Positions 1 through 64,000 of a stretch of 64,000 bases of DNA are shown here, piece after piece. Below the pieces are notes generated by a model that made no database searches, was not told the origin of the DNA, and was given only the letters and a program-made list of their open reading frames with translations. This DNA comes from Hymenobacter psoromatis. Lineage in GTDB: Bacteria; Bacteroidota; Bacteroidia; Cytophagales; Hymenobacteraceae. A program made the translations under genes and the position numbers. Position 1 is the first letter of the stretch, and each line of letters starts with the position of its first letter. Where the stretch lies: NCBI GenBank assembly GCA_001596155.1, contig CP014771.1:3720001-3784000 (forward strand), read 5' to 3'.

Positions 1-770
1 GTGTTTAGCAGCTCATTATCTTTTTTAAAGGGATATTTTTTAAGCGCCACGTCGCCCACGTTCACCCCAATAATAACATCGGGCTTGAACTCCTGGCGCA
101 TCACATCGGTCGGAAAATTATCCAGCACGGCCCCGTCGAAGAGGTAGCGTCCATCGAGGTTGCGGATGGGCCGGAAGGCCAGGGGGTAGGCCAGCGAGTT
201 GCGCACGGCGTCGGCCAGCAAGCCCGATTTCTGCACCACTTTCTCACGCGTAAACACCTCCGTGGCCAGGCAGCGGTACGGCACGAAAAGATTGTCGAAG
301 TTATAATTGGCCTCGGCCGCCGCCGGGGCCAGCAGCCGCGCCAGGGCAAAATTGAGGTTGAGGTCGTTGACGAGGGTAGGCGTGATGGTGGCCTGAAACG
401 TGGAGTCGATGGACAAGCCCAGGTTCAGGGACGCCGGCGAAGGCTCGGCGGTCAGGAAATTGAACGTCTTGTCAGGCAAAACCTTGCCGGTGGCCCAGCG
501 CTGAAAATTGTCGGAGAGCACAATGTGCTCGATTTCACGCGGCGAATAGCCCGCGGCGTACATAGCCCCCACCACGGCACCCATGCTGTTGCCCACGATG
601 TAGTCGATAGGAATGCCATTGGCTTCCAGCTCTTTGAGCACGCCCACGTGGGCCAGGCCCTTGGCACCGCCGCCGCTCAGCACCAATCCCACCCGCTGGG
701 CCGACGCGGTCATAACGGTGCTAAAAACGAACAGACTAACTGATAAGTAGCGGAATAACGATTTGAACAT
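1..770 (-). CDS. Patatin-like phospholipase (3' end outside the window)
   Basis: Reading leftwards from an ATG at 770, 256 codons are visible and the frame runs off the window edge. Residues 1-25 form a signal peptide ending in Ser-Ala-Gln. The patatin/NTE signatures follow in order: the oxyanion loop GGGAKG at 33-38, the nucleophile elbow GNSMG at 60-64 (Ser62), and the catalytic Asp in DGA at 212-214. This Ser-Asp dyad family hydrolyses acyl esters of phospholipids. The signal peptide suggests an exported enzyme; Bacteroidota members often continue into a surface-antigen (BamA-like) beta-barrel, which cannot be checked because the C-terminus is missing. Lipid substrate unknown. Confidence 0.9.
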   Translation of the reverse strand, partial: MFKSLFRYLSVSLFVFSTVMTASAQRVGLVLSGGGAKGLAHVGVLKELEANGIPIDYIVGNSMGAVVGAMYAAGYSPREIEHIVLSDNFQRWATGKVLPDKTFNFLTAEPSPASLNLGLSIDSTFQATITPTLVNDLNLNFALARLLAPAAAEANYNFDNLFVPYRCLATEVFTREKVVQKSGLLADAVRNSLAYPLAFRPIRNLDGRYLFDGAVLDNFPTDVMRQEFKPDVIIGVNVGDVALKKYPFKKDNELLN

Positions 771-1005
771 AAAAAATAAAAGTATTCCGGCAAGTTACGT
801 GCGCCTTACGCTACGGGCGTTTTGGTGGTTGCCGGTGGCAGGCAGGCACCTGCTGCCGGGCAGTGAAACGTCCCAAAGCGGGACGTCATTTTTTGTTTAA
901 TATTCTGAGGATGAACATTAAGCAGAAAATATAAAACCTGCTTATTCTATGCAACATCCGCGCTTTTCGCACGTAGTTTACTCGTTCTACTTTTCTGGCC
1001 CCCTG

Positions 1006-1449
1006 ATGAAAACCCCTGCCCCTGATGCCGCAGCTAGTAGCAACCCGGCTCGCAAACGGACTAAAACCCGACCCGCTGCCCGGCGCCGCACCGTCGAGAA
1101 TACGTATTCCGACCCCGCGCTGCGCGAGCGCCTCAAAACCGAAATCCGCAGTGCCGCGAAGGGCGGCGAGCCCGGCACCTGGAGCGCCCGCAAGTCGCAG
1201 CTGCTCACCCTGGCCTATCAGAAAGCCGGCGGTGGCTATATCCAGCGCCACCCCAATTCCAAGCAAAAAACCCCACGAAAAGAAGCCGGGCCGGATGTGA
1301 AAACCGCAGCTGCCAAACCCGCTCGCCCCGCAGCCGCTCTTACCCACCCCGGCGCTACCGCCCAAAAGGCCATTAGTGGTAAGAAGAATACCAGCTCTCA
1401 GCCGGCCGCGCACGGCCTCGCTAAGACTACGCGCGAGCAGACCACTTAA
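1006..1449 (+). CDS. Small basic protein with a DUF5872-like motif
   Basis: 147 aa from the ATG at 1006; an in-frame ATG at 949 would add 19 residues. The later start is preferred because a sequence resembling a Bacteroidota -7 box (TACTTTTC, near 990) lies between the two. The core, roughly residues 33-78, reads DPALRERLKTEI, then KGG, then WSARKSQLL and GGGY; I recall this as the signature of short DUF5872-type proteins, a match made from memory. The flanks are low-complexity Lys/Arg/Ala/Pro tails, suggesting a disordered protein that may bind nucleic acid. Function unknown. Confidence 0.6.
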   Translation: MKTPAPDAAASSNPARKRTKTRPAARRRTVENTYSDPALRERLKTEIRSAAKGGEPGTWSARKSQLLTLAYQKAGGGYIQRHPNSKQKTPRKEAGPDVKTAAAKPARPAAALTHPGATAQKAISGKKNTSSQPAAHGLAKTTREQTT

Positions 1450-1626
1450 TTTTGACAGCAACCGGCGACAAACGCGGCTGCCCGTGCTTTTTATCTGTCT
1501 CAGCCAGAGGTGGTTGATTGCGGCAGTTGAGCAATCGTTGCGGCTCGCAAGGGGGGTAGGGCTGGGTAGCCACTTTGGGCAGACTATCGTATAGCGGAGC
1601 TCACTAAGCCCCCTTAGCCCGCGCCA

Positions 1627-2130
1627 ATGATTGATTTTCTGACTGACTTGCTTGGCCTGCACGCCACGGCCAGCGACATTACCACCAGCCAGATTTGCTG
1701 GCGCACCGTCGTTGTTTCTCTCGTGGCCATCGTGCTGCTGCGCCTGTCGGGCCGCCGCACGTTTGCCAGCAGCAGCGCCCTCGAAACCATTGTCAAGTTT
1801 ATGCTGGGCGGGCTGCTGAGCCGCGCCATCGCGGCGGCCGGGCCGTTCTTGCCCACCATCGCGGCGGCGGCTACGCTGGTGGCGGTGCACCGCGCCATTG
1901 CTTATGCCACGTATTTCATCCCGCCCCTGGGCCGCTTAATCAAGGGTGAGCCGTCTATTCTGGCCGAAGGCAACCACATTCATTACAATGAGCTGCGCTT
2001 CGCCAGCGTGTCTGAGCAGGCCATGCGCGCTGCCGTGCGTGGCGCGGCCAATATCGATGACCTGGCGGAGGTCAAAACCGTGCGCCTGGAACACGACGGC
2101 ACCGTCAGCGTCGTGAAAAAGGAAAGCTAA
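1627..2130 (+). CDS. DUF421 / YetF-family membrane protein
   Basis: 167 aa. It has two or three hydrophobic segments (about residues 25-43 and 65-95) followed by a soluble C-terminal domain containing GEPSILAEGNHIHYNELRF, typical of the YetF C-terminal domain. Members are inner-membrane proteins without an established biochemical role; the B. subtilis paralogues have been linked to spores and stress. The gene ends 1 nt before the next one, so the two are probably co-transcribed. Confidence 0.75.
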   Translation: MIDFLTDLLGLHATASDITTSQICWRTVVVSLVAIVLLRLSGRRTFASSSALETIVKFMLGGLLSRAIAAAGPFLPTIAAAATLVAVHRAIAYATYFIPPLGRLIKGEPSILAEGNHIHYNELRFASVSEQAMRAAVRGAANIDDLAEVKTVRLEHDGTVSVVKKES

Positions 2131-2131
2131 C

Positions 2132-2563
2132 GTGCCCGATTCCGCGCCTACCCCCCCGCCCGCCGTCGTGTTGTTCGACGGTGTGTGCAACCTCTGCCAC
2201 TGGCTGGTGCAGTTTATCGTCCGCCACGACCGGGCCGGGCGCTTCCGGTTCGCGGCGTTGCAGAGCGCGGCGGGCCAAGCGCTGCTGGCAGCCCACGGCC
2301 TACCCCCCCTCGCCGCCGGCCACGACCCCGATTCGGTGATGCTGGTAAGTGGCGGGCGGGTTTACGCGCACTCGGCGGCGGTGCTGCGCATCACCCGTGA
2401 GCTAGGCTGGCCCTGGCGGCTGGCATTGGTAGGAGGCCTGCTGCCGCCCACCTGGCGCGACGCGCTGTACCGCTACGTGGCGCGGCACCGCTACCGCTGG
2501 TTTGGGCGGCAGGCGAGCTGCATGCTGCCTACGCCCGAGCTGCAGCAGCGCTTTTTGAGCTGA
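2132..2563 (+). CDS. DCC-family thiol-disulfide oxidoreductase-like protein (DUF393)
   Basis: 143 aa starting at a GTG one base after the stop of the DUF421 gene; there is no nearer ATG that keeps the motif. Residues 16-23 read DGVCNLCH, the DxxCxxC signature (Asp16, Cys19, Cys22) that names the DCC family. These small proteins are predicted to have a thioredoxin-like fold; their substrate is not known. The C-terminal part (WFGRQASCMLPTPEL) also fits the family. Translational coupling to the upstream gene is likely from the 1-nt spacing. Confidence 0.75.
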   Translation: MPDSAPTPPPAVVLFDGVCNLCHWLVQFIVRHDRAGRFRFAALQSAAGQALLAAHGLPPLAAGHDPDSVMLVSGGRVYAHSAAVLRITRELGWPWRLALVGGLLPPTWRDALYRYVARHRYRWFGRQASCMLPTPELQQRFLS

Positions 2564-2579
2564 ACCAAGGTTGGTATGC

Positions 2580-4625
2580 CTATTCCCGCTTGCCCTTCAG
2601 CGCCTGCTTGAGGCCGCCCAACTCATCGCGCAGCTTGGCGGCCTGCAAAAAGTCGAGTTCCTTGGCGGCGGCTTCCATCTGTTTCTCGGTGGCTTTGATG
2701 AGTTTTTCGAGCTCGGCGCGGTTCATCATAGCGATGACTGGCTCGGCGGCCATCGCGAGCGTTGCGCCGCCTTCGGCGTAGGCACCGGCCGGGGCTTGCG
2801 CTTCCACGGTGCGGTAGTCGGCCAGGTCGGTCTGGCCCAGAATCTGGGCGTGGCTCTTGCGCACGGTGCGCGGCGTGATGTTATGCTCTTCGTTATAAGC
2901 CTGCTGCGTGGCGCGGCGGCGGTTGGTTTCGTCAATGGCGCGCTGCATGGAGCCCGTCATGCGGTCAGCATAGAGAATGACCTTGCCGTTCTCGTTCCGC
3001 GCCGCCCTACCCATCGTCTGGATAAGGGAGCGCTGGTCGCGCAGGAAGCCTTCCTTATCGGCATCCAGAATGGCTACCAGACTAACTTCCGGCAGGTCAA
3101 GGCCTTCGCGCAGCAGGTTCACGCCGATGAGCACATCGACCTCGCCCAGCCGCAGCCGCCGCAAAATCTCCACCCGGTCCAGCGTCTTCACATCCGAGTG
3201 AATATATTCGACCTTGATACCCAGGCGGTCCATGTATTTGCTCAGCTCCTCGGCCATGCGCTTGGTGAGGGTCGTCACCAGCACGCGGTCGCCGGCCTTC
3301 ACGCGCTCGTCCACCTCATCCAGCAAGTCATCGACCTGGTTGATGCTGGGCCGCAGGTCAATCACGGGGTCGAGCAGGCCGGTGGGGCGAATAATCTGCT
3401 CCACCACCACGCCGTTGGCCTGGGTCAGCTCGTAGTCGGCCGGCGTGGCGCTCACAAACACGGCCTGCCGATACATGCTCTCGAACTCGTTGAACGTCAG
3501 CGGCCTGTTGTCAAAAGCGGAGGGTAGGCGGAAGCCGTACTCGATGAGCGCCGTTTTGCGTGAGCGGTCGCCGCCCCACATGGCCCGGATTTGCGGAATC
3601 GTGGCGTGGCTCTCATCGACCACCAATAAATAGTCATCGGGAAAGTAGTCGAGCAGACAAAACGGCCGCGAGCCCGGCGAGCGCCGGTCGAAGTAGCGCG
3701 AGTAGTTCTCAATGCCCGAGCAGTAGCCCAGCTCGCGTATCATTTCGAGGTCAAACTCGGTGCGCTCCTGAATGCGGCGGGCCTCCACGTCGCGGCCTTC
3801 CTTCTCGAAGTACTTGTGCTGCTGCACCATATCATCCTGAATCTCGTGGATGGCGGTGTTCAGCGTCTCCTTGCCCGTCACAAAAAGGTTGGCGGGGTAG
3901 AGCGTCATATTCTTCTCGTCCGAAAGCTTGCGCCCGCTCACCGGGTCAATCTTCTGGATGGCTTCAATCTCATCGCCAAAGAAGAAAATGCGATACGCGT
4001 AGTCGGCGTAGGCCGGATACACGTCCACCGTGTCGCCCTTCACCCGAAACGAGCCGCGCTTAAACTCCACCTCGGTGCGCGAATACAGAATCTGCACGAA
4101 CTGGTAGAGCAGGTTATTGCGCGAGTAGCGGTGGCCGGGTGCCAGAAAAATGACGTTTTTGCTGAACTCCTCGGGGTTGCCGATGCCGTAGATGCACGAC
4201 ACGGAGGCAATAACCACCACGTCGCGCCGCCCGCTTAGCAGCGTGCTGGTGCAGTGCAGCCGCAGCTTCTCAATCTCCTCGTTGATAGCTAAGTCCTTCT
4301 CAATGAAGACGTCGGAGCTGGCAATGTAGGCCTCGGGCTGGTAGTAGTCGTAGTAGCTGATGTAGTACTCGACGGCATTTTGCGGGAAAAACGCCTTGAA
4401 CTCGCCGTAGAGCTGGGCAGCCAGCGTCTTGTTGTGGCACATCACCAGGGCGGGCTTGCCGGTTTGGGCAATCACGTTGGCCATCGTGAAGGTTTTGCCG
4501 GTGCCGGTGGCCCCGAGCAGCACCTGGGCCGGCTCGCCGCCGTTCACGCCTTTCACCAGCTCGGCAATGGCGCGCGGCTGGTCGCCGGTGGGTTGGAAGT
4601 CAGAAGTAAGCTGGTACGTGGACAT
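2580..4625 (-). CDS. uvrB: UvrABC excinuclease subunit B
   Basis: 681 aa, full length for UvrB. It is the helicase-like damage-verification subunit of nucleotide excision repair: it is loaded by UvrA, probes one strand with a beta-hairpin, and recruits UvrC. Visible are the Walker A GATGTGKT at 38-45, the tyrosine-rich beta-hairpin YYDYYQPEAY near residue 95, the DESH box, the helicase C-terminal motifs (GVNLLREGLDLPEVSLV), and a C-terminal UVR domain with KELDFLQAAKLRDEL that contacts UvrC. The next gene on this strand starts elsewhere, so it is probably transcribed alone. Confidence 0.98.
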   Translation of the reverse strand: MSTYQLTSDFQPTGDQPRAIAELVKGVNGGEPAQVLLGATGTGKTFTMANVIAQTGKPALVMCHNKTLAAQLYGEFKAFFPQNAVEYYISYYDYYQPEAYIASSDVFIEKDLAINEEIEKLRLHCTSTLLSGRRDVVVIASVSCIYGIGNPEEFSKNVIFLAPGHRYSRNNLLYQFVQILYSRTEVEFKRGSFRVKGDTVDVYPAYADYAYRIFFFGDEIEAIQKIDPVSGRKLSDEKNMTLYPANLFVTGKETLNTAIHEIQDDMVQQHKYFEKEGRDVEARRIQERTEFDLEMIRELGYCSGIENYSRYFDRRSPGSRPFCLLDYFPDDYLLVVDESHATIPQIRAMWGGDRSRKTALIEYGFRLPSAFDNRPLTFNEFESMYRQAVFVSATPADYELTQANGVVVEQIIRPTGLLDPVIDLRPSINQVDDLLDEVDERVKAGDRVLVTTLTKRMAEELSKYMDRLGIKVEYIHSDVKTLDRVEILRRLRLGEVDVLIGVNLLREGLDLPEVSLVAILDADKEGFLRDQRSLIQTMGRAARNENGKVILYADRMTGSMQRAIDETNRRRATQQAYNEEHNITPRTVRKSHAQILGQTDLADYRTVEAQAPAGAYAEGGATLAMAAEPVIAMMNRAELEKLIKATEKQMEAAAKELDFLQAAKLRDELGGLKQALKGKRE

Positions 4626-4732
4626 GCGAAAGCGGCCGGAAGAAGGCCAATCTTTCTAACCCCAAACCCGCCGCCGAGGTTTCTGCGCTTCCGAATAAAA
4701 CGAGGGGGTAGGGCCCGCTGTGGCCGCGCGGG

Positions 4733-5134
4733 CTACTGCGGGCGCAGCTGCAGCGTGGCCGTTCTGGGCTGGCTTGCGTTCTTAGTAGAGGGGTAGGGAG
4801 TGACTGCCAGCAGCCGGAGCCAATAGGCCTGCCGATTCAGCGTCACCAGCACCGAGTCGCGCGCGTAGCTGCGGTCGTAGCCCAGGCGCGCGGTCTGGTC
4901 CGGCCCCGCGCCGGTGAACGTCACCGTCACGGCCACCGTGCCGCCCGTAATGCAGACGACATCGCTGGGGCAGCGCGACTCGTTGATGGTCGTAAGCGTT
5001 GCCTGCACCGGCCCGCTGGCCGTGATGGTGGTAGGCTGCTGATATACCAGGTCGAAGCTTTGGGCCGGGCTGGCATCATTCTTCTTGCAAGCCAGCAACC
5101 CGCTGAGTGCTAGCACAAACGGAATAGCTTTCAC
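4733..5134 (-). CDS. Small lipoprotein of unknown function
   Basis: 133 aa with a lipoprotein signal peptide; the lipobox is LLAC, lipidated Cys16, followed by two lysines. The mature part is beta-rich and carries a Cys pair in SRCPSDVVCITGG, a pattern I have seen in other Bacteroidota lipoproteins but cannot name. It lies 9 nt downstream of the small exported protein at 5144-5500 and is the last gene of the sigma-factor cassette 7879-4733, so it may be a target or accessory of that regulator. Confidence 0.7.
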   Translation of the reverse strand: MKAIPFVLALSGLLACKKNDASPAQSFDLVYQQPTTITASGPVQATLTTINESRCPSDVVCITGGTVAVTVTFTGAGPDQTARLGYDRSYARDSVLVTLNRQAYWLRLLAVTPYPSTKNASQPRTATLQLRPQ

Positions 5135-5143
5135 AGTGAGCCG

Positions 5144-5500
5144 CTAAAAGCGTCGGGTCACAAAAAAGCTGGTGCCGCTGGCCAGCGGTCCATCGGCGCT
5201 GGGCACCTCATTGCCTGGAAACCCGCCCGCCTGCCAGTAGGTATGCGGCAAATCGAGGAGCCGCGCTCGGCGCAATTGCTGCTCAGCATAGGCCAAATGC
5301 GCCTGCGTGCGCACAAAATCGGGGGTAGCCGCCGTGCGTGCCTCGCCAAACCGGGCCAGGTAGCTCGCATCGCCCACCACGGCATTTACCGGCGGCAGCC
5401 CAGTTGTTTCCGCGCGCAGGTGGCGTTGCATAACCAGGCGGGTTCCTGCCAGGCAAAGGCCGGCCACCGCCACCAATAAGACGCGTAAAAAGAAGGACAT
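5144..5500 (-). CDS. Small protein with an N-terminal membrane anchor, unknown
   Basis: 118 aa. Residues 5-20 are hydrophobic (signal peptide or anchor); the rest is soluble, with no recognisable domain. It is closely spaced with the lipoprotein gene after it (9 nt) and 56 nt downstream of the barrel-type protein at 5557-7233, which argues for a shared transcript with the ECF sigma factor. No homologue recognised. Confidence 0.55.
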   Translation of the reverse strand: MSFFLRVLLVAVAGLCLAGTRLVMQRHLRAETTGLPPVNAVVGDASYLARFGEARTAATPDFVRTQAHLAYAEQQLRRARLLDLPHTYWQAGGFPGNEVPSADGPLASGTSFFVTRRF

Positions 5501-5556
5501 AAGCTTGTTGTGGAAAGAGTGGAGAGCAGCGTAATCGTCGGGTTAGCAGTTGGTAG

Positions 5557-7233
5557 CTACTGTATTTTAAACGGCCGGCCCAGCTCCAGCCCCGCTTCCA
5601 GCCCAAAGCTGTAGGGCCGTTGCTGATGCCAGAAATCCTGGTTCGGGTCCGCGTTGAGGCTCAAAATGCCAAATTCGGCCACCGGCCCCAGGCTAAGGGC
5701 CCACTGATGGCCCACCGGCCGGTACTGAATGCCGCCGCCGCCACGCAGCGAGCTATTGAAGTGCCGGTAGGGCGAGCTGGAAGACATGGGGGTGTAAATG
5801 CGAGTGGCTTCGGGCGTGCCCTCCACGTCGCTGCGCACGTTGAGCAGGGAAGTTAACAGCGCCCCTACCCGGCCGTAGAGCGAGAAGCCTGTTTTGAGCG
5901 GACTAGCGTAGCGCATTTCTGCCGCCGCGCTGGCCGAGCGGTAGCGATACGAGGTGCGCTGCAAGTGAGCCCGCATAGCCTGCGCGTAAGTGAGGTCGGC
6001 CACCTGCTCGCCCACGAACGACACGGAGGTAGCCGAGTTAGCAGTGTTCTGAGCCAGCTCCAGGCCCGTGCGCAGGTGCCAGCGGCTGCCACCCAGGCGG
6101 CGGCTGGCCCACACGCCCAGCCGTTGGCCCAGGCCGGCCCGCAGGTTGTTGCGGTACTCCGCCGCCGCATTATTGGTAATGGTGGCCGAATTCAACCCAA
6201 AAGAGGGGTTGTAGCTGGTGGGGGCTTTCGAAAAATCTATATTAGGCTGAAAAGAGCTGGCCGCATAAGAAACCCCATACTGCCAGTGCCGCGCCAGCTC
6301 CACGGGTGGCATGGTCACCTCCAGGGGGCTTAGGCTAGCCGGCAGTGTCGCCGCGCCAAGCGCATCCAGACTGGCCGCGTGGGCAGACAAGCTATTCATT
6401 GCCAGCCCTTGCGATGCCGGGTCAGCCGTGTTAGCATCGGCAAAAGCAGCAGTCAGGCGCTGCTCATTCGTAGCAGCTGGTGCGGCAGCCGGCAACCCGG
6501 TAGCCAGCGCCAGCGCTCCCGACTCCGCGCCGCTGGCGGGGGGTAGGGCGCCGTGTCGTGCTTCGCTCGCAGTGGCAGCAGTCCGCTTAGCCGAAGCGGC
6601 CGTTGCTGCCATCACCGTGCGAGAAGAGTTGTCTTCCGTCAAACCCACCTGGCTGCGGTGCGCGCCCGCATCGGTGCCCGGCTTCGGCGATTGCCAGATG
6701 GCCATTTCACGCGTCGGCCGTGCGCCTGCCCGCTGCCGGGTGGTTGCCTGGGCCAGGTAGGGGAGGGTAGCCGCCCGGCCCGTAGCTGCGGCAGAAGAAC
6801 CAGTTGATTGGGCCTCCGCCCGAAGAGTAGTAGGTTGGTCGATAGCTGAGGGAGTAAGTGTGGAAGAGTAATTGGCACGGCTGGCAGCCACGGCCGTAGG
6901 CGCGGTAGCCAGCCCCGGCGTGGCAACTGCACGGCGGGCCGCGGCCACGCCCGGCAATTCGGCCGGGGTGGCCGTGGCGAGCGAAGCCGTGGGCGACTGC
7001 TGGCTGTGCCACCAGCCGCCGCCCGCCAGCGATGCCAGCAGCAAGCTGGCCGCGATGGCCCAGCGATGCACCCGCAGGCGCCGCCGATATTGTTCATTCT
7101 GAGCCAGAAGCAGGCTGTTGTCCAGCTGCTCCCACACCTGCGGGCGCGGGGTCACCGCGGCCGCCTCACTCTCCAGCAAGTGGTGGCGAAACAGGTCTTC
7201 CAGACTACCCTTGGGCGGGGTCAATGGGTTCAT
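5557..7233 (-). CDS. Transmembrane anti-sigma-like protein with a beta-barrel-like C-terminus
   Basis: 558 aa in three parts. Residues 1-56 are cytoplasmic, with a conserved-looking LEDLFRHHLLESEA and PQVWEQLDNSLL. Residues 58-75 are one membrane helix. Then comes a long Ala/Thr/Ser-rich linker to about 310, and a C-terminal part (about 312-558) with alternating aromatic/polar strands ending in GLELGRPFKIQ, like the last strand of an outer-membrane barrel. It starts 16 nt after the sigma-factor gene, the usual place for an anti-sigma factor. Such fusions of an anti-sigma-type N-terminus with a PorT-like C-terminus are common in Bacteroidota but little studied. The role is inferred from position. 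Confidence 0.65.
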   Translation of the reverse strand: MNPLTPPKGSLEDLFRHHLLESEAAAVTPRPQVWEQLDNSLLLAQNEQYRRRLRVHRWAIAASLLLASLAGGGWWHSQQSPTASLATATPAELPGVAAARRAVATPGLATAPTAVAASRANYSSTLTPSAIDQPTTLRAEAQSTGSSAAATGRAATLPYLAQATTRQRAGARPTREMAIWQSPKPGTDAGAHRSQVGLTEDNSSRTVMAATAASAKRTAATASEARHGALPPASGAESGALALATGLPAAAPAATNEQRLTAAFADANTADPASQGLAMNSLSAHAASLDALGAATLPASLSPLEVTMPPVELARHWQYGVSYAASSFQPNIDFSKAPTSYNPSFGLNSATITNNAAAEYRNNLRAGLGQRLGVWASRRLGGSRWHLRTGLELAQNTANSATSVSFVGEQVADLTYAQAMRAHLQRTSYRYRSASAAAEMRYASPLKTGFSLYGRVGALLTSLLNVRSDVEGTPEATRIYTPMSSSSPYRHFNSSLRGGGGIQYRPVGHQWALSLGPVAEFGILSLNADPNQDFWHQQRPYSFGLEAGLELGRPFKIQ

Positions 7234-7249
7234 AAGGCGTAGTAGCTAA

Positions 7250-7879
7250 TTATTTAAGAGGCGGTTGAAGGCGGGCCAGCTTGGTTTGAAGTACCACGCG
7301 GGCGCGAGAATATTGCGATTTACTGGTGCCTTCCGAAATTTCCAGCATCTCGCCAATCTCTTTATGCGTGTAGCCCTCGATAGCGTATAGGTTAAAAACC
7401 AGTCGGTAGCGGGGGGCCAATTCCTGCACTACGTTCAGCAGCTCGCCGTAGGCGTAGCTACTAAACGTAAATTCTTCACTGGCCAGCGTTTCGGGGTAGT
7501 CGCCGTCGCTCACGGCCACCAGCGGCGCGTTGCGGCGGTGCTGGCGCAGGGCCGCGTTTATCATAATGCGCCGAATCCAGAACTCCAGCGGGCACTCGCG
7601 CCGGAAGCTGCCCAGCGTCCGAAATACCGTCAGGAAGCCTTCCTGCAAGATGTCTTCGGCCTCAAAAGTCGTTTGGGCGTAGCGCAGGCACACGGCCATC
7701 ATGCGGGCCGAGTACCGCTCATAGAGCTGCTTTTGAGGCAATTGCCGGCCCAGCAGGCAGCCATCTATCAGTTCGGCCTCGCTCGGGGGGGTAGGGGGGC
7801 CTGAGCGGCTCACGGTAAGGTTGTTACTGGCAGGAGCAGGTTCCCCGGCGGCCATTGCGGGCCAGGCAGCGGCACTCAT
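7250..7879 (-). CDS. ECF-type RNA polymerase sigma factor
   Basis: 209 aa. Region 2 (about 50-115) contains LYERYSARMMAVCLRYA and EAEDILQEGFLTVF, and region 4 (about 150-205) contains LAPRYRLVFNLYAIEGYTHKEIGEMLEISEGTSKSQYSRAR, with the -35-recognition helix-turn-helix at its end. The first 30 residues are Ala/Pro-rich and not conserved, so the true start may be a later codon; a GGGGGGGTAGGGG run is encoded there as Pro-Pro-Thr-Pro-Pro. It heads the cassette ending at 4733. The signal sensed is unknown. Confidence 0.9.
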   Translation of the reverse strand: MSAAAWPAMAAGEPAPASNNLTVSRSGPPTPPSEAELIDGCLLGRQLPQKQLYERYSARMMAVCLRYAQTTFEAEDILQEGFLTVFRTLGSFRRECPLEFWIRRIMINAALRQHRRNAPLVAVSDGDYPETLASEEFTFSSYAYGELLNVVQELAPRYRLVFNLYAIEGYTHKEIGEMLEISEGTSKSQYSRARVVLQTKLARLQPPLK

Positions 7880-8303
7880 AAACGGGGCCGGCCAGCGCCG
7901 GAATGAAAGACGTTCAACATACGCGCTGCTTACTGCCTACGAAAGATATGTTGCTACTTGGTTGCTCCTCGCACACCCCTAAGAAGCCGGACGTGTGATA
8001 CTCGTTGCAAGTAGGACGAACTTTTTTCGTAGCGATAAACTAAGAAACTGTAAATCAACAAATTGGAAGAATAACCACCATACGGATAAATAATGTGCGT
8101 ACATTTAATACGGGTGTATTCATAAAATAAGCTCCTCCAAAAATCACTTTGCAGGCTGCTTTCAACTCCGCTGCACCACCGCGCTAGCCAGCCCGTGCGC
8201 TGGGGCTGGCTGTTAACCATTTTGCGTAAGTTCTATTAAAAAATAGGGGGGGGTAGGAACGGCCACAGCGCGTCCCTACCCCCCTGTCGCGCGTCAGCGC
8301 CTG
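7880..8303. other. Intergenic region between sigma factor and aroE
   Basis: About 424 bp. The part near 8000-8130 is AT-rich and probably holds the promoter of the leftward sigma-factor cassette, but I could not place a clear TAnnTTTG box. An 88-codon minus-strand frame (7954-8220) has no plausible protein features. The right end contains the aroE terminator. Confidence 0.5.
8245..8285 (-). terminator. Intrinsic terminator of aroE, built from two facing GGGGTAGG words
   Basis: On the minus strand CAGGGGGGTAGGG at the right arm pairs with CCTACCCCCCCCT at the left arm (about 11 bp), and the hairpin is followed by TATTTTTTAA. It lies 19 nt downstream of the aroE stop. Both arms are copies of the over-represented G-rich word discussed in the findings. 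Confidence 0.7.
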
Positions 8304-9047
8304 CTACGGTTTGTTCCAGATGGCCCAGGCGGCTTCGGCTTGCAGCTCCAGCATTTCGAGCCCGTTTTTGGTCTGCGCCCCGGCCGCGCGGCCGCGCTGC
8401 AAAAACAGCGTCTCGCTCGGGTTATACACTAGGTCGAACAGGTAGTGCCGGTCCGTGAGCGCCGCGTAGGGGAGGGGCGGGCTTTCGGCCACGTTGGGGT
8501 ATGTGCCCAAAGGCGTAGTGTTGATAAGGAGCGAATGTTCGGCGAGGATGGTTGGCGTTACTTCCTCATAAGCAAGCTGGCCCGCGCCCGGCTGCCGCGA
8601 TACTGCCTGGTACGCGATGCCCAGCTCCTGCAGGGCCACGCTCACGGCTTTAGCCGCGCCGCCGGTTCCCAGCACCAGCGCTCGCGCCGCCTCGCCCCGG
8701 TGGGGGTAAAAATGGCGCAGCGACTCCCGAAATCCCACGTAGTCAGTGTTATGCCCCACCAGGCTGCCATCGGCGCGCAGCTCAATCACGTTCACCGCCC
8801 CCACCAGCCTGGCCGAAGGCGCCACCTGGGTAAGGTAGGGCCCTAGCTGCTCTTTATACGGAATAGTCACGTTCAACCCGGCCAGGTCGGGGTAGCGCGC
8901 CAGCAGCGCGGGCAGCTCCTCAGCCTCCGCCAATTCAAACAGTTCATAGCGGCAGTCGGCCAGCCCGAGCCGGGCAAATTTCTGGCTGAAATAGCGCTTG
9001 GAGAAAGAGTGGGTAAGCGAACGCCCCAACAGGCCAAATGTGCGCAT
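8304..9047 (-). CDS. aroE: Shikimate dehydrogenase
   Basis: 247 aa, slightly short for AroE but complete. It catalyses the NADPH-dependent reduction of 3-dehydroshikimate to shikimate in aromatic amino-acid synthesis. Visible are the shikimate-binding SLTHSFSKRYF near residue 9, the catalytic Lys in NVTIPYKE (about 66), NTDYVGF, the glycine-rich nucleotide loop VLGTGGAAKAV, INTTPLG, and the C-terminal NGLEMLELQAEAAWAIW. Its terminator follows at once, so it is probably monocistronic. Confidence 0.97.
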   Translation of the reverse strand: MRTFGLLGRSLTHSFSKRYFSQKFARLGLADCRYELFELAEAEELPALLARYPDLAGLNVTIPYKEQLGPYLTQVAPSARLVGAVNVIELRADGSLVGHNTDYVGFRESLRHFYPHRGEAARALVLGTGGAAKAVSVALQELGIAYQAVSRQPGAGQLAYEEVTPTILAEHSLLINTTPLGTYPNVAESPPLPYAALTDRHYLFDLVYNPSETLFLQRGRAAGAQTKNGLEMLELQAEAAWAIWNKP

Positions 9048-9096
9048 GAAAAGGACAGCAGGGTAGCAAAAAAGGGCAAAAATCCGTCACCAGCTA

Positions 9097-9765
9097 CTAC
9101 CCGGCCGGATTACCTCGCATCTTTCCACGAACAAATTGCCACAGCGGTGGCAAAACGGACAACAGAATGATGGTATAAATAACCAGCGTGAAGTTGTTTT
9201 TCACAAGCGGGATATTCCCGAACAGGTAGCCCGCCAGCGTGAGCGATACGACCCACAAGACCGCGCCGGCAATGCTGTAAGAAGCGAAATGGCGGTAAGT
9301 CATGGTCCCTACCCCCGCTACGAAGGGCGCGAAAGTGCGCACAATCGGGACGAACCGCGCCATAATAATGGTCTTGCCCCCGTGCTTCGCATAAAATGCC
9401 TGGGTCTGCTCCAGGTACTTGCGTTTCAAAAAACGAAAGTCTTCCCGAAAAACCCTCGGCCCCAAGTAGTCACCAATGGTATAGTTGAGGTTGTCGCCAA
9501 TAAAGGCAGCTGCTATCAGCAGCGGAATCAGGTAAGCTATGTTGAGCAGCGGCTGGCCACTGTCTGGGTTGGGTAGCGCCGCCAGCGTGCCCGCCACAAA
9601 AAGCAAAGAATCACCCGGTAGAAAAGGCAGCACGATGACGCCCGTTTCAGTGAAGATGATTAAAAAGAGTATCAAGTACGTCAGGTTGCCGTAGTCATGC
9701 ACGACGTTCACAAGGGTTTTATCCAGGTGCAGAATCAGGTCGATAAAATGTTTGAGTAACTCCAT
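9097..9765 (-). CDS. DedA-family membrane protein
   Basis: 222 aa from the ATG at 9765; an upstream in-frame start at 9813 would add 16 residues not typical of the family. The family signature is clear: ETGVIVLPFLPGDSLLFVAG in the first half and GGKTIIMARFVPIVRTFAPFVAG with its conserved arginines in the second, followed by two C-terminal membrane helices. DedA proteins are inner-membrane proteins of the SNARE-associated/VTT superfamily, several of which are involved in undecaprenyl-phosphate or lipid flipping; which activity this copy has cannot be said. Confidence 0.9.
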   Translation of the reverse strand: MELLKHFIDLILHLDKTLVNVVHDYGNLTYLILFLIIFTETGVIVLPFLPGDSLLFVAGTLAALPNPDSGQPLLNIAYLIPLLIAAAFIGDNLNYTIGDYLGPRVFREDFRFLKRKYLEQTQAFYAKHGGKTIIMARFVPIVRTFAPFVAGVGTMTYRHFASYSIAGAVLWVVSLTLAGYLFGNIPLVKNNFTLVIYTIILLSVLPPLWQFVRGKMRGNPAG

Positions 9766-9878
9766 AAGGTGTAAGGGTTGAACCCGCAAAGAAAGCAGGG
9801 CTGGTATGAACATTGTGAGGCCGGCCTTTAACTCAGCCCGATGCCTAGCAGTGAGGGGGTGCCCAAAATCCTACTACC

Positions 9879-10802
9879 ATGATTGTATATAAAGGGGGTG
9901 ACTGGTGGCAGGCGCTTCGTCACTTCCACACTTCCACGGTTATTCGCCATTTGCTGGTGCGGGTTAGCTTGGTTGGCGTGTACAACGTCCTGATTGCCAT
10001 CTGGGGCCTTCAGTACCACCACCACATGCTCAATATCAGCCGGGAATACTTCTCCTTCCTGGGTATTTTGCTGAGCCTGCTGCTGGTGTTTCGCACCAAC
10101 AGCGCTTACGACCGCTACTACGAAGGCCGTAAAGTGTGGGGGCAGCTTATCTCGCAGTGCCGGGGCCTGGCTATTGAGTTCAATGCGGTGCTACCCCGCG
10201 AGGCCATTGCCAGCCGGCGTTATTTCGCCGCGCTTATCTCCAACTTTCCCTTCGCGCTCAAAGGCTCGTTGCGCGGCGACATGAAATTTGAGCAAATGGA
10301 GGCTACCCCGGACATTCTAGAGCGCCTGCGCTCAGCCGAAAATGTGGCGGCAACTATCCTGGCGGTGCTTCAGGAAAGTGTGGAACAGCTGCGGCAGGTT
10401 GAAATAATCCGCGATACGCACCTGCTTACTTTCAAGCCGCACTTCTTGGGCATGATGTCGGTAAGCGGCGTGTGTGAGCGCATTAAGGCTACTCCTATCC
10501 CCTTTTCCTACACGTTCTTCATAAAAGCCTACATCCTCACGTTCATCAGCGTGATGCCTTTTGTACTATTATCTACTTCTGGCTATTTCATGATTCCCAT
10601 CACCATGTTTGGTGCTTATGCCCTACTCGGCCTGGAAATGATTGGGGAAGAAATAGAAAACCCCTTTGGCATGGACTCCAACGACCTGCCTCTCACGCAG
10701 TTGTCTAATCGAATTCGGGTGAGCGTGCATGACATTCTACGAGTGGAGCTTTCTGAGCAGAAAAAGGCTCTGGCCGCCGTGCCGTACAGCGTTGTCCACT
10801 AG
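9879..10802 (+). CDS. Bestrophin-like ion channel (UPF0187/YneE family)
   Basis: 307 aa. It begins MIVYKGGDWWQAL and contains the family hallmark FRTNSAYDRYYEGRKVWG near residues 68-85, plus C-terminal helices with GLEMIGEEIENPFGMDSNDLPL, the acidic NPFG segment conserved from bacteria to human bestrophins. Bacterial members form pentameric channels, cation- or anion-conducting depending on the homologue. It is divergent from the DedA gene (114 bp between the starts). Confidence 0.92.
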   Translation: MIVYKGGDWWQALRHFHTSTVIRHLLVRVSLVGVYNVLIAIWGLQYHHHMLNISREYFSFLGILLSLLLVFRTNSAYDRYYEGRKVWGQLISQCRGLAIEFNAVLPREAIASRRYFAALISNFPFALKGSLRGDMKFEQMEATPDILERLRSAENVAATILAVLQESVEQLRQVEIIRDTHLLTFKPHFLGMMSVSGVCERIKATPIPFSYTFFIKAYILTFISVMPFVLLSTSGYFMIPITMFGAYALLGLEMIGEEIENPFGMDSNDLPLTQLSNRIRVSVHDILRVELSEQKKALAAVPYSVVH

Positions 10803-11016
10803 CCATATGCTCTATTTTTTGCCAGGGAGGTAAAACCACTTCCGGTATTGGCACGTATCTTGCGCCCACTTGCATTATTTGTAGCTGAGTTAGGCTTTTG
10901 TCAGTTTGTGGGATTTTTCTTATAAAATTGCTAACTGCGGTTAACCTCTTGCGTACAAGGCCCGACTCACATTTTAAATCTAGCCAATTCGAACTTTCAA
11001 CCACCTTTTTTTCATC

Positions 11017-13854
11017 ATGCAAAATCTTACTCTTTTTTGCCAGAGTGGTCTAGGCCGGCTTTCCTGGCGGGCTATCCTGCCGCTGTTAGCCCTCTTTTTC
11101 AGCATCGGCACGCAAAGCGCAAATGCAGCCGTTGGTCTATCGAATCAAAACGTTATAGTAAATCAAGGTAACGGTAATAATACCTACGGTGAAACGGCTT
11201 TTGACGGGTTCACATTAGTTGACCAGAGTTCTGGCTCTACTACTACTCCGGCGTTTGATATTAATACTGGTACACTCACACTTAACGGTGGTACGCTAAC
11301 TACTACTGAAACAGGTTCAAGTGTAGTGAATGGGGCATTTATTGATTACACTTTGTTTGACGCTATTGGCAATCCAATAAATCTCGGTTCCGGGTCCATT
11401 CAACTTACTCAGACTAGCGTAAATGCAGGGGTACGGACTTTTTCCCTTTCAAATGCGGCTATCAACTTAGTGCCTCTCATACAGAATGCGGGTAACGGCT
11501 ATTCCATTTCTGTTGGTTTTCGCGCCCAGTATCGTGACGGTAATAAGAACCCTAAAGCTGTTGATGACAATGGAGGGCTTGGTTACACTGCCTCCTTTGA
11601 TGTAGTGGGTACTCGCACACAGGCTCCTACTGTGAACCCGAGCAATATTCAGCTTGCGGCTGATGGGGCTTCTACTCCTACCAGCTACTACTATCCCAAT
11701 ACGGGCACTAATCCGCAGTTTCCGGGCTACCAATTCACTTCGTCGCAAAATGCAGGTGGTGTAAGTGGTGCCTTTGACATCAATAATGGTCAGTTGCGTC
11801 TCATTAATAGTACATTAACTACTACTGAGGCAGGCCCTAACACAGTTAGCAGCGTAGTACTTTACTACCGCGTTCGCTCAACCTCGACGGGTGGTGGAGC
11901 ATTTCAGGCTATTACCCTATCACAGTCGGGAAATGTCTCTAATGGTACCCGAACTTTCATTATTGACCCCAGCAATTCCAGCAACTCCAACCCACAGCCT
12001 AACTTGGTTGCAGCGGCGGCAGTAAGTGCCACTGGTAATTACTCAATTGACGTATATTATCAAGCCAGTGGGGTGAATAGCTCAACAGGCACACCTTTTA
12101 CCCTTACGTACCCACCCACTGGTTTTTCTACTGCTACTTTCACCGTTGGTGGAACACCAATCGCAGTTACTATTTGGACAGGTTCTGTTAATGATAACTG
12201 GTTTGACCCCAGTAATTGGACTAACGGAGTACCTACTAGAACCACTAATGCATTGGTTCGCGATTTGGGTGCTGGTAATACAGTGTCTTATCCTAATGTC
12301 CGTTCCGACTATCGTTATACTACGGCGGGGGGAGCACTGCTTTATGATAATACGAATTCTGGTCCGGCTGAAACCCTTAACTTTACTATGGCTGGTAGTT
12401 CGCAGGCATCCCGTTCTATCGCTCGTCTAGTGATTGGTCAGCTCCGTGTATTTGGCACCTTTGATAATACCTACGACAGCTTTATCCAACGCGATAATAC
12501 CATTATGGAATTTGCAGGTGGTAATCAAAATATCACAGGTGGTACGTTTGTCAGGGTAGATATATCGGGTGGGGGTATTAAGAATCTGCAAGGTGTAATG
12601 AGCATTGCTGAGTCACTCAATTTCTTGACTCCAAATGTTTACGCTAATGCTGACGTGCCAGTGCCAGTTACTAATCCATACGCTACTCTATTGGATAATG
12701 CAGGTGTGTTGACTACCGATATCACTCAACCAACTATCAGTGTTGTAGTCCTGTCTGACCGTATTGCCAGCAATGGGAATAATGGTGCTCAACTCAACGG
12801 GGAGACCGATAAATCTTATTTATATGGTTTTGTGCGCACGAGTAGAGCGGGAGTTGCGGTAGGTGAAACTCGCACTTACGGCAACATCGGTTTGACGCTA
12901 ACTTTTACGGGTGTAAATGACCCGAACAACGTAGACTTGACTCGTAATACCGTTGAGGCATACTCCCCTGTTTCAAATAGATTTGGTATCCGACGTATAT
13001 TCGGCGTGCGACCGTCTAACCAGACCACTAATAATGGCGGTCTCATGGCTAATATGATATTCCACTACCGCAACTCCGAGACCAAGCGCTTGGCTGGACC
13101 TGATACGCGCACATATGGCACCGGTATTATTCCGGAAGAACGTCTGACTATTTTTGTGTCAACCAACTCTGGTAATACTTTCCAATTGGTTGGACGTGAT
13201 GCCGTTCCTGATACGGTAAACAATACGGTAACCCGCACGGGGGTAACAACTTTCGCTACTTTCACTCTCGGCGATACAAATAACCCTTTGCCTGTTGTAC
13301 TAACCGCTTTTAATGCCGTACGCAGTGGTGACAACGCTTTGGTAACTTGGGCTACGGCTATGGAAACGGGTAGCAAAGGCTTTGAGGTGCAGGTATCTAC
13401 CGATGGCACGACTTTCCGCACGCTAGGCTTTATAAGCAGCGAGACGCCCAACAGCTTGCAAGCCAGAAGCTACAAGTATGTGGACACGGAGAGTGGTAAG
13501 TTTGGAACCCGCTATTACCGTCTGCACCAAATTGATTTGGACGGTAAAGACTCTTATTCGCCAGTACGAGCCGTCAATTTTGATGGTACTGCTAATTCGA
13601 CGGCATTAACTGCTTATCCTAGTCCTTTCACTGATAAAATTGACTTCAGTATTAATGCAGCTACAGTCGGCAACGGTGTCGCCCGTGTACAGTTATTGGA
13701 CATGACAGGTCGTGTAGTGCGTGAGCAGAACATAAGCGTGCAGAATGCCTCTATCACGTTGGAGAGCCTGAGTGACCTACGCACTGGGTTGTATGTGGCG
13801 CGCATAACGCTGCCTGATGGCAGTGCTCAGACCGTGCGTATTCAGAAGCAGTAA
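11017..13854 (+). CDS. T9SS-exported surface protein with a duplicated module
   Basis: 945 aa. A signal peptide (about 1-37, ending Ala-Asn-Ala) precedes two repeats offset by about 173 residues: FDINTGTL at 80 and FDINNGQL at 253, each followed by a TLTTTE motif. A W-rich segment, WTGSVNDNWFDPSNWTNGVP, starts near 386. The C-terminal fifth has the linker common in these proteins (PVVLTAFNAVRSGDNALVTW) and ends in a type A sorting domain from about residue 863 (AYPSPFTDKIDF ... GLYVARITLPDG). Such proteins cross the outer membrane through the type IX system and are anchored or released after tail cleavage. The gene is visibly more AT-rich than its neighbours. Ligand or role unknown. Confidence 0.9.
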   Translation: MQNLTLFCQSGLGRLSWRAILPLLALFFSIGTQSANAAVGLSNQNVIVNQGNGNNTYGETAFDGFTLVDQSSGSTTTPAFDINTGTLTLNGGTLTTTETGSSVVNGAFIDYTLFDAIGNPINLGSGSIQLTQTSVNAGVRTFSLSNAAINLVPLIQNAGNGYSISVGFRAQYRDGNKNPKAVDDNGGLGYTASFDVVGTRTQAPTVNPSNIQLAADGASTPTSYYYPNTGTNPQFPGYQFTSSQNAGGVSGAFDINNGQLRLINSTLTTTEAGPNTVSSVVLYYRVRSTSTGGGAFQAITLSQSGNVSNGTRTFIIDPSNSSNSNPQPNLVAAAAVSATGNYSIDVYYQASGVNSSTGTPFTLTYPPTGFSTATFTVGGTPIAVTIWTGSVNDNWFDPSNWTNGVPTRTTNALVRDLGAGNTVSYPNVRSDYRYTTAGGALLYDNTNSGPAETLNFTMAGSSQASRSIARLVIGQLRVFGTFDNTYDSFIQRDNTIMEFAGGNQNITGGTFVRVDISGGGIKNLQGVMSIAESLNFLTPNVYANADVPVPVTNPYATLLDNAGVLTTDITQPTISVVVLSDRIASNGNNGAQLNGETDKSYLYGFVRTSRAGVAVGETRTYGNIGLTLTFTGVNDPNNVDLTRNTVEAYSPVSNRFGIRRIFGVRPSNQTTNNGGLMANMIFHYRNSETKRLAGPDTRTYGTGIIPEERLTIFVSTNSGNTFQLVGRDAVPDTVNNTVTRTGVTTFATFTLGDTNNPLPVVLTAFNAVRSGDNALVTWATAMETGSKGFEVQVSTDGTTFRTLGFISSETPNSLQARSYKYVDTESGKFGTRYYRLHQIDLDGKDSYSPVRAVNFDGTANSTALTAYPSPFTDKIDFSINAATVGNGVARVQLLDMTGRVVREQNISVQNASITLESLSDLRTGLYVARITLPDGSAQTVRIQKQ

Positions 13855-13869
13855 TCAGCAAAAAACGCT

Positions 13870-13922
13870 GTTAAGGCATTGAAGCCGGCCATACATTGTA
13901 TGGCCGGCTTCAATGCCTTAAC
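13870..13922. terminator. Perfect 25-bp palindrome between convergent genes
   Basis: The arms 13870-13894 and 13898-13922 are exact reverse complements around a 3-nt loop (ATT); the core is GCCGGCC. It lies 15 nt after the T9SS gene and 12 nt before the end of the convergent gene, so it most likely terminates both. There is no strong U-tract on either side, unlike a textbook terminator. Confidence 0.75.
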
Positions 13923-13934
13923 GGGGGTAGGAAG

Positions 13935-14765
13935 CTACCCGCGTGGCATGGACGTGCCTGGCTTGCCCGACTTGGCGGCTGGCTGAAACATGGGGTCCAC
14001 GGCGTCCATGTCGAGGAAGTGCGAGAACGTATCGCCACGCAGCCCGAGGCGGATGGTTTCGAGGCTCACCATTTCGTTGGGAGCGATGTTGCCGAGGTTC
14101 ACGTTGGCACCGAGGAGCTTGATAAACCAAACCTGCTGCGCCTTCTGCGGGGCCTCCCAAATGATGCGCTCGGACGGGATTTTGGTCAGAATCTCTTCTA
14201 CCAGGCCCGAGCGTACTTCGCCCGTGCTGCGGAAAAGACCCACATTGCCACCTTCGCGGGCCTCGCCAATTACCTTGATGGCACCGGCCTCCAACTCGGT
14301 CTGCATCTGCGCAATCCACTTGTAGGGCGGAATGATTTTCTCCGCGTCCTTCGAGCCCACTTCACTCAACACCTTGACCGACTTGCTCAGCTCGCGGATA
14401 AACTCGCACTTGCGGTCGTGGGGCAGGTCGATGCTGCCATCTGATACTTCCGCGTATTCCAGGCCGAAGCTGTCGAGCAGGCGGCGGTAGTCATCAAACT
14501 GATTGCGGATGATAAAGGCTTCGAACAAGGTGCCGCCCAGATAGACCGGCACCCCCGCAGCGTGGTAGATTTCCAGCTTCCGCTTCAGGTTAGGCACAAT
14601 GTAGGAGGTGGCCCAGCCCAGCTTCACGATGTCCGTGTAGGGCGCCGCCACCTCCAGAAAGTCTTCTACTTCGCGCATGCTAAGGCCCTTATCCATCATC
14701 ATGGTGAAGCCTTGTTCGCGTGGTTTTTGGGTGCGCTCGGGGAGCTGCGAAAGCGAGTAGTTCAT
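13935..14765 (-). CDS. ComA-like phosphosulfolactate synthase family protein
   Basis: 276 aa from the ATG at 14765; a longer frame to 14816 adds 17 atypical residues. It is co-linear with ComA (Pfam ComA): PREQGFTMMMDKGLS at the start, DIVKLGWATSYIV, YLGGTLFEAF, EVSDGSIDLP, and GAIKVIGEAREGGNVGLF. ComA adds sulfite to phosphoenolpyruvate to give (R)-phosphosulfolactate, the first step of coenzyme M synthesis in methanogens. In Bacteroidota the reaction could feed sulfonate metabolites, possibly sulfonolipids, but none of the partner genes (comB, comC) is here and the in vivo role is not established. Confidence 0.8.
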   Translation of the reverse strand: MNYSLSQLPERTQKPREQGFTMMMDKGLSMREVEDFLEVAAPYTDIVKLGWATSYIVPNLKRKLEIYHAAGVPVYLGGTLFEAFIIRNQFDDYRRLLDSFGLEYAEVSDGSIDLPHDRKCEFIRELSKSVKVLSEVGSKDAEKIIPPYKWIAQMQTELEAGAIKVIGEAREGGNVGLFRSTGEVRSGLVEEILTKIPSERIIWEAPQKAQQVWFIKLLGANVNLGNIAPNEMVSLETIRLGLRGDTFSHFLDMDAVDPMFQPAAKSGKPGTSMPRG

Positions 14766-14889
14766 GCAAAAAGAGGAGGAGAGTGATTCCCGCCAAAAAA
14801 AGTAAATGCCTAACAAAAGTGCCTGCCCCCGGTGAGGAGAGCAGGCACAAAATTAATTCAGAAAGCAGTCACCGCGTTTGGCTGGCTTC

Positions 14890-16287
14890 TTACTTGCGAA
14901 ACTGGTCAATCAGGCGTTGCAGCGCGGGCTGCTTCTGCAGCTCGGGAAAGTAGTCGAACAGCAGCGAATGCTGGTCGTAATTGAGCGTCAGGGCCGTTTC
15001 CAGTTCCTGGTAGGCTTCGCGCAGCCGGCCATCGGCCAGTAGGTAAGCGCACAGCATATAATGAAAATGCGCTTCGTGCGGGTGCAGCTCCACCGCGTGG
15101 CGCAGCAAGTCGATGGCCTCATCGTAGTGGCCCTGCTCGTAGAGAATGGCGCTCCAGCTGACCCAGCCGGTAGCGTCTTCCGGTGCTACTTCCGTGGCCT
15201 TTTCATAGGCTTCGAGAGCACTCACGATATTACCAACCTGGTTTTCAGCGGCCCCAAGGGCAGCCCAATACTCCCCGCTATCGCCATACAGTTCCACGGC
15301 TTTGCGGAAGAAGTGCAGAGCTTCGAATGGCCGGTCCTGCTCCTGCATCAGCACTCCCTGCCCAAACCAGGCCTCGTCCATCTCAGGGTTGAGTTCCAGG
15401 GCTTTGCGGTAGTACTGGCGCGCATGCTCCCAGTCGCGTAGCTTTTCATAGCACTCGCCGATGTTGCACAAGGCTTCGTCTGTCGGCTCATCGGTTGGGT
15501 AGCTCAGCTCAAATTCCCCGATGGCCTTCTGATACTCCTGCTGGCACACGAATGTGTCGGCCAGCCAGTGGTGGGCATCGTGAAAATCAGCTTCAATAAC
15601 AATGGCGTAGTCAAAGGCCGCCGCCGCCTGCTCATACTTTTCGAGCCGGTAGTAATACTGCCCCAGGTTGTACCAGGCCGTGGCCGAATACGGGTCATCG
15701 TCGGTGAAGCGTTGGAAGAATTCCTCGTGCTCCACGAGCCGGTCAGTCGTTTCCAGGCAGTTCAACAGCTCCTGAACGGTAGTTTCGTTATCGGGCTGCA
15801 AGCGCAGACTGTGCTTGTAGTGCCGCGCCGCGCTCTTGAACTTATGCCAGCTTTGGTAAGCCAATCCCAGATTAAAATGAATGTCTTCGCGGTCAGGATT
15901 GCGCTCCAAGGCCGACTGAAAGAAGCGCACTGCTTCTTCAAAATCGCCGCGCTGGGTGGAGATAATGCCGCGGGTCACGGCCACGTCGGCATTGTCAGGG
16001 TCGAGCGTAGCTACGCTGGCAATCTGGCGCTCGGCTTCGGCATAGTCGCCCATCATCGCGGCAATCTGGGCGCGGTCAATCAGCAGCTCGGTCGAAAAAG
16101 GATATTGGCTAAGCGCGGCTTCGCAGGCTTGCTGCGCCTTGTCGAAGGCAGCCGAGGTCACGTAGTGGTCAATAATTACTTCAAACTCTTCTAAGTCAAA
16201 AAATGTGGCGGCGTCATCCGCCAGCATACGTTCGTAGCGCCGCACGGTATCCTGGGCTGCTCGCGGGTCGTCAAATGGTTCGTTCAT
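14890..16287 (-). CDS. Tetratricopeptide-repeat protein
   Basis: 465 aa from the ATG at 16287 (the open frame reaches 16302). After about 50 residues it is built almost wholly of TPR units, roughly ten to eleven, with the usual W-LG-Y-A-F-A-P pattern (for example YNLGQYYYRLEKYEQAAAAF and WFGQGVLMQEQDRPFEALHFF). There is no signal peptide, so it is a cytoplasmic scaffold. It ends in LIDQFRK. Partners unknown; the gene is 124 bp upstream of the ComA-like gene on the same strand. Confidence 0.88.
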   Translation of the reverse strand: MNEPFDDPRAAQDTVRRYERMLADDAATFFDLEEFEVIIDHYVTSAAFDKAQQACEAALSQYPFSTELLIDRAQIAAMMGDYAEAERQIASVATLDPDNADVAVTRGIISTQRGDFEEAVRFFQSALERNPDREDIHFNLGLAYQSWHKFKSAARHYKHSLRLQPDNETTVQELLNCLETTDRLVEHEEFFQRFTDDDPYSATAWYNLGQYYYRLEKYEQAAAAFDYAIVIEADFHDAHHWLADTFVCQQEYQKAIGEFELSYPTDEPTDEALCNIGECYEKLRDWEHARQYYRKALELNPEMDEAWFGQGVLMQEQDRPFEALHFFRKAVELYGDSGEYWAALGAAENQVGNIVSALEAYEKATEVAPEDATGWVSWSAILYEQGHYDEAIDLLRHAVELHPHEAHFHYMLCAYLLADGRLREAYQELETALTLNYDQHSLLFDYFPELQKQPALQRLIDQFRK

Positions 16288-16443
16288 GCGCATAATAATC
16301 ACGAATTATAACAAGTAGCTCTCCCTACCCCCCTCTACTAATAGAATGCCAACCCGAGCAACTAAAGTAAAGGTGTCTGGAAAGTCAACTTAGGAAGCTG
16401 CCAGCCCTACTCAAAACAATGCAAGGAGGCCAGCCAAGCTTCG

Positions 16444-17472
16444 CTAAGTTACAACCGGCGGCCGAGACGTCCGGTTCGTTTCGAGGGTAGTAGCCAGCCA
16501 GGCCACGGTTTCGGCCAGCGGGCGAAAGCCGAGCCCCGTGGTGCGCCGCGCTTTGCTGGCATCGTACGCTAGGGGCTGCCGGCCCGCGCGGGCCGTGTCA
16601 CGGGTGATGAGCGGCCGCGCCCCGGTGAGCAGCGACCGGGCATGCTCCAGCCGCCAGATGACCTCGGCCGCCCAAGGCGGCACGGCCACGCTGGGCGGCC
16701 GCCGGCCAAATGCCTGCGCCAGCATAGCCAGCACCTCCCCCAGCGGCTGCATGCCCGCGTTCAGAATGTAGCGGGCGGGGGGCAGGTCGGGCAGGTCCAG
16801 CGTGAGCCGTAGCAGGTGCGCCACTACATCCCGCACATCTACGAAGTTGATTTGATTGGGCGTGTAGAATCGGTGCTCGTCGTAGGCGTAGCGCAGGAGC
16901 TGCGTGCTGCTGCGGTGCCAGTTGCCGGCCCCGAGTACGATGGAAGGATTAACGATAACGGCTGATAATCCTTCGGCTACCCCTCGCCACACTTCCAGCT
17001 CCGCCAAGTACTTGCTGGTAGCGTAAGCCGAGTGGCTGGCGCCCAGGTCCCAGGTAGCGGCTTCATCGAGGAGGCGGGGGGTAGGGGCCGCCGGCGCATC
17101 GGCCCCGCCGGCCGTGGCCGTTTGTCCCAGGGCTGCCACCGACGATACATAGCCCAGCCGGATGGCGGGGTGGCGCAGGCAGGCATCCACTATGGCCGCG
17201 GTGCCCTCCACGTTCACTTGCAGCAGCGCGTCCTCATCCTGCGGAGCATACGAAACAAGGCCCGCACAGTGCACGACGTGCGTTATCTCCGCCGTGATGA
17301 CGCTGGTGAGCAAATAGGTGTCAGCTAAATCACCTTGCACCCACTCCACTCCGGCAGGGCCATTGCCAGGCAATGAGCCGCGATATAGCGCCCGCACCGC
17401 CAACCCACGCCCGCGCAGCTCCCGTAACACGAAAGAGCCAATAAGTCCAGTGCCGCCCGTCACAAAAATCAT
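16444..17472 (-). CDS. NAD(P)-dependent epimerase/dehydratase family protein
   Basis: 342 aa, extended short-chain dehydrogenase. It has the N-terminal dinucleotide loop VTGGTGLIGSFVLREL at residues 4-19, an Asp in VQGDLAD, and the catalytic YATSKYLAE (YxxxK). Substrates in the family are usually nucleotide sugars or 3-beta-hydroxysteroid/dihydroflavonol-type compounds; the C-terminal half looks more like the latter subgroup (SDR family 48), so a sugar role is not assured despite the neighbouring capsule genes. Confidence 0.85.
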   Translation of the reverse strand: MIFVTGGTGLIGSFVLRELRGRGLAVRALYRGSLPGNGPAGVEWVQGDLADTYLLTSVITAEITHVVHCAGLVSYAPQDEDALLQVNVEGTAAIVDACLRHPAIRLGYVSSVAALGQTATAGGADAPAAPTPRLLDEAATWDLGASHSAYATSKYLAELEVWRGVAEGLSAVIVNPSIVLGAGNWHRSSTQLLRYAYDEHRFYTPNQINFVDVRDVVAHLLRLTLDLPDLPPARYILNAGMQPLGEVLAMLAQAFGRRPPSVAVPPWAAEVIWRLEHARSLLTGARPLITRDTARAGRQPLAYDASKARRTTGLGFRPLAETVAWLATTLETNRTSRPPVVT

Positions 17473-17528
17473 AGTGCCGAAATTACCCTACGCTACCGTA
17501 CACGTTTATGCCCGGTTAGCCAGTGGCT

Positions 17529-18311
17529 TTACAAAGTAGTATTAAGCAAGGGCAAAGCCAGCAGCTTGCGGAAATAAGGCAAATGTTGCGTCTTTTTAGC
17601 CAGCGTAGCCGTGTGGCGGAGGTGGTGCGTATCGGTGCCCACAAAATCTACCAAGCCGCCGTCGATAAGCTTTTCGGCCACCTTGCGCGCCGCCGGGGAG
17701 TAATAGCCAGCCAGTGAATTAAGATTGAGCTGAAGCAAAACGCCATTTTCCTGCCGCAGCTTCTCCAGTTCGGCAAAGCGGCCGTAGAGGTACACGTAGC
17801 GCTCCGGGTGAGCCAATACGGGGCGGTAGCCCGCCGCTTGCAGCTCAAAAATGGTCGGCTGCAAATTAAAGGGTTCGTTGAGATACGAAGTTTCGAAGAG
17901 TAAATAGCGCTTATCGCCGCCAAAGCTGAGCAGCTCGGTGCCACTCGCCAGCTTGTGACCCAGCCACTCATCCAAGTAATACTCCGCCGCGCACTCCAAC
18001 ACGACATCGGCTAGGCCGGCTTCTGCCGCGGCAGCCTGAAGCGTAGCCAGCGCCGACCTAATTCCCTCCGGCGTATTCTTATAAAAATCGCCCATAACGT
18101 GGGGCGTCATTACCAGTTTGCGGAATCCCATGCTCCGCAACTCCCGCAATAAGTCTAGGCTATGCGCGAGGGTTTCGGCCCCGTCGTCAAGGCCAGGTAG
18201 CAAATGCGAATGCATATCCGCTCCCAAAGCCCCGAGCGGTGGCAATGCTGAAAGCCCATCGCTGGTAGCAGGGACTTGGCCACCAAAAAACTGCTTCCAG
18301 AAGTTTGTCAT
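17529..18311 (-). CDS. CpsB/YwqE-type tyrosine-protein phosphatase (PHP fold)
   Basis: 260 aa. It has the PHP metal-binding start DMHSHLLPGLDDG at residues 32-44, MTPH at about 87, the ECAAEYY segment, HPERY, and GTDTHH near the C-terminus. The family uses a metal cluster to dephosphorylate the tyrosine tail of bacterial tyrosine kinases. It is 7 nt downstream of the Wzc-like kinase gene, which is its expected substrate, so export of polysaccharide is probably cycled by this pair. Confidence 0.93.
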   Translation of the reverse strand: MTNFWKQFFGGQVPATSDGLSALPPLGALGADMHSHLLPGLDDGAETLAHSLDLLRELRSMGFRKLVMTPHVMGDFYKNTPEGIRSALATLQAAAAEAGLADVVLECAAEYYLDEWLGHKLASGTELLSFGGDKRYLLFETSYLNEPFNLQPTIFELQAAGYRPVLAHPERYVYLYGRFAELEKLRQENGVLLQLNLNSLAGYYSPAARKVAEKLIDGGLVDFVGTDTHHLRHTATLAKKTQHLPYFRKLLALPLLNTTL

Positions 18312-18318
18312 GGAAAGA

Positions 18319-20814
18319 CTAACTAAAGAGGCTTTTTATGCGCTTGCCAAGGGTTGGTTTTTGCTCGGTTTCATCATAGTAGCCCATGCCTTTAGTGCCG
18401 TAACCGTAGCCATACCCGTAGCCATACCCGTAGCCGTAGCCATAAGAGCCTTGTGCCTTCGCGTCATTAAGAATAGTTGTCATACGCGTAAACTGATTAT
18501 TGCGCATCAGCCGATTCATGTTTTTGAGGAAGGTTTTGCGCGAGTAGTTAGCCCGCACGATGTATATCGGCACATCAGCTTTACGCATAATCAGAATGCC
18601 ATCCGTTACCAAGCCTACCGGCGGTGTATCAATCAAGATAACATCATAAGTGCGATATAATTCCTGAATCATCAAGTCGAATCGTGGGTTTAGAATCAGC
18701 TCCGATGGATTAGGGGGGGTAGGGCCCGCCGATATGAAGTCCAACGACTCGATGCTGGTGTGCTGAATGCACTCAGCAACCGTGTGCCGGTCAATAAGAA
18801 TAGTACTTATGCCACGTACGTTTTCCGCATCAAAAGCCAGGTTTACTTTTGGCTTGCGCATATCCAAATCCAAAATGACTACTCGCTGACCAGATAAAGC
18901 GATAATGCCGCCAAGATTTACGGTAACAAATGTCTTGCCTTCGCCTGATATAGTGGAAGTCACCGAAATCAAGCGTTTTTTGTTGGATGGGCTAATAAAA
19001 TCTAAATTAGTCCGAATAGAGCGAATGGCCTCTGATACCGAAGACTTCGGATTTTTATCTACTATTAGACGTGATATGTTTAGCTGCTCTTTATCATACG
19101 TAGGAATCACACCTAGTACAGAAGCTTTAGTGTTGCGCTCCAGCTCATTGACACTGGTGATAGTGTTATGCATCAGATAACGCGTTCCAATCAAACCTAA
19201 TCCCAAAATCAGCCCACCTGCTAAGCCAATGGCATACACAAGTAGTTTTTTAGGTGATATAGGCTCTTCGGGAGCAAAGGCTGGCGAAAGTATCTGAAAA
19301 TCAGCAGTAGTGCCCGCATTTTTGATATTGTATTCTACCTTTTTCTCCAATAGCATCTGATAGCTATTGCCATAAAGACCCAGTGGACGTTTAAGTCGCT
19401 CCAACTCTGTTTCCTTACCCGGAATTAATTGTAGCTCATTGCTCAACTTGCCCTGTTGAGTGTCAAGTAGCGCGATTTGACCGCGCAACTGCTTTTGTGC
19501 TTGGACCAACTGATGTTGTAAAGTTGCCTGTGCGAATTTTAATTGTGCGAGAGGACCTTGCACCGCTTCCAGCCGGTCCTGGTAAGAGCGCCTGATGCGC
19601 CGCAGATTCTGCTGTAGCGCATTCAAATTATTCAACTGTTGCGATAATGCCGGGTCTTCAAGTAATGCCAGGCCTGGGATAGTCTGGTCAACCGTTACCT
19701 CGTCACTGGGAGTTAAACGCTCTGCGGCGGCGCGTTGACTTACATCAGCTAAAAGAGTGAGCTTTTGCTCTAGTTTGAATCTATCTTCCTCAATCTTCTC
19801 TAGTTTATTAGTTATAGTTCCAAGTTCGCCTTTGGCGTCGTATGTGCCATTTTGTTGCACGAAGATTTTTAAATTATCTTCAGCTTTAGCAAGATTCTGC
19901 CCATTCTCTTCTAGCTGCTTATCTAGATAAGCAAGAGAATTTTCAGTTGTTTCTTGCTTATAAGCAAGCTTGACATCCCGATACACTGTATCAAGTGCAT
20001 TAACAATTCGCTGCGCTTTAAATCGGTTATTATCCAGAAAAGAAATCTGGATGGTATTAGCAATTGGGTTTAATACTTCCGCTTTTAGATTATGGTCGAG
20101 ATAAGAATTAATAGTGTTGTCGTCTACAATCACAAAATGATAAATGGCATCAAGCTCTGCGGGAGATGACGCTGACAATAATCTTAAACTAATTCCTGGT
20201 AATTTGACTAATTGGCCAAATTCATAATTGCCGCCTAGTTTTGCGTTACCTACCGTTACGTTGAGTCGGTAATGTTTTGCGTCGATGTACTCAACGTCAA
20301 ATTTGTGGTTATAATAGGCAGGGTCGCTTATAACGTAGGTAACCCGATAGGGACAATTACCGAAGAGCTCGGTTTCCAGAACGGTTCCTTGCGTATAATA
20401 ATTTATATCTAATGGCACTGTTTGCTTGAGCCTTTTGTAAGTCAACCCCGACTTTATCAACTCTACTTCTCCAGCCAGCTGTGAAGCTTGGTTGTTCTCC
20501 GCGCCCCCCATAGCCATTCCTAACCCCAATGCACTCGCGTCGCTATGGTCATCTATTTTGAGAATAGACGTTGCTTCGTAAATGGGTTTAGTATACCGCA
20601 TATACAGCCAGGAGGAGGTAATGCCTAGCGTAAGGAGAAAAATAACCCACGGCAAGCTGCGACGGGCAACCAGCACTAAGGTGCTCAGGTCGAAGTTATC
20701 CCCATCTTCAGTATCTTCTTCGGCAAAACTGGCGCCCGTTGGTGGCGCGGCCTCGCCGCCAGTGCTAGCCCGCCGGATTAGCTCTTCCAGTTCCGCGTTT
20801 TCTGTAGATGCCAT
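18319..20814 (-). CDS. Wzc-like polysaccharide co-polymerase and tyrosine autokinase
   Basis: 831 aa. The N-terminus holds a Wzz domain between membrane helices at about 55-73 and 535-556, with long coiled-coil stretches between (about 270-500). The C-terminal cytoplasmic BY-kinase has Walker A GEGKT, Walker A' ILDLDMRKP and Walker B ILIDTPP. It controls chain length and opening of the capsule/EPS exporter and autophosphorylates its tyrosine tail. Here the tail is an unusual (Gly-Tyr)n run (about eight units, DNA 18,405-18,450) followed by YYDETEQ. The gene is AT-richer than its surroundings. It sits between wza-like and cpsB-like genes. Confidence 0.95.
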   Translation of the reverse strand: MASTENAELEELIRRASTGGEAAPPTGASFAEEDTEDGDNFDLSTLVLVARRSLPWVIFLLTLGITSSWLYMRYTKPIYEATSILKIDDHSDASALGLGMAMGGAENNQASQLAGEVELIKSGLTYKRLKQTVPLDINYYTQGTVLETELFGNCPYRVTYVISDPAYYNHKFDVEYIDAKHYRLNVTVGNAKLGGNYEFGQLVKLPGISLRLLSASSPAELDAIYHFVIVDDNTINSYLDHNLKAEVLNPIANTIQISFLDNNRFKAQRIVNALDTVYRDVKLAYKQETTENSLAYLDKQLEENGQNLAKAEDNLKIFVQQNGTYDAKGELGTITNKLEKIEEDRFKLEQKLTLLADVSQRAAAERLTPSDEVTVDQTIPGLALLEDPALSQQLNNLNALQQNLRRIRRSYQDRLEAVQGPLAQLKFAQATLQHQLVQAQKQLRGQIALLDTQQGKLSNELQLIPGKETELERLKRPLGLYGNSYQMLLEKKVEYNIKNAGTTADFQILSPAFAPEEPISPKKLLVYAIGLAGGLILGLGLIGTRYLMHNTITSVNELERNTKASVLGVIPTYDKEQLNISRLIVDKNPKSSVSEAIRSIRTNLDFISPSNKKRLISVTSTISGEGKTFVTVNLGGIIALSGQRVVILDLDMRKPKVNLAFDAENVRGISTILIDRHTVAECIQHTSIESLDFISAGPTPPNPSELILNPRFDLMIQELYRTYDVILIDTPPVGLVTDGILIMRKADVPIYIVRANYSRKTFLKNMNRLMRNNQFTRMTTILNDAKAQGSYGYGYGYGYGYGYGYGTKGMGYYDETEQKPTLGKRIKSLFS

Positions 20815-20862
20815 AGGTTAAATCGATAAAATGCAGGTAATTCCCGTCAAAATAAATTTATA

Positions 20863-21783
20863 TTACCTGGTTATGCTATAAATAAAACCCGAGGTAGTCA
20901 ATAGCAGCGTAAATACACTGAGCACCGGGGAAATGTCAGTGACTGCTTCAATTAATGGGCGCCTTACGGGCTGGATATAAATAATATCATTTGGCTCAAC
21001 CTGTAAATTACCTTTGCGCATTCCCTCCAGGGTACTGAGGTCAATGAACTGAACTTGTGGATTCTTTAAATCACCACGAATAATACGAATATTGTTAATA
21101 CGCCCGCCATAACGGGCTATACCACCACTACCCCCACTGCCGTCGGCACCCCCGGCTAATGCCAATACTTCCAGCAGGTTCATATTGTCATTATTAAGAA
21201 AGATGACCTGTCCCCCTGGTGCACCAAGTATAATGACGCGGTTATTCGTCACCGCTGTCTTGACGAAGGTTTCCTTATAGTAAATATTGTACTGAAGCTG
21301 TAAAACGCTGTCGGCCTGAATAAGGGTTAAGCCCTGAACCTTCACCCGGTCAACGAGGGGTAGGCGGGCAGTACCATCAGCCTGCACCACAAACTGCGTG
21401 CTGCTGCGGATAGCACCAGCCCCTTGTCCTACATTTCGCTGCCCCGTATTTACTGAACTAGGCGTGGCCGAGGTGCTGCCAACACTGGGCGTGCCGAACT
21501 GAAGCTCGCCGTTGGGGTCAATAAGCCGTTCGCCTTTGTTGGTGTAAACCTGAACATTTAAGACGTCATTGGGACGTATGCGGTAGTTGCGGTCCGTGCG
21601 GTTGACTGCCCGCCGCAGCTTGGCCGTGTCAATTACGCCATCAGCCCCCTTAGTGAGCTGAAACATAGTGCGTTGGCGATAATATTTGCTGGTAGCGCAC
21701 GACGAAAGCATGCAAAGTACTGGCACGACCAGGAGCAAAAACCGGCGTAGCGGCGGAGACGAAAGCCCAGTAAGAATAAACAA
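20863..21783 (-). CDS. Wza-type polysaccharide export lipoprotein
   Basis: 306 aa. The lipoprotein signal ends in MLSSC (Cys about 29). A polysaccharide-export domain follows (IRPNDVLNVQVYTN ... GTARLPLVDRVKVQGLTLIQAD), then one SLBB domain (VIILGAPGGQVIFLNNDNMNLLEVLALAGG), and a C-terminal hydrophobic helix (about 280-303) as in Bacteroidota Wza. It forms the outer-membrane channel partner of the Wzc-like protein encoded 48 nt downstream. No glycosyltransferase or polymerase genes lie beside this export set, so the polysaccharide is assembled by genes elsewhere. Confidence 0.93.
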   Translation of the reverse strand: MFILTGLSSPPLRRFLLLVVPVLCMLSSCATSKYYRQRTMFQLTKGADGVIDTAKLRRAVNRTDRNYRIRPNDVLNVQVYTNKGERLIDPNGELQFGTPSVGSTSATPSSVNTGQRNVGQGAGAIRSSTQFVVQADGTARLPLVDRVKVQGLTLIQADSVLQLQYNIYYKETFVKTAVTNNRVIILGAPGGQVIFLNNDNMNLLEVLALAGGADGSGGSGGIARYGGRINNIRIIRGDLKNPQVQFIDLSTLEGMRKGNLQVEPNDIIYIQPVRRPLIEAVTDISPVLSVFTLLLTTSGFIYSITR

Positions 21784-21942
21784 GAGAATGTTAATTCAGC
21801 AAAAGCGCGTTGGCCGGGAGGGAGCTAACGGACACCTTTGAAAGGTAAAAAATGTCTCAAAAGTAACCCATTTCTCTGCGGCTTTCAAAAATGAGCTGCC
21901 GCAATGCCAAGCCATTTATAACGGCGGCGGCTGATAAAGCCG

Positions 21943-21950
21943 TATTTTTG
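21943..21950 (+). promoter_or_regulatory. Possible -7 box of the acyl-CoA dehydrogenase promoter
   Basis: TATTTTTG followed by C fits TAnnTTTG, 74 nt before the ATG. There is no TTTG at the right distance upstream, only TTTA about 24 nt away, so this is a weak call. Confidence 0.35.
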
Positions 21951-22023
21951 CGGCGTGGCCAGCTCTTTGTGGTGACGCATTCCATTCTTCTTCTCTCCCT
22001 ACCCACCCCTTTTTAATTACTAT

Positions 22024-23172
22024 ATGGAAGCTACCGTAGCTACCGAAAACCAAGCCATGATTGCGCAGATGGTGCGCGATTTTGGGCTTCAGAACATCAA
22101 GCCGCAGATGATGCGCTGGGATGAAACCCAGGAATTTCCGCGCGACGTGTTTCGCCAGCTGGGCGAGCTTGGACTGATGGGCGTGCTTGTGCCTCAGCAG
22201 TATGGCGGCTCCGGCTTTGGCTACCAGGAGTACGTGACGGCTATCGTTGAGCTGTCCAAGATTGATGGCAGCATCGGGCTGAGCATGGCCGCGCACAACT
22301 CGCTCTGCACCGGTCACATTCTTCAGCATGCCTCAGAAGCGCAAAAACAGCAGTACCTGCCCCGCCTGGCCACGGGCGAGTGGCTGGGGGCCTGGGGCCT
22401 CACGGAGCCCAACACGGGTTCGGATGCCGGCAACATGCGCACGACCGCCGTGCTCGATGCCGATGGCGAGCACTATATCCTCAACGGAGCCAAAAATTTT
22501 ATTACCCACGGCAAGAGCGGGGAGGTGGCGGTAGTCATTGCCCGGACTGGCGAAGTGGGCGACTCGCACGGCATGACGGCCTTTATCGTGGAGCGCGGCA
22601 CGCCGGGCTTTGAGGGGGGTAGGAAAGAGGACAAGCTCGGAATGCGCGCCTCCGAAACGACGGAAATGATTTTTACCGACTGCCGGATACCTAAAGCCAA
22701 CGTTATCGGCAAGGTAGGCGACGGTTTCGTGCAGAGCCTGAAGGTGCTCGACGGTGGGCGCATCAGCATTGCGGCCCTGAGCCTGGGCATTGCCCAGGGA
22801 GCCTACGAAGCAGCGTTGCAGTACAGCAAGGAGCGGCAACAGTTCAACCAGCCCATCAGTAATTTCCAGGGCATCGCGTTCAAGCTGGCCGACATGGCAA
22901 CCGAGATTGAAGCCGCCAGCCTGCTCACCTACCGCGCCGCCGAGATGAAAGACCGGGGCCAGAACGTGAACCTGGAATCGGCGATGGCCAAGTTATATGC
23001 CTCCGAAGTGGCCGTGCGCACGGCTAATGAAGGCGTGCAGATTTTTGGGGGCTACGGCTATACCAAGGACTACCCCGCCGAAAAATACTACCGCGATGCC
23101 AAGCTTTGCACCATTGGCGAAGGCACCAGCGAGATTCAGAAACTGGTAATCGCGCGGGCGTTGTTAAAATAA
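22024..23172 (+). CDS. Acyl-CoA dehydrogenase
   Basis: 382 aa, normal length for short/medium-chain acyl-CoA dehydrogenases. It oxidises acyl-CoA to 2-enoyl-CoA with FAD and passes electrons to ETF. Visible are the FAD/substrate signature [12 protein letters not shown] (about 120-131), [10 protein letters not shown], the second family signature [21 protein letters not shown], and the catalytic Glu in GEGTSEIQ near the C-terminus. A GGGGGGTAGGA word is encoded in a surface loop as Gly-Gly-Arg (22,615). Chain-length preference cannot be read reliably. Confidence 0.95.
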
Positions 23173-23183
23173 GTAAGGTTCTG

Positions 23184-23216
23184 CTTGACAATCTGTCAAG
23201 ACCCTGCGTATCTTTG
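23184..23216 (+). promoter_or_regulatory. rpsU promoter with an overlapping dyad
   Basis: CTTG at 23184-23187 and TATCTTTG at 23209-23216 are 21 nt apart, a good Bacteroidota promoter 40 nt before the rpsU ATG. The sequence CTTGACA-ATC-TGTCAAG (23184-23200) is a perfect 7-bp inverted repeat covering the upstream box, a possible operator. Confidence 0.65.
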
Positions 23217-23255
23217 CGGCCCGTTTGCCCTGAAAGAGACTCCTCACTCCCCGAT

Positions 23256-23453
23256 ATGATTATCGTTCAAATCAAAGACAACGAAACCGTTGACCGTGCG
23301 CTGAAGCGCTTCAAGAAGAAGTTCGAGCGCACTGGCGTATTGAAAGAATTGCGTCGCCGCACGTTCTTCCAAAAGCCGAGCATTACCAAGCGTAAGCTGA
23401 AGCAGAAGGCAGTTTACAAACTGGCTACCTACGGCCCAGAAAGCGAGGCATAA
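23256..23453 (+). CDS. rpsU: 30S ribosomal protein S21
   Basis: 65 aa starting at the ATG at 23256 (MIIVQIKDNETVDRALKRFK). A longer open frame begins inside the upstream gene but includes the promoter, so it is not used. S21 is a small basic protein near the 30S platform and the anti-Shine-Dalgarno helix. The RFKKKFERTGVLKELRRRTFFQKPS core is typical. It has its own promoter and terminator, so it can be regulated alone. Confidence 0.97.
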   Translation: MIIVQIKDNETVDRALKRFKKKFERTGVLKELRRRTFFQKPSITKRKLKQKAVYKLATYGPESEA

Positions 23454-23488
23454 GCCATCGGCTTATTGCTAAGGGCACAAAGTTCTTA

Positions 23489-23530
23489 AAAAGCCCGTCC
23501 GAATGCTGCATAGCATCTGGACGGGCTTTT
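23489..23530 (+). terminator. Terminator of rpsU
   Basis: AAAAGCCCGTCC pairs with GGACGGGCTTTT, with a further ATGCT/AGCAT helix in the apical part. It begins about 35 nt after the stop codon. Confidence 0.85.
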
Positions 23531-23615
23531 CGCGTTGGCTAAAGCTAGGTTAGAAAATAGTTTTTCGCTACTTTGCACTATACCCTACCCCCTCAACCAG
23601 CGGTAGCGTTGCCAC

Positions 23616-24500
23616 ATGGACGAATTCCTGGATTTTCTGCGCTACGAGAAGCGTTTTAGCCCCCACACTGTCACTTCATATCAGACAGATTTGACGCAGC
23701 TTGCTACGTACTTGCGGTCAGAGTACGAGTTGGCTGCGCCGGCGCAGGCCACGCATCCGCTCATCCGGGGGTGGGTAGTGAGCCTGATGAGCCAGGACCT
23801 GGACCCGCGCACGGTGAACCGCAAGGTGGCCTGCCTGCGCTCCTTCTACAAGTTTCTGCTGCGGACCCACCAGATTGAGGCCAACCCGATGCTGCGCATC
23901 AAGGCACCCAAGATGGCCAAAAAGCTGCCCGAATTCGTGCCCGAAGAGTCCTTGAACCGCATGTTGAATTCGTTTGAGTTCGAGGACAGCTTTACCGGAG
24001 CCCGCGACCAACTGGTGCTCGAAATGCTATATGGCACGGGCATCCGTCTTTCCGAGTTGCTGGGTATTACGGATAATGAGTTAGATATCAGCGCGCGCAC
24101 GGTGCGCGTGACGGGCAAGGGCAACAAGCAGCGCATCGTGCCGCTAAACCCTTCGCTGCTGCTGGTGCTGGAAAAATACCGGACTTGGCGCGCCGCGGAG
24201 TTTGGGCCAGCGGCCGCTAATAAGCCCTTCTTCCTAACTGATAAAGGCGAACCGCTCTACGAAAAGCTGGTGTATCGCACCGTGAAGAAATACCTGAGCC
24301 AGGTATCGACCTCTGCGGCGCACCAGCATCCGCACGCGCTGCGCCACGCGTTTGCTACCCACCTGCTGGGCAAGGGTGCCGACCTGAACGCCATCAAGGA
24401 ATTGCTGGGCCACGCCAGCCTGGCAGCCACGCAAGTGTACACGCACTTGTCCGTTGACCGCCTGAAATCCGTATTTGAACAAGCCCACCCTCGGGCCTGA
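23616..24500 (+). CDS. Xer-type tyrosine recombinase
   Basis: 294 aa with the usual XerC/XerD layout: an N-terminal SAM-like core-binding domain (residues 1-90) and a catalytic domain. Catalytic residues are visible: Arg in YGTGIRLSELLG, Lys in VTGKGNKQRIVPL, HALRH (His-x-x-Arg-His), His in LLGHASLAATQ, and the nucleophile Tyr in VYTHLS. In Bacteroidota the gene between rpsU and hpf is usually the chromosomal XerC/D, which resolves chromosome dimers at dif with FtsK. CCCTACCCCC occurs 30 nt before the ATG. Confidence 0.93.
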   Translation: MDEFLDFLRYEKRFSPHTVTSYQTDLTQLATYLRSEYELAAPAQATHPLIRGWVVSLMSQDLDPRTVNRKVACLRSFYKFLLRTHQIEANPMLRIKAPKMAKKLPEFVPEESLNRMLNSFEFEDSFTGARDQLVLEMLYGTGIRLSELLGITDNELDISARTVRVTGKGNKQRIVPLNPSLLLVLEKYRTWRAAEFGPAAANKPFFLTDKGEPLYEKLVYRTVKKYLSQVSTSAAHQHPHALRHAFATHLLGKGADLNAIKELLGHASLAATQVYTHLSVDRLKSVFEQAHPRA

Positions 24501-24644
24501 TTGTCTTGTGAGCTGCGGCTACCAGGTTTTTAGTTGGCGTTTAGGCTGTTGGGATAGTTCTTCCTTCAACAGGCTTGCGCTGGTTCAAAACGTAGGAAGC
24601 GTAGCTACCAGTTTTTACTTCCCACCACCATTCCCTTTTTGCCC

Positions 24645-24944
24645 ATGAAAGTGCAAATGCAGTCGGTCCATTTCGATGCCGACCAAACTCTACTCGATTT
24701 TATTCAGCAACGCCTCAACAAGTTGGAACATTTTTATGACCGCGTCACGGATGGCGAGGTCATCCTCCGCCTCAACAACAAGGACGGGGTAGCCAACAAA
24801 ACCGTTGAAATCAAGCTAATAGTACCCGGCAGCACCCTTTTCAGCCAGGAAGATGCTACTTCCTTCGAAGCCGCTACTGACGCTGCGGTAGAGGCTTTGA
24901 AGCGGCAGATTACCAAACATAAAGAGAAGGCACTGAGCCACTAG
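24645..24944 (+). CDS. hpf: Ribosome hibernation-promoting factor, short form
   Basis: 99 aa from the ATG at 24645; an in-frame TTG 6 nt earlier is less likely. The sequence (MKVQMQSVHFDADQTLLDFIQ, then KLEHFYDRVTDGEVILRLNN and SFEAATDAAVEALKRQI) is the HPF/YfiA fold. It binds the decoding site of idle 30S subunits and stabilises ribosomes in stationary phase. It is the third gene of rpsU - xer - hpf and converges with metK across the insertion sequence. Confidence 0.95.
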   Translation: MKVQMQSVHFDADQTLLDFIQQRLNKLEHFYDRVTDGEVILRLNNKDGVANKTVEIKLIVPGSTLFSQEDATSFEAATDAAVEALKRQITKHKEKALSH

Positions 24945-25007
24945 CCGCTGCGATAGCAGTAAAAAAGCCCTGGTCGCATCGCGCGGCCTTGTCCTTACCC
25001 AAAATTC

Positions 25008-25041
25008 AAAAAGCGCCGGCCGATAGGTCGGCGCTTTTTTT
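25008..25041 (-). terminator. Terminator at the transposase 3' end
   Basis: AAAAAGCGCCGGCC pairs with GGTCGGCGCTTTTT around a GATA loop (14 bp with one G-U). It follows the transposase stop and lies inside the left end of the IS. Confidence 0.7.
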
Positions 25042-25045
25042 GAGG

Positions 25046-26515
25046 TTAGTCGTCAAGTAGTTGGCTGGCCAGGTGGGCGGCCATGTTCACTCCTTCGACG
25101 AGTAGACGCAGGCTGCGGCGGCCGAGCCAGAGGGTTTGCCAGCCGGGTGGGCCGTCGCCTTTGCGGCCCAGGTGGCCGCCCAGTGCGGCCAGGGCCAGGA
25201 ATACAGCGCGCACGGTGTCCAGCGGGCGGCGGCTCTGGTGGCGCAGTACCCGTAATTCCCTGGTCGTCAGGCCAGCCACCTCGGCAGGGGCGTCCGGCTC
25301 CAGGCGGCTTTTTTCGCGCAAGTCCACCAGGGCCAGCGCCACTACGCTCAGCAGGGCCACGGCCGCGAAGAGCCGGGCGGCGGTTTGCAGCTGGAGCTTT
25401 TCGGCCCCGAGTCCTGTCTTTAAGGCCTTGTGGAAATCTTCTATCAGCCAGCGGCTCGTGTACTGGCGGGCGCAGGTCAGGGCCTGGGCGAAGTCGGTGA
25501 CAGGCTGGTCGCAAAGCCGCAGCCACTCCAGGCCGGGGGCCGCCTCAAGGGCCGTTTCTTCCCAGACCCGCACCAGGCTGGCGGGCACCGGCTCGCCCTT
25601 GCCCGTGGCCCCGCCCGGCCGCTGCGGGGCTCGTAAAGCTACTGCCGGACTGAAACTTACCTGCAAGACTAGCTCGCGCGCCGGCTGGCGGGGCCGCCCG
25701 CGCAGGGCCAGGGAAAAGGTGCCGACGCTGGGCTGGGCGCGGGCCAGCTCAAAGAGGCGGCCGGCGGGCGTTTTGGCCGGCCCCGCCACCAGGGCCCGGT
25801 CCTGGGCGGCCCGCACCACGAAGCCCAGCCCCTGGGTGTGGCACTGCTGCAAGTGCTCGTAAATGTCGGCCCCGCGGTCGGCCACTACTACCCAGCGCGT
25901 GCCGACCGGGGGACTCCCTACCGCCCGCAGACTCTGCGCCCACAGGGCCGACTCGCGGGGCCGGCCCTGGCGGGGGCGGGAACCGCCGTGGGGGGCCGCT
26001 TTCTCGGCTTCGGGCACGGGCTGGCGCACGTGAAACTGCTGGTCGAGTAGGCCCAGCAGCGGCAGGGCGGGCCGTTTGGCGGCCGGGTCGGGGTCGACGG
26101 CGGGCCAGGCGGCGGCCACTAGCGAGTGCAGCAGTACGCCCTGACTGCGGGCCTTGCCCGGCCCCACCGGCCCGAGGCCCGCCCGGCGCTCGGCGGCCTC
26201 GGGCCAGCTCAGCTCGGTCGTATCCTCGACCAGCAGGTACGTGCCGGGTACGTGCAATTGCTGACTAACCAGCTGCCGGTGTGGCGCTTGCAACGCATCA
26301 GGCGTGGTCTGCGAGTGGCTTAGCAACTGATAAGCGGCTTTGCTGGCGTAGGGCTGCCCCCGGCTCAACTGCGGAATGCTAGCCCCCGGCTGCCGCGCCC
26401 AACCGGCTGCCAGCGTACACACGCGCTGGCGGCGGCGCACATCACCCAGCCGTACCTCGCCAAAATGCGTCTGCGCCCACTGCTGTGGGTCGCCAAAATG
26501 CGTCGAAATAGACAT
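25046..26515 (-). CDS. IS4-family transposase
   Basis: 489 aa and intact. It opens like Tn5 transposase (WAQTHFGEVRLGDVRRRQR). The DDE residues can be placed: Asp in VEDTTEL, Asp in VVADRGADIYEH, and Glu in the signature YTSRWLIEDFHKALK, which fits the IS4 pattern Y-x2-R-x3-E-x6-K exactly. It cuts and pastes the element by a hairpin intermediate in the Tn5 group. No frameshift or internal stop is seen, so the element may still be active. Very GC-rich, which produces long spurious frames on the other strand. Confidence 0.95.
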   Translation of the reverse strand: MSISTHFGDPQQWAQTHFGEVRLGDVRRRQRVCTLAAGWARQPGASIPQLSRGQPYASKAAYQLLSHSQTTPDALQAPHRQLVSQQLHVPGTYLLVEDTTELSWPEAAERRAGLGPVGPGKARSQGVLLHSLVAAAWPAVDPDPAAKRPALPLLGLLDQQFHVRQPVPEAEKAAPHGGSRPRQGRPRESALWAQSLRAVGSPPVGTRWVVVADRGADIYEHLQQCHTQGLGFVVRAAQDRALVAGPAKTPAGRLFELARAQPSVGTFSLALRGRPRQPARELVLQVSFSPAVALRAPQRPGGATGKGEPVPASLVRVWEETALEAAPGLEWLRLCDQPVTDFAQALTCARQYTSRWLIEDFHKALKTGLGAEKLQLQTAARLFAAVALLSVVALALVDLREKSRLEPDAPAEVAGLTTRELRVLRHQSRRPLDTVRAVFLALAALGGHLGRKGDGPPGWQTLWLGRRSLRLLVEGVNMAAHLASQLLDD

Positions 26516-26635
26516 GCCCGCAAGCTACTGCCAGCCCACAAAAAAAGCGCCGACCACGAGGACAACGCTTTTCTGAGTTTTGGGTAAGGACAAGGCTGCG
26601 CGAGCGGCCGGGGCTTCTTTTGTGCTGTGAATAAA

Positions 26636-27898
26636 TTACAGCTTAAAAGCAGCTTTAATCTGGTCCACGTAGTCAAGTTTCTCCCAGGTGAAGGTTTCGA
26701 AGGTCTTCTCCTCGCCGTCTTTCATTTTCACCGTGATGGTGCCGGGCTGGCGGCCCATGTGGCCATAGGCGGCGGTTTGGCCAAAAATGGGGTTGCGCAG
26801 GCCCAGGCGCTCCACGATGGCGTAGGGGCGCAGGTCGAACAGCTCGTTCACCTTATCTGCAATTTCGCCGTCGGTCAGGGGCTGACCAGCCGCGTTCTTG
26901 GCTTTCGTGGTGCCATAGGTAGTCACGTAGAGACCTACTGGCCTGGCCACGCCGATGGCGTAGGCCACCTGCACCAAAACCTGGTCGGCCACGCCGGCCG
27001 CCACGAGGTTTTTGGCGATGTGCCGGGTGGCGTAGGCCGCCGACCGGTCCACTTTGCTGGAGTCTTTGCCCGAGAAAGCGCCGCCGCCGTGCGCGCCCTT
27101 GCCGCCGTAGGTATCCACGATGATTTTGCGGCCCGTCAGGCCTGAATCGCCGTGCGGGCCGCCGATAACGAACTTGCCCGTGGGGTTGATATGGTGCTTT
27201 ATATCGCCCGTGAACAGGGCCTGCATCTCGGGGCTGAGGCTGGCCTTCACGCGCGGAATAAGCAGATTGATGACGTCTTGCTTGATGTGGGACAGCATCA
27301 CTTCCTCCGACGGGTCGAAGTCGTCGTGCTGGGTGCTGATAACGATGGCCTCAATCGCTTCGGGCCGGTGGTCGTCGGAGTAGCGAATCGTGACCTGGCT
27401 CTTGGCATCGGGGCGCAGGTAGGTCATTTCCCTACCCCCCTTGCGGATGGTGGCCAACTCCTGAAGCAGGCTGTGCGACAAATCCAGGGCCAGCGGCATG
27501 TAGTTGGCCGTCTCGTTGGTGGCGTAGCCGAACATCATGCCCTGGTCGCCGGCACCCTGCTCCTCGGGAGCCTGGCGCACTACCCCCTGGTTGATATCGG
27601 GCGACTGCTCGTGCAGCGCCGACAGGATGCCGCAGCTTTCGGCCTCAAACTTATACTCGGCCTTGGTGTAGCCGATGCGGCGGATAACGTCGCGGGCAAT
27701 GTGCTGCACATCAACGTAAGCGGAAGACTTTACTTCACCGGCAATAACGACGAGGCCGGTGGTAACGAGCGTTTCGCAGGCAACTTTGGCGGCGGGGTCC
27801 TGGCGCAAAAAGTCGTCGAGGATGGCGTCAGAAATCTGGTCGGCAACTTTATCGGGATGGCCTTCCGAAACCGATTCGGAAGTGAACAGATAGGGCAT
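26636..27898 (-). CDS. metK: S-adenosylmethionine synthetase
   Basis: 420 aa, the usual bacterial length with a small insertion. It makes SAM from methionine and ATP. Motifs: [12 protein letters not shown] (residues 14-25), [12 protein letters not shown], and [39 protein letters not shown] word lies in the gene at 27,428 and encodes part of Lys-Gly-Gly-Arg. Upstream there is a promoter-proximal hairpin (next entries) that could regulate it. ahcY, the other main methyl-cycle gene, is 2 kb away. Confidence 0.98.
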
Positions 27899-27914
27899 GG
27901 CAAGGGGCTAGACA

Positions 27915-27956
27915 AACAAAAACCCGCCCGTCGGGCCGGTCAGGGGCGCGGGCGGG
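27915..27956 (-). terminator. Terminator-like hairpin in the metK leader
   Basis: On the minus strand CCCGCCCG ... CGGGCGGG forms an 8-bp GC stem followed by TTTTTGTTTG, ending about 17 nt before the metK ATG. It can terminate the upstream methyltransferase transcript, but because a promoter box lies before it, it may also act as an attenuator for metK. Confidence 0.65.
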
Positions 27957-27963
27957 CGGGCCG

Positions 27964-27971
27964 CAAAACTA
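27964..27971 (-). promoter_or_regulatory. Probable -7 box of the metK promoter
   Basis: TAGTTTTG followed by C on the minus strand fits TAnnTTTG exactly, 66 nt upstream of the metK ATG. The upstream box is poor (CTTG only 16 nt away). Confidence 0.5.
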
Positions 27972-28005
27972 CTCATTAAATCCTGACCAAGCGTGCCTTG
28001 GACCG

Positions 28006-29208
28006 CTAAGCAGGGGTAGGCAGCTTCTCGCACACCAGCACCACGAAACGTCCGCGCAAGTCGGTGGTCGCGAATAAATAAATGTCGCCACCCTCCCGGA
28101 TACCCGTGTGCCGCCGAAAATCGGCCACCGACTCGGGAAAATTACGGGTCGTGACGTGCGCCCGGCCCTCGGGGCCGAGGTAAGTTTTGAGGGTGGGGCC
28201 ATCGGCCTTTTCGGTGGCCAGAATCTTGAAAATCCGGCCCGGAAAATCGGCCCGTAAGTCCTGGCTGGTATAAAGGTGGCTGTGCTGTTGCAGCTTTAGC
28301 AGCTCAAAGGCCGAGCCAACACTCTTGAAGGCACCGGCCTTGAGAATGGCGGCATTAGGCTCGTAGAGGTATTGTTGCGCCTCGGCGTAGCGCGGCACGG
28401 CGCGGGCCTCGCGGGCCCGGTTGAGGCGAAACTCCTGCTGGCTGCCATCGCGGCGCAGGTTCACGGCCAGGCGCTCGGGGTCCACGGCGGGCTCTTCGCC
28501 CAGCTCGTACAAAACTTCTTTTACCTCATTTTCCACGGCCACTACCCAGAGCCGGCGCACGTGCTTCAGCTCTCGAATAGCCAGCTCGATATCGAGTATC
28601 GGCGATGTTTTGAGCAAAATGCGCGGCGCGTGGCGCAGCAGCAGGGGTAGGAGGCGCGGCACGTCGGGCTCACAGTCGGCCAGCTTAAAAGCCTTGCCAC
28701 CTTTTTTATCGCGCCGGGCCGGGTCAAGGTATAACCAGTCGAATTGCTGGCCGCTTTGCTTGAGAAACGCCGCCGCATCGCCCGTGTGGGTCGCTATATT
28801 ACTGATGCCCAGCTGGTCAAGATTGTACGCCACCACGGCGGCCAGGTGCGCATCGCGCTCCACATAAGCCACCTGGTCAACCACGGCGGCAAAATGCGCC
28901 GCATCGGCTCCAAAACCGCCGGTTAGGTCGGCCAAGCTGGTTGCGCCGGCCACCAGCGCCGCCTTGTAGGTGGCCGTGCGCTCCGACGAAGCTTGCTCGA
29001 CTGAAAGCGCGGGCGGAAAAATCAGCTCCTGGTTGTCGGCCCAGGTGGGCAGCTTGCCGCGGGCTTTTTGGCGGGCCTGAATCTGGCGCACCAGCTCGGG
29101 CACTGGCAGGTGAGGGTGGCGGCGGGCTTGCAGCGCCAGGTGCGCCGGGTCGTCGTGCAGGTGGGCAGCCACGTAGCGCCGGGCCGCCTCGGGTAAAGGA
29201 AACTCCAT
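28006..29208 (-). CDS. SAM-dependent methyltransferase with THUMP-like C-terminus
   Basis: 400 aa from the ATG at 29208 (the open frame extends to 29268 with non-conserved residues). The centre is a class I methyltransferase: the SAM loop DLTGGFGADAAHFA, then YVERDAHLAAVVAYNL, and the catalytic-type motif YLDPARRDKKGGKAF. The C-terminus fits the THUMP-like domain. The target is probably a structured RNA, by analogy with TrmG10/TYW2-like enzymes, but this is an inference. The last codons contain a CCTACCCC word. It lies upstream of metK on the same strand. Confidence 0.82.
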   Translation of the reverse strand: MEFPLPEAARRYVAAHLHDDPAHLALQARRHPHLPVPELVRQIQARQKARGKLPTWADNQELIFPPALSVEQASSERTATYKAALVAGATSLADLTGGFGADAAHFAAVVDQVAYVERDAHLAAVVAYNLDQLGISNIATHTGDAAAFLKQSGQQFDWLYLDPARRDKKGGKAFKLADCEPDVPRLLPLLLRHAPRILLKTSPILDIELAIRELKHVRRLWVVAVENEVKEVLYELGEEPAVDPERLAVNLRRDGSQQEFRLNRAREARAVPRYAEAQQYLYEPNAAILKAGAFKSVGSAFELLKLQQHSHLYTSQDLRADFPGRIFKILATEKADGPTLKTYLGPEGRAHVTTRNFPESVADFRRHTGIREGGDIYLFATTDLRGRFVVLVCEKLPTPA

Positions 29209-29310
29209 TGTGCAGCTACTAACGAAAAAAACGGGGCGCTGGTGCATTTGCCGCCCACAATTGAACACCGTGCCAAACCGGGGGGGTAGGGCCTGGGGGC
29301 CCTAGTCGCC

Positions 29311-29907
29311 TCAGAGCTGCCAGCGCAGGGCGAAGGCCGGCCGGCCATTGAGCGCCGCCATGCCCACGCTGGCCGGGCGCAGCTTGGGCCATATGCTACC
29401 GTGCCCGGCGGGCAAGTCCGAATTATAGTTATCAACCGCCTGCTTCAAATACTCATTGGTGTGGCGGTTGATGAAAAGTGTTGCCAGCAAGCTCACTACC
29501 GCGATGCCGGCGGCCGCCTGCTGCGCGCCGTTGAAATAAACCGGGTCGCCGTGGCTGAATACCTGCGACCCGTAGAACCCGAGCGACCCTACCAGCAGCG
29601 CCTTATCGGCCAGGTACAGCGATTTTTGCCGCTTGTAATTGTCCAGCTCGCCGAGCGCCGACGCATTGCCCGCGAGGTAAGGCCGCAGCTTGCCGCCGAA
29701 GAAGCCAGCATTTTGGTAGTCCTCCCCCGTTTTGCCGGGGGGTAGGAAATAAAAATTATGTTGCGGGCCGTACTGGCCGCGCTCCTGGTCTTCGGGCGAA
29801 AGCCGGATAGTAGCCGGCGCGACTTGTTGCGCCTGGGCCGCCTGAGCGCCAACTGCCAGGCTGACTGCTAAAAAAGATGTTGCCAGCCAGTGAATTGTGC
29901 GTCCCAT
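29311..29907 (-). CDS. Exported or membrane protein of unknown function
   Basis: 198 aa from the ATG at 29907. It has a clear signal peptide (MGRTIHWLATSFLAVSLAVG ... AQAQQ, cleavage about residue 27), a polar region with YFLPPGKTGEDYQNAGFFGGKLRPYL, one or two weakly hydrophobic helices (about 95-140), and the motif INRHTNEYLKQAVDNYN. No family recognised. A GGGGGGTAGG word is present in the coding region at 29,730. It is divergent from ahcY. Confidence 0.65.
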   Translation of the reverse strand: MGRTIHWLATSFLAVSLAVGAQAAQAQQVAPATIRLSPEDQERGQYGPQHNFYFLPPGKTGEDYQNAGFFGGKLRPYLAGNASALGELDNYKRQKSLYLADKALLVGSLGFYGSQVFSHGDPVYFNGAQQAAAGIAVVSLLATLFINRHTNEYLKQAVDNYNSDLPAGHGSIWPKLRPASVGMAALNGRPAFALRWQL

Positions 29908-30025
29908 ATGAATAAAAGGTATTGTAACGGCCGGCAAAGGTATGCGCTGTGCGCATCGACCCAACGCCCAAACAAAGCGTTATCTTCGTGGTTGAAACGC
30001 CAGACCTTTCATTTGCCGATTTATT

Positions 30026-31345
30026 ATGGTAGCGACCAAGCCCACAACCTACGTTCCCTATAAAGTAAAAGACCTGAGCCTGGCCGAGTGGGGCCGCAAG
30101 GAAATTCGCTTGGCCGAAGCCGAAATGCCCGGCCTCATGTCCCTGCGCGAAGAGTTTGGCCCCAGCCAGCCGCTTAAAGGCGCCCGCATCGCTGGTTGCC
30201 TGCACATGACCATTCAAACGGCCGTGCTCATTGAGACGCTCATCGCGCTCGGGGCCGACGTCACGTGGTCGTCGTGCAACATATTTTCGACCCAGGACCA
30301 TGCCGCCGCGGCCATCGCCGCCGCCGGCATTCCGGTATATGCCTGGAAGAGCATGAACGAAGAAGAGTTCGACTGGTGCATCGAGCAAACAATGTGGTTT
30401 GGCGAGGAGCGCCAGCCGCTGAACATGATTCTGGATGATGGCGGCGACCTCACCAACATGGTGCTCAACCAGTTCCCCGAGCTGGCGGCCGGCATCAAAG
30501 GCGTGAGCGAGGAAACCACGACCGGCGTGTTGCGCCTCATCGAGCGCGTGAAAGATGGCTCGCTGCCCTTCCCCGCGTTCAACGTGAACGACTCGGTAAC
30601 GAAGTCAAAATTTGACAATAAATACGGCTGCAAAGAGTCGGCCGTGGACGCTATCCGCCGCGCTACCGATGTAATGATGGCCGGCAAAGTGGCCGTAGTA
30701 GCTGGCTACGGCGACGTAGGAAAAGGTACTGCCGCTTCGCTCAGCGGCGCTGGTGCCCGCGTCATCGTAACCGAGATTGACCCCATCTGCGCCCTGCAGG
30801 CTGCGATGGACGGCTTCGAAGTGAAGAAGATGGAGAACGCCATTCCGCGCGCCGACATCGTTATCACGACCACCGGCAACTGTGACATCATCCGCGAGGA
30901 GCATTTCCGCGCCCTCAAGGACAAGGCGATTGTCTGCAACATCGGCCACTTCGACGATGAAATCGACATGGCCTGGCTGAACAAGAACTACGGCCACACC
31001 AAAGACACGGTGAAGCCGCAGGTTGATATCTATAATATTGACGGCAAAGAGGTTATCATCTTGGCCGAAGGTCGTTTGGTGAACCTGGGCTGCGCCACTG
31101 GTCACCCCTCGTTCGTGATGTCGAACTCATTCACCAACCAGACGCTGGCCCAGCTAGAGCTGTGGAAGAACGCCGACCAGTACGAGCACCAGGTGTACAC
31201 CCTACCCAAGCACCTCGACGAGAAAGTAGCCCGCCTGCACCTCACCAAAATCGGTGTCGAGCTGGACGAGCTCACGCCCAAGCAAGCCGACTACATCAAG
31301 GTGCCGGTGGAAGGCCCGTTCAAATCGGACCTGTACCGCTACTAG
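30026..31345 (+). CDS. ahcY: Adenosylhomocysteinase
   Basis: 439 aa, standard length. It hydrolyses S-adenosylhomocysteine to adenosine and homocysteine using bound NAD. Visible are the substrate-side [14 protein letters not shown], the NAD-binding [15 protein letters not shown] (about 228-242), [22 protein letters not shown], and the C-terminal KSDLYRY that reaches the NAD site of the neighbouring subunit. The stop codon is followed directly by GGGGGTAGG and then a strong terminator. Confidence 0.98.
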
Positions 31346-31370
31346 GGGGTAGGAAAATTCGAAATAAATA

Positions 31371-31415
31371 CAAAAAAAGGTCTCGCCAGCATTGCGCTGG
31401 CGAGACCTTTTTTTG
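31371..31415. terminator. Bidirectional terminator between ahcY and the SDR gene
   Basis: A perfect 20-bp stem, CAAAAAAAGGTCTCGCCAGC with its complement, around a 5-nt loop; it has A- and T-tracts suited to both directions. Confidence 0.9.
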
Positions 31416-31446
31416 TGAGGTAGCGCTCGTATTGGCAGGCGGCAGC

Positions 31447-32316
31447 CTAATCCAAAAACTTAGTGCCCGTCAGTGTTTCGCTTATCTGCCATAGCCGTTG
31501 GTTGTTAGCCGCCGTGTTGAAGCTGCTTTTCACTGGCTCCGGCTTTTTCTTGCTAAAAAAGCCACCGCTGGTATTCCCTACCTCCTCATCCGAGGTCAGG
31601 AAGATGCTGGTTTCCGCGCCCTTCTCGGGCGAAAGCATGAAGGGCCGGCCCAAGGCCAGCACGGCCGACAGCCAGCCGCCCGACTGCTTGCCGTAGCCCG
31701 TAGCCACTGCGCCGGGGTGCAGCGAATTAGTGGTCACGTTCGTGATGCCGTGCGCGCGCAGGCGCTGGGCCAACTCCTGGGTAAACATAATATTCCAAAG
31801 CTTGGTGGTGCCATACTCCCACATCGCGCTGTATGAGCGCTCCGACTGAATGTCATCGAGCGTGGGCTTGGAAAAGCGGTAGGCCATCGAGGCTACGTTG
31901 ACGATGCGGGCGGCCGGGCTTTTTTGCAGCAGGTCGAAGAGCAGGCTGGTGAGCAAAAATGGCCCCAAGTGATTGGTTGCCAGCGTCATCTCGTAGCCAT
32001 CGGCTGATAATTCGCGCTCGGTCCCAAACATGAGGCCGGCATTGTTCACCAACACGTCGAGGCGCGGATACTTATCGTGCAACTGAGCTGCCACGTCGCG
32101 CACTTGTTGCAGCACCGACAGGTCGGCCAGCACGATATCAACCCGCTCATTGCCCGTGGCCGCGATAATTTCGCGCTGCGTGCGCTCGGCCTTGCCGCGG
32201 TTGCGGGCCAGCATAATAACGTGCGCGCCCTGCCGCGCCAGCTCGCGCGCCGTAATTTCGCCAATGCCCGAGGTAGCCCCCGTGACGAGGATGATTTTGT
32301 CTTGTAAGTCAGCCAT
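31447..32316 (-). CDS. Short-chain dehydrogenase/reductase (retinol dehydrogenase-like)
   Basis: 289 aa. The NAD(P) loop is VTGATSGIGEITARELA (residues 11-27), then NNAG (about 90), and the catalytic Ser and YGTTK. Length and the C-terminal extension resemble the RDH/WW-oxidoreductase-like branch of classical SDRs. Substrate unknown. It converges on ahcY across the terminator. Confidence 0.88.
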   Translation of the reverse strand: MADLQDKIILVTGATSGIGEITARELARQGAHVIMLARNRGKAERTQREIIAATGNERVDIVLADLSVLQQVRDVAAQLHDKYPRLDVLVNNAGLMFGTERELSADGYEMTLATNHLGPFLLTSLLFDLLQKSPAARIVNVASMAYRFSKPTLDDIQSERSYSAMWEYGTTKLWNIMFTQELAQRLRAHGITNVTTNSLHPGAVATGYGKQSGGWLSAVLALGRPFMLSPEKGAETSIFLTSDEEVGNTSGGFFSKKKPEPVKSSFNTAANNQRLWQISETLTGTKFLD

Positions 32317-32504
32317 GATTTTCGTTAATGAAGTGGCCCGGCTATACGTGAGCAGCCAGCTAAGGGTAAGCCAACGCCAAATTCCGCGCTAGCGCCGGGC
32401 CTTGGTGGCGGGCTTGGGCAGCGTACCGCGCAGGTTTGGGCAGTTGCTGAAAGGCCTCAGAGGGGTTGATGAAAGAGAAGGGGGGGTAGGCGCTCATAAG
32501 CAAA

Positions 32505-32534
32505 TTTGCAGCTTGGCCGCGCCGCCTACCTTTG
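32505..32534 (+). promoter_or_regulatory. Promoter of the glycosyltransferase pair
   Basis: TTTG at 32505-32508, 18-nt spacer, TACCTTTG at 32527-32534. Transcription should begin near 32541, which excludes the first possible start codon of the gene that follows. Confidence 0.7.
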
Positions 32535-32549
32535 CCGGTGCTTTTTAGT

Positions 32550-33323
32550 GTGCCCGTGCCAGCGCTTTCCATCGTCATCATCACCTTCAACGAAGAGGCT
32601 AACATTGCCCGCTGCCTGCAGGCGCTGGTCAATGTGGCCGATGAAGTGCTGGTCGTGGATTCTTTTTCAACTGACCGCACCGTGGAAATCTGCCGTCAGC
32701 ACGGCGCGCGGGTGGTGCAGCACGCCTTTGCGGGCTACGTCGAGCAGAAAAACTTTGCTACCGACCAAGCCAAATTTGACCACATCTTGCAGCTTGATGC
32801 CGACGAAGTGCTCACCAACGAGTTGCGGCAAAGCATTGGGGTAGCGAAGGCGAACTGGCAGCACGCGGCGTATTCGCTGGCCCGCCTCACCAACTACTGC
32901 GGCACCTGGGTGCGCCACGGCGGCTGGTACCCCGACCGCAAGCTGCGCCTCTACGACCGCCGCCTGGGCCGCTGGCAGGGCCTGCTGCTGCACGAGCGCT
33001 ACGAGGTGCAGCCCGGCCAAACGACCGGCCAGCTCGCCGGCGATGCGCTCCACTACTCCTATAATTCTATCGCGCAGCACGTTAGCCAGCTCAATAAATT
33101 CACCAGCATCACGGCGCAGGAGCTGGCGCTGCGGGGCAAGACGCGGGTCACGCTGTTTCATCTGCTAGGCAAGCCGCTCTGGAAATTCGTGCACGGCTAC
33201 GTGTTTCGACTGGGCTTTTTGGATGGCTTCGCGGGGCTGAGTATCGCGGTCATCTCGGCCTGGGGCGTGTTTTTGAAGTTCGCGAAGCTGAAAACCGGCA
33301 CCCAAAACGCTCCCACCGCGTGA
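32550..33323 (+). CDS. Family 2 glycosyltransferase (KdtX/WaaE-like)
   Basis: About 257 aa. The frame opens at a TTG at 32532, but that codon lies in the -7 box, so a GTG at 32550 (or 32556) is the likely start, leaving an almost leaderless message. GT-A signatures: SIVIITFNEEANIARCL, DSFSTDRT, and the metal-binding LQLDADEVL. The body (LTNYCGTWVRHGGWYPDRKLRLY) is characteristic of the WaaE/KdtX group that adds glucose to the lipopolysaccharide core, so an envelope-sugar role is likely. The last bases overlap the next gene. Confidence 0.9.
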   Translation: MPVPALSIVIITFNEEANIARCLQALVNVADEVLVVDSFSTDRTVEICRQHGARVVQHAFAGYVEQKNFATDQAKFDHILQLDADEVLTNELRQSIGVAKANWQHAAYSLARLTNYCGTWVRHGGWYPDRKLRLYDRRLGRWQGLLLHERYEVQPGQTTGQLAGDALHYSYNSIAQHVSQLNKFTSITAQELALRGKTRVTLFHLLGKPLWKFVHGYVFRLGFLDGFAGLSIAVISAWGVFLKFAKLKTGTQNAPTA

Positions 33324-34396
33324 GCCAGACCTTCCTCGTCTCGCGCACCGACGCCATCGGCGATGTGGTGCTGACCCTGCCCGTAGCCGGCTGGCTCAAG
33401 CAGCACTACCCCGGTTGCCGGGTGGTGCTCATCGGGCGCGCCTACACGGCGGCCGTGGCGGCGGCCTGCCCGTGGGTGGATGATTTCCTGAGTCTGGATG
33501 AGCTGGAAGAACTAGGTGAGCCCGCCGCCGTCTCCTCTCTTGAAGCGCGGGCGATGGAAGATGCGCAGGTGGCAGGAATCCAGGAATACCAAGCTCAAGC
33601 CATTATTCACGTCTTTCCTAATAAATTATTGGCCCGGCTGGCCCGGCAGGCAGGTATTCCGGTGCGCATCGGCACGCGCAACCGGCTGTTTCACTGGCTC
33701 ACCTGCAACCGGCTGGTGGCCCTCAGCCGCCGCCACTCGCCCCTGCACGAGGCCCAGCTGAACCTGGCGCTGCTGGCCCCGCTGGGCCTCCCTACCCCCC
33801 TTCCGCTGGCCGAAGCCGCTGCCCTGGTGCGCCTGGTGCCCGCCGTGCCGCTGTCGCTTCAGTTTCGGGAATTATTGGCTGCCCGCCAGCCGGGCCAGCT
33901 CAATATCATTCTGCATCCGCGCAGCCGGGGTAGCGCCCGCGAGTGGGGCTTGCCGCATTTTGGCCAGCTGGCTCGGCTGCTACACGCGGCCGGGCACCGG
34001 GTTTTTATCAGCGGCACGGCCGCCGAAGGCGAAGAGCTGGCCGACTGGCTGCGCGAAAACGCGGCCTTTTTAGCGGCCAACCTCACCGGGCAGCTCGACC
34101 TGCCCGAATTCATTGCCTTTATCGCGGCGGCCGATGGACTGGTGGCGGGTAGCACCGGGCCGCTGCACCTGGCCGCGGCGCTGGGCCGCCACGCGCTGGG
34201 ACTATATCCGCCCACAAAACCCATGCATCCTGGCCGCTGGGGGCCGCTCGGGCCGCACGCCGGCTACCTGGTTTTTGACCGCCCCGATTGCCAGGATTGC
34301 CGCACGCAACCCACCGCCTGCACCTGCATAAAAGCCATTGAGCCTGCTATGGTAGCCGCCCAGGTTGCTCAGTGGCAGCCGTTGCCGGCAAACTAG
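33320..34396 (+). CDS. Family 9 glycosyltransferase (heptosyltransferase-like)
   Basis: 358 aa, starting at a GTG whose last bases overlap the upstream TGA (GTGA), which suggests translational coupling. Typical GT9 features: RTDAIGDVVLTLPVAGWLK at the N-terminus, HPRSRGSAREWG in the donor domain, GTAAEGEELAD, and GSTGPLHLAAALG. GT9 enzymes add heptose or related sugars to lipid A core. With the upstream GT2 gene it forms a two-gene core-oligosaccharide operon. The C-terminus has a Cys cluster (CQDCRTQPTACTC). Confidence 0.92.
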   Translation: MSQTFLVSRTDAIGDVVLTLPVAGWLKQHYPGCRVVLIGRAYTAAVAAACPWVDDFLSLDELEELGEPAAVSSLEARAMEDAQVAGIQEYQAQAIIHVFPNKLLARLARQAGIPVRIGTRNRLFHWLTCNRLVALSRRHSPLHEAQLNLALLAPLGLPTPLPLAEAAALVRLVPAVPLSLQFRELLAARQPGQLNIILHPRSRGSAREWGLPHFGQLARLLHAAGHRVFISGTAAEGEELADWLRENAAFLAANLTGQLDLPEFIAFIAAADGLVAGSTGPLHLAAALGRHALGLYPPTKPMHPGRWGPLGPHAGYLVFDRPDCQDCRTQPTACTCIKAIEPAMVAAQVAQWQPLPAN

Positions 34397-34507
34397 CACC
34401 TGCCTCCTGTCGTAAGTGGTTTCACGGTAGGCTCATTAACACGAAATTGGTTCAGTTACCTTAGGCTTTTCGGCCAATCGGGTAACTAAATCGCTGCTGT
34501 GTGGTCT

Positions 34508-34515
34508 TACTTTTG
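34508..34515 (+). promoter_or_regulatory. Probable -7 box of the ECF sigma-factor operon
   Basis: TACTTTTG followed by C matches TAnnTTTG, 37 nt before the ATG of the sigma gene. No TTTG at the expected upstream distance. Confidence 0.45.
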
Positions 34516-34552
34516 CCCAACTGCTGACTTTATATCCGCCTTATCTACTATT

Positions 34553-35203
34553 ATGAGTGACTCTCCCGAACGGGTGAAGCTGAGCAAAGAGGAAAAAGAC
34601 CGGCGTTTCCAGGCCGAGTTGATGCCCGTGCTCGACCCGCTCTATAACTTCGCCTACCGCCTCACGCTCGACGAAGACGACGCCAATGACCTGGTGCAGG
34701 AAACTTACCTCAAGGCGTACCGCTTTTTCGAGTACTTCGAGCCCGGCACCAATGCCAAGGCCTGGCTTTTCCGCATCCTGAAAAACTCGTTTATTAACGA
34801 TTTTCGGAAGAAAAGCAAGCAGCCCGCTAAGGTCGATTACAGCGAAATTGAAGGATATTATAACCCCGATGAGGTAGAAGGCGATGCTGACACCGGCGCC
34901 TCCTCCTCAGATATGCGGCAGCAATCGACCCGCGACCTGATTGGCGACGAGGTAGCGAGTGCGTTGAACTCACTACCCGTTGATTTTCGGACTGTTATAA
35001 TCCTGTGCGACCTCGAAGGCTTCACCTATGAGGAGATGGCCAAAGTGCTCGATATTCCTATCGGCACGGTGCGTTCGCGCCTGCACCGGGCCCGTAATTT
35101 CCTTAAAGAGAAGCTGGAAAAATATGCTTCCTCGATGGGTTATGGGAACGATGACGCGCAGGACGCAGTTGATGACGCCGAACACGACGACGAAAATACT
35201 TAA
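34553..35203 (+). CDS. ECF-type RNA polymerase sigma factor
   Basis: 216 aa from the ATG at 34553; the frame is open from 34499 but the extra codons include the promoter box. Region 2 has PLYNFAYRLTLDEDDANDLVQETYLKAYRFF and KAWLFRILKNSFINDFRK; region 4 has LPVDFRTVIILCDLEGFTYEEMAKVLDIPIGTVRSRLHRAR. The C-terminal tail is acidic (DDAQDAVDDAEHDDENT). Close relatives are found across Bacteroidota next to a small zinc-binding gene, as here. Regulon unknown. Confidence 0.95.
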   Translation: MSDSPERVKLSKEEKDRRFQAELMPVLDPLYNFAYRLTLDEDDANDLVQETYLKAYRFFEYFEPGTNAKAWLFRILKNSFINDFRKKSKQPAKVDYSEIEGYYNPDEVEGDADTGASSSDMRQQSTRDLIGDEVASALNSLPVDFRTVIILCDLEGFTYEEMAKVLDIPIGTVRSRLHRARNFLKEKLEKYASSMGYGNDDAQDAVDDAEHDDENT

Positions 35204-35254
35204 TTCCTCCCTCATCATTTAACCCCAGGCTAAGACCCTGTTCCCGACTCGCTC

Positions 35255-35557
35255 ATGGAAGCTACCGCTACTACAACCAATCTGTCGGCCCCCCTTGCCT
35301 CAGCCTCCCCGCTGGCCAACGCCCCCGACTGCGACCGCGTGAACAATGTACTTGACCAACTTCTCGAAGGACGGGTCCTGACGGAAGAAGAAGAGGGTTA
35401 CCTCATTCACCACGGTGAAGACTGCTCGCCTTGCTTCGATGATATCAAGAAGCAGCAGTTTTTTATTGGCTTTCTCAATGAGAAAGTAGGCCGCCGGGCC
35501 GTGCCTTCGGCCCTGCCGCACGCCATCATGGCGCGCTTGCACGCCGAAATGGCCTAG
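35255..35557 (+). CDS. Soluble anti-sigma factor candidate with a zinc motif
   Basis: 100 aa. It contains HHGEDCSPC, an H-x3-C-x2-C arrangement like the ZAS zinc motif of anti-sigma factors, preceded by an acidic helix (LEGRVLTEEEEGYL). It has no membrane helix, so it would act in the cytoplasm, as RsrA/ChrR-type anti-sigma factors do. It follows the sigma gene by 51 nt. Anti-sigma function is inferred from motif and position. Confidence 0.7.
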   Translation: MEATATTTNLSAPLASASPLANAPDCDRVNNVLDQLLEGRVLTEEEEGYLIHHGEDCSPCFDDIKKQQFFIGFLNEKVGRRAVPSALPHAIMARLHAEMA

Positions 35558-35569
35558 CTTTGCAGCCCT

Positions 35570-36160
35570 ATGCAGGGCAAAATCATTGTATTCTCAGCTC
35601 CTTCGGGTGCGGGCAAAACGACTATCGTGCATCGGCTCATGGGGTTAATCCCCGAGCTGAGCTTTTCCATCTCTGCTTGCACCCGCGACCGCCGGGGGCG
35701 TGCCGAGGTCAATGGCAAAGACTACCACTTCATCTCCGTGGCGGATTTTCAGGATAAAATCCGCCACGACGAGTTTGTGGAGTGGGAAGAAGTGTACGAA
35801 GGTGCCTTCTATGGCACGCTAAAATCGGAGATTGAGCGCATCTGGTCCACTGGCCGGCACGCTATTCTCGATGTTGATGTGAAAGGCGGCCTAAGCATCA
35901 AGGAGTTTTATAAAGACCGGGCGCTTGCCGTGTTCGTGCGGCCACCATCCATTGAGGCGCTGGCGCAACGCCTCACCGCGCGGGCCACCGACTCTACTTC
36001 TAGCATTTCTTCGCGGGTGTACAAAGCCACGTTTGAGCTTGCCTTTGAGGACAAGTTCGACGTGACGGTTGTCAACGACAACCTCGAAGAGGCCGTGGCC
36101 CATGCCGAGCAGCTGGTGCGTGACTTCATCGTGAAAGACGCCGCCCCCGAGGCAGTATGA
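35570..36160 (+). CDS. gmk: Guanylate kinase
   Basis: 196 aa. It converts GMP and ATP to GDP and ADP. The P-loop SAPSGAGKTTIVHRL is at residues 9-23, followed by SISACTRDRRGRAEVNGKDYHF (GMP-binding), EWEEVYEGAFYGT and AILDVDVKGG. It overlaps nadD by 4 nt (ATGA) and follows the zinc-motif gene closely, so it may share the sigma-factor transcript. Confidence 0.97.
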   Translation: MQGKIIVFSAPSGAGKTTIVHRLMGLIPELSFSISACTRDRRGRAEVNGKDYHFISVADFQDKIRHDEFVEWEEVYEGAFYGTLKSEIERIWSTGRHAILDVDVKGGLSIKEFYKDRALAVFVRPPSIEALAQRLTARATDSTSSISSRVYKATFELAFEDKFDVTVVNDNLEEAVAHAEQLVRDFIVKDAAPEAV

Positions 36161-36753
36161 AGCCCGCTGGCTCCGAAGCCCGCCGCGTAGGCCTGCTATT
36201 CGGCTCCTTTAACCCGGTGCACACCGGCCACCTCATCCTAGCCGAGCACTTCGCTACGCATACCGATTTGGCCGAAGTCTGGCTGGTAATATCGCCGCAA
36301 AGCCCTTTCAAGGTGGGCGATGAACTGCTGCCCGAAGCCCAGCGGCTGGCGCTCCTCGAACTGGCCGTGGCCGACAATCCGCACCTGCGCGCCGAAGCCA
36401 TCGAACTGTCCCTACCCCGTCCCAGCTACACCATCGTGACCCTGGACGCCCTGCGCGCGCGCCACCCCAGCCACGATTTTGTGCTCCTTATGGGTGCCGA
36501 TAACCTCGCGGGCCTGCCGCGCTGGCGCGCGGCCGACCGCCTCACCCAGGAGCTGGACCTCTACGTGTACCCCCGGTCCGGCCCGGCGCTGCCTGATTTG
36601 GCTCCCTACCCCCGCGCCCGCGTAGTAGCCGCGCCGCTACTCGATATTTCCGCCACGTTCATCCGCCAAAGCATTCGGGAGGAAAAAAGCATCCGCTACT
36701 TGGTGCCAACGGCCGTCGAGCAGGAAATTACGGCCCAAGGCTATTACCGCTAA
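36157..36753 (+). CDS. nadD: Nicotinate-nucleotide adenylyltransferase
   Basis: 198 aa. It adenylates nicotinate mononucleotide in NAD synthesis. The nucleotidyltransferase signature GLLFGSFNPVHTGHLILAEH is near the N-terminus, with LLMGADNLAGLPRW in the middle and ISATFIRQSI near the C-terminus. Start at the ATG overlapping the gmk stop. Two CCTACCCC words lie in the gene (36,409 and 36,604), encoded as Leu-Pro and Tyr-Pro. Confidence 0.96.
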   Translation: MKPAGSEARRVGLLFGSFNPVHTGHLILAEHFATHTDLAEVWLVISPQSPFKVGDELLPEAQRLALLELAVADNPHLRAEAIELSLPRPSYTIVTLDALRARHPSHDFVLLMGADNLAGLPRWRAADRLTQELDLYVYPRSGPALPDLAPYPRARVVAAPLLDISATFIRQSIREEKSIRYLVPTAVEQEITAQGYYR

Positions 36754-36770
36754 GCAAACCTACTAATTAA

Positions 36771-36812
36771 GCCGGCCCCGCCACTTCCCGCAGTGGAAGC
36801 GGCGGGGCCGGC
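36771..36812. terminator. Terminator between nadD and frr
   Basis: An 18-bp stem (GCCGGCCCCGCC-A-CTTCC with its complement, one A-C mismatch) around a 6-nt loop. No strong T-tract; it sits between convergent genes and could serve both. Confidence 0.7.
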
Positions 36813-36834
36813 TCGGTGAGGGAGGGTAGGGACC

Positions 36835-37398
36835 TCAGATAGTCATAATCTCCGATTCCTTCTTGGTGAAGAGTTTGTCAACCTCGGCGATGTGCATGTC
36901 GGTGTATTTCTGCACCTTGGCTTCGGCATCTTTCACGGCATCCTCGGGAGCGCCGTCTTTTTGCAGCTTGCGCAGGGCCTCGTTCACATCCTTGCGGATG
37001 CCGCGCACGCGCACCTTGCCACTTTCGGCTTCGTTCTTGGCCTGCTTCACGAGGTCGCGGCGGCGCTCTTCCGTCATGGGCGGAATGTTGAGGCGCACGC
37101 CATCAGCATCGGCAATGGGATTCAGGCCCAGGTCGCTGTTTTTGATGGCCTTGGCTACCTCGCTCACCATGTTTTTTTCCCAGGGCTTGATGAGCAGCGA
37201 GCGCGGGTCGGGTGCCGAGATGTTGGCAATCTGCGCTACGGGGGTAGGCGTGCCGTAGTAGTCCACGCGCAAGCCATCAAGCATGGCCGGCGAGGCCTTG
37301 CCGGCCCGGATGCGGCCCATTTCTACGCCCACGTGGGCAATGGCCTTGCCCATCGATTCCTCCGCGTCGCTGAGGTAAAATTGAATTTCTTCGTCCAC
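36835..37398 (-). CDS. frr: Ribosome recycling factor
   Basis: 187 aa. It splits post-termination ribosomes together with EF-G. Typical segments are GRASPAMLDGLRVDYYGTPTPVAQ (here as GKASPAMLDGL), IKPWEKNMVSEVAKAI, the triple-helix arm LNIPPMTEERRRDLVKQAK and a Lys-rich C-terminus. The order pyrH - frr is conserved in many bacteria; here the spacer holds an inverted-repeat cluster. A CCTACCCCC word encodes Thr-Pro-Thr-Pro in the conserved segment. Confidence 0.97.
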   Translation of the reverse strand: MDEEIQFYLSDAEESMGKAIAHVGVEMGRIRAGKASPAMLDGLRVDYYGTPTPVAQIANISAPDPRSLLIKPWEKNMVSEVAKAIKNSDLGLNPIADADGVRLNIPPMTEERRRDLVKQAKNEAESGKVRVRGIRKDVNEALRKLQKDGAPEDAVKDAEAKVQKYTDMHIAEVDKLFTKKESEIMTI

Positions 37399-37408
37399 TT
37401 CTTGAAAA

Positions 37409-37513
37409 AAGTTAAGAGTTGAGAGGTAAAAGTTAAGAGTTGTGGCCAGGAGCTAAAGTTGGGCCAAGCGTTGCAAAATCCGGCGCGCAACCTTTTAACT
37501 CCTAACCCTTAAC
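37409..37513. repeat. Heptanucleotide-periodic repeat between pyrH and frr
   Basis: From 37410 the sequence runs in steps of seven: AGTTAAG, AGTTGAG, AGGTAAA, AGTTAAG, AGTT. About 55 nt later (37491-37513) a partly complementary run TTTTAACTCCTAACCCTTAACT faces it. Both lie within the pyrH-frr spacer. Confidence 0.65.
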
Positions 37514-37517
37514 TGAA

Positions 37518-38327
37518 TCAGGCTTGTTCCGGCTGATTGCCCACCAAAGGGCGCAAGCCACTGTGCTTGGCGTCGAGCAGGGGGGTAGGGCTGCCCGCGT
37601 GGGCGGCCTGGCTTGCGCCGCCCATCGTCACGAGGGTGCCGAGGCTTTCGCCGGCAATGAGCCGCTCCAGGTTGCCGGGCGTGTTCATATCGAACACGAT
37701 GATGGGCAGGTTATTCTCCTTGCAGAGCGTGAAAGCCGTCATATCCATCACGTTCAGGTTTTTAGCCATTACCTCGTCAAACGTGATTTCGGCGTAGCGG
37801 GTAGCGGTCGGGTCCTTTTCCGGGTCGGCGGTATAAATGCCGTTCACGCGGGTGCCTTTCAGCACCACGTCGGCCTCAATCTCGATAGCCCGCAGCGAGG
37901 CAGCCGAGTCGGTAGTAAAATAGGGCGAGCCAATGCCGGCACCAAAAATCACGACGCGGCCCTTCTCCAAGTGGCGCACCGCCCGGCGGCGGATGTAGGG
38001 CTCGCACACCCGCTGAATGGTGAGGCCCGACAGCAGGCGGGTAGGCACGTCCATTTTTTCCAGGGCGCTCTGCAAGGCCATCGAGTTGATGACCGTGGCC
38101 AGCATGCCCATGTAGTCGCCCTGCACGCGGTCGAGGCCAAATTGTTCGGCCTGCACCCCGCGGAAAATATTGCCGCCCCCAATCACTACCGCCACCTGAA
38201 TGCCTTGCGCGGCCACGGCCTTAATTTCGGTAGCGTACTGCATCAGGCGGTCAGCATCGATGCCATATTGCTGCTGCCCCATCAGGGCTTCGCCGCTGAG
38301 TTTGAGAAGTATTCGCTGGTAGGTCAA
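37518..38327 (-). CDS. pyrH: UMP kinase with a C-terminal extension
   Basis: 269 aa against about 240 in E. coli. It phosphorylates UMP to UDP; the bacterial enzyme is a hexamer of the amino-acid-kinase fold. Typical segments are [11 protein letters not shown] (residues 6-16), [43 protein letters not shown] and [13 protein letters not shown]. The usual end GTLV is followed by about 30 non-conserved residues containing [15 protein letters not shown], encoded in part by the GGGGGGTAGGG word. Confidence 0.96.
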
Positions 38328-38366
38328 AATGTGGGAGTAGAAAAAGTGAGGGGGGTAGGGGCGGGG

Positions 38367-38870
38367 CTACGCGAACTGCACGAGCACCTGGCCTTTGGTA
38401 ACGTTGGCGCGCAGGTCCACTTTGATGCTGCCGATAACGCAGTCGGTGGGCGCTTTCAAAATATTTTCCATCTTCATCGCCTCCAGCACCAGCAGCGGGT
38501 CGCCCTTCTGCACGGCCTGGCCAGGCTGCACCCGGATGTCGATAATCAGGCCGGGCATGGGGGCCTTTAGCTCATTGATTTTGGCCACGTTGGCCGCGCT
38601 GAAACCCAGGCGGTCAAGCAGCTGATCGAACCGGTCTTTGGCCTGCAACTCCAGGCGCTGGCCGTTGACTTTCAGCGCGAAGGTTTTGGTCGCGTAGTCG
38701 GCGCTCAGCACTTCAGCCGAATAAGAGCGCCCACCGTGCAGCACGTGAAAGCGCCCATCGCCAAGGGCCACAAGGTCCCAGGCAAACGGCTGATTGTTGA
38801 GCGTGACAGAATCGGTGGCCCGAAAGTCCACCTCCCAGCTGTGCGCTGGGCCAAGGCTAATATGCACCAT
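38367..38870 (-). CDS. Biotin carboxyl carrier protein (acyl-CoA carboxylase type)
   Basis: 167 aa from the ATG at 38870; the frame stays open far upstream into the divergent gene but shows no homology there. The last 75 residues are a biotinyl domain with EAMKMEN, biotinylated Lys133, and APMPGLI upstream. The N-terminal part resembles the carrier of propionyl/methylmalonyl-CoA carboxylases and oxaloacetate decarboxylases rather than AccB. The carboxylase subunits are not in this window, so the partner cannot be named. Confidence 0.85.
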   Translation of the reverse strand: MVHISLGPAHSWEVDFRATDSVTLNNQPFAWDLVALGDGRFHVLHGGRSYSAEVLSADYATKTFALKVNGQRLELQAKDRFDQLLDRLGFSAANVAKINELKAPMPGLIIDIRVQPGQAVQKGDPLLVLEAMKMENILKAPTDCVIGSIKVDLRANVTKGQVLVQFA

Positions 38871-38966
38871 AGAGAGGCTGGCCCTGCTGGCCGAAGCGGG
38901 GATAAAGGTAAGGTGAATCTTAATTTCGTCGGAACTTGCCAGTTCTACTCGCAGTCTGCCCTTCGC

Positions 38967-41570
38967 ATGCGCTACTCTTTTTTTAGCAGTTTTATTTTTT
39001 GTGCGCTCACCGTTTTGCCGGCGCTGAGCCAGTCGGCCGGTAGTCAGGGCAAAGCGTCTCACAAGAAATCGGCTGAGTCGGCTCGTAAGAAGCCTGCCGA
39101 AGCTGCTTCGGCACTGGTTTCGGCGCCGGCGGTGTCTTCGGGCATCACAGTGCCTTCGTGGCTGCCCCCCGCCGCGCCGGTTCACCCCGCGGCCCCGCAG
39201 ATAACCGATATAGTTGATACCAAACTCGATGTGCGGTTCGACTATGCGCACCAGTATTTGCTGGGCACGGCCGTGCTCACGCTGCACCCGCACTTCTACC
39301 CGCAGAGTACGCTAGTGCTCGATGCCCGCGGCTTCGATATCAAAAGCGTGCAGCTGCTAGGTGCCAAGTCGCCCAAAACGCTGACCTATAAGTACGATGG
39401 CCGGCAGCTGACCATCACCCTCGACCACGCCTACACCCGCGAGCAAACCTATCAAGTGCGTATCGGCTACGTGGCCAAACCCAACGAGCTGCCTTCGGGG
39501 GGTAGTGAGGCTATTACCTCGGATAAAGGTTTGTATTTCATCAACCCCTTGGGTAAGGAAGCGGGGAAGCCCCGCCAAATCTGGACGCAGGGCGAGACGC
39601 AAAGCAGCTCGTGCTGGTTTCCAACCATCGACCATCCCAACCAGCGGATGACCCAGGAAATCACGATGACGGTAGAGGACCAGTTCAAAACCTTGTCGAA
39701 TGGCTTGCTGATAGCGTCGAAAAAAAACCCCGACGGCTCGCGCACCGATACTTGGCGCCAGAGCCTGCCCGCCGCGCCCTACCTCACCATGCTGGCCGTG
39801 GGCGATTTTGCGGTAGTGTCCGATACCTGGCACGGCAAAGCAGTGGATTACTACGTGGAGCCCAAGTATAAAAACACGGCCAAAGCCGTCTTCGGCCGCA
39901 CGCCGGAGATGATGGACTTTTACTCCAAAAGGCTGGGGGTAGAGTTTCCGTGGGAGAAATACGCCCAGATAGCCGTGCGCGACTACGTGAGCGGCGCGAT
40001 GGAGAACACCACCGCCACCGTGCATGGCGCGGCCATCCAGGCCACCTCCCGCGAGTTGCTTGATGCCAGCTACGAAACCTCGGAGTCGATTATTGCCCAC
40101 GAGCTGTTCCACCACTGGTTTGGCGACTACGTTACCTGCGAGTCGTGGAGCAACCTACCACTCAACGAAAGCTTCGCCAACTATTCCCAATACCTGTGGG
40201 CCGAGCATAAATATGGGGCTGATGCCGCCGCGCTGGTGCAGCAGCAAGACCTGACGCACTACCTCGAAGAAGCCGATTCCAAGCGCGAGCCACTTATCCG
40301 CTACCACTATACCAACCGGGAGGACATGTTCGACCGGCACTCCTACGAAAAGGGGGGTAGGGTTTTGCACATGCTGCGCAAGTACCTCGGCGATGATGCC
40401 TTCTTCGCGGGCCTCAATAACTACCTGACCAAGAACAAGTACACCGCCGTCGAAATCAGCAAGTTGCGCACCACTTTTGAAGAAACCACAGGCGAAGACC
40501 TGATGTGGTTTTTCGACCAGTGGTTTATGGAGCGCGGCCACCCCGAGCTGAAAATCTCGCACAGCTACAGCAATGGCCAAGTGCTGCTGCACGTGCAGCA
40601 AACCCAGGACACGTTGTTCCAGCCTGTTTTTCGCCTCCCGGTCACGATAACCATCTGGCAAAAGGAAAAGCCCACCGACCACCATATCACCATCACCAAA
40701 GCTGACCAAACGTTCTCCTTCCTGGCCGCCGATAAGCCAACGATGGTGAAGTTCGACAGCGAAGGCCAGCTCTTGGCACAGCTTGATGAAGGGCGTACTC
40801 AGGACGAGCTGATTTTTCAGTTCTATCACGCCCAGAACTACTTGCAGAAGTATGAGTCGCTCGACCAGCTCCAGAATAAGACTACCGATTTTGCTGTGAG
40901 CGGTATGATGCGCAATGCTTTAACGGATAATTTTTTCGCCGTCCGCCGTTCGGCACTCGACCACCTGCGCGGCTACCGCGGCCCCAGCGCCAACGCGGTA
41001 AAAGCCGAAATTCAGCGCCTCGCCACCACCGACCCTAACAGCGCCGTGCGGGCCCAGGCCCTGCTCACGCTCGCCTCCTTCCCCAACGATAACTACGCCG
41101 CCACCTATCAGGCCGCCCTGCGCGACAGCTCGTATCTGGTTGAAGCCGGCGCTGTCGATGCGCTGGCCAAAGTGCCCAGCCTGCTAGCCCGCGCTCAAAT
41201 TGCCGCCCTCGAAAACACCTCCAACTCGACGCTGCTGGTGGCGCTGGCCAGCTACTACGCCCAGCGGGGCACCATCGACCAGTATGGCTGGTACCTGCGC
41301 CGCCTGCCCGACCTCACCGACATTGACCTCTACACTTATTTGCAGGCATTCGGAAGCTTTATGACCCAGGTACCCGTGGTGGAGCGTGAAAAAGGCGTGC
41401 AAAAGCTGGAAAGTATCGCCCGCACGCACCCGCAGTATTTTGTAAGGCTAGGTGCGTATCGGGGCCTGCTTAACCTGGTGCCCAGCCAGCCCGCTTTAAA
41501 AAATGTGTTGTTCGACATAAAAACAAAGGAAACCGATGAGCGCCTCAAAGCGGCTTATAACTTAATGTAA
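38967..41570 (+). CDS. M1-family aminopeptidase
   Basis: 867 aa from the ATG at 38967, which gives a signal peptide (MRYSFFSSFIFCALTVLPAL). The substrate-anchoring GAMEN is at 343-347, and the zinc site H378-E379-LFH-H382 with E401 in NESFA follows the HExxH-x18-E rule. The C-terminal third is helical, HEAT-like. It cleaves N-terminal residues from peptides in the periplasm, probably for nutrition. A GGGGGGTAGGG word is encoded as Lys-Gly-Gly-Arg at 40,353. It is divergent from the biotin carrier gene. Confidence 0.95.
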   Translation: MRYSFFSSFIFCALTVLPALSQSAGSQGKASHKKSAESARKKPAEAASALVSAPAVSSGITVPSWLPPAAPVHPAAPQITDIVDTKLDVRFDYAHQYLLGTAVLTLHPHFYPQSTLVLDARGFDIKSVQLLGAKSPKTLTYKYDGRQLTITLDHAYTREQTYQVRIGYVAKPNELPSGGSEAITSDKGLYFINPLGKEAGKPRQIWTQGETQSSSCWFPTIDHPNQRMTQEITMTVEDQFKTLSNGLLIASKKNPDGSRTDTWRQSLPAAPYLTMLAVGDFAVVSDTWHGKAVDYYVEPKYKNTAKAVFGRTPEMMDFYSKRLGVEFPWEKYAQIAVRDYVSGAMENTTATVHGAAIQATSRELLDASYETSESIIAHELFHHWFGDYVTCESWSNLPLNESFANYSQYLWAEHKYGADAAALVQQQDLTHYLEEADSKREPLIRYHYTNREDMFDRHSYEKGGRVLHMLRKYLGDDAFFAGLNNYLTKNKYTAVEISKLRTTFEETTGEDLMWFFDQWFMERGHPELKISHSYSNGQVLLHVQQTQDTLFQPVFRLPVTITIWQKEKPTDHHITITKADQTFSFLAADKPTMVKFDSEGQLLAQLDEGRTQDELIFQFYHAQNYLQKYESLDQLQNKTTDFAVSGMMRNALTDNFFAVRRSALDHLRGYRGPSANAVKAEIQRLATTDPNSAVRAQALLTLASFPNDNYAATYQAALRDSSYLVEAGAVDALAKVPSLLARAQIAALENTSNSTLLVALASYYAQRGTIDQYGWYLRRLPDLTDIDLYTYLQAFGSFMTQVPVVEREKGVQKLESIARTHPQYFVRLGAYRGLLNLVPSQPALKNVLFDIKTKETDERLKAAYNLM

Positions 41571-41671
41571 GCCAGTAAAAAGGCTAGCAATAAAGACCTC
41601 CGTTCAAGCTTGATTTCCACATGGCTCAGTAAAAAAGAGGGGGTAGGGAATCACTTTTTTCTGAATGTACT

Positions 41672-41702
41672 CTTGCATTCTGCCGAAAAATCCGTACTTT
41701 TG
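41672..41702 (+). promoter_or_regulatory. Promoter of the tRNA-tuf operon
   Basis: CTTG at 41672-41675, 19-nt spacer, TACTTTTG followed by C at 41695-41702; this is 39 nt upstream of tRNA-Tyr. Confidence 0.65.
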
Positions 41703-41741
41703 CGTCTCAATTCCGGTAAACGGCCGGATTTGTTTATAAAT

Positions 41742-41821
41742 GGGGGTATCGCATAGTGGCAATTGCGGGTGACTGTAACTCACCTCCTTCGGGTTCATAG
41801 GTTCGAGTCCTGTTACCCCCA
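41742..41821 (+). tRNA. tRNA-Tyr (GTA)
   Basis: The acceptor GGGGGTA pairs with TACCCCC. The anticodon stem GGTGA/TCACC holds the loop CTGTAAC, anticodon GTA. The long variable arm (class II) fits bacterial tRNA-Tyr. CCA is not encoded. Confidence 0.95.
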
Positions 41822-41844
41822 CATTTTAGAAGTTTAGACCAACT

Positions 41845-41917
41845 GCGGGAGTAGCTCAGCTGGTAGAGCGGCAGCCTTCCAAGCTGCAGGTCGCGAGTTC
41901 GAACCTCGTCTCCCGCT
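41845..41917 (+). tRNA. tRNA-Gly (TCC)
   Basis: The acceptor GCGGGAG pairs with CTCCCGC; the anticodon stem GCAGC/GCTGC holds CTTCCAA, anticodon TCC; the T arm has GTTCGAA. CCA is not encoded. Confidence 0.95.
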
Positions 41918-41947
41918 CACGGTCTAAAATTCGAAAGTACCTTTTAA

Positions 41948-42019
<72 letters not shown>

Positions 42020-42187
42020 CAGCATTTTACGGAACTCCCTACCTTCGGGTCGGGTTAAGGCCGGGTCAGCAAAAGAAGCGATACACAGCACACAAGCCTG
42101 AATTGGCCCTGGCTGGGTTTCGCTTCCTTGCCATATAAGGCCACTTGCTTTTAATTTTTACTTCCCCTCTTTTTCTACCTCTTTACA

Positions 42188-43375
42188 ATGGCTAAAGAAA
42201 ATTTCGACCGGTCGAAGCCGCACGTAAACATCGGCACCATCGGTCACGTCGACCACGGCAAGACTACCCTAACTGCTGCTATCACGCAGGTGCTGGCTGG
42301 CAAAGGCTTGGCCGAAAAGCGCGATTTCGGTTCGATTGATAACGCCCCCGAGGAAAAAGAGCGTGGTATAACCATCAACACTTCGCACGTAGAGTACTCG
42401 ACGGTTAACCGTCACTACGCACACGTTGACTGCCCTGGTCACGCTGACTATGTGAAGAACATGGTAACCGGTGCTGCTCAGATGGACGGTGCTATCCTGG
42501 TGGTGGCTGCTACCGACGGCCCGATGCCCCAGACCCGCGAGCATATCCTGCTTGCCCGTCAGGTAGGTGTTCCCCAACTGGTGGTGTTCATGAACAAAGT
42601 GGACATGGTGGATGACCCTGAGCTGCTTGAACTCGTGGAAATGGAAATCCGTGAACTCCTCTCGTTCTACAACTTCGATGGCGACAACATTCCGGTTATC
42701 CAGGGTTCGGCCCTCGGTGGCCTGAACGGCGACGCCAACTGGGTACCCAAAATCGAAGAATTGATGGACGCGGTTGACTCGTTCATTCCGATTCCTGCTC
42801 GTCTGACCGACCTGCCCTTCCTGATGCCTGTTGAGGATGTGTTCTCGATTACTGGCCGTGGCACTGTTGCTACCGGTCGTATCGAGCGCGGTATCATCAA
42901 CTCGGGTGAGCAAGTTGACATCCTCGGCATGGGTGCCGAAGGCCTGAAATCGACGGTAACGGGTGTGGAAATGTTCCGCAAAATCCTGGACCGTGGCGAA
43001 GCTGGTGACAACGTAGGTCTGTTGCTCCGTGGCATTGAAAAAGAAGCCATCCGTCGCGGCATGGTTATCTGCAAGCCCGGCTCGGTAACTCCCCACCAGA
43101 AGTTCAAGGCCGAGGTGTACGTTCTCTCGAAAGAGGAGGGCGGCCGCCACACCCCGTTCTTCAACAACTACCGTCCGCAGTTCTACCTGCGTACCACCGA
43201 TGTTACCGGCATCATCACCCTCCCCGAGGGCGTTGAAATGGTAATGCCCGGCGACAACATCACCATCACGGTTGAGCTTATCAACAAAGTGGCAATGGAG
43301 AAGGGCCTGCGTTTCGCTATCCGCGAGGGTGGTCGTACGGTAGGTGCCGGTCAGGTAACCGAAATTCTCGACTAG
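42188..43375 (+). CDS. tuf: Elongation factor Tu
   Basis: 395 aa. It is the GTPase that delivers aminoacyl-tRNA to the ribosome. G1 is GHVDHGKT (residues 19-26), followed by [12 protein letters not shown] (switch I), [12 protein letters not shown] (G3), NKVDM (G4) and GSALGG (G5); domains 2 and 3 are complete. The leader after tRNA-Thr is 168 nt. Codon use is biased as expected for a highly expressed gene. A strong terminator follows. Confidence 0.99.
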
Positions 43376-43403
43376 TTTTAGTCTTTTGACTAATAATTAA
43401 GAC

Positions 43404-43440
43404 AATCCGCCCCTGAAACCTCAGGGGCGGATTTGTTTTG
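43404..43440 (+). terminator. Terminator of tuf
   Basis: AATCCGCCCCTGA pairs with TCAGGGGCGGATT (13 bp) around AACC, followed by TGTTTTG. The start of the following promoter overlaps the 3' end of the stem. Confidence 0.9.
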
Positions 43441-43462
43441 TCCGAAAAGTTGCTTACCTTTG
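43432..43462 (+). promoter_or_regulatory. Promoter of tRNA-Trp-secE-nusG-ribosomal operon
   Basis: TTTG at 43432-43435, exactly 19-nt spacer, TACCTTTG at 43455-43462: the best consensus match in the window. It overlaps the tuf terminator. Confidence 0.8.
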
Positions 43463-43501
43463 CACTCCCTTTGGCAAATAGTGCTACTGGTTTTGTTACT
43501 T

Positions 43502-43575
43502 ACGAGTGTAGTTCAAGGGTAGAATAGAGGTCTCCAAAACCTTTGATGGGAGTTCGAATCTCTCCACTCGTGCCA
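43502..43575 (+). tRNA. tRNA-Trp (CCA)
   Basis: The acceptor ACGAGTG pairs with CACTCGT; the anticodon loop CTCCAAA gives anticodon CCA; the T arm has GTTCGAA. Unlike the three tRNAs upstream, the 3' CCA end is encoded (43573-43575). Placement before secE is common in Bacteroidota. Confidence 0.95.
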
Positions 43576-43628
43576 CTTTTAGTCGCGGTAGCGGCGGTAT
43601 TTCACACCTTCACTGGCTTTTTGCAATC

Positions 43629-43826
43629 ATGGCTAAGCTGAACAACTATTTCCGCGATACCGTCGAGGAGATGCGTTATAACGTAACGTGGCCCTCGACT
43701 GCCGAACTGCAAAAGAGTGCCGGCCTAGTGTTGATTGGCTCTCTCGTTTTCGCCGCCGTAGTTGGTCTGATGGATGTAAGCTTCAATAACGCGCTGCAAG
43801 CTTTTTATCAATCTTTCGCCCGCTAG
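43629..43826 (+). CDS. secE: Preprotein translocase subunit SecE
   Basis: 65 aa, the short single-helix form. The amphipathic segment YFRDTVEEMRYNVTWPST precedes one membrane helix (about 30-50). It clamps SecY in the translocon. It is 10 nt before nusG, the usual neighbour. Confidence 0.95.
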   Translation: MAKLNNYFRDTVEEMRYNVTWPSTAELQKSAGLVLIGSLVFAAVVGLMDVSFNNALQAFYQSFAR

Positions 43827-43836
43827 GTTATAAGAA

Positions 43837-44394
43837 ATGGGTGACTTGAAATGGTACGTGGTACGCTCCGTGAGCGGCCAGGAAAAGAAAGCTAAGACGT
43901 ATATGGAGACTGAAATAGGTCGCCATAATCTGCAGGAATTGTTGCCACAGGTTTTGATTCCGGTCGAGAAGGTTTTTGAGATGCGCAATGGTAAGAAGCG
44001 CGTTCGTGAGCGGAATCTGTATCCTGGCTACATCATTATCCATTCGGATTTGACCCACGGCGAGGTGCAGAATATCATTACCTCTACTCCAGGCGTAATT
44101 GGTTTTCTGGGCGACAAAGAAACCAAAACGACTAATGCTAAGCCAGTTCCGTTGTCACTCACCGAAGTGAACCGGTTGCTAGGGGTAGTAGATGAGGCCG
44201 AAGAACAAACCGCCCAGCTCGAAACGCCTTTCACGGTGGGCGAACTGGTGAAAGTTATCGATGGCCCATTCAATGGCTTCAGCGGTAATGTAAACGAAGT
44301 ATTTGAAGAGCGTAAGAAGCTCAATGTTATTGTCAAGATTTTTGGACGTGCTCAGCCAGTAGAGTTGAGTTACACCCAGGTAGAGAAAGAATAG
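43837..44394 (+). CDS. nusG: Transcription termination/antitermination protein NusG
   Basis: 185 aa. The NGN domain begins LKWYVVRSVSGQEKKAK and contains the RNAP-binding YPGYIIIH segment; the C-terminal KOW domain has GELVKVIDGPFNGFSGNV. It binds RNA polymerase and links it to Rho or the ribosome. Confidence 0.97.
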   Translation: MGDLKWYVVRSVSGQEKKAKTYMETEIGRHNLQELLPQVLIPVEKVFEMRNGKKRVRERNLYPGYIIIHSDLTHGEVQNIITSTPGVIGFLGDKETKTTNAKPVPLSLTEVNRLLGVVDEAEEQTAQLETPFTVGELVKVIDGPFNGFSGNVNEVFEERKKLNVIVKIFGRAQPVELSYTQVEKE

Positions 44395-44511
44395 TGACTG
44401 TTATACGTCGCCTGATATCCACTCCGGTCAGGCGGGGCTTCCACTTAGGAGTATTACTTGAACTGAGGTTGACGCGAGTTACGTCACGCCAATCGCAGCT
44501 TTATCAACCAA

Positions 44512-44955
44512 ATGGCCAAAGAAATTAGAGGTTACCTGAAACTTCAGGTAAAGGGAGGCTCCGCGAATCCCGCGCCGCCGATTGGACCTGCGCTTGGTAG
44601 TAAAGGCTTGAATATCATGGAGTTTTGCAAGCAGTTCAATGCGCGCACCCAGGATAAAGCTGGCCAAATCTGCCCCGTCCTGATTACGATGTACACCGAT
44701 AAGTCTTTTGACTTCGTCATCAAGACTCCCCCGGTACCGGTTCTCCTTATGGACGCCGCCAAGTTGCAGAACGGCTCGAAAGAGCCTAACCGTAATAAAG
44801 TGGGTTCCGTAACATGGGACCAGGTTCGCACCATCGCCGAAACCAAAATGCCCGACTTGAACGCTTTCAAAGTGGAGTCGGCCATGAAGCAAGTGGCCGG
44901 TACGGCTCGTAGCATGGGTATCACCGTGAAGGGCGACTCGCCTTTTGCTGAATAA
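44512..44955 (+). CDS. rplK: 50S ribosomal protein L11
   Basis: 147 aa. [20 protein letters not shown] with the proline-rich hinge at the N-terminus, then [16 protein letters not shown], and an RNA-binding C-terminal domain (KMPDLNAF ... GTARSMGI). It forms the GTPase-associated centre. The 117-nt spacer after nusG may hold a leader, but no feature was recognised. Confidence 0.98.
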
Positions 44956-44975
44956 CTAACCGGAGGACATACACA

Positions 44976-45674
44976 ATGGCAGCAATCAGCAAAAAGCGCA
45001 AGGAAGCCCTTGCCAAACACGACCTGACGCAGGTACGCAGCCTGCTCGAAGCTGCGCAAGTGGTGAAAGATATCACTTACACTAAGTTTGACGCCTCGGT
45101 TGATATCGACGTTCGCCTTGGTGTGGACCCCCGCAAAGCCGACCAGATGGTGCGCGGTGTTGCTACCCTGCCCCACGGCACTGGCAAAACCGTTCGCGTT
45201 TTGGCCCTCGTGCCCGCCGACAAAGAAGCAGAAGCTATCGCAGCTGGTGCCGATTTCGTTGGTCTGGACGATTATATCGCCAAAATCGAGAAAGGCTGGA
45301 CCGATATCGATGTAATCATCACCATGCCTTCGGTAATGGCTAAGGTTGGTCGTCTGGGTCGCGTACTCGGCCCGCGTGGTCTGATGCCAAACCCGAAGTC
45401 AGGTACGGTAACGACTGACGTAGCTAAGGCGGTGCAGGAAGTGAAAGCTGGTAAAATCGACTTTAAAGTTGACAAAACCGGTATTATTCACTGCTCAGTA
45501 GGTAAGGTATCGTTTGACCCCACTAAGCTAGCTGAGAACGCCTTGGAAGTGATTCAGACGCTTGGTCGTTTGAAGCCTTCTTCGTCGAAAGGCACCTATA
45601 TCCGTAGCATCACGCTTAGCAGTACTATGTCGCCGGCCGTGCCGGTTGACAGCACGGTTTCTTCCGCTAACTAA
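44976..45674 (+). CDS. rplA: 50S ribosomal protein L1
   Basis: 232 aa. It is the L1-stalk protein and probable translational repressor of its own operon in other bacteria. It contains [29 protein letters not shown] and [27 protein letters not shown] stands 10 nt before the ATG, one of the few clear Shine-Dalgarno sequences in the window. Confidence 0.98.
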
Positions 45675-45689
45675 TAACATCAACCAACC

Positions 45690-46244
45690 ATGAATCGGGA
45701 AGAAAAACAAACCCTCGTGGATGAGTTGAGCGAGAAGTTTCAGTCGCACAACGCATTCTATATCGCCGATGCCTCCGGGATGTCGGTAGCGAAAATCAAC
45801 GATTTCCGTCGCCTCTGCTTCAATCGGGGCTTGGAGTTCAAAGTCTACAAAAACTCTTTCATCCGCAAAGCTCTCGACACTCTCGCTAGCGATACTAGTG
45901 AGATGAGTGAGGCGCTGAAAGGTCAGTCAGGTGTATTGTTCTCGAAAGAGAGCGGCTCGACGCCCGCCAAGCTGCTGAAAGACTTTTACAAAGCTCAGGC
46001 TTATGGCCGCGGCGTAACGCCCAAGCCCGTGCTGAAAGGTGCCTACGTAGATGCCAGCATCTACATTGGTGCCGACCAGCTTGACACGCTGAGCACTATC
46101 AAAGGCAAGAACGAACTCATTGGTGAGGTTATCGGCTTGTTGCAATCGCCTGCCAAAAACGTTATCTCTGCTCTGTCGAGCGGTGGCAATATCCTGGCTG
46201 GCCTTCTCAAAACGCTTTCCGAAAAAGAAGAGGTTGCAGGCTAA
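45690..46244 (+). CDS. rplJ: 50S ribosomal protein L10
   Basis: 184 aa. It is the base of the L7/L12 stalk. N-terminal MNREEKQTLVDELSEKF and AFYIADASGMSVAKINDFRR; the C-terminal helix (LAGLLKTLSEKEEVAG) binds L12 dimers. Confidence 0.97.
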   Translation: MNREEKQTLVDELSEKFQSHNAFYIADASGMSVAKINDFRRLCFNRGLEFKVYKNSFIRKALDTLASDTSEMSEALKGQSGVLFSKESGSTPAKLLKDFYKAQAYGRGVTPKPVLKGAYVDASIYIGADQLDTLSTIKGKNELIGEVIGLLQSPAKNVISALSSGGNILAGLLKTLSEKEEVAG

Positions 46245-46308
46245 CCGCTGCTCATCTTTTTCAACTTTCAATTAATTTTTAACAACCCCTTTTTACCAAT
46301 CTACAGAA

Positions 46309-46686
46309 ATGGCAGATTTGAAAGCCTTCGCTGAGCAGCTTGTTAGCCTCACCGTTAAAGAAGTAAACGAACTCGCAGGTATCCTGAAAGACGAGTACGG
46401 CATCGAGCCGGCTGCTGCTGCGGCCGTAGCTGGTCCTAGCAATGCTGGCCCTGCTGCTGAGGCTCCCGAGGAGAAGACCTCGTTCGACGTAATCCTGAAG
46501 TCGGCCGGCGGCGCTAAGCTGCAGGTGGTGAAATTGGTAAAAGACCTGACGGGCCTCGGCCTGAAAGAGGCTAAGGAACTGGTTGACGGTGCCCCTAAGG
46601 CTTTGAAAGAAGGTGTTACCAAGGACGAAGCGGAAGGCCTGAAGAAGCAGCTTGAAGAAGCTGGTGCCGAGGTAGAAGTTAAGTAG
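46309..46686 (+). CDS. rplL: 50S ribosomal protein L7/L12
   Basis: 125 aa. It has an N-terminal dimerisation domain ([20 protein letters not shown]), an Ala/Pro hinge (about 42-60), and a C-terminal factor-binding domain with [22 protein letters not shown] and [16 protein letters not shown]. It is present in multiple copies on the ribosome stalk and recruits EF-Tu and EF-G. Confidence 0.98.
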
Positions 46687-46720
46687 GTTCGCCTACGGGC
46701 TTGCTCCCGAATCGGATGAG

Positions 46721-46744
46721 GCCTGGCACTTAGCCAGGTCTTTT
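46721..46744 (+). terminator. Terminator or attenuator after rplL
   Basis: GCCTGGC pairs with GCCAGGT (7 bp with one G-U) around ACTTA, followed by CTTTT. A partial terminator between rplL and rpoB is known in E. coli, where it lowers rpoBC expression relative to the ribosomal proteins; the same role is possible here. Confidence 0.6.
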
Positions 46745-46823
46745 CCTGTTTGTAGAGAATAAGTCGAGTTTTGCAACCAGAAGCTGTTATTTGTGGTTAT
46801 CTTACGCTAGCAGTTTTCTTCTT

Positions 46824-46943
46824 CTGTCATCCCGAATGGAGCAAAGCAAAATGAAGGACCTTATCACGTTAAAAGTCGTCAGAGTTTCGGACTCATTTGA
46901 CAAGCGACGTGGTAAGGTCCTTTCCTGCGCTCATAATGACTGA
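46824..46943. repeat. Long imperfect palindrome, dispersed-repeat type
   Basis: The left arm (CTGTCATCCCGAA ... AAGGACCTTATCACGT, 46824-46869) pairs with the right arm (ACGTGGTAAGGTCCTTT ... CATAATGAC, 46907-46943), with about 37 nt between. I recall similar GTCATCC ... AAGGACCTTATCACG palindromes between genes in Hymenobacter-type genomes, so this is probably a dispersed extragenic element; only one copy is in the window. Confidence 0.55.
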
Positions 46944-47067
46944 GTTTATATAGTAACTTTTTACCGTAGGTGCAGGTGTAAAAAGTTGTTTTATAGTCTC
47001 AATTTGACAGCAAGCTAACTCGTGTAATTAAAGCAGCTTACGCGTACATTTTTTAAAATCTTTCCAA

Positions 47068-50976
<3,909 letters not shown>

Positions 50977-50989
50977 CCGAGTTTCTTAT

Positions 50990-51021
50990 TGAGAGTTGGT
51001 CGCATTAGCGGCCAACTCTCA
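50990..51021 (+). terminator. Hairpin between rpoB and rpoC
   Basis: TGAGAGTTGGTCGC pairs with GCGGCCAACTCTCA (14 bp with one G-U) around a short ATTA loop, 14 nt after the rpoB stop. There is no T-tract, so it may be an RNA processing or stability element rather than a terminator. Confidence 0.5.
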
Positions 51022-51256
51022 GTGAGCTTTATAAAGTTCAGTTGAAAAGCAGTTGGTACGAAACAGCTGTCCCGAGACAGGTCAGGGCAGTGAAGGAACC
51101 GGCCGCTTATAGTTTATAGATAAGTAGAAAAGACCTGACGAGAATCTACTACGCGGCGTATCTGTCTGACCCGTAGAGCACTTTTCGTAGCGTCAAACTG
51201 TTAGAGAATATTCTGGCAGTTCAAAGCCAAACAGCTAAAAGCTTAACAAATACCTA

Positions 51257-55612
<4,356 letters not shown>

Positions 55613-55636
55613 GGATTGATGTAAGTTTGTAAAAGC

Positions 55637-55680
55637 AAAACCCCCGGTTAGCGTGGAGCTGGCCGGGGGTTTTTGTTTTA
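55637..55680 (+). terminator. Terminator of rpoC
   Basis: AAAACCCCCGGTTAGC pairs with GCTGGCCGGGGGTTTT (16 bp with two G-U pairs) around GTGGA, followed by a T-rich tail. Confidence 0.88.
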
Positions 55681-55704
55681 ACAGCACACTAAATTGAAAA
55701 TTTA

Positions 55705-56250
55705 ATGAAAATTTTATACTTATAATTTTTGCTGTTATCTAGAATCTCAGCAGTTAGTGCTCAAAAGGCACAGTTTAAAATAGGAAAGACTTATAATGAA
55801 TCAGTAGATTCTGTTGATGTTCCTCAACATATAGTTGCATCGCTACACAAATTAGTGTCGAATGCAAAAGATATTTCTTGGGGACATCTTTTTTGTACTA
55901 AATGTCCTAAGGATGGAACATATAGTTACTATCAAGCTGAATTCTACCAAAGTGATGAGCAAGGGAGTATAACATTTAATGAAAATTCTCAACCTGTTGC
56001 ATTCATCTTAAAGGTTGAGTTGGCAAAAGTACCGATTGAAGTGCAGGACGCAATTGGTAAAAGAGTTAAAAAACCAGAGCAAAATTTTCAAAAAATTAAC
56101 TTAGAAATTACTTCATTTAATATTAAAGAAAAGTTGCTTTACAAGGTTGCCTTCTATATTCCGACTGAGGACAAAAAACATTGGACACAGTACGATGAGC
56201 TTGTCTTTAATAAAGTAGGCAGCGTTACCAAATTGAAAGCCATCGAATAA
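55705..56250 (+). pseudogene. AT-rich exported-protein gene with a stop codon in its signal peptide
   Basis: Reading from the ATG at 55705 the codons give MKILYL, then TAA (55723-55725), then FLLLSRISAVSAQKAQFKIGK and an open frame of some 170 residues. With the stop read through, residues 1-20 make a good signal peptide ending Val-Ser-Ala-Gln. The intact part has a Cys pair (FCTKC), and its alternating pattern (YYQAEFY, ITFNENSQPVAF) recalls PepSY-like periplasmic domains, a weak resemblance only. GC content is far below that of its neighbours, which suggests acquired DNA. Either the gene is inactivated or translation begins at a TTG at 55729 with a shortened signal. Confidence 0.6.
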
Positions 56251-56251
56251 A

Positions 56252-56578
56252 ATGCAACCTACCCAACCCCAAAACCCCGACCCCACCGCCCTCAATATAG
56301 AGTTGAGCGAAGCCATTGCCGAAGGCGAATACGCTAACTTGGCCCTGATTGCGCACAGCTCCAGCGAATTCGTAGTGGACTTTATTCGTATGATGCCTGG
56401 TGCTCCAAAGGCTAAAGTAAAGGCGCGGGTTATCCTTACGCCTGAACATGCTAAACGCCTGCTGTCGGCGCTAGAGGAGAATATCCAGCGCTATGAGCAG
56501 AGCTACGGCTCCATCAAACTGCACCAAGAAACCCCGGCCTACCCCATGAATTTTGGGGGAGCGGTAGGGGAGGCGTAG
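56252..56578 (+). CDS. DUF3467 family protein
   Basis: 108 aa. The sequence IAEGEYANLALIAHSSSEFVVDFIRMMPG, then KARVILTPEHAKRLLSALEENI, is the DUF3467 domain, a small alpha/beta protein found in most Bacteroidota. Function unknown. It starts 1 nt after the AT-rich gene and has normal base composition, so it is the older resident of this locus. Confidence 0.85.
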   Translation: MQPTQPQNPDPTALNIELSEAIAEGEYANLALIAHSSSEFVVDFIRMMPGAPKAKVKARVILTPEHAKRLLSALEENIQRYEQSYGSIKLHQETPAYPMNFGGAVGEA

Positions 56579-56629
56579 GCCAGGCGCGTAAGGTGCACTA
56601 CCAGCCAGACAATTAAGTTTTTCAGCGAG

Positions 56630-56661
56630 TTTGCTATTGCCAAACTATTTTCTTACCTTTG
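56630..56661 (+). promoter_or_regulatory. Promoter of the rpsL operon
   Basis: TTTG at 56630-56633, 20-nt spacer, TACCTTTG followed by C at 56654-56661; 50 nt before the rpsL ATG. Confidence 0.75.
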
Positions 56662-56710
56662 CAGGCCTGAAAATTTGGGAGCAAACGGCTCTCGTTCAAC
56701 CAATCGCTAA

Positions 56711-57142
56711 ATGCCAACCATCAACCAACTAGTACGGAAAGGTCGTGAGGCTCTGACTACCAAGTCAAAGTCGCCCGCTCTTGATTCGTGCCCGCAGCGT
56801 CGGGGCGTATGCACTCGCGTGTATACCACCACGCCTAAGAAGCCGAACTCGGCTATGCGCAAAGTGGCCCGTGTGCGCCTTACCAATGGTAAGGAAGTAA
56901 ACGCGTACATTCCCGGTGAAGGCCACAACCTCCAGGAGCACAGCATCGTGCTTATTCGCGGAGGCCGGGTAAAAGACTTGCCAGGTGTTCGTTACCACAT
57001 CATTCGTGGTGCGCTAGACACGGCAGGCGTAAGCGGCCGCTTGCAGCGTCGCTCGAAGTACGGTGCTAAGCGTCCGAAGCCAGGCCAGCCCGCCGCAGCG
57101 GCCGGCAAAGGTGGCAAAGGCGCACCCGCTAAGAAGAAGTAA
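56711..57142 (+). CDS. rpsL: 30S ribosomal protein S12
   Basis: 143 aa. [24 protein letters not shown] at the start and the streptomycin-determining loop [16 protein letters not shown] near residue 42, then [28 protein letters not shown]. The usual S12 ends near residue 124; here a Gly/Ala/Pro/Lys-rich tail of about 19 residues is added. S12 sits at the decoding centre. Confidence 0.98.
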
Positions 57143-57239
57143 TTTATTAGTTGTCAGTTGCTAGATGAGAAGGGGGTAGGGAGGCTCAGCATCCCTACTT
57201 CCCTCCCGACTAGCAGCTAACAACTGACAACTAAATAAA
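57143..57239. repeat. Heptad-periodic inverted repeat between rpsL and rpsG
   Basis: The left arm TTTATTAGTTGTCAGTTGCTAG (split as TTTATT, AGTTGTC, AGTTGCT, AG; 57143-57164) matches the complement of 57210-57239, which has one extra 7-nt unit. Inside, GTAGGGA and TCCCTAC form a second stem that includes the GGGGGTAGGG word. The arms nearly fill the spacer. Confidence 0.7.
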
Positions 57240-57241
57240 CC

Positions 57242-57709
57242 ATGCGCAAGTCAAAACCCAAAAAGCGTATTCTCCTGCCGGACCCCAAGTTCAAGGAGAC
57301 GCTCGTAACCCGCTTCGTCAATTATATGATGTATGACGGGAAGAAAAACCTGGCCTACACCATTTTCTACGATGCCGTAGAGCAGGTGGAAAGCCGCACC
57401 AAGGAAAGCGGCCTCGAAATGTGGCGCAAAGCGTTGAACAACGTGATGCCTACCGTAGAGGTAAAGAGCCGTCGTGTGGGTGGCGCTACCTTCCAAGTGC
57501 CGATTGAAGTGCGCGCCGACCGCCGCATTGCGGTTGGTTCGAAGTGGCTGATTCAGTACGCTCGTCGCCGTGGGGAAAAAACCATGAAAGATAAGCTAGC
57601 TGGCGAAATCATTGCTGCTGCTAAAGGTGAAGGTGCTGCCGTTAAGAAAAAGGATGACACCCATCGCATGGCCGAAGCCAACAAAGCTTTCTCGCACTTC
57701 CGTTTCTAA
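57242..57709 (+). CDS. rpsG: 30S ribosomal protein S7
   Basis: 155 aa. [17 protein letters not shown], then [25 protein letters not shown] and [19 protein letters not shown]. It nucleates the 30S head by binding 16S rRNA, and in E. coli represses the str operon. Confidence 0.98.
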
Positions 57710-57717
57710 TACATCGG

Positions 57718-57801
57718 GCGTTTAGCGGGTTGATGAGTTTAGATTGAATGTTTAGCCAGTTTTGGTTGTCTTCTCTCCTAAACTCATCAACCCGCTAACG
57801 C
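57718..57801. repeat. Inverted repeat between rpsG and fusA
   Basis: The arms GCGTTTAGCGGGTTGATGAG and onward (57718-57742) and their complement (57778-57801) pair over about 24 bp with one bulge, around a 35-nt loop that contains another GTTTAGCC. No T-tract, so not a standard terminator. Confidence 0.75.
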
Positions 57802-57819
57802 GCTAATTAACCCACCGTA

Positions 57820-59958
57820 ATGGCAGTCAACAAAGAGCTACAATACCTGCGCAATATTGGCATCATGGCCCACATTGACGCGGGCAAGACGACCACTTCG
57901 GAGCGCATTCTGTACTACACCGGCAAAACTCATAAAATTGGGGAGGTGCACGACGGAGCTGCTACGATGGACTGGATGGAGCAGGAGCAGGAGCGTGGTA
58001 TCACTATCACCTCGGCCGCTACGACCACTTTCTGGAACTACCCCACTGATGCGCAAGGCAATTCGATTCCCGACACTCACCAGTACAAAATCAACCTCAT
58101 TGATACCCCCGGTCACGTTGACTTTACAGTAGAAGTGGAGCGCTCGTTGCGCGTGTTGGACGGTGCCGTGGCCTTGTTCTGCGCCGTATCGGGGGTAGAG
58201 CCGCAGTCGGAGACTGTATGGCGTCAGGCTGATAAGTATAGCGTTCCGCGCATTTGCTTCGTCAACAAGATGGACCGTGCCGGCGCTGACTTCTTCAAGG
58301 CTGTAGCCGAAATTAAGGAGAAACTAGGCGCTAATCCCGTGCCGCTGCAAATTCCCATTGGTGCTGAAGACACGTTCAAAGGTGTAGTTGACCTGCTCAC
58401 TGGCAAAGCCATTGTGTGGGACGACGCCACCGAAGGCAAGTCGTACAACGAAGTTCCGGTGCCCGAAGACCTCGTGGACACGGTAGCTGAGTGGCGCGAA
58501 AAGCTCATTGAGAGCGTTGCCGAATACGATGATACTTTGATGGAAAAATTCTTCGAGGACCCGGAAAGCATTACCCGCGAGGAGATGATGGTCGTTATCC
58601 GCAAAGCGGTAATCGACATGAAGTTCTCGCCCGTACTGTGCGGCTCGGCCTTCAAGAACAAGGGTGTGCAGACGATGTTGGACGCCGTAATGGCCTACCT
58701 CCCATCGCCACTCGACATGCCCGCCGTCATCGGTACCAATCCCGATAATGGTGCGGAAGTAGAGCGTCACCCCGACAACTCGGAGCCGTTCACTGCCTTG
58801 GCGTTCAAGATTGCTACCGACCCTTACGTGGGCCGTCTATGCTTCTTCCGTTGCTACTCGGGCGTGCTGAACGGCGGTTCGTATGTGCTGAACAACCGCA
58901 CCGGCAAGAAGGAGCGCATCTCGCGCCTTATGCAGATGCACTCCAACAAGCAGAACCAAATCGACAGCATCCAGGCTGGCGATATTGCGGCTGGTGTGGG
59001 TTTCAAAGACATCAAAACTGGTGACACGCTGACCGACGAGAAATCGCCGCTCGTGTTAGAGTCGATGTCGTTTCCTGAGCCGGTAATCGGCTACGCTATT
59101 GAGCCAAAAACGCAGGCCGACGTTGACAAAATGGGCATGGCAATCGCCAAGCTCATCGAGGAAGACCCGACCCTGCGCGTTAATACCGACACCGAGACTG
59201 GCCAGACCATCCTCCGTGGTATGGGTGAGTTGCACTTGGAAATCATTATTGACCGCATGCGTCGTGAATTCAAGGTTGAAATCAACCAGGGTGCCCCACA
59301 GGTAGCCTACAAGGAGATTTTGACCAAGAAAGTTGACCACCGTGAAACCTACAAGAAGCAAACCGGTGGCCGTGGTAAATTTGGCGATATCGAGTTTGAA
59401 CTTGGCCCGAAAGAGACCGAGCCCGAAAAGCCCGGCTTCGAATTCGACAATGCCATTGTAGGTGGTGTAATTCCGCGTGAATTTATTGCCCCTATCCAAA
59501 AAGGCTTTGAGGAAGCGATGAAGCAGGGCCCGCTGGCTGGCTTCCCGATTGAAGGCATGAAGGTGAAGCTGTATCACGGCTCTTTCCACGACGTTGACTC
59601 GGACGCTCTGTCGTTCGAACTCGCCGCCCGTGGTGGTTTCCGCGAAGCAGCTCGCAAAGCCGGCCCAAAGTTGCTTGAGCCTATAATGGCTGTTGAAGTA
59701 GTTTGCCCCGACGAGTACACCGGCCCGGTAACGGGTGACCTGAACCGCCGCCGTGGCCTGATGAAGGGCATGGATACCAAGGGTGGTGCTCAGATTATCA
59801 AAGCCGACGTGCCTCTGTCGGAGTTGTTCGGCTACGTAACCGACCTGCGCACGCTGTCGTCGGGCCGTGCCTCGGCTTCGCTTACTTTCTCGCACTACGA
59901 GGTTGTCCCGCAAAACATGGCAGATGCCATCATTGCTAAAATTAAAGGCGGTAAATAG
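57820..59958 (+). CDS. fusA: Elongation factor G
   Basis: 712 aa. It is the translocase GTPase. G1 [15 protein letters not shown] near residue 18, switch [27 protein letters not shown], and the domain IV/V regions with GGGxxE-like RGRMGEL variants (here [18 protein letters not shown]). It is 109 nt after rpsG. Confidence 0.99.
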
Positions 59959-60005
59959 TTTCCTTTCAGCTTGTCACACCCTGAGGCAATCGGCCTCTAA
60001 AAACC

Positions 60006-60311
60006 ATGAACCAGAAAATCAGAATCAAGCTGAAAAGCTACGACCACAATTTGGTCGATAAATCGGCCGAGAAAATCGTGAAAGCGGTTAAAGCGACCGG
60101 TGCTATTGTAAGTGGTCCTATTCCGTTGCCCACGGAAAAGGAGAAGTACACCGTACTGCGCTCGCCCCACGTGAACAAGAAGAGCCGGGAGCAATTCCAG
60201 CTTTGCACGTACAAGCGTTTGGTTGACATTTTCTCGACCAGCAGCAAGACGGTTGACGCGCTGATGAAGCTGGAATTGCCCAGCGGCGTTGACGTTGAAA
60301 TCAAAGTCTGA
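60006..60311 (+). CDS. rpsJ: 30S ribosomal protein S10
   Basis: 101 aa. [25 protein letters not shown], then [28 protein letters not shown]. It also acts as NusE in antitermination. Normally the first gene of the S10-L3-L4-L23-L2 operon; here it is closed by a very strong palindrome and cut off from rplC. Confidence 0.98.
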
Positions 60312-60318
60312 ACCTGAG

Positions 60319-60376
60319 ATTTGACCAACAGAAAGCCCCTCCAGCATTCGCTGGAGGGGCTTTCTGTTGGTCAAAT
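60319..60376. terminator. Perfect 26-bp palindrome after rpsJ
   Basis: The arms 60319-60344 and 60351-60376 are exact reverse complements around CATTCG; the core is AAGCCCCTCCAG. It lies 8 nt after rpsJ and 8 nt before the end of the convergent glycosyltransferase gene, and probably terminates both. Confidence 0.85.
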
Positions 60377-60383
60377 ATTTCCT

Positions 60384-61211
60384 CTATACCTGTTTCGTTA
60401 ACCCATAAGGTGTGAAGGCAATCTTATCGTGAACCACTTGCTCATACAGCGCCTTGCTCACTTCAGGGCGGGGTAGGAGCTTATGAAAGCAGTGATATGC
60501 AACGGCAATATTGAGTACCGGAATTATGTTGACTCCTTGTAGCCGAAGACGAAACTCTACATCGGAATCCTCCCCAAAAGTGGGTGCCGTATAACGCTCA
60601 TCGAAGCCATTGATAGCTACTAAGTCAGCTTTCATAACCGAAAAGTTAGCGCCTAATAACCCACGCTCCTTTCGGTTGAAGTAGCCACGCAATAGGGGGG
60701 TAGTAACGTAAAAGCCATTCATGAAATGGAAGGTGCGGCGCGTGAGAAAGCCTGCCAACTGCCCCGCTATGGTGAATGGGTTTTGTAGGATGCCTTGCCT
60801 CACTTTGGCTGGCGTAAGCTGACGGGTGAGGCGGTCGGAAATATCGATGCGGCGTCCTGCTAAGCAACGGCCTATACCACCAAGTGCCAAATGCTCAGCT
60901 ACGAATGCTGGGTGAGGGATGCAGTCGCCATCTAGAAAGATAAGCTGTGCTCCCAGTGCCAAGCGAATGGAGCTATTCAGAATCTGGTTCTTACGGAAGC
61001 CATCATCAGGATGCCAGTTGTGTCGAATCTGCAAGGGTGATACTTGGCAGACGTGCTTCAACTGCGCGACAAATTGCTCATTGGAGCCATCATCTGAGAT
61101 AATGATTTCAAAATCTTGTTCGGTTTGCGCTTCTAAGCCAGCTAAAACTAGCTTTAGAAAATCAAATCTATTATATACAGAAATAATAATGGATGATTTG
61201 AGGGTAGCCAT
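60384..61211 (-). CDS. Family 2 glycosyltransferase
   Basis: 275 aa. The GT-A start is SIIISVYNRFDFLKLVLAGL; then EIIISDDGSNE and the metal-binding FLDGDCIPHP follow. The second half has GANFSVMKADLVAINGFDERY and GEDSDVEFRLRLQG, typical of the galactosyltransferase-like C-terminal domain. It is cytoplasmic and probably makes a surface glycan. It lies antisense in the ribosomal-protein region, is AT-richer than its neighbours, and has no glycan genes beside it. Confidence 0.92.
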   Translation of the reverse strand: MATLKSSIIISVYNRFDFLKLVLAGLEAQTEQDFEIIISDDGSNEQFVAQLKHVCQVSPLQIRHNWHPDDGFRKNQILNSSIRLALGAQLIFLDGDCIPHPAFVAEHLALGGIGRCLAGRRIDISDRLTRQLTPAKVRQGILQNPFTIAGQLAGFLTRRTFHFMNGFYVTTPLLRGYFNRKERGLLGANFSVMKADLVAINGFDERYTAPTFGEDSDVEFRLRLQGVNIIPVLNIAVAYHCFHKLLPRPEVSKALYEQVVHDKIAFTPYGLTKQV

Positions 61212-61848
61212 AAGTAAAAGTAGCCGCTACGATTTGGAGTAACAGGCTTTAGCAGGGGTAGGACATTATTTACTTTTCAAGCACGCTAGTTAAAGCTATG
61301 CCCTTTGGGCAAGACTTTAGTTGCTACTCACTTTCGCCAGTATTAGTCATAAAAGAATGATAAGTTTTTGATTGTCAATTAATTATTGTTTTTTACCCAA
61401 CGACCGACGTTAGCGTTTAGCCAGCAAAATTTCATTCTGGCGCAACCCACTTTCAGTGGCTGTCTTTCAGCTGGCTTCAGCCGAAACCGCCGAATTCCAT
61501 TCGATTTAAAATATATAGAATTATAATATATGATTGTTTAATTATAAAATTACCTAAAAATTAATACAATTCAATAAAAAAATTGTTTTCAGCTTTCCAA
61601 GAGTAATCTTTTCCTCCCGATTGCTACTTAAGCCGAAGTTAGAAATTTAGAAAAGCTTATTTTTCAGGACAGGTTAATATTTTTAATTATTTAAATACAT
61701 TTATGTTTTTTATTATCTTTGGTTCCCACTTGTGTTACAGAAGGTAGCGAAGAAAGTGAATTGCTGGGACCGCAAGCTTTGCTTTGCTGATGCCTGTGGA
61801 GAATTACGAACACCTAACAGCTTGAGAGAAAATTATTTTCCCGCTTAT
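61212..61848. other. AT-rich intergenic region upstream of rplC
   Basis: Over 600 bp of AT-rich DNA (especially 61,500-61,720) with no credible gene on either strand. It should hold the glycosyltransferase promoter on the minus strand and a second rplC promoter candidate: TATCTTTG at 61714-61721. It may be decayed former coding sequence. Confidence 0.55.
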
Positions 61849-61881
61849 CTTGGTTTTTCTCAGCAAAAATTCCTACCTTTG
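61849..61881 (+). promoter_or_regulatory. Promoter of the rplC operon
   Basis: CTTG at 61849-61852, 21-nt spacer, TACCTTTG followed by CACTCCC at 61874-61881. The same TACCTTTGCACTCCC occurs at the tRNA-Trp/secE promoter. Confidence 0.7.
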
Positions 61882-61893
61882 CACTCCCTTAGC

Positions 61894-61921
61894 GAAAAGG
61901 CCACTCGGGCCTTTTCTTTTT
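61894..61921 (+). terminator. Terminator-like hairpin in the rplC leader
   Basis: GAAAAGGCC pairs with GGCCTTTTC around ACTCG, followed by TTTTT. It begins about 6 nt after the expected transcription start and ends 22 nt before the rplC ATG, a good position for attenuation. Confidence 0.65.
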
Positions 61922-61943
61922 GTGTCATTTAATATCCACTAGA

Positions 61944-62564
61944 ATGCCTGGCATCATCGGTAAAAAAATCGGTATGACAAGCCTCTTCACTCCGGACGGG
62001 AAAAACATCCCTTGCACGCTCATCGAAGCGGGTCCGTGCGTAGTGACGCAGGTTAAAACTGTCGAAAACGACGGCTATAACGCTGTTCAGCTTGCCTATG
62101 GCGAGAAGAAGGCTAAACGTACCACTAAGGCCCTGGCTGGCCACTTCGCCAAAGCCAGCACTACCCCCAAGAAACGCCTCGTTGAATTCCGTACGGAAGA
62201 CCTCGCAGCTTATACTCTCGGCAGTACGGTTGAAACCTCGCTGTTCGAAGAGGGTGAGTTTGTTGATGTTGTAGGCACCTCAAAAGGTAAAGGTTTCCAG
62301 GGTGTTGTAAAACGCTACAACTTCCAAGGTGTGGGTGGTCAAACCCACGGTCAGCACAACCGTCTGCGTCACCCCGGTTCTATCGGGGCGTGCTCGTGGC
62401 CTTCGCGCGTATTCAAGGGAATGCGCATGGGTGGCCGCATGGGTACCGACCGCGTCAAGATTCAGAACCTGAAGGTGATGCGCATTGTGGCCGATAAGAA
62501 CCTGATTTTGGTAAGCGGCTCAGTGCCCGGTGCCAAGAACGGCTACGTGTTCCTGGAGAAATAA
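61944..62564 (+). CDS. rplC: 50S ribosomal protein L3
   Basis: 206 aa from the ATG at 61944 ([15 protein letters not shown]); an earlier in-frame start lies within the leader hairpin region and is rejected. [29 protein letters not shown] is the conserved loop that reaches the peptidyl-transferase centre. It now heads the operon rplC-rplD-rplW-rplB. Confidence 0.98.
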
Positions 62565-62583
62565 CCTGCTAAGCTTACTAGAG

Positions 62584-63231
62584 ATGGAACTGTCCGTATT
62601 CAATAGCAAAGGCGAAGACACCGGCCGCAAGGTTACGCTGTCCGACGCCGTGTTCGGCCACGAGCTGAACGAGCACGTCATGTACCTCGACGTGAAGCAG
62701 TACCTGGCCAACCAGCGCCAGGGTACGCACAAATCGAAGGAGCGCGCCGAAATCGCCCGCACCACCAAGAAACTGAAGAAGCAGAAAGGCACCGGTGGTG
62801 CCCGTGCTGGTTCGATGAAGTCGGGTGTGTTCGTAGGTGGTGGCCGCATGTTCGGTCCACGTCCGCGCGACTATAGCTTCAAGCTGAACAAGAAAACCAA
62901 GCGCGTTGCGCGTCTGTCGGCCCTTTCGGTGCTGGCCCGCGATGGCAAAGTGGCTTTGGTTGAAAACCTGGCGTTCAGCGCTCCCCGCACGAAAGACTTC
63001 GTGGCCGTTTTGGATGGCCTGAAGCTCAACAACGGTCGCAAGACCTTGTACGTGACCGGCGAAGCTACCGATAAGAACCTGCTTCTCAGCGCCCGCAACG
63101 TGCAGAAAGTGAAGATTTCAACCGCCGTAGGTCTCAACACCCACGACCTGTTGAACACCGACACGCTGCTCATCAGCGAAGACGGCCTGCGTTCGCTGGA
63201 GCAATTGTACACCTCTAACTCCGCCGAATAA
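62584..63231 (+). CDS. rplD: 50S ribosomal protein L4
   Basis: 215 aa from the ATG at 62584. The long extended loop lining the exit tunnel is visible as KLKKQKGTGGARAGSMKSG and RMFGPRPRDYSFKLNKK. L4 represses the S10 operon in E. coli. It overlaps rplW at TAATGA. Confidence 0.97.
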   Translation: MELSVFNSKGEDTGRKVTLSDAVFGHELNEHVMYLDVKQYLANQRQGTHKSKERAEIARTTKKLKKQKGTGGARAGSMKSGVFVGGGRMFGPRPRDYSFKLNKKTKRVARLSALSVLARDGKVALVENLAFSAPRTKDFVAVLDGLKLNNGRKTLYVTGEATDKNLLLSARNVQKVKISTAVGLNTHDLLNTDTLLISEDGLRSLEQLYTSNSAE

Positions 63232-63518
63232 TGAGCACGCTGAAACGCCCCATTATCACCGAGAAGGCTACCAGCCTCACCGAAACCGGCCGCTACGTAT
63301 TCGAAGTGGAACGCACGGCCAACAAGGTGCAGATTAAAAAAGACATCGAGCAACTTTATGGCGTCACCGTGACCGGCATCAATACGATGCGCACGATTGG
63401 CAAAATCAAGTCGAAGGCTACCAAAGGTGGCCAGGTTTCGGGTCGTCGCGCCCACGGCAAAAAAGCCGTCGTGACCCTGAAAGACGGTGATATCATCGAT
63501 TTCTATGGCAATATCTAA
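63231..63518 (+). CDS. rplW: 50S ribosomal protein L23
   Basis: 95 aa: LKRPIITEKATSLTE, then VERTANKVQIKKDIEQLYGVTVTGINTM. It lies at the tunnel exit and docks SRP and trigger factor. Start codon overlaps the rplD stop by one base. Confidence 0.97.
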   Translation: MSTLKRPIITEKATSLTETGRYVFEVERTANKVQIKKDIEQLYGVTVTGINTMRTIGKIKSKATKGGQVSGRRAHGKKAVVTLKDGDIIDFYGNI

Positions 63519-63550
63519 TTGCCTTCGCCGCAAAAGCCCAATAGCTAGTA

Positions 63551-64000
63551 ATGGCACTTAAAAAACTCAGACCAACCACGCCAGGCCAACGCTTCCGCGT
63601 GGCCCCGGCCTTCGACGAGATTACCTCGGCGACGCCGGAGAAGTCGTTGCTGACCTCGCTCAAAAAGAGTGGCGGCCGCAACCACTCGGGTAAAATGTCG
63701 AACCGCTACATCGGCGGTGGACACAAGACCCAGTACCGTATCGTGGACTTCAAGCGTGACAAAGCCGGCGTGCCGGCCACGGTGAAGACCATCGAGTACG
63801 ACCCCAACCGCACCGCTCGTATTGCTTTGCTGCATTACGCCGACGGCGAGAAGCGCTACATCATCGCCCCTGCTGGTCTGAATGTGGATACCGTTATCGT
63901 ATCGGGTCCCGGTGTAGCTCCCGAAGTTGGCAATGCGTTGCCGCTCCGCGAGATGCCCCTTGGTACCATCGTCCACAATATCGAGTTGCAGCCCGGTCAG
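63551..64000 (+). CDS. rplB: 50S ribosomal protein L2 (3' end outside the window)
   Basis: 150 codons from the ATG at 63551 ([15 protein letters not shown]), against about 274 expected. It contains [19 protein letters not shown] and the RNA-binding [26 protein letters not shown]2 is needed for subunit joining and peptidyl transfer. The frame is open to the window edge. Confidence 0.97.

Follow-up and report, generated by a model that had tools for sequence, protein, structure and literature searches.

KOPS-like polar words and an iterated GGGTAGG word in Hymenobacter

The 64-kb stretch of Hymenobacter DNA analysed here (the window, positions 1..64000; C3:3,720,001-3,784,000) is crowded with copies of the heptamer GGGTAGG, which raises the question of whether this word orients FtsK on the chromosome or has a different origin. 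The consensus of the FtsK-orienting polar sequence (KOPS) is given as GGGNAGGG for E. coli and V. cholerae in PMC13342612 and PMC5357621, and the original prediction had read the abundant word as a match to it. It is probable that two overlapping layers are present: the longer words GGGTAGGGG and GGGTAGGGGA would be the Hymenobacter KOPS, and the mass of GGGTAGG copies, referred to below as the flood, would arise from a separate process.

Abundance of GGGTAGG in the window and the genome

GGGTAGG or its complement CCTACCC was found 53 times in the window (32 on + and 21 on -), close to the fifty or so copies first reported. The mean in 100 dinucleotide shuffles of the window was 6.5 and the largest value 12. 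Under a first-order model, GGGGGGTAGG and GGGGGTAGGG are each expected 0.1 times and each occur 19 times. A model that knows all 6-mers predicts 36 copies of GGGTAGG, which leaves a smaller excess, as would be expected if the parts of the word are themselves enriched. The whole genome contains 6,060 copies (3,078 forward and 2,982 reverse) versus 456 (233 and 223) of the reversed word, used as a control. The abundance first reported is thus confirmed.

The flanks of the 53 sites share a G run and nothing longer, and the length of the G run before TAG varies. Carriage by a longer repeat or mobile element was rejected because the flanks have no longer sequence in common and coding sites align with relatives free of gaps; several intergenic sites are not alignable.

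Strand polarity, dif and FtsK

Polarity in this genome (G000) was determined in 115 stretches covering 2.27 Mb of the 5.24-Mb chromosome, with the strand switch points placed partly by the word itself, and dif and parS found by sequence. The change-point of 7-mer polarity lies at 830,627 (2-unit support interval 823,150-844,576, 436 sites), 93 bp from a dif-like 28-mer at 830,534. The inferred ori, a local cumulative minimum at 3,329,879, is accompanied by the sole parS-like site at 3,339,816, and all three 16S genes are co-directional with it. The dnaA gene, at 875 kb, is close to dif and away from the inferred ori; an ori at dnaA is at odds with the dif site, the parS site and the 3/3 16S genes, and was rejected for that reason. 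The polarity switches at both ori and dif, as the original prediction required of a KOPS. With ori at about 3.335 Mb, the leading strand of the window would be +.

The degree of polarity depends on the bases that follow the core. All GGGTAGG words taken together are distributed 1,555:1,027 between leading and lagging strands (~60% leading), and those followed by A, C or T 554:463 (54.5%), short of strong KOPS polarity. The leading share is 60% for GGGTAGGG when the next base is not G, 77% for GGGTAGGGG (292:86), and 88% for GGGTAGGGGA (36:5), the most polar form seen. Among the other words covered by GGGNAGGG, GGGGAGGG alone is clearly polar (68:21); GGGCAGGG (149:125) and GGGAAGGG (22:31) are not, and the full E. 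coli consensus is therefore not used here. The polarity z values are 10.5 for GTAGGG, 11.4 for GGTAGGG and 11.0 for GGGTAGGG, and outside GGTAG-type words similarly high values belong to pieces of the CRISPR repeat alone. Once GGTAG-type words and the bulk of the CRISPR repeat had been masked, the top z was 8.5 (AAAAA, 55%), 6.5, 5.4 and 4.9 for words of 5, 6, 7 and 8 letters, respectively. The strand bias of GGGTAGGGG grows toward dif, from 81:38 (0.68) beyond 1.8 Mb to 76:11 (0.87) within 400 kb (Fisher p 0.0015).

Copies of GGGTAGGGG stand in both orientations in the window. Three have the leading-strand orientation (+): 7789..7797 in the 5' part of an ECF sigma factor ORF (7250-7879, -), 17079..17087 within a gene called on -, and 38353..38361, intergenic by the script gene calls. 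The copies at 5862..5870 (-) and 52575..52583 (-), the latter inside rpoC (51257-55612, +), have the lagging-strand orientation, which would be non-permissive.

The 9-mer behaves similarly in four relatives, where strands were assigned from dif and its antipode using a dif pattern whose reversed control has matches in 21 of 59 genomes. Concordant copies of GGGTAGGGG amount to 66/72 in G020, 63/77 in G012, 29/32 in G010 (contig C1; a further 14 copies elsewhere in the assembly were excluded) and 99 of the 100 listed, out of 122, in G026; none of 2,000 strand shuffles reached the observed concordance in any of the four. Within 500 kb of dif the values are 15/16, 16/20, 3/4 and 19/19, respectively, with no clear rise in strand bias as compared with the respective totals. 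In G012 the 9-mer is hardly commoner than the reversed word (77 vs 53), and G026 has two further, weaker dif-like sites with 3 mismatches vs 2. With G000 included, five genomes thus show GGGTAGGGG changing strand at dif or close to it.

The FtsK of this genome has a gamma domain, which matches the FtsK gamma structures 2j5o and 2ve8/2ve9 with E about 6e-12. When N1296, R1300 and E1303 were placed on the helix by means of the E. coli sequence, comparison with 2j5o/2ve8 showed that N and R are kept and that the third residue is D in place of E. These three are the KOPS-contact residues named in PMC2533119. A Xer-type recombinase, as claimed from the start, is encoded in the window at 23616-24500; its best NCBIfam match is XerC, with 320.5 bits just below the cut-off of 335.

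The polarity and the gamma domain together suggest that GGGTAGGGG, best as GGGTAGGGGA, would act as an FtsK-orienting polar sequence pointing along the leading strand from ori to dif. The word would load the FtsK gamma domain, the motor would pump toward dif, and XerCD would resolve dimers there. In this lineage the main targets of selection would be flood words near enough to the longer form to be read by FtsK, and such selection would produce the rise in leading share from 54.5% through 60% and 77% to 88%.

Spread and origin of the flood

The flood is present in five of 37 genomes of the genus, with 4,625-6,650 copies of GGGTAGG; the other 32 have 414-1,414. Four of the five flooded genomes belong to one clade, and the fifth is G026. 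Some low genomes show a mild excess (1,414 vs 488 in G033 and 1,333 vs 482 in G021), and the flood is therefore not strictly all-or-none. An RpoC tree comprising 29 of the 37 genomes requires two changes to explain it.

At aligned coding sites, flood words arose by point substitution, without gaps. The word in rpoB at 50574..50580 (+) is formed by the Gly-Arg-Ala codons GGT AGG GCT and is common to 4/4 flooded clade members (alignment column 983), and the four low clade members have GGC CGT GCC or GCT instead. The word in metK at 27431..27437 (-) is absent, with no gap, from two aligned relatives, and Gly-Gly-Arg replaces the Glu-Gly-Lys of L009. In the adenosylhomocysteinase gene (31201..31207, -) the difference is synonymous, with ACCCTACCC here and ACGCTGCCC in two relatives.

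The flood thus appears to be a core multiplied to thousands of copies in two lineages by substitution and nearly strand-blind; its G run is here mostly longer, GGGGGGTAGGG being an example. Its source might be a process like that of the cyanobacterial HIP words, driven by a factor of DNA modification, repair or recombination that is sequence-specific and is replaced from one lineage to the next; this is a guess by analogy. No driver was found, though the search was a crude methyltransferase motif scan of sample gene calls covering less than half of the genome, in which many types could be missed; none of its five candidates had a methyltransferase family.

It is rather unlikely that the flood word works like Chi, as a recombination signal for an enzyme of the AddAB or RecBCD type. 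The word is G-rich, asymmetric, scattered and somewhat leading-biased, which would suit such a signal, but the flood proper is only weakly biased (554:463). Chi is normally common to related species, whereas the flood is confined to a minority of the genus and the sister genomes G033 and G021 have CCCTAGGG in place of GGGTAGG; CCCTAGGG is palindromic and therefore cannot be directional.

It is likewise unlikely that GGGTAGG serves as a DNA-uptake sequence which has dialects from lineage to lineage and owes its spread to biased transformation. The density of about 1.15 words per kb, the Poisson-like spacing, the origin by substitution at aligned coding sites and the different words of sister lineages would all agree with this. 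However, close inverted pairs are typical of known DNA-uptake sequences, and here they are not enriched: the 139 neighbouring pairs within 60 bp comprise 35 (+-), 15 (-+) and 89 in the same orientation. One inverted pair lies in an intergenic region of the window (8251..8281), with GGGTAGG at 8251 (+) and 8275 (-).

We consider it quite improbable that the entire flood consists of KOPS, with each GGGTAGG acting as an FtsK-orienting site. Such a reading could draw on the KOPS core within the flood word, its overall leading bias that switches at dif, and the rise of two floods on one core. Against it, words whose next base is A, C or T are almost evenly distributed and lack a gradient toward dif, and three relatives with a polar 9-mer manage with 72, 77 and 46 copies and no flood. 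KOPS therefore fits a subset of the words and not their over-representation; that much of the original prediction is supported for GGGTAGGGG, and its extension to the abundance of GGGTAGG is not.

Plain mutational bias or composition, whether leading-strand G, GC skew, G-run slippage or C-to-T change of GGGCAGG, is a very unlikely cause. The variable G runs would be compatible with slippage, and at several rpoBC sites CTACCC stands where relatives have CTGCCC, which amounts to GGGCAG becoming GGGTAG. However, composition and skew were rejected as causes since GC skew in each stretch departs from zero by no more than about 0.06, and GGGTTGG, GGGTCGG and GGGCAGG have strand fractions near 0.5 in the G000 sample; these three words occur there at 0.9-1.4 times expectation. 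One-step change of GGGCAGG was rejected as the sole source because its observed/expected ratio falls too little in G000 (1.39 vs 1.70 in low genomes), although the fall is larger in a small sample of G034 and G014 (15 vs 16 expected, as compared with 1.97-fold in G020 and G005). Moreover, one rpoBC site carries several synonymous changes in nine bases, common to four species.

The position of the word relative to genes, called with a purpose-written script, bears on the last alternative. The biases first noted in the window, a C-rich coding strand inside genes (23 to 8) and a G-rich plus strand between them (12 to 4), were recovered as 25 vs 8 and 16 vs 4; in the genome sample they recur as 1,237 C-rich vs 365 G-rich forms on the coding strand and as a leading-strand bias. 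The in-gene bias is largely a matter of the genetic code: the frame GGG-TAG is a stop, and no GGGTAGG word is in that frame. The leading fraction is 0.59-0.60 alike in sense, antisense and intergenic words. Gene orientation was rejected as the source of polarity, with gene strands balanced on both replichores and polarity equal in all contexts. A coding-strand effect of transcription or translation, which had been offered as an alternative and to which the C-rich preference inside genes and a residual 211:124 between tandem genes might point, is thus for the most part not the explanation of the gene-linked bias and extremely unlikely as the cause of the flood, since both orientations also exceed by far the means of 20 synonymous-codon shuffles (365 and 1,238 observed vs 21 G-rich and 218 C-rich).

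Two independent floods use the letters of the KOPS core, which would be a strange coincidence if the two layers were unrelated. Beyond the separation of a polar code from the flood, we put forward, tentatively, that a self-driven non-palindromic word invaded two Hymenobacter lineages on the core of a segregation code, with FtsK polarity persisting in the longer form and sister lineages holding rival words (CCCTAGGG, GGGCCC). If so, the flood is a natural saturation experiment whose residual strand bias shows FtsK recognition in vivo base by base. From sequence alone, the polar words provide a Bacteroidota genus with a segregation code that can be put to the test, as illustrated by the concordance of the sites listed in G026. 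Iterated genome words have long been a puzzle in cyanobacteria; the flood suggests that they exist in another phylum and are not always palindromic, and that they turn over between sister species, which would make flooded and unflooded close relatives comparable in a search for the driver.

Comparison with known systems

In the open-access literature we found no paper joining Hymenobacter with FtsK and KOPS, nothing relevant by title and abstract on over-represented Hymenobacter motifs, and no paper on Chi together with AddAB, Bacteroidetes and recombination hotspots. KOPS of L. lactis were reportedly treated by Nolivos in 2012.

Like the KOPS described in PMC13342612 and PMC5357621, GGGTAGGGG contains GGGNAGGG; its leading-strand orientation, its switch at or near dif and the presence of an encoded FtsK gamma domain are also shared with the systems of these papers and of PMC2533119. 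In contrast, the effective Hymenobacter word is longer, an A in fourth position carries no polarity in G000, and flooded genomes dilute the code with thousands of near-copies. KOPS are denser near dif according to PMC5357621, whereas the density of GGGTAGGGG in G000 is flat toward dif (16.6, 16.9 and 16.3 per 100 kb), where the flood may hide any rise. Architecture-imparting sequences (AIMS), as presented in PMC5993296, are also strand-biased words with a bias that rises toward the terminus, but GGGTAGGGG does not become more abundant there. Chi and DNA-uptake sequences resemble the flood as over-represented short words (PMC4390886); unlike Chi, the flood is not genus-wide, and unlike DNA-uptake sequences it has no excess of inverted pairs.

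The closest likeness of the flood is to HIP-type iterated words. HIP1 and the alternate HIP words of cyanobacteria, as outlined in PMC4390886, are likewise short words far above expectation that are missing in close relatives, which possibly have another word. The scan described above identified no cognate methyltransferase, and GGGTAGG differs from HIP in not being a palindrome, whereas the iterated words of other Hymenobacter lineages, CCCTAGGG, CCTAGG and GGGCCC, all are.

Abundance of GGGTAGG in the window and the genus

The window contains 53 copies of GGGTAGG and its complement, as compared with a mean of 6.5 and a maximum of 12 in 100 dinucleotide shuffles, and longer forms are more extreme than the 7-mer (GGGGGTAGGG, 19 copies versus 0.1 expected). 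The whole assembly of H. psoromatis (5,451,254 bases in three contigs, the window lying inside the contig of 5,244,843 bases) includes 6,060 copies versus 456 of the reversed word, and their spacing is approximately random. The 200-kb replicon (contig C1, 199,990 bases) has about half the chromosomal word density, with 49 copies in the 80 kb sampled. In 115 stretches of the genome, close pairs with the C-rich word followed by the G-rich word are rare (15, versus 35 in the opposite order).

Five of the 37 genomes of the genus (H. psoromatis, G014, G026, G028 and G034, referred to here as flooded) carry 4,625 to 6,650 copies. In the other 32, counts range from 414 to 1,414 and are largest in G033 and G021, at 2.8–2.9 times the reversed word. 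A smaller excess was seen outside the genus in G037, from another family of the same order (285 versus 34 of the reversed word). In an RpoC tree of 29 of the 37 genomes, in which several forks are weak, the five flooded genomes need two changes, in a clade of eight and in G026. The rpoBC region has no copies in the four low members of this clade, and the rpoBC coding words of its flooded members differ from the relatives by substitutions at aligned positions. A Gly-Arg-Ala segment of rpoB is encoded by GGC CGT GCC in G020 and G005 and by GGT AGG GCT in all four flooded clade members. Three rpoBC words of H. psoromatis are also present in G026, and one of these also in G035. Similar substitution sites were found between the window and two compared stretches (L009 and L010), including one in metK (27431) that changes the protein. 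The adenosylhomocysteinase matches that of Hymenobacter sp. BT559 at 94%. The window also includes an IS4-family transposase ORF (25046–26512).

Strand polarity along the chromosome and relative to genes

Polarity in H. psoromatis was determined from 115 stretches (2.27 of 5.24 Mb), with the profile drawn from the first 95. The cumulative strand excess of GGGTAGG has a single major ascent and a single major descent, and its turning points are separated by about half the genome. Between 610 and 1,014 kb, the likeliest change-point is at 830,627 (2-unit support interval 823,150–844,576), and a dif-like 28-mer was located by sequence match at 830,534 on the chromosome. The dif search, using a 22-mer pattern with up to 3 mismatches in 59 genomes, gave one site in H. 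psoromatis and one or more in 57 of the 59. The reversed control matched in 21 of 59 genomes, and 3-mismatch matches are therefore unsafe; the five sites used here, in five genomes, have 0, 1, 1, 2 and 2 mismatches. A local minimum of the strand excess at 3,329,879 lies near the sole parS-like site (3,339,816), and all three 16S genes are directed away from the inferred ori. Taken together, these markers indicate that the G-rich word lies on the leading strand and is oriented from ori toward dif, and the polarity change set beforehand as the test was found near both. The place of dnaA (C3:875,008-876,504) is unusual, the gene being ~45 kb away from dif and ~2.5 Mb away from the inferred ori; the remaining ori and dif markers agree with each other. 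In an 18-kb stretch ~27–45 kb from dif (L194, C3:786,001–804,000), the repeat core CACCTGGTCCGATTG recurs 133 times in what resembles a CRISPR array.

As noted originally, the coding strand of genes in the window mostly carries the C-rich form (25 to 8) and the G-rich form between genes is mostly on the plus strand (16 to 4), gene orientations being those called by our own script. The frame GGG-TAG, which gave 0 matches, is a stop, and this in the main explains the in-gene bias. The C-rich form is also preferred between tandem genes (211 to 124), a preference for which the stop codon does not account. Both forms exceed 20 synonymous-codon shuffles on the coding strand (G-rich, 365 versus 21; C-rich, 1,238 versus 218). 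Among words in the first 95 stretches, the leading fraction is 218/365 for coding-strand words, 735/1,237 for words on the non-coding strand of genes and 346/582 for intergenic words, i.e. 0.59–0.60 in all three contexts after exclusion of 57 words spanning gene edges. The strand polarity of GGGTAGG is independent of genes.

The longer KOPS-like words and FtsK

In the H. psoromatis sample, leading:lagging counts were 554:463 for GGGTAGG followed by a base other than G, 708:478 for GGGTAGGG followed likewise, 292:86 for the 9-mer GGGTAGGGG and 36:5 for the 10-mer GGGTAGGGGA; the leading share depends on the bases 3' of TAGG. The bias of the 9-mer is 76:11 near dif versus 81:38 far from it (p 0.0015), and the short form showed no strand-bias trend toward dif in this sample. 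The 9-mer shows no density trend along the chromosome, which counts against KOPS. After masking, the top z scores of other 7- and 8-letter words were 5.4 and 4.9, less than half of those for GGTAGGG (11.4) and GGGTAGGG (11.0). The KOPS consensus is GGGNAGGG in passages of PMC5357621 and PMC13342612, and other words fitting it gave 68:21 (GGGGAGGG), 149:125 (GGGCAGGG) and 22:31 (GGGAAGGG).

Polarity in relatives was determined for G020, G012, G010 and G026, and in each of them 0 of 2,000 strand shuffles were as good as observed. In G020, a single contig that is not flooded, 66 of 72 copies of GGGTAGGGG (versus 18 of the reversed word) are concordant with dif and its antipode, with a switch between 3,200,134 and 3,254,649 and dif at 3,218,809. 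In G012, 63 of 77 copies are concordant (reversed word, 53 copies), with a switch between 971,539 and 989,022 and dif at 974,177. In G010, 29 of 32 copies on contig C1 are concordant, 14 copies on other contigs being excluded, and the switch lies 72–189 kb past dif. The flooded G026 has 122 copies of GGGTAGGGGA versus 6 of the reversed word. Among the 100 copies listed, the 42 up to 1,702,328 are all on the plus strand and the 58 from 1,724,062 all on the minus strand; the best dif-like site is at 1,721,947, with two weaker ones elsewhere. Of these 100, 99 are concordant with dif and its exact antipode, and a free-switch fit takes all 100; the 22 other copies are, by subtraction, 17 plus and 5 minus.

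The FtsK of H. psoromatis has a gamma domain that matches structures of FtsK gamma (2j5o and 2ve8/2ve9; E about 6e-12). On the aligned helix (GYNRSGRLMD with GYNRAARMIE), on which we take N1296, R1300 and E1303 of the E. coli protein to lie, N and R are conserved and E is replaced by D. These residues are KOPS contacts of E. coli FtsK gamma in passages of PMC2533119.

The polarity of the long word in relatives is the known KOPS pattern, and this word contains the consensus. The original suggestion of KOPS fits the long words, which are polar with a switch near dif, and does not fit the flood of GGGTAGG, at 554:463 where the next base is not G; the flood is probably something other than KOPS. 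Probably, FtsK would read the long word, the flood would provide near-copies by the thousand, in either orientation, and selection would purge wrong-strand near-copies in proportion to how well FtsK reads them. Such selection should produce a graded polarity series, with the bias sharper around dif, the site of FtsK action. The main loose end is that both floods fall on the KOPS core: a single driver may have entered on two occasions, or else the driver may be linked to FtsK itself.

Other iterated and avoided words

G033 and G021 are rich in the palindrome CCCTAGGG (916 and 902 copies, respectively), of which none of the other 35 genomes of the genus has more than 36 copies. Palindromes lack direction, and word iteration in itself therefore does not serve segregation. 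In samples of 20–27 kb, CCTAGG reaches 2.7–4.4 times expectation in G033, G021 and BT559, and GGGCCC 2.1–2.5 times in G012 and one named MAG; in the remaining 12 of the 17 sample sets neither word reaches 1, apart from GGGCCC in G010 (1.11). A 20-kb sample of G010 (L215) includes 13 copies of GGGGGCAAA and 12 of GGGGGCTTT, versus 0.4 expected each, perhaps as terminator stems. Palindromes strongly avoided in the 115 stretches of H. psoromatis are AGATC (8 versus 1,710 expected), CCATGG (12 versus 1,501) and CCCGGG (44 versus 3,104).

A crude motif scan of gene calls from under half of the H. psoromatis genome did not find a matching methyltransferase. In cyanobacteria, alternates of HIP1 are described in passages of PMC4390886 as words paired with a matching methyltransferase, and HIP1 with these alternates is the closest published case to the lineage-specific iterated words of Hymenobacter.
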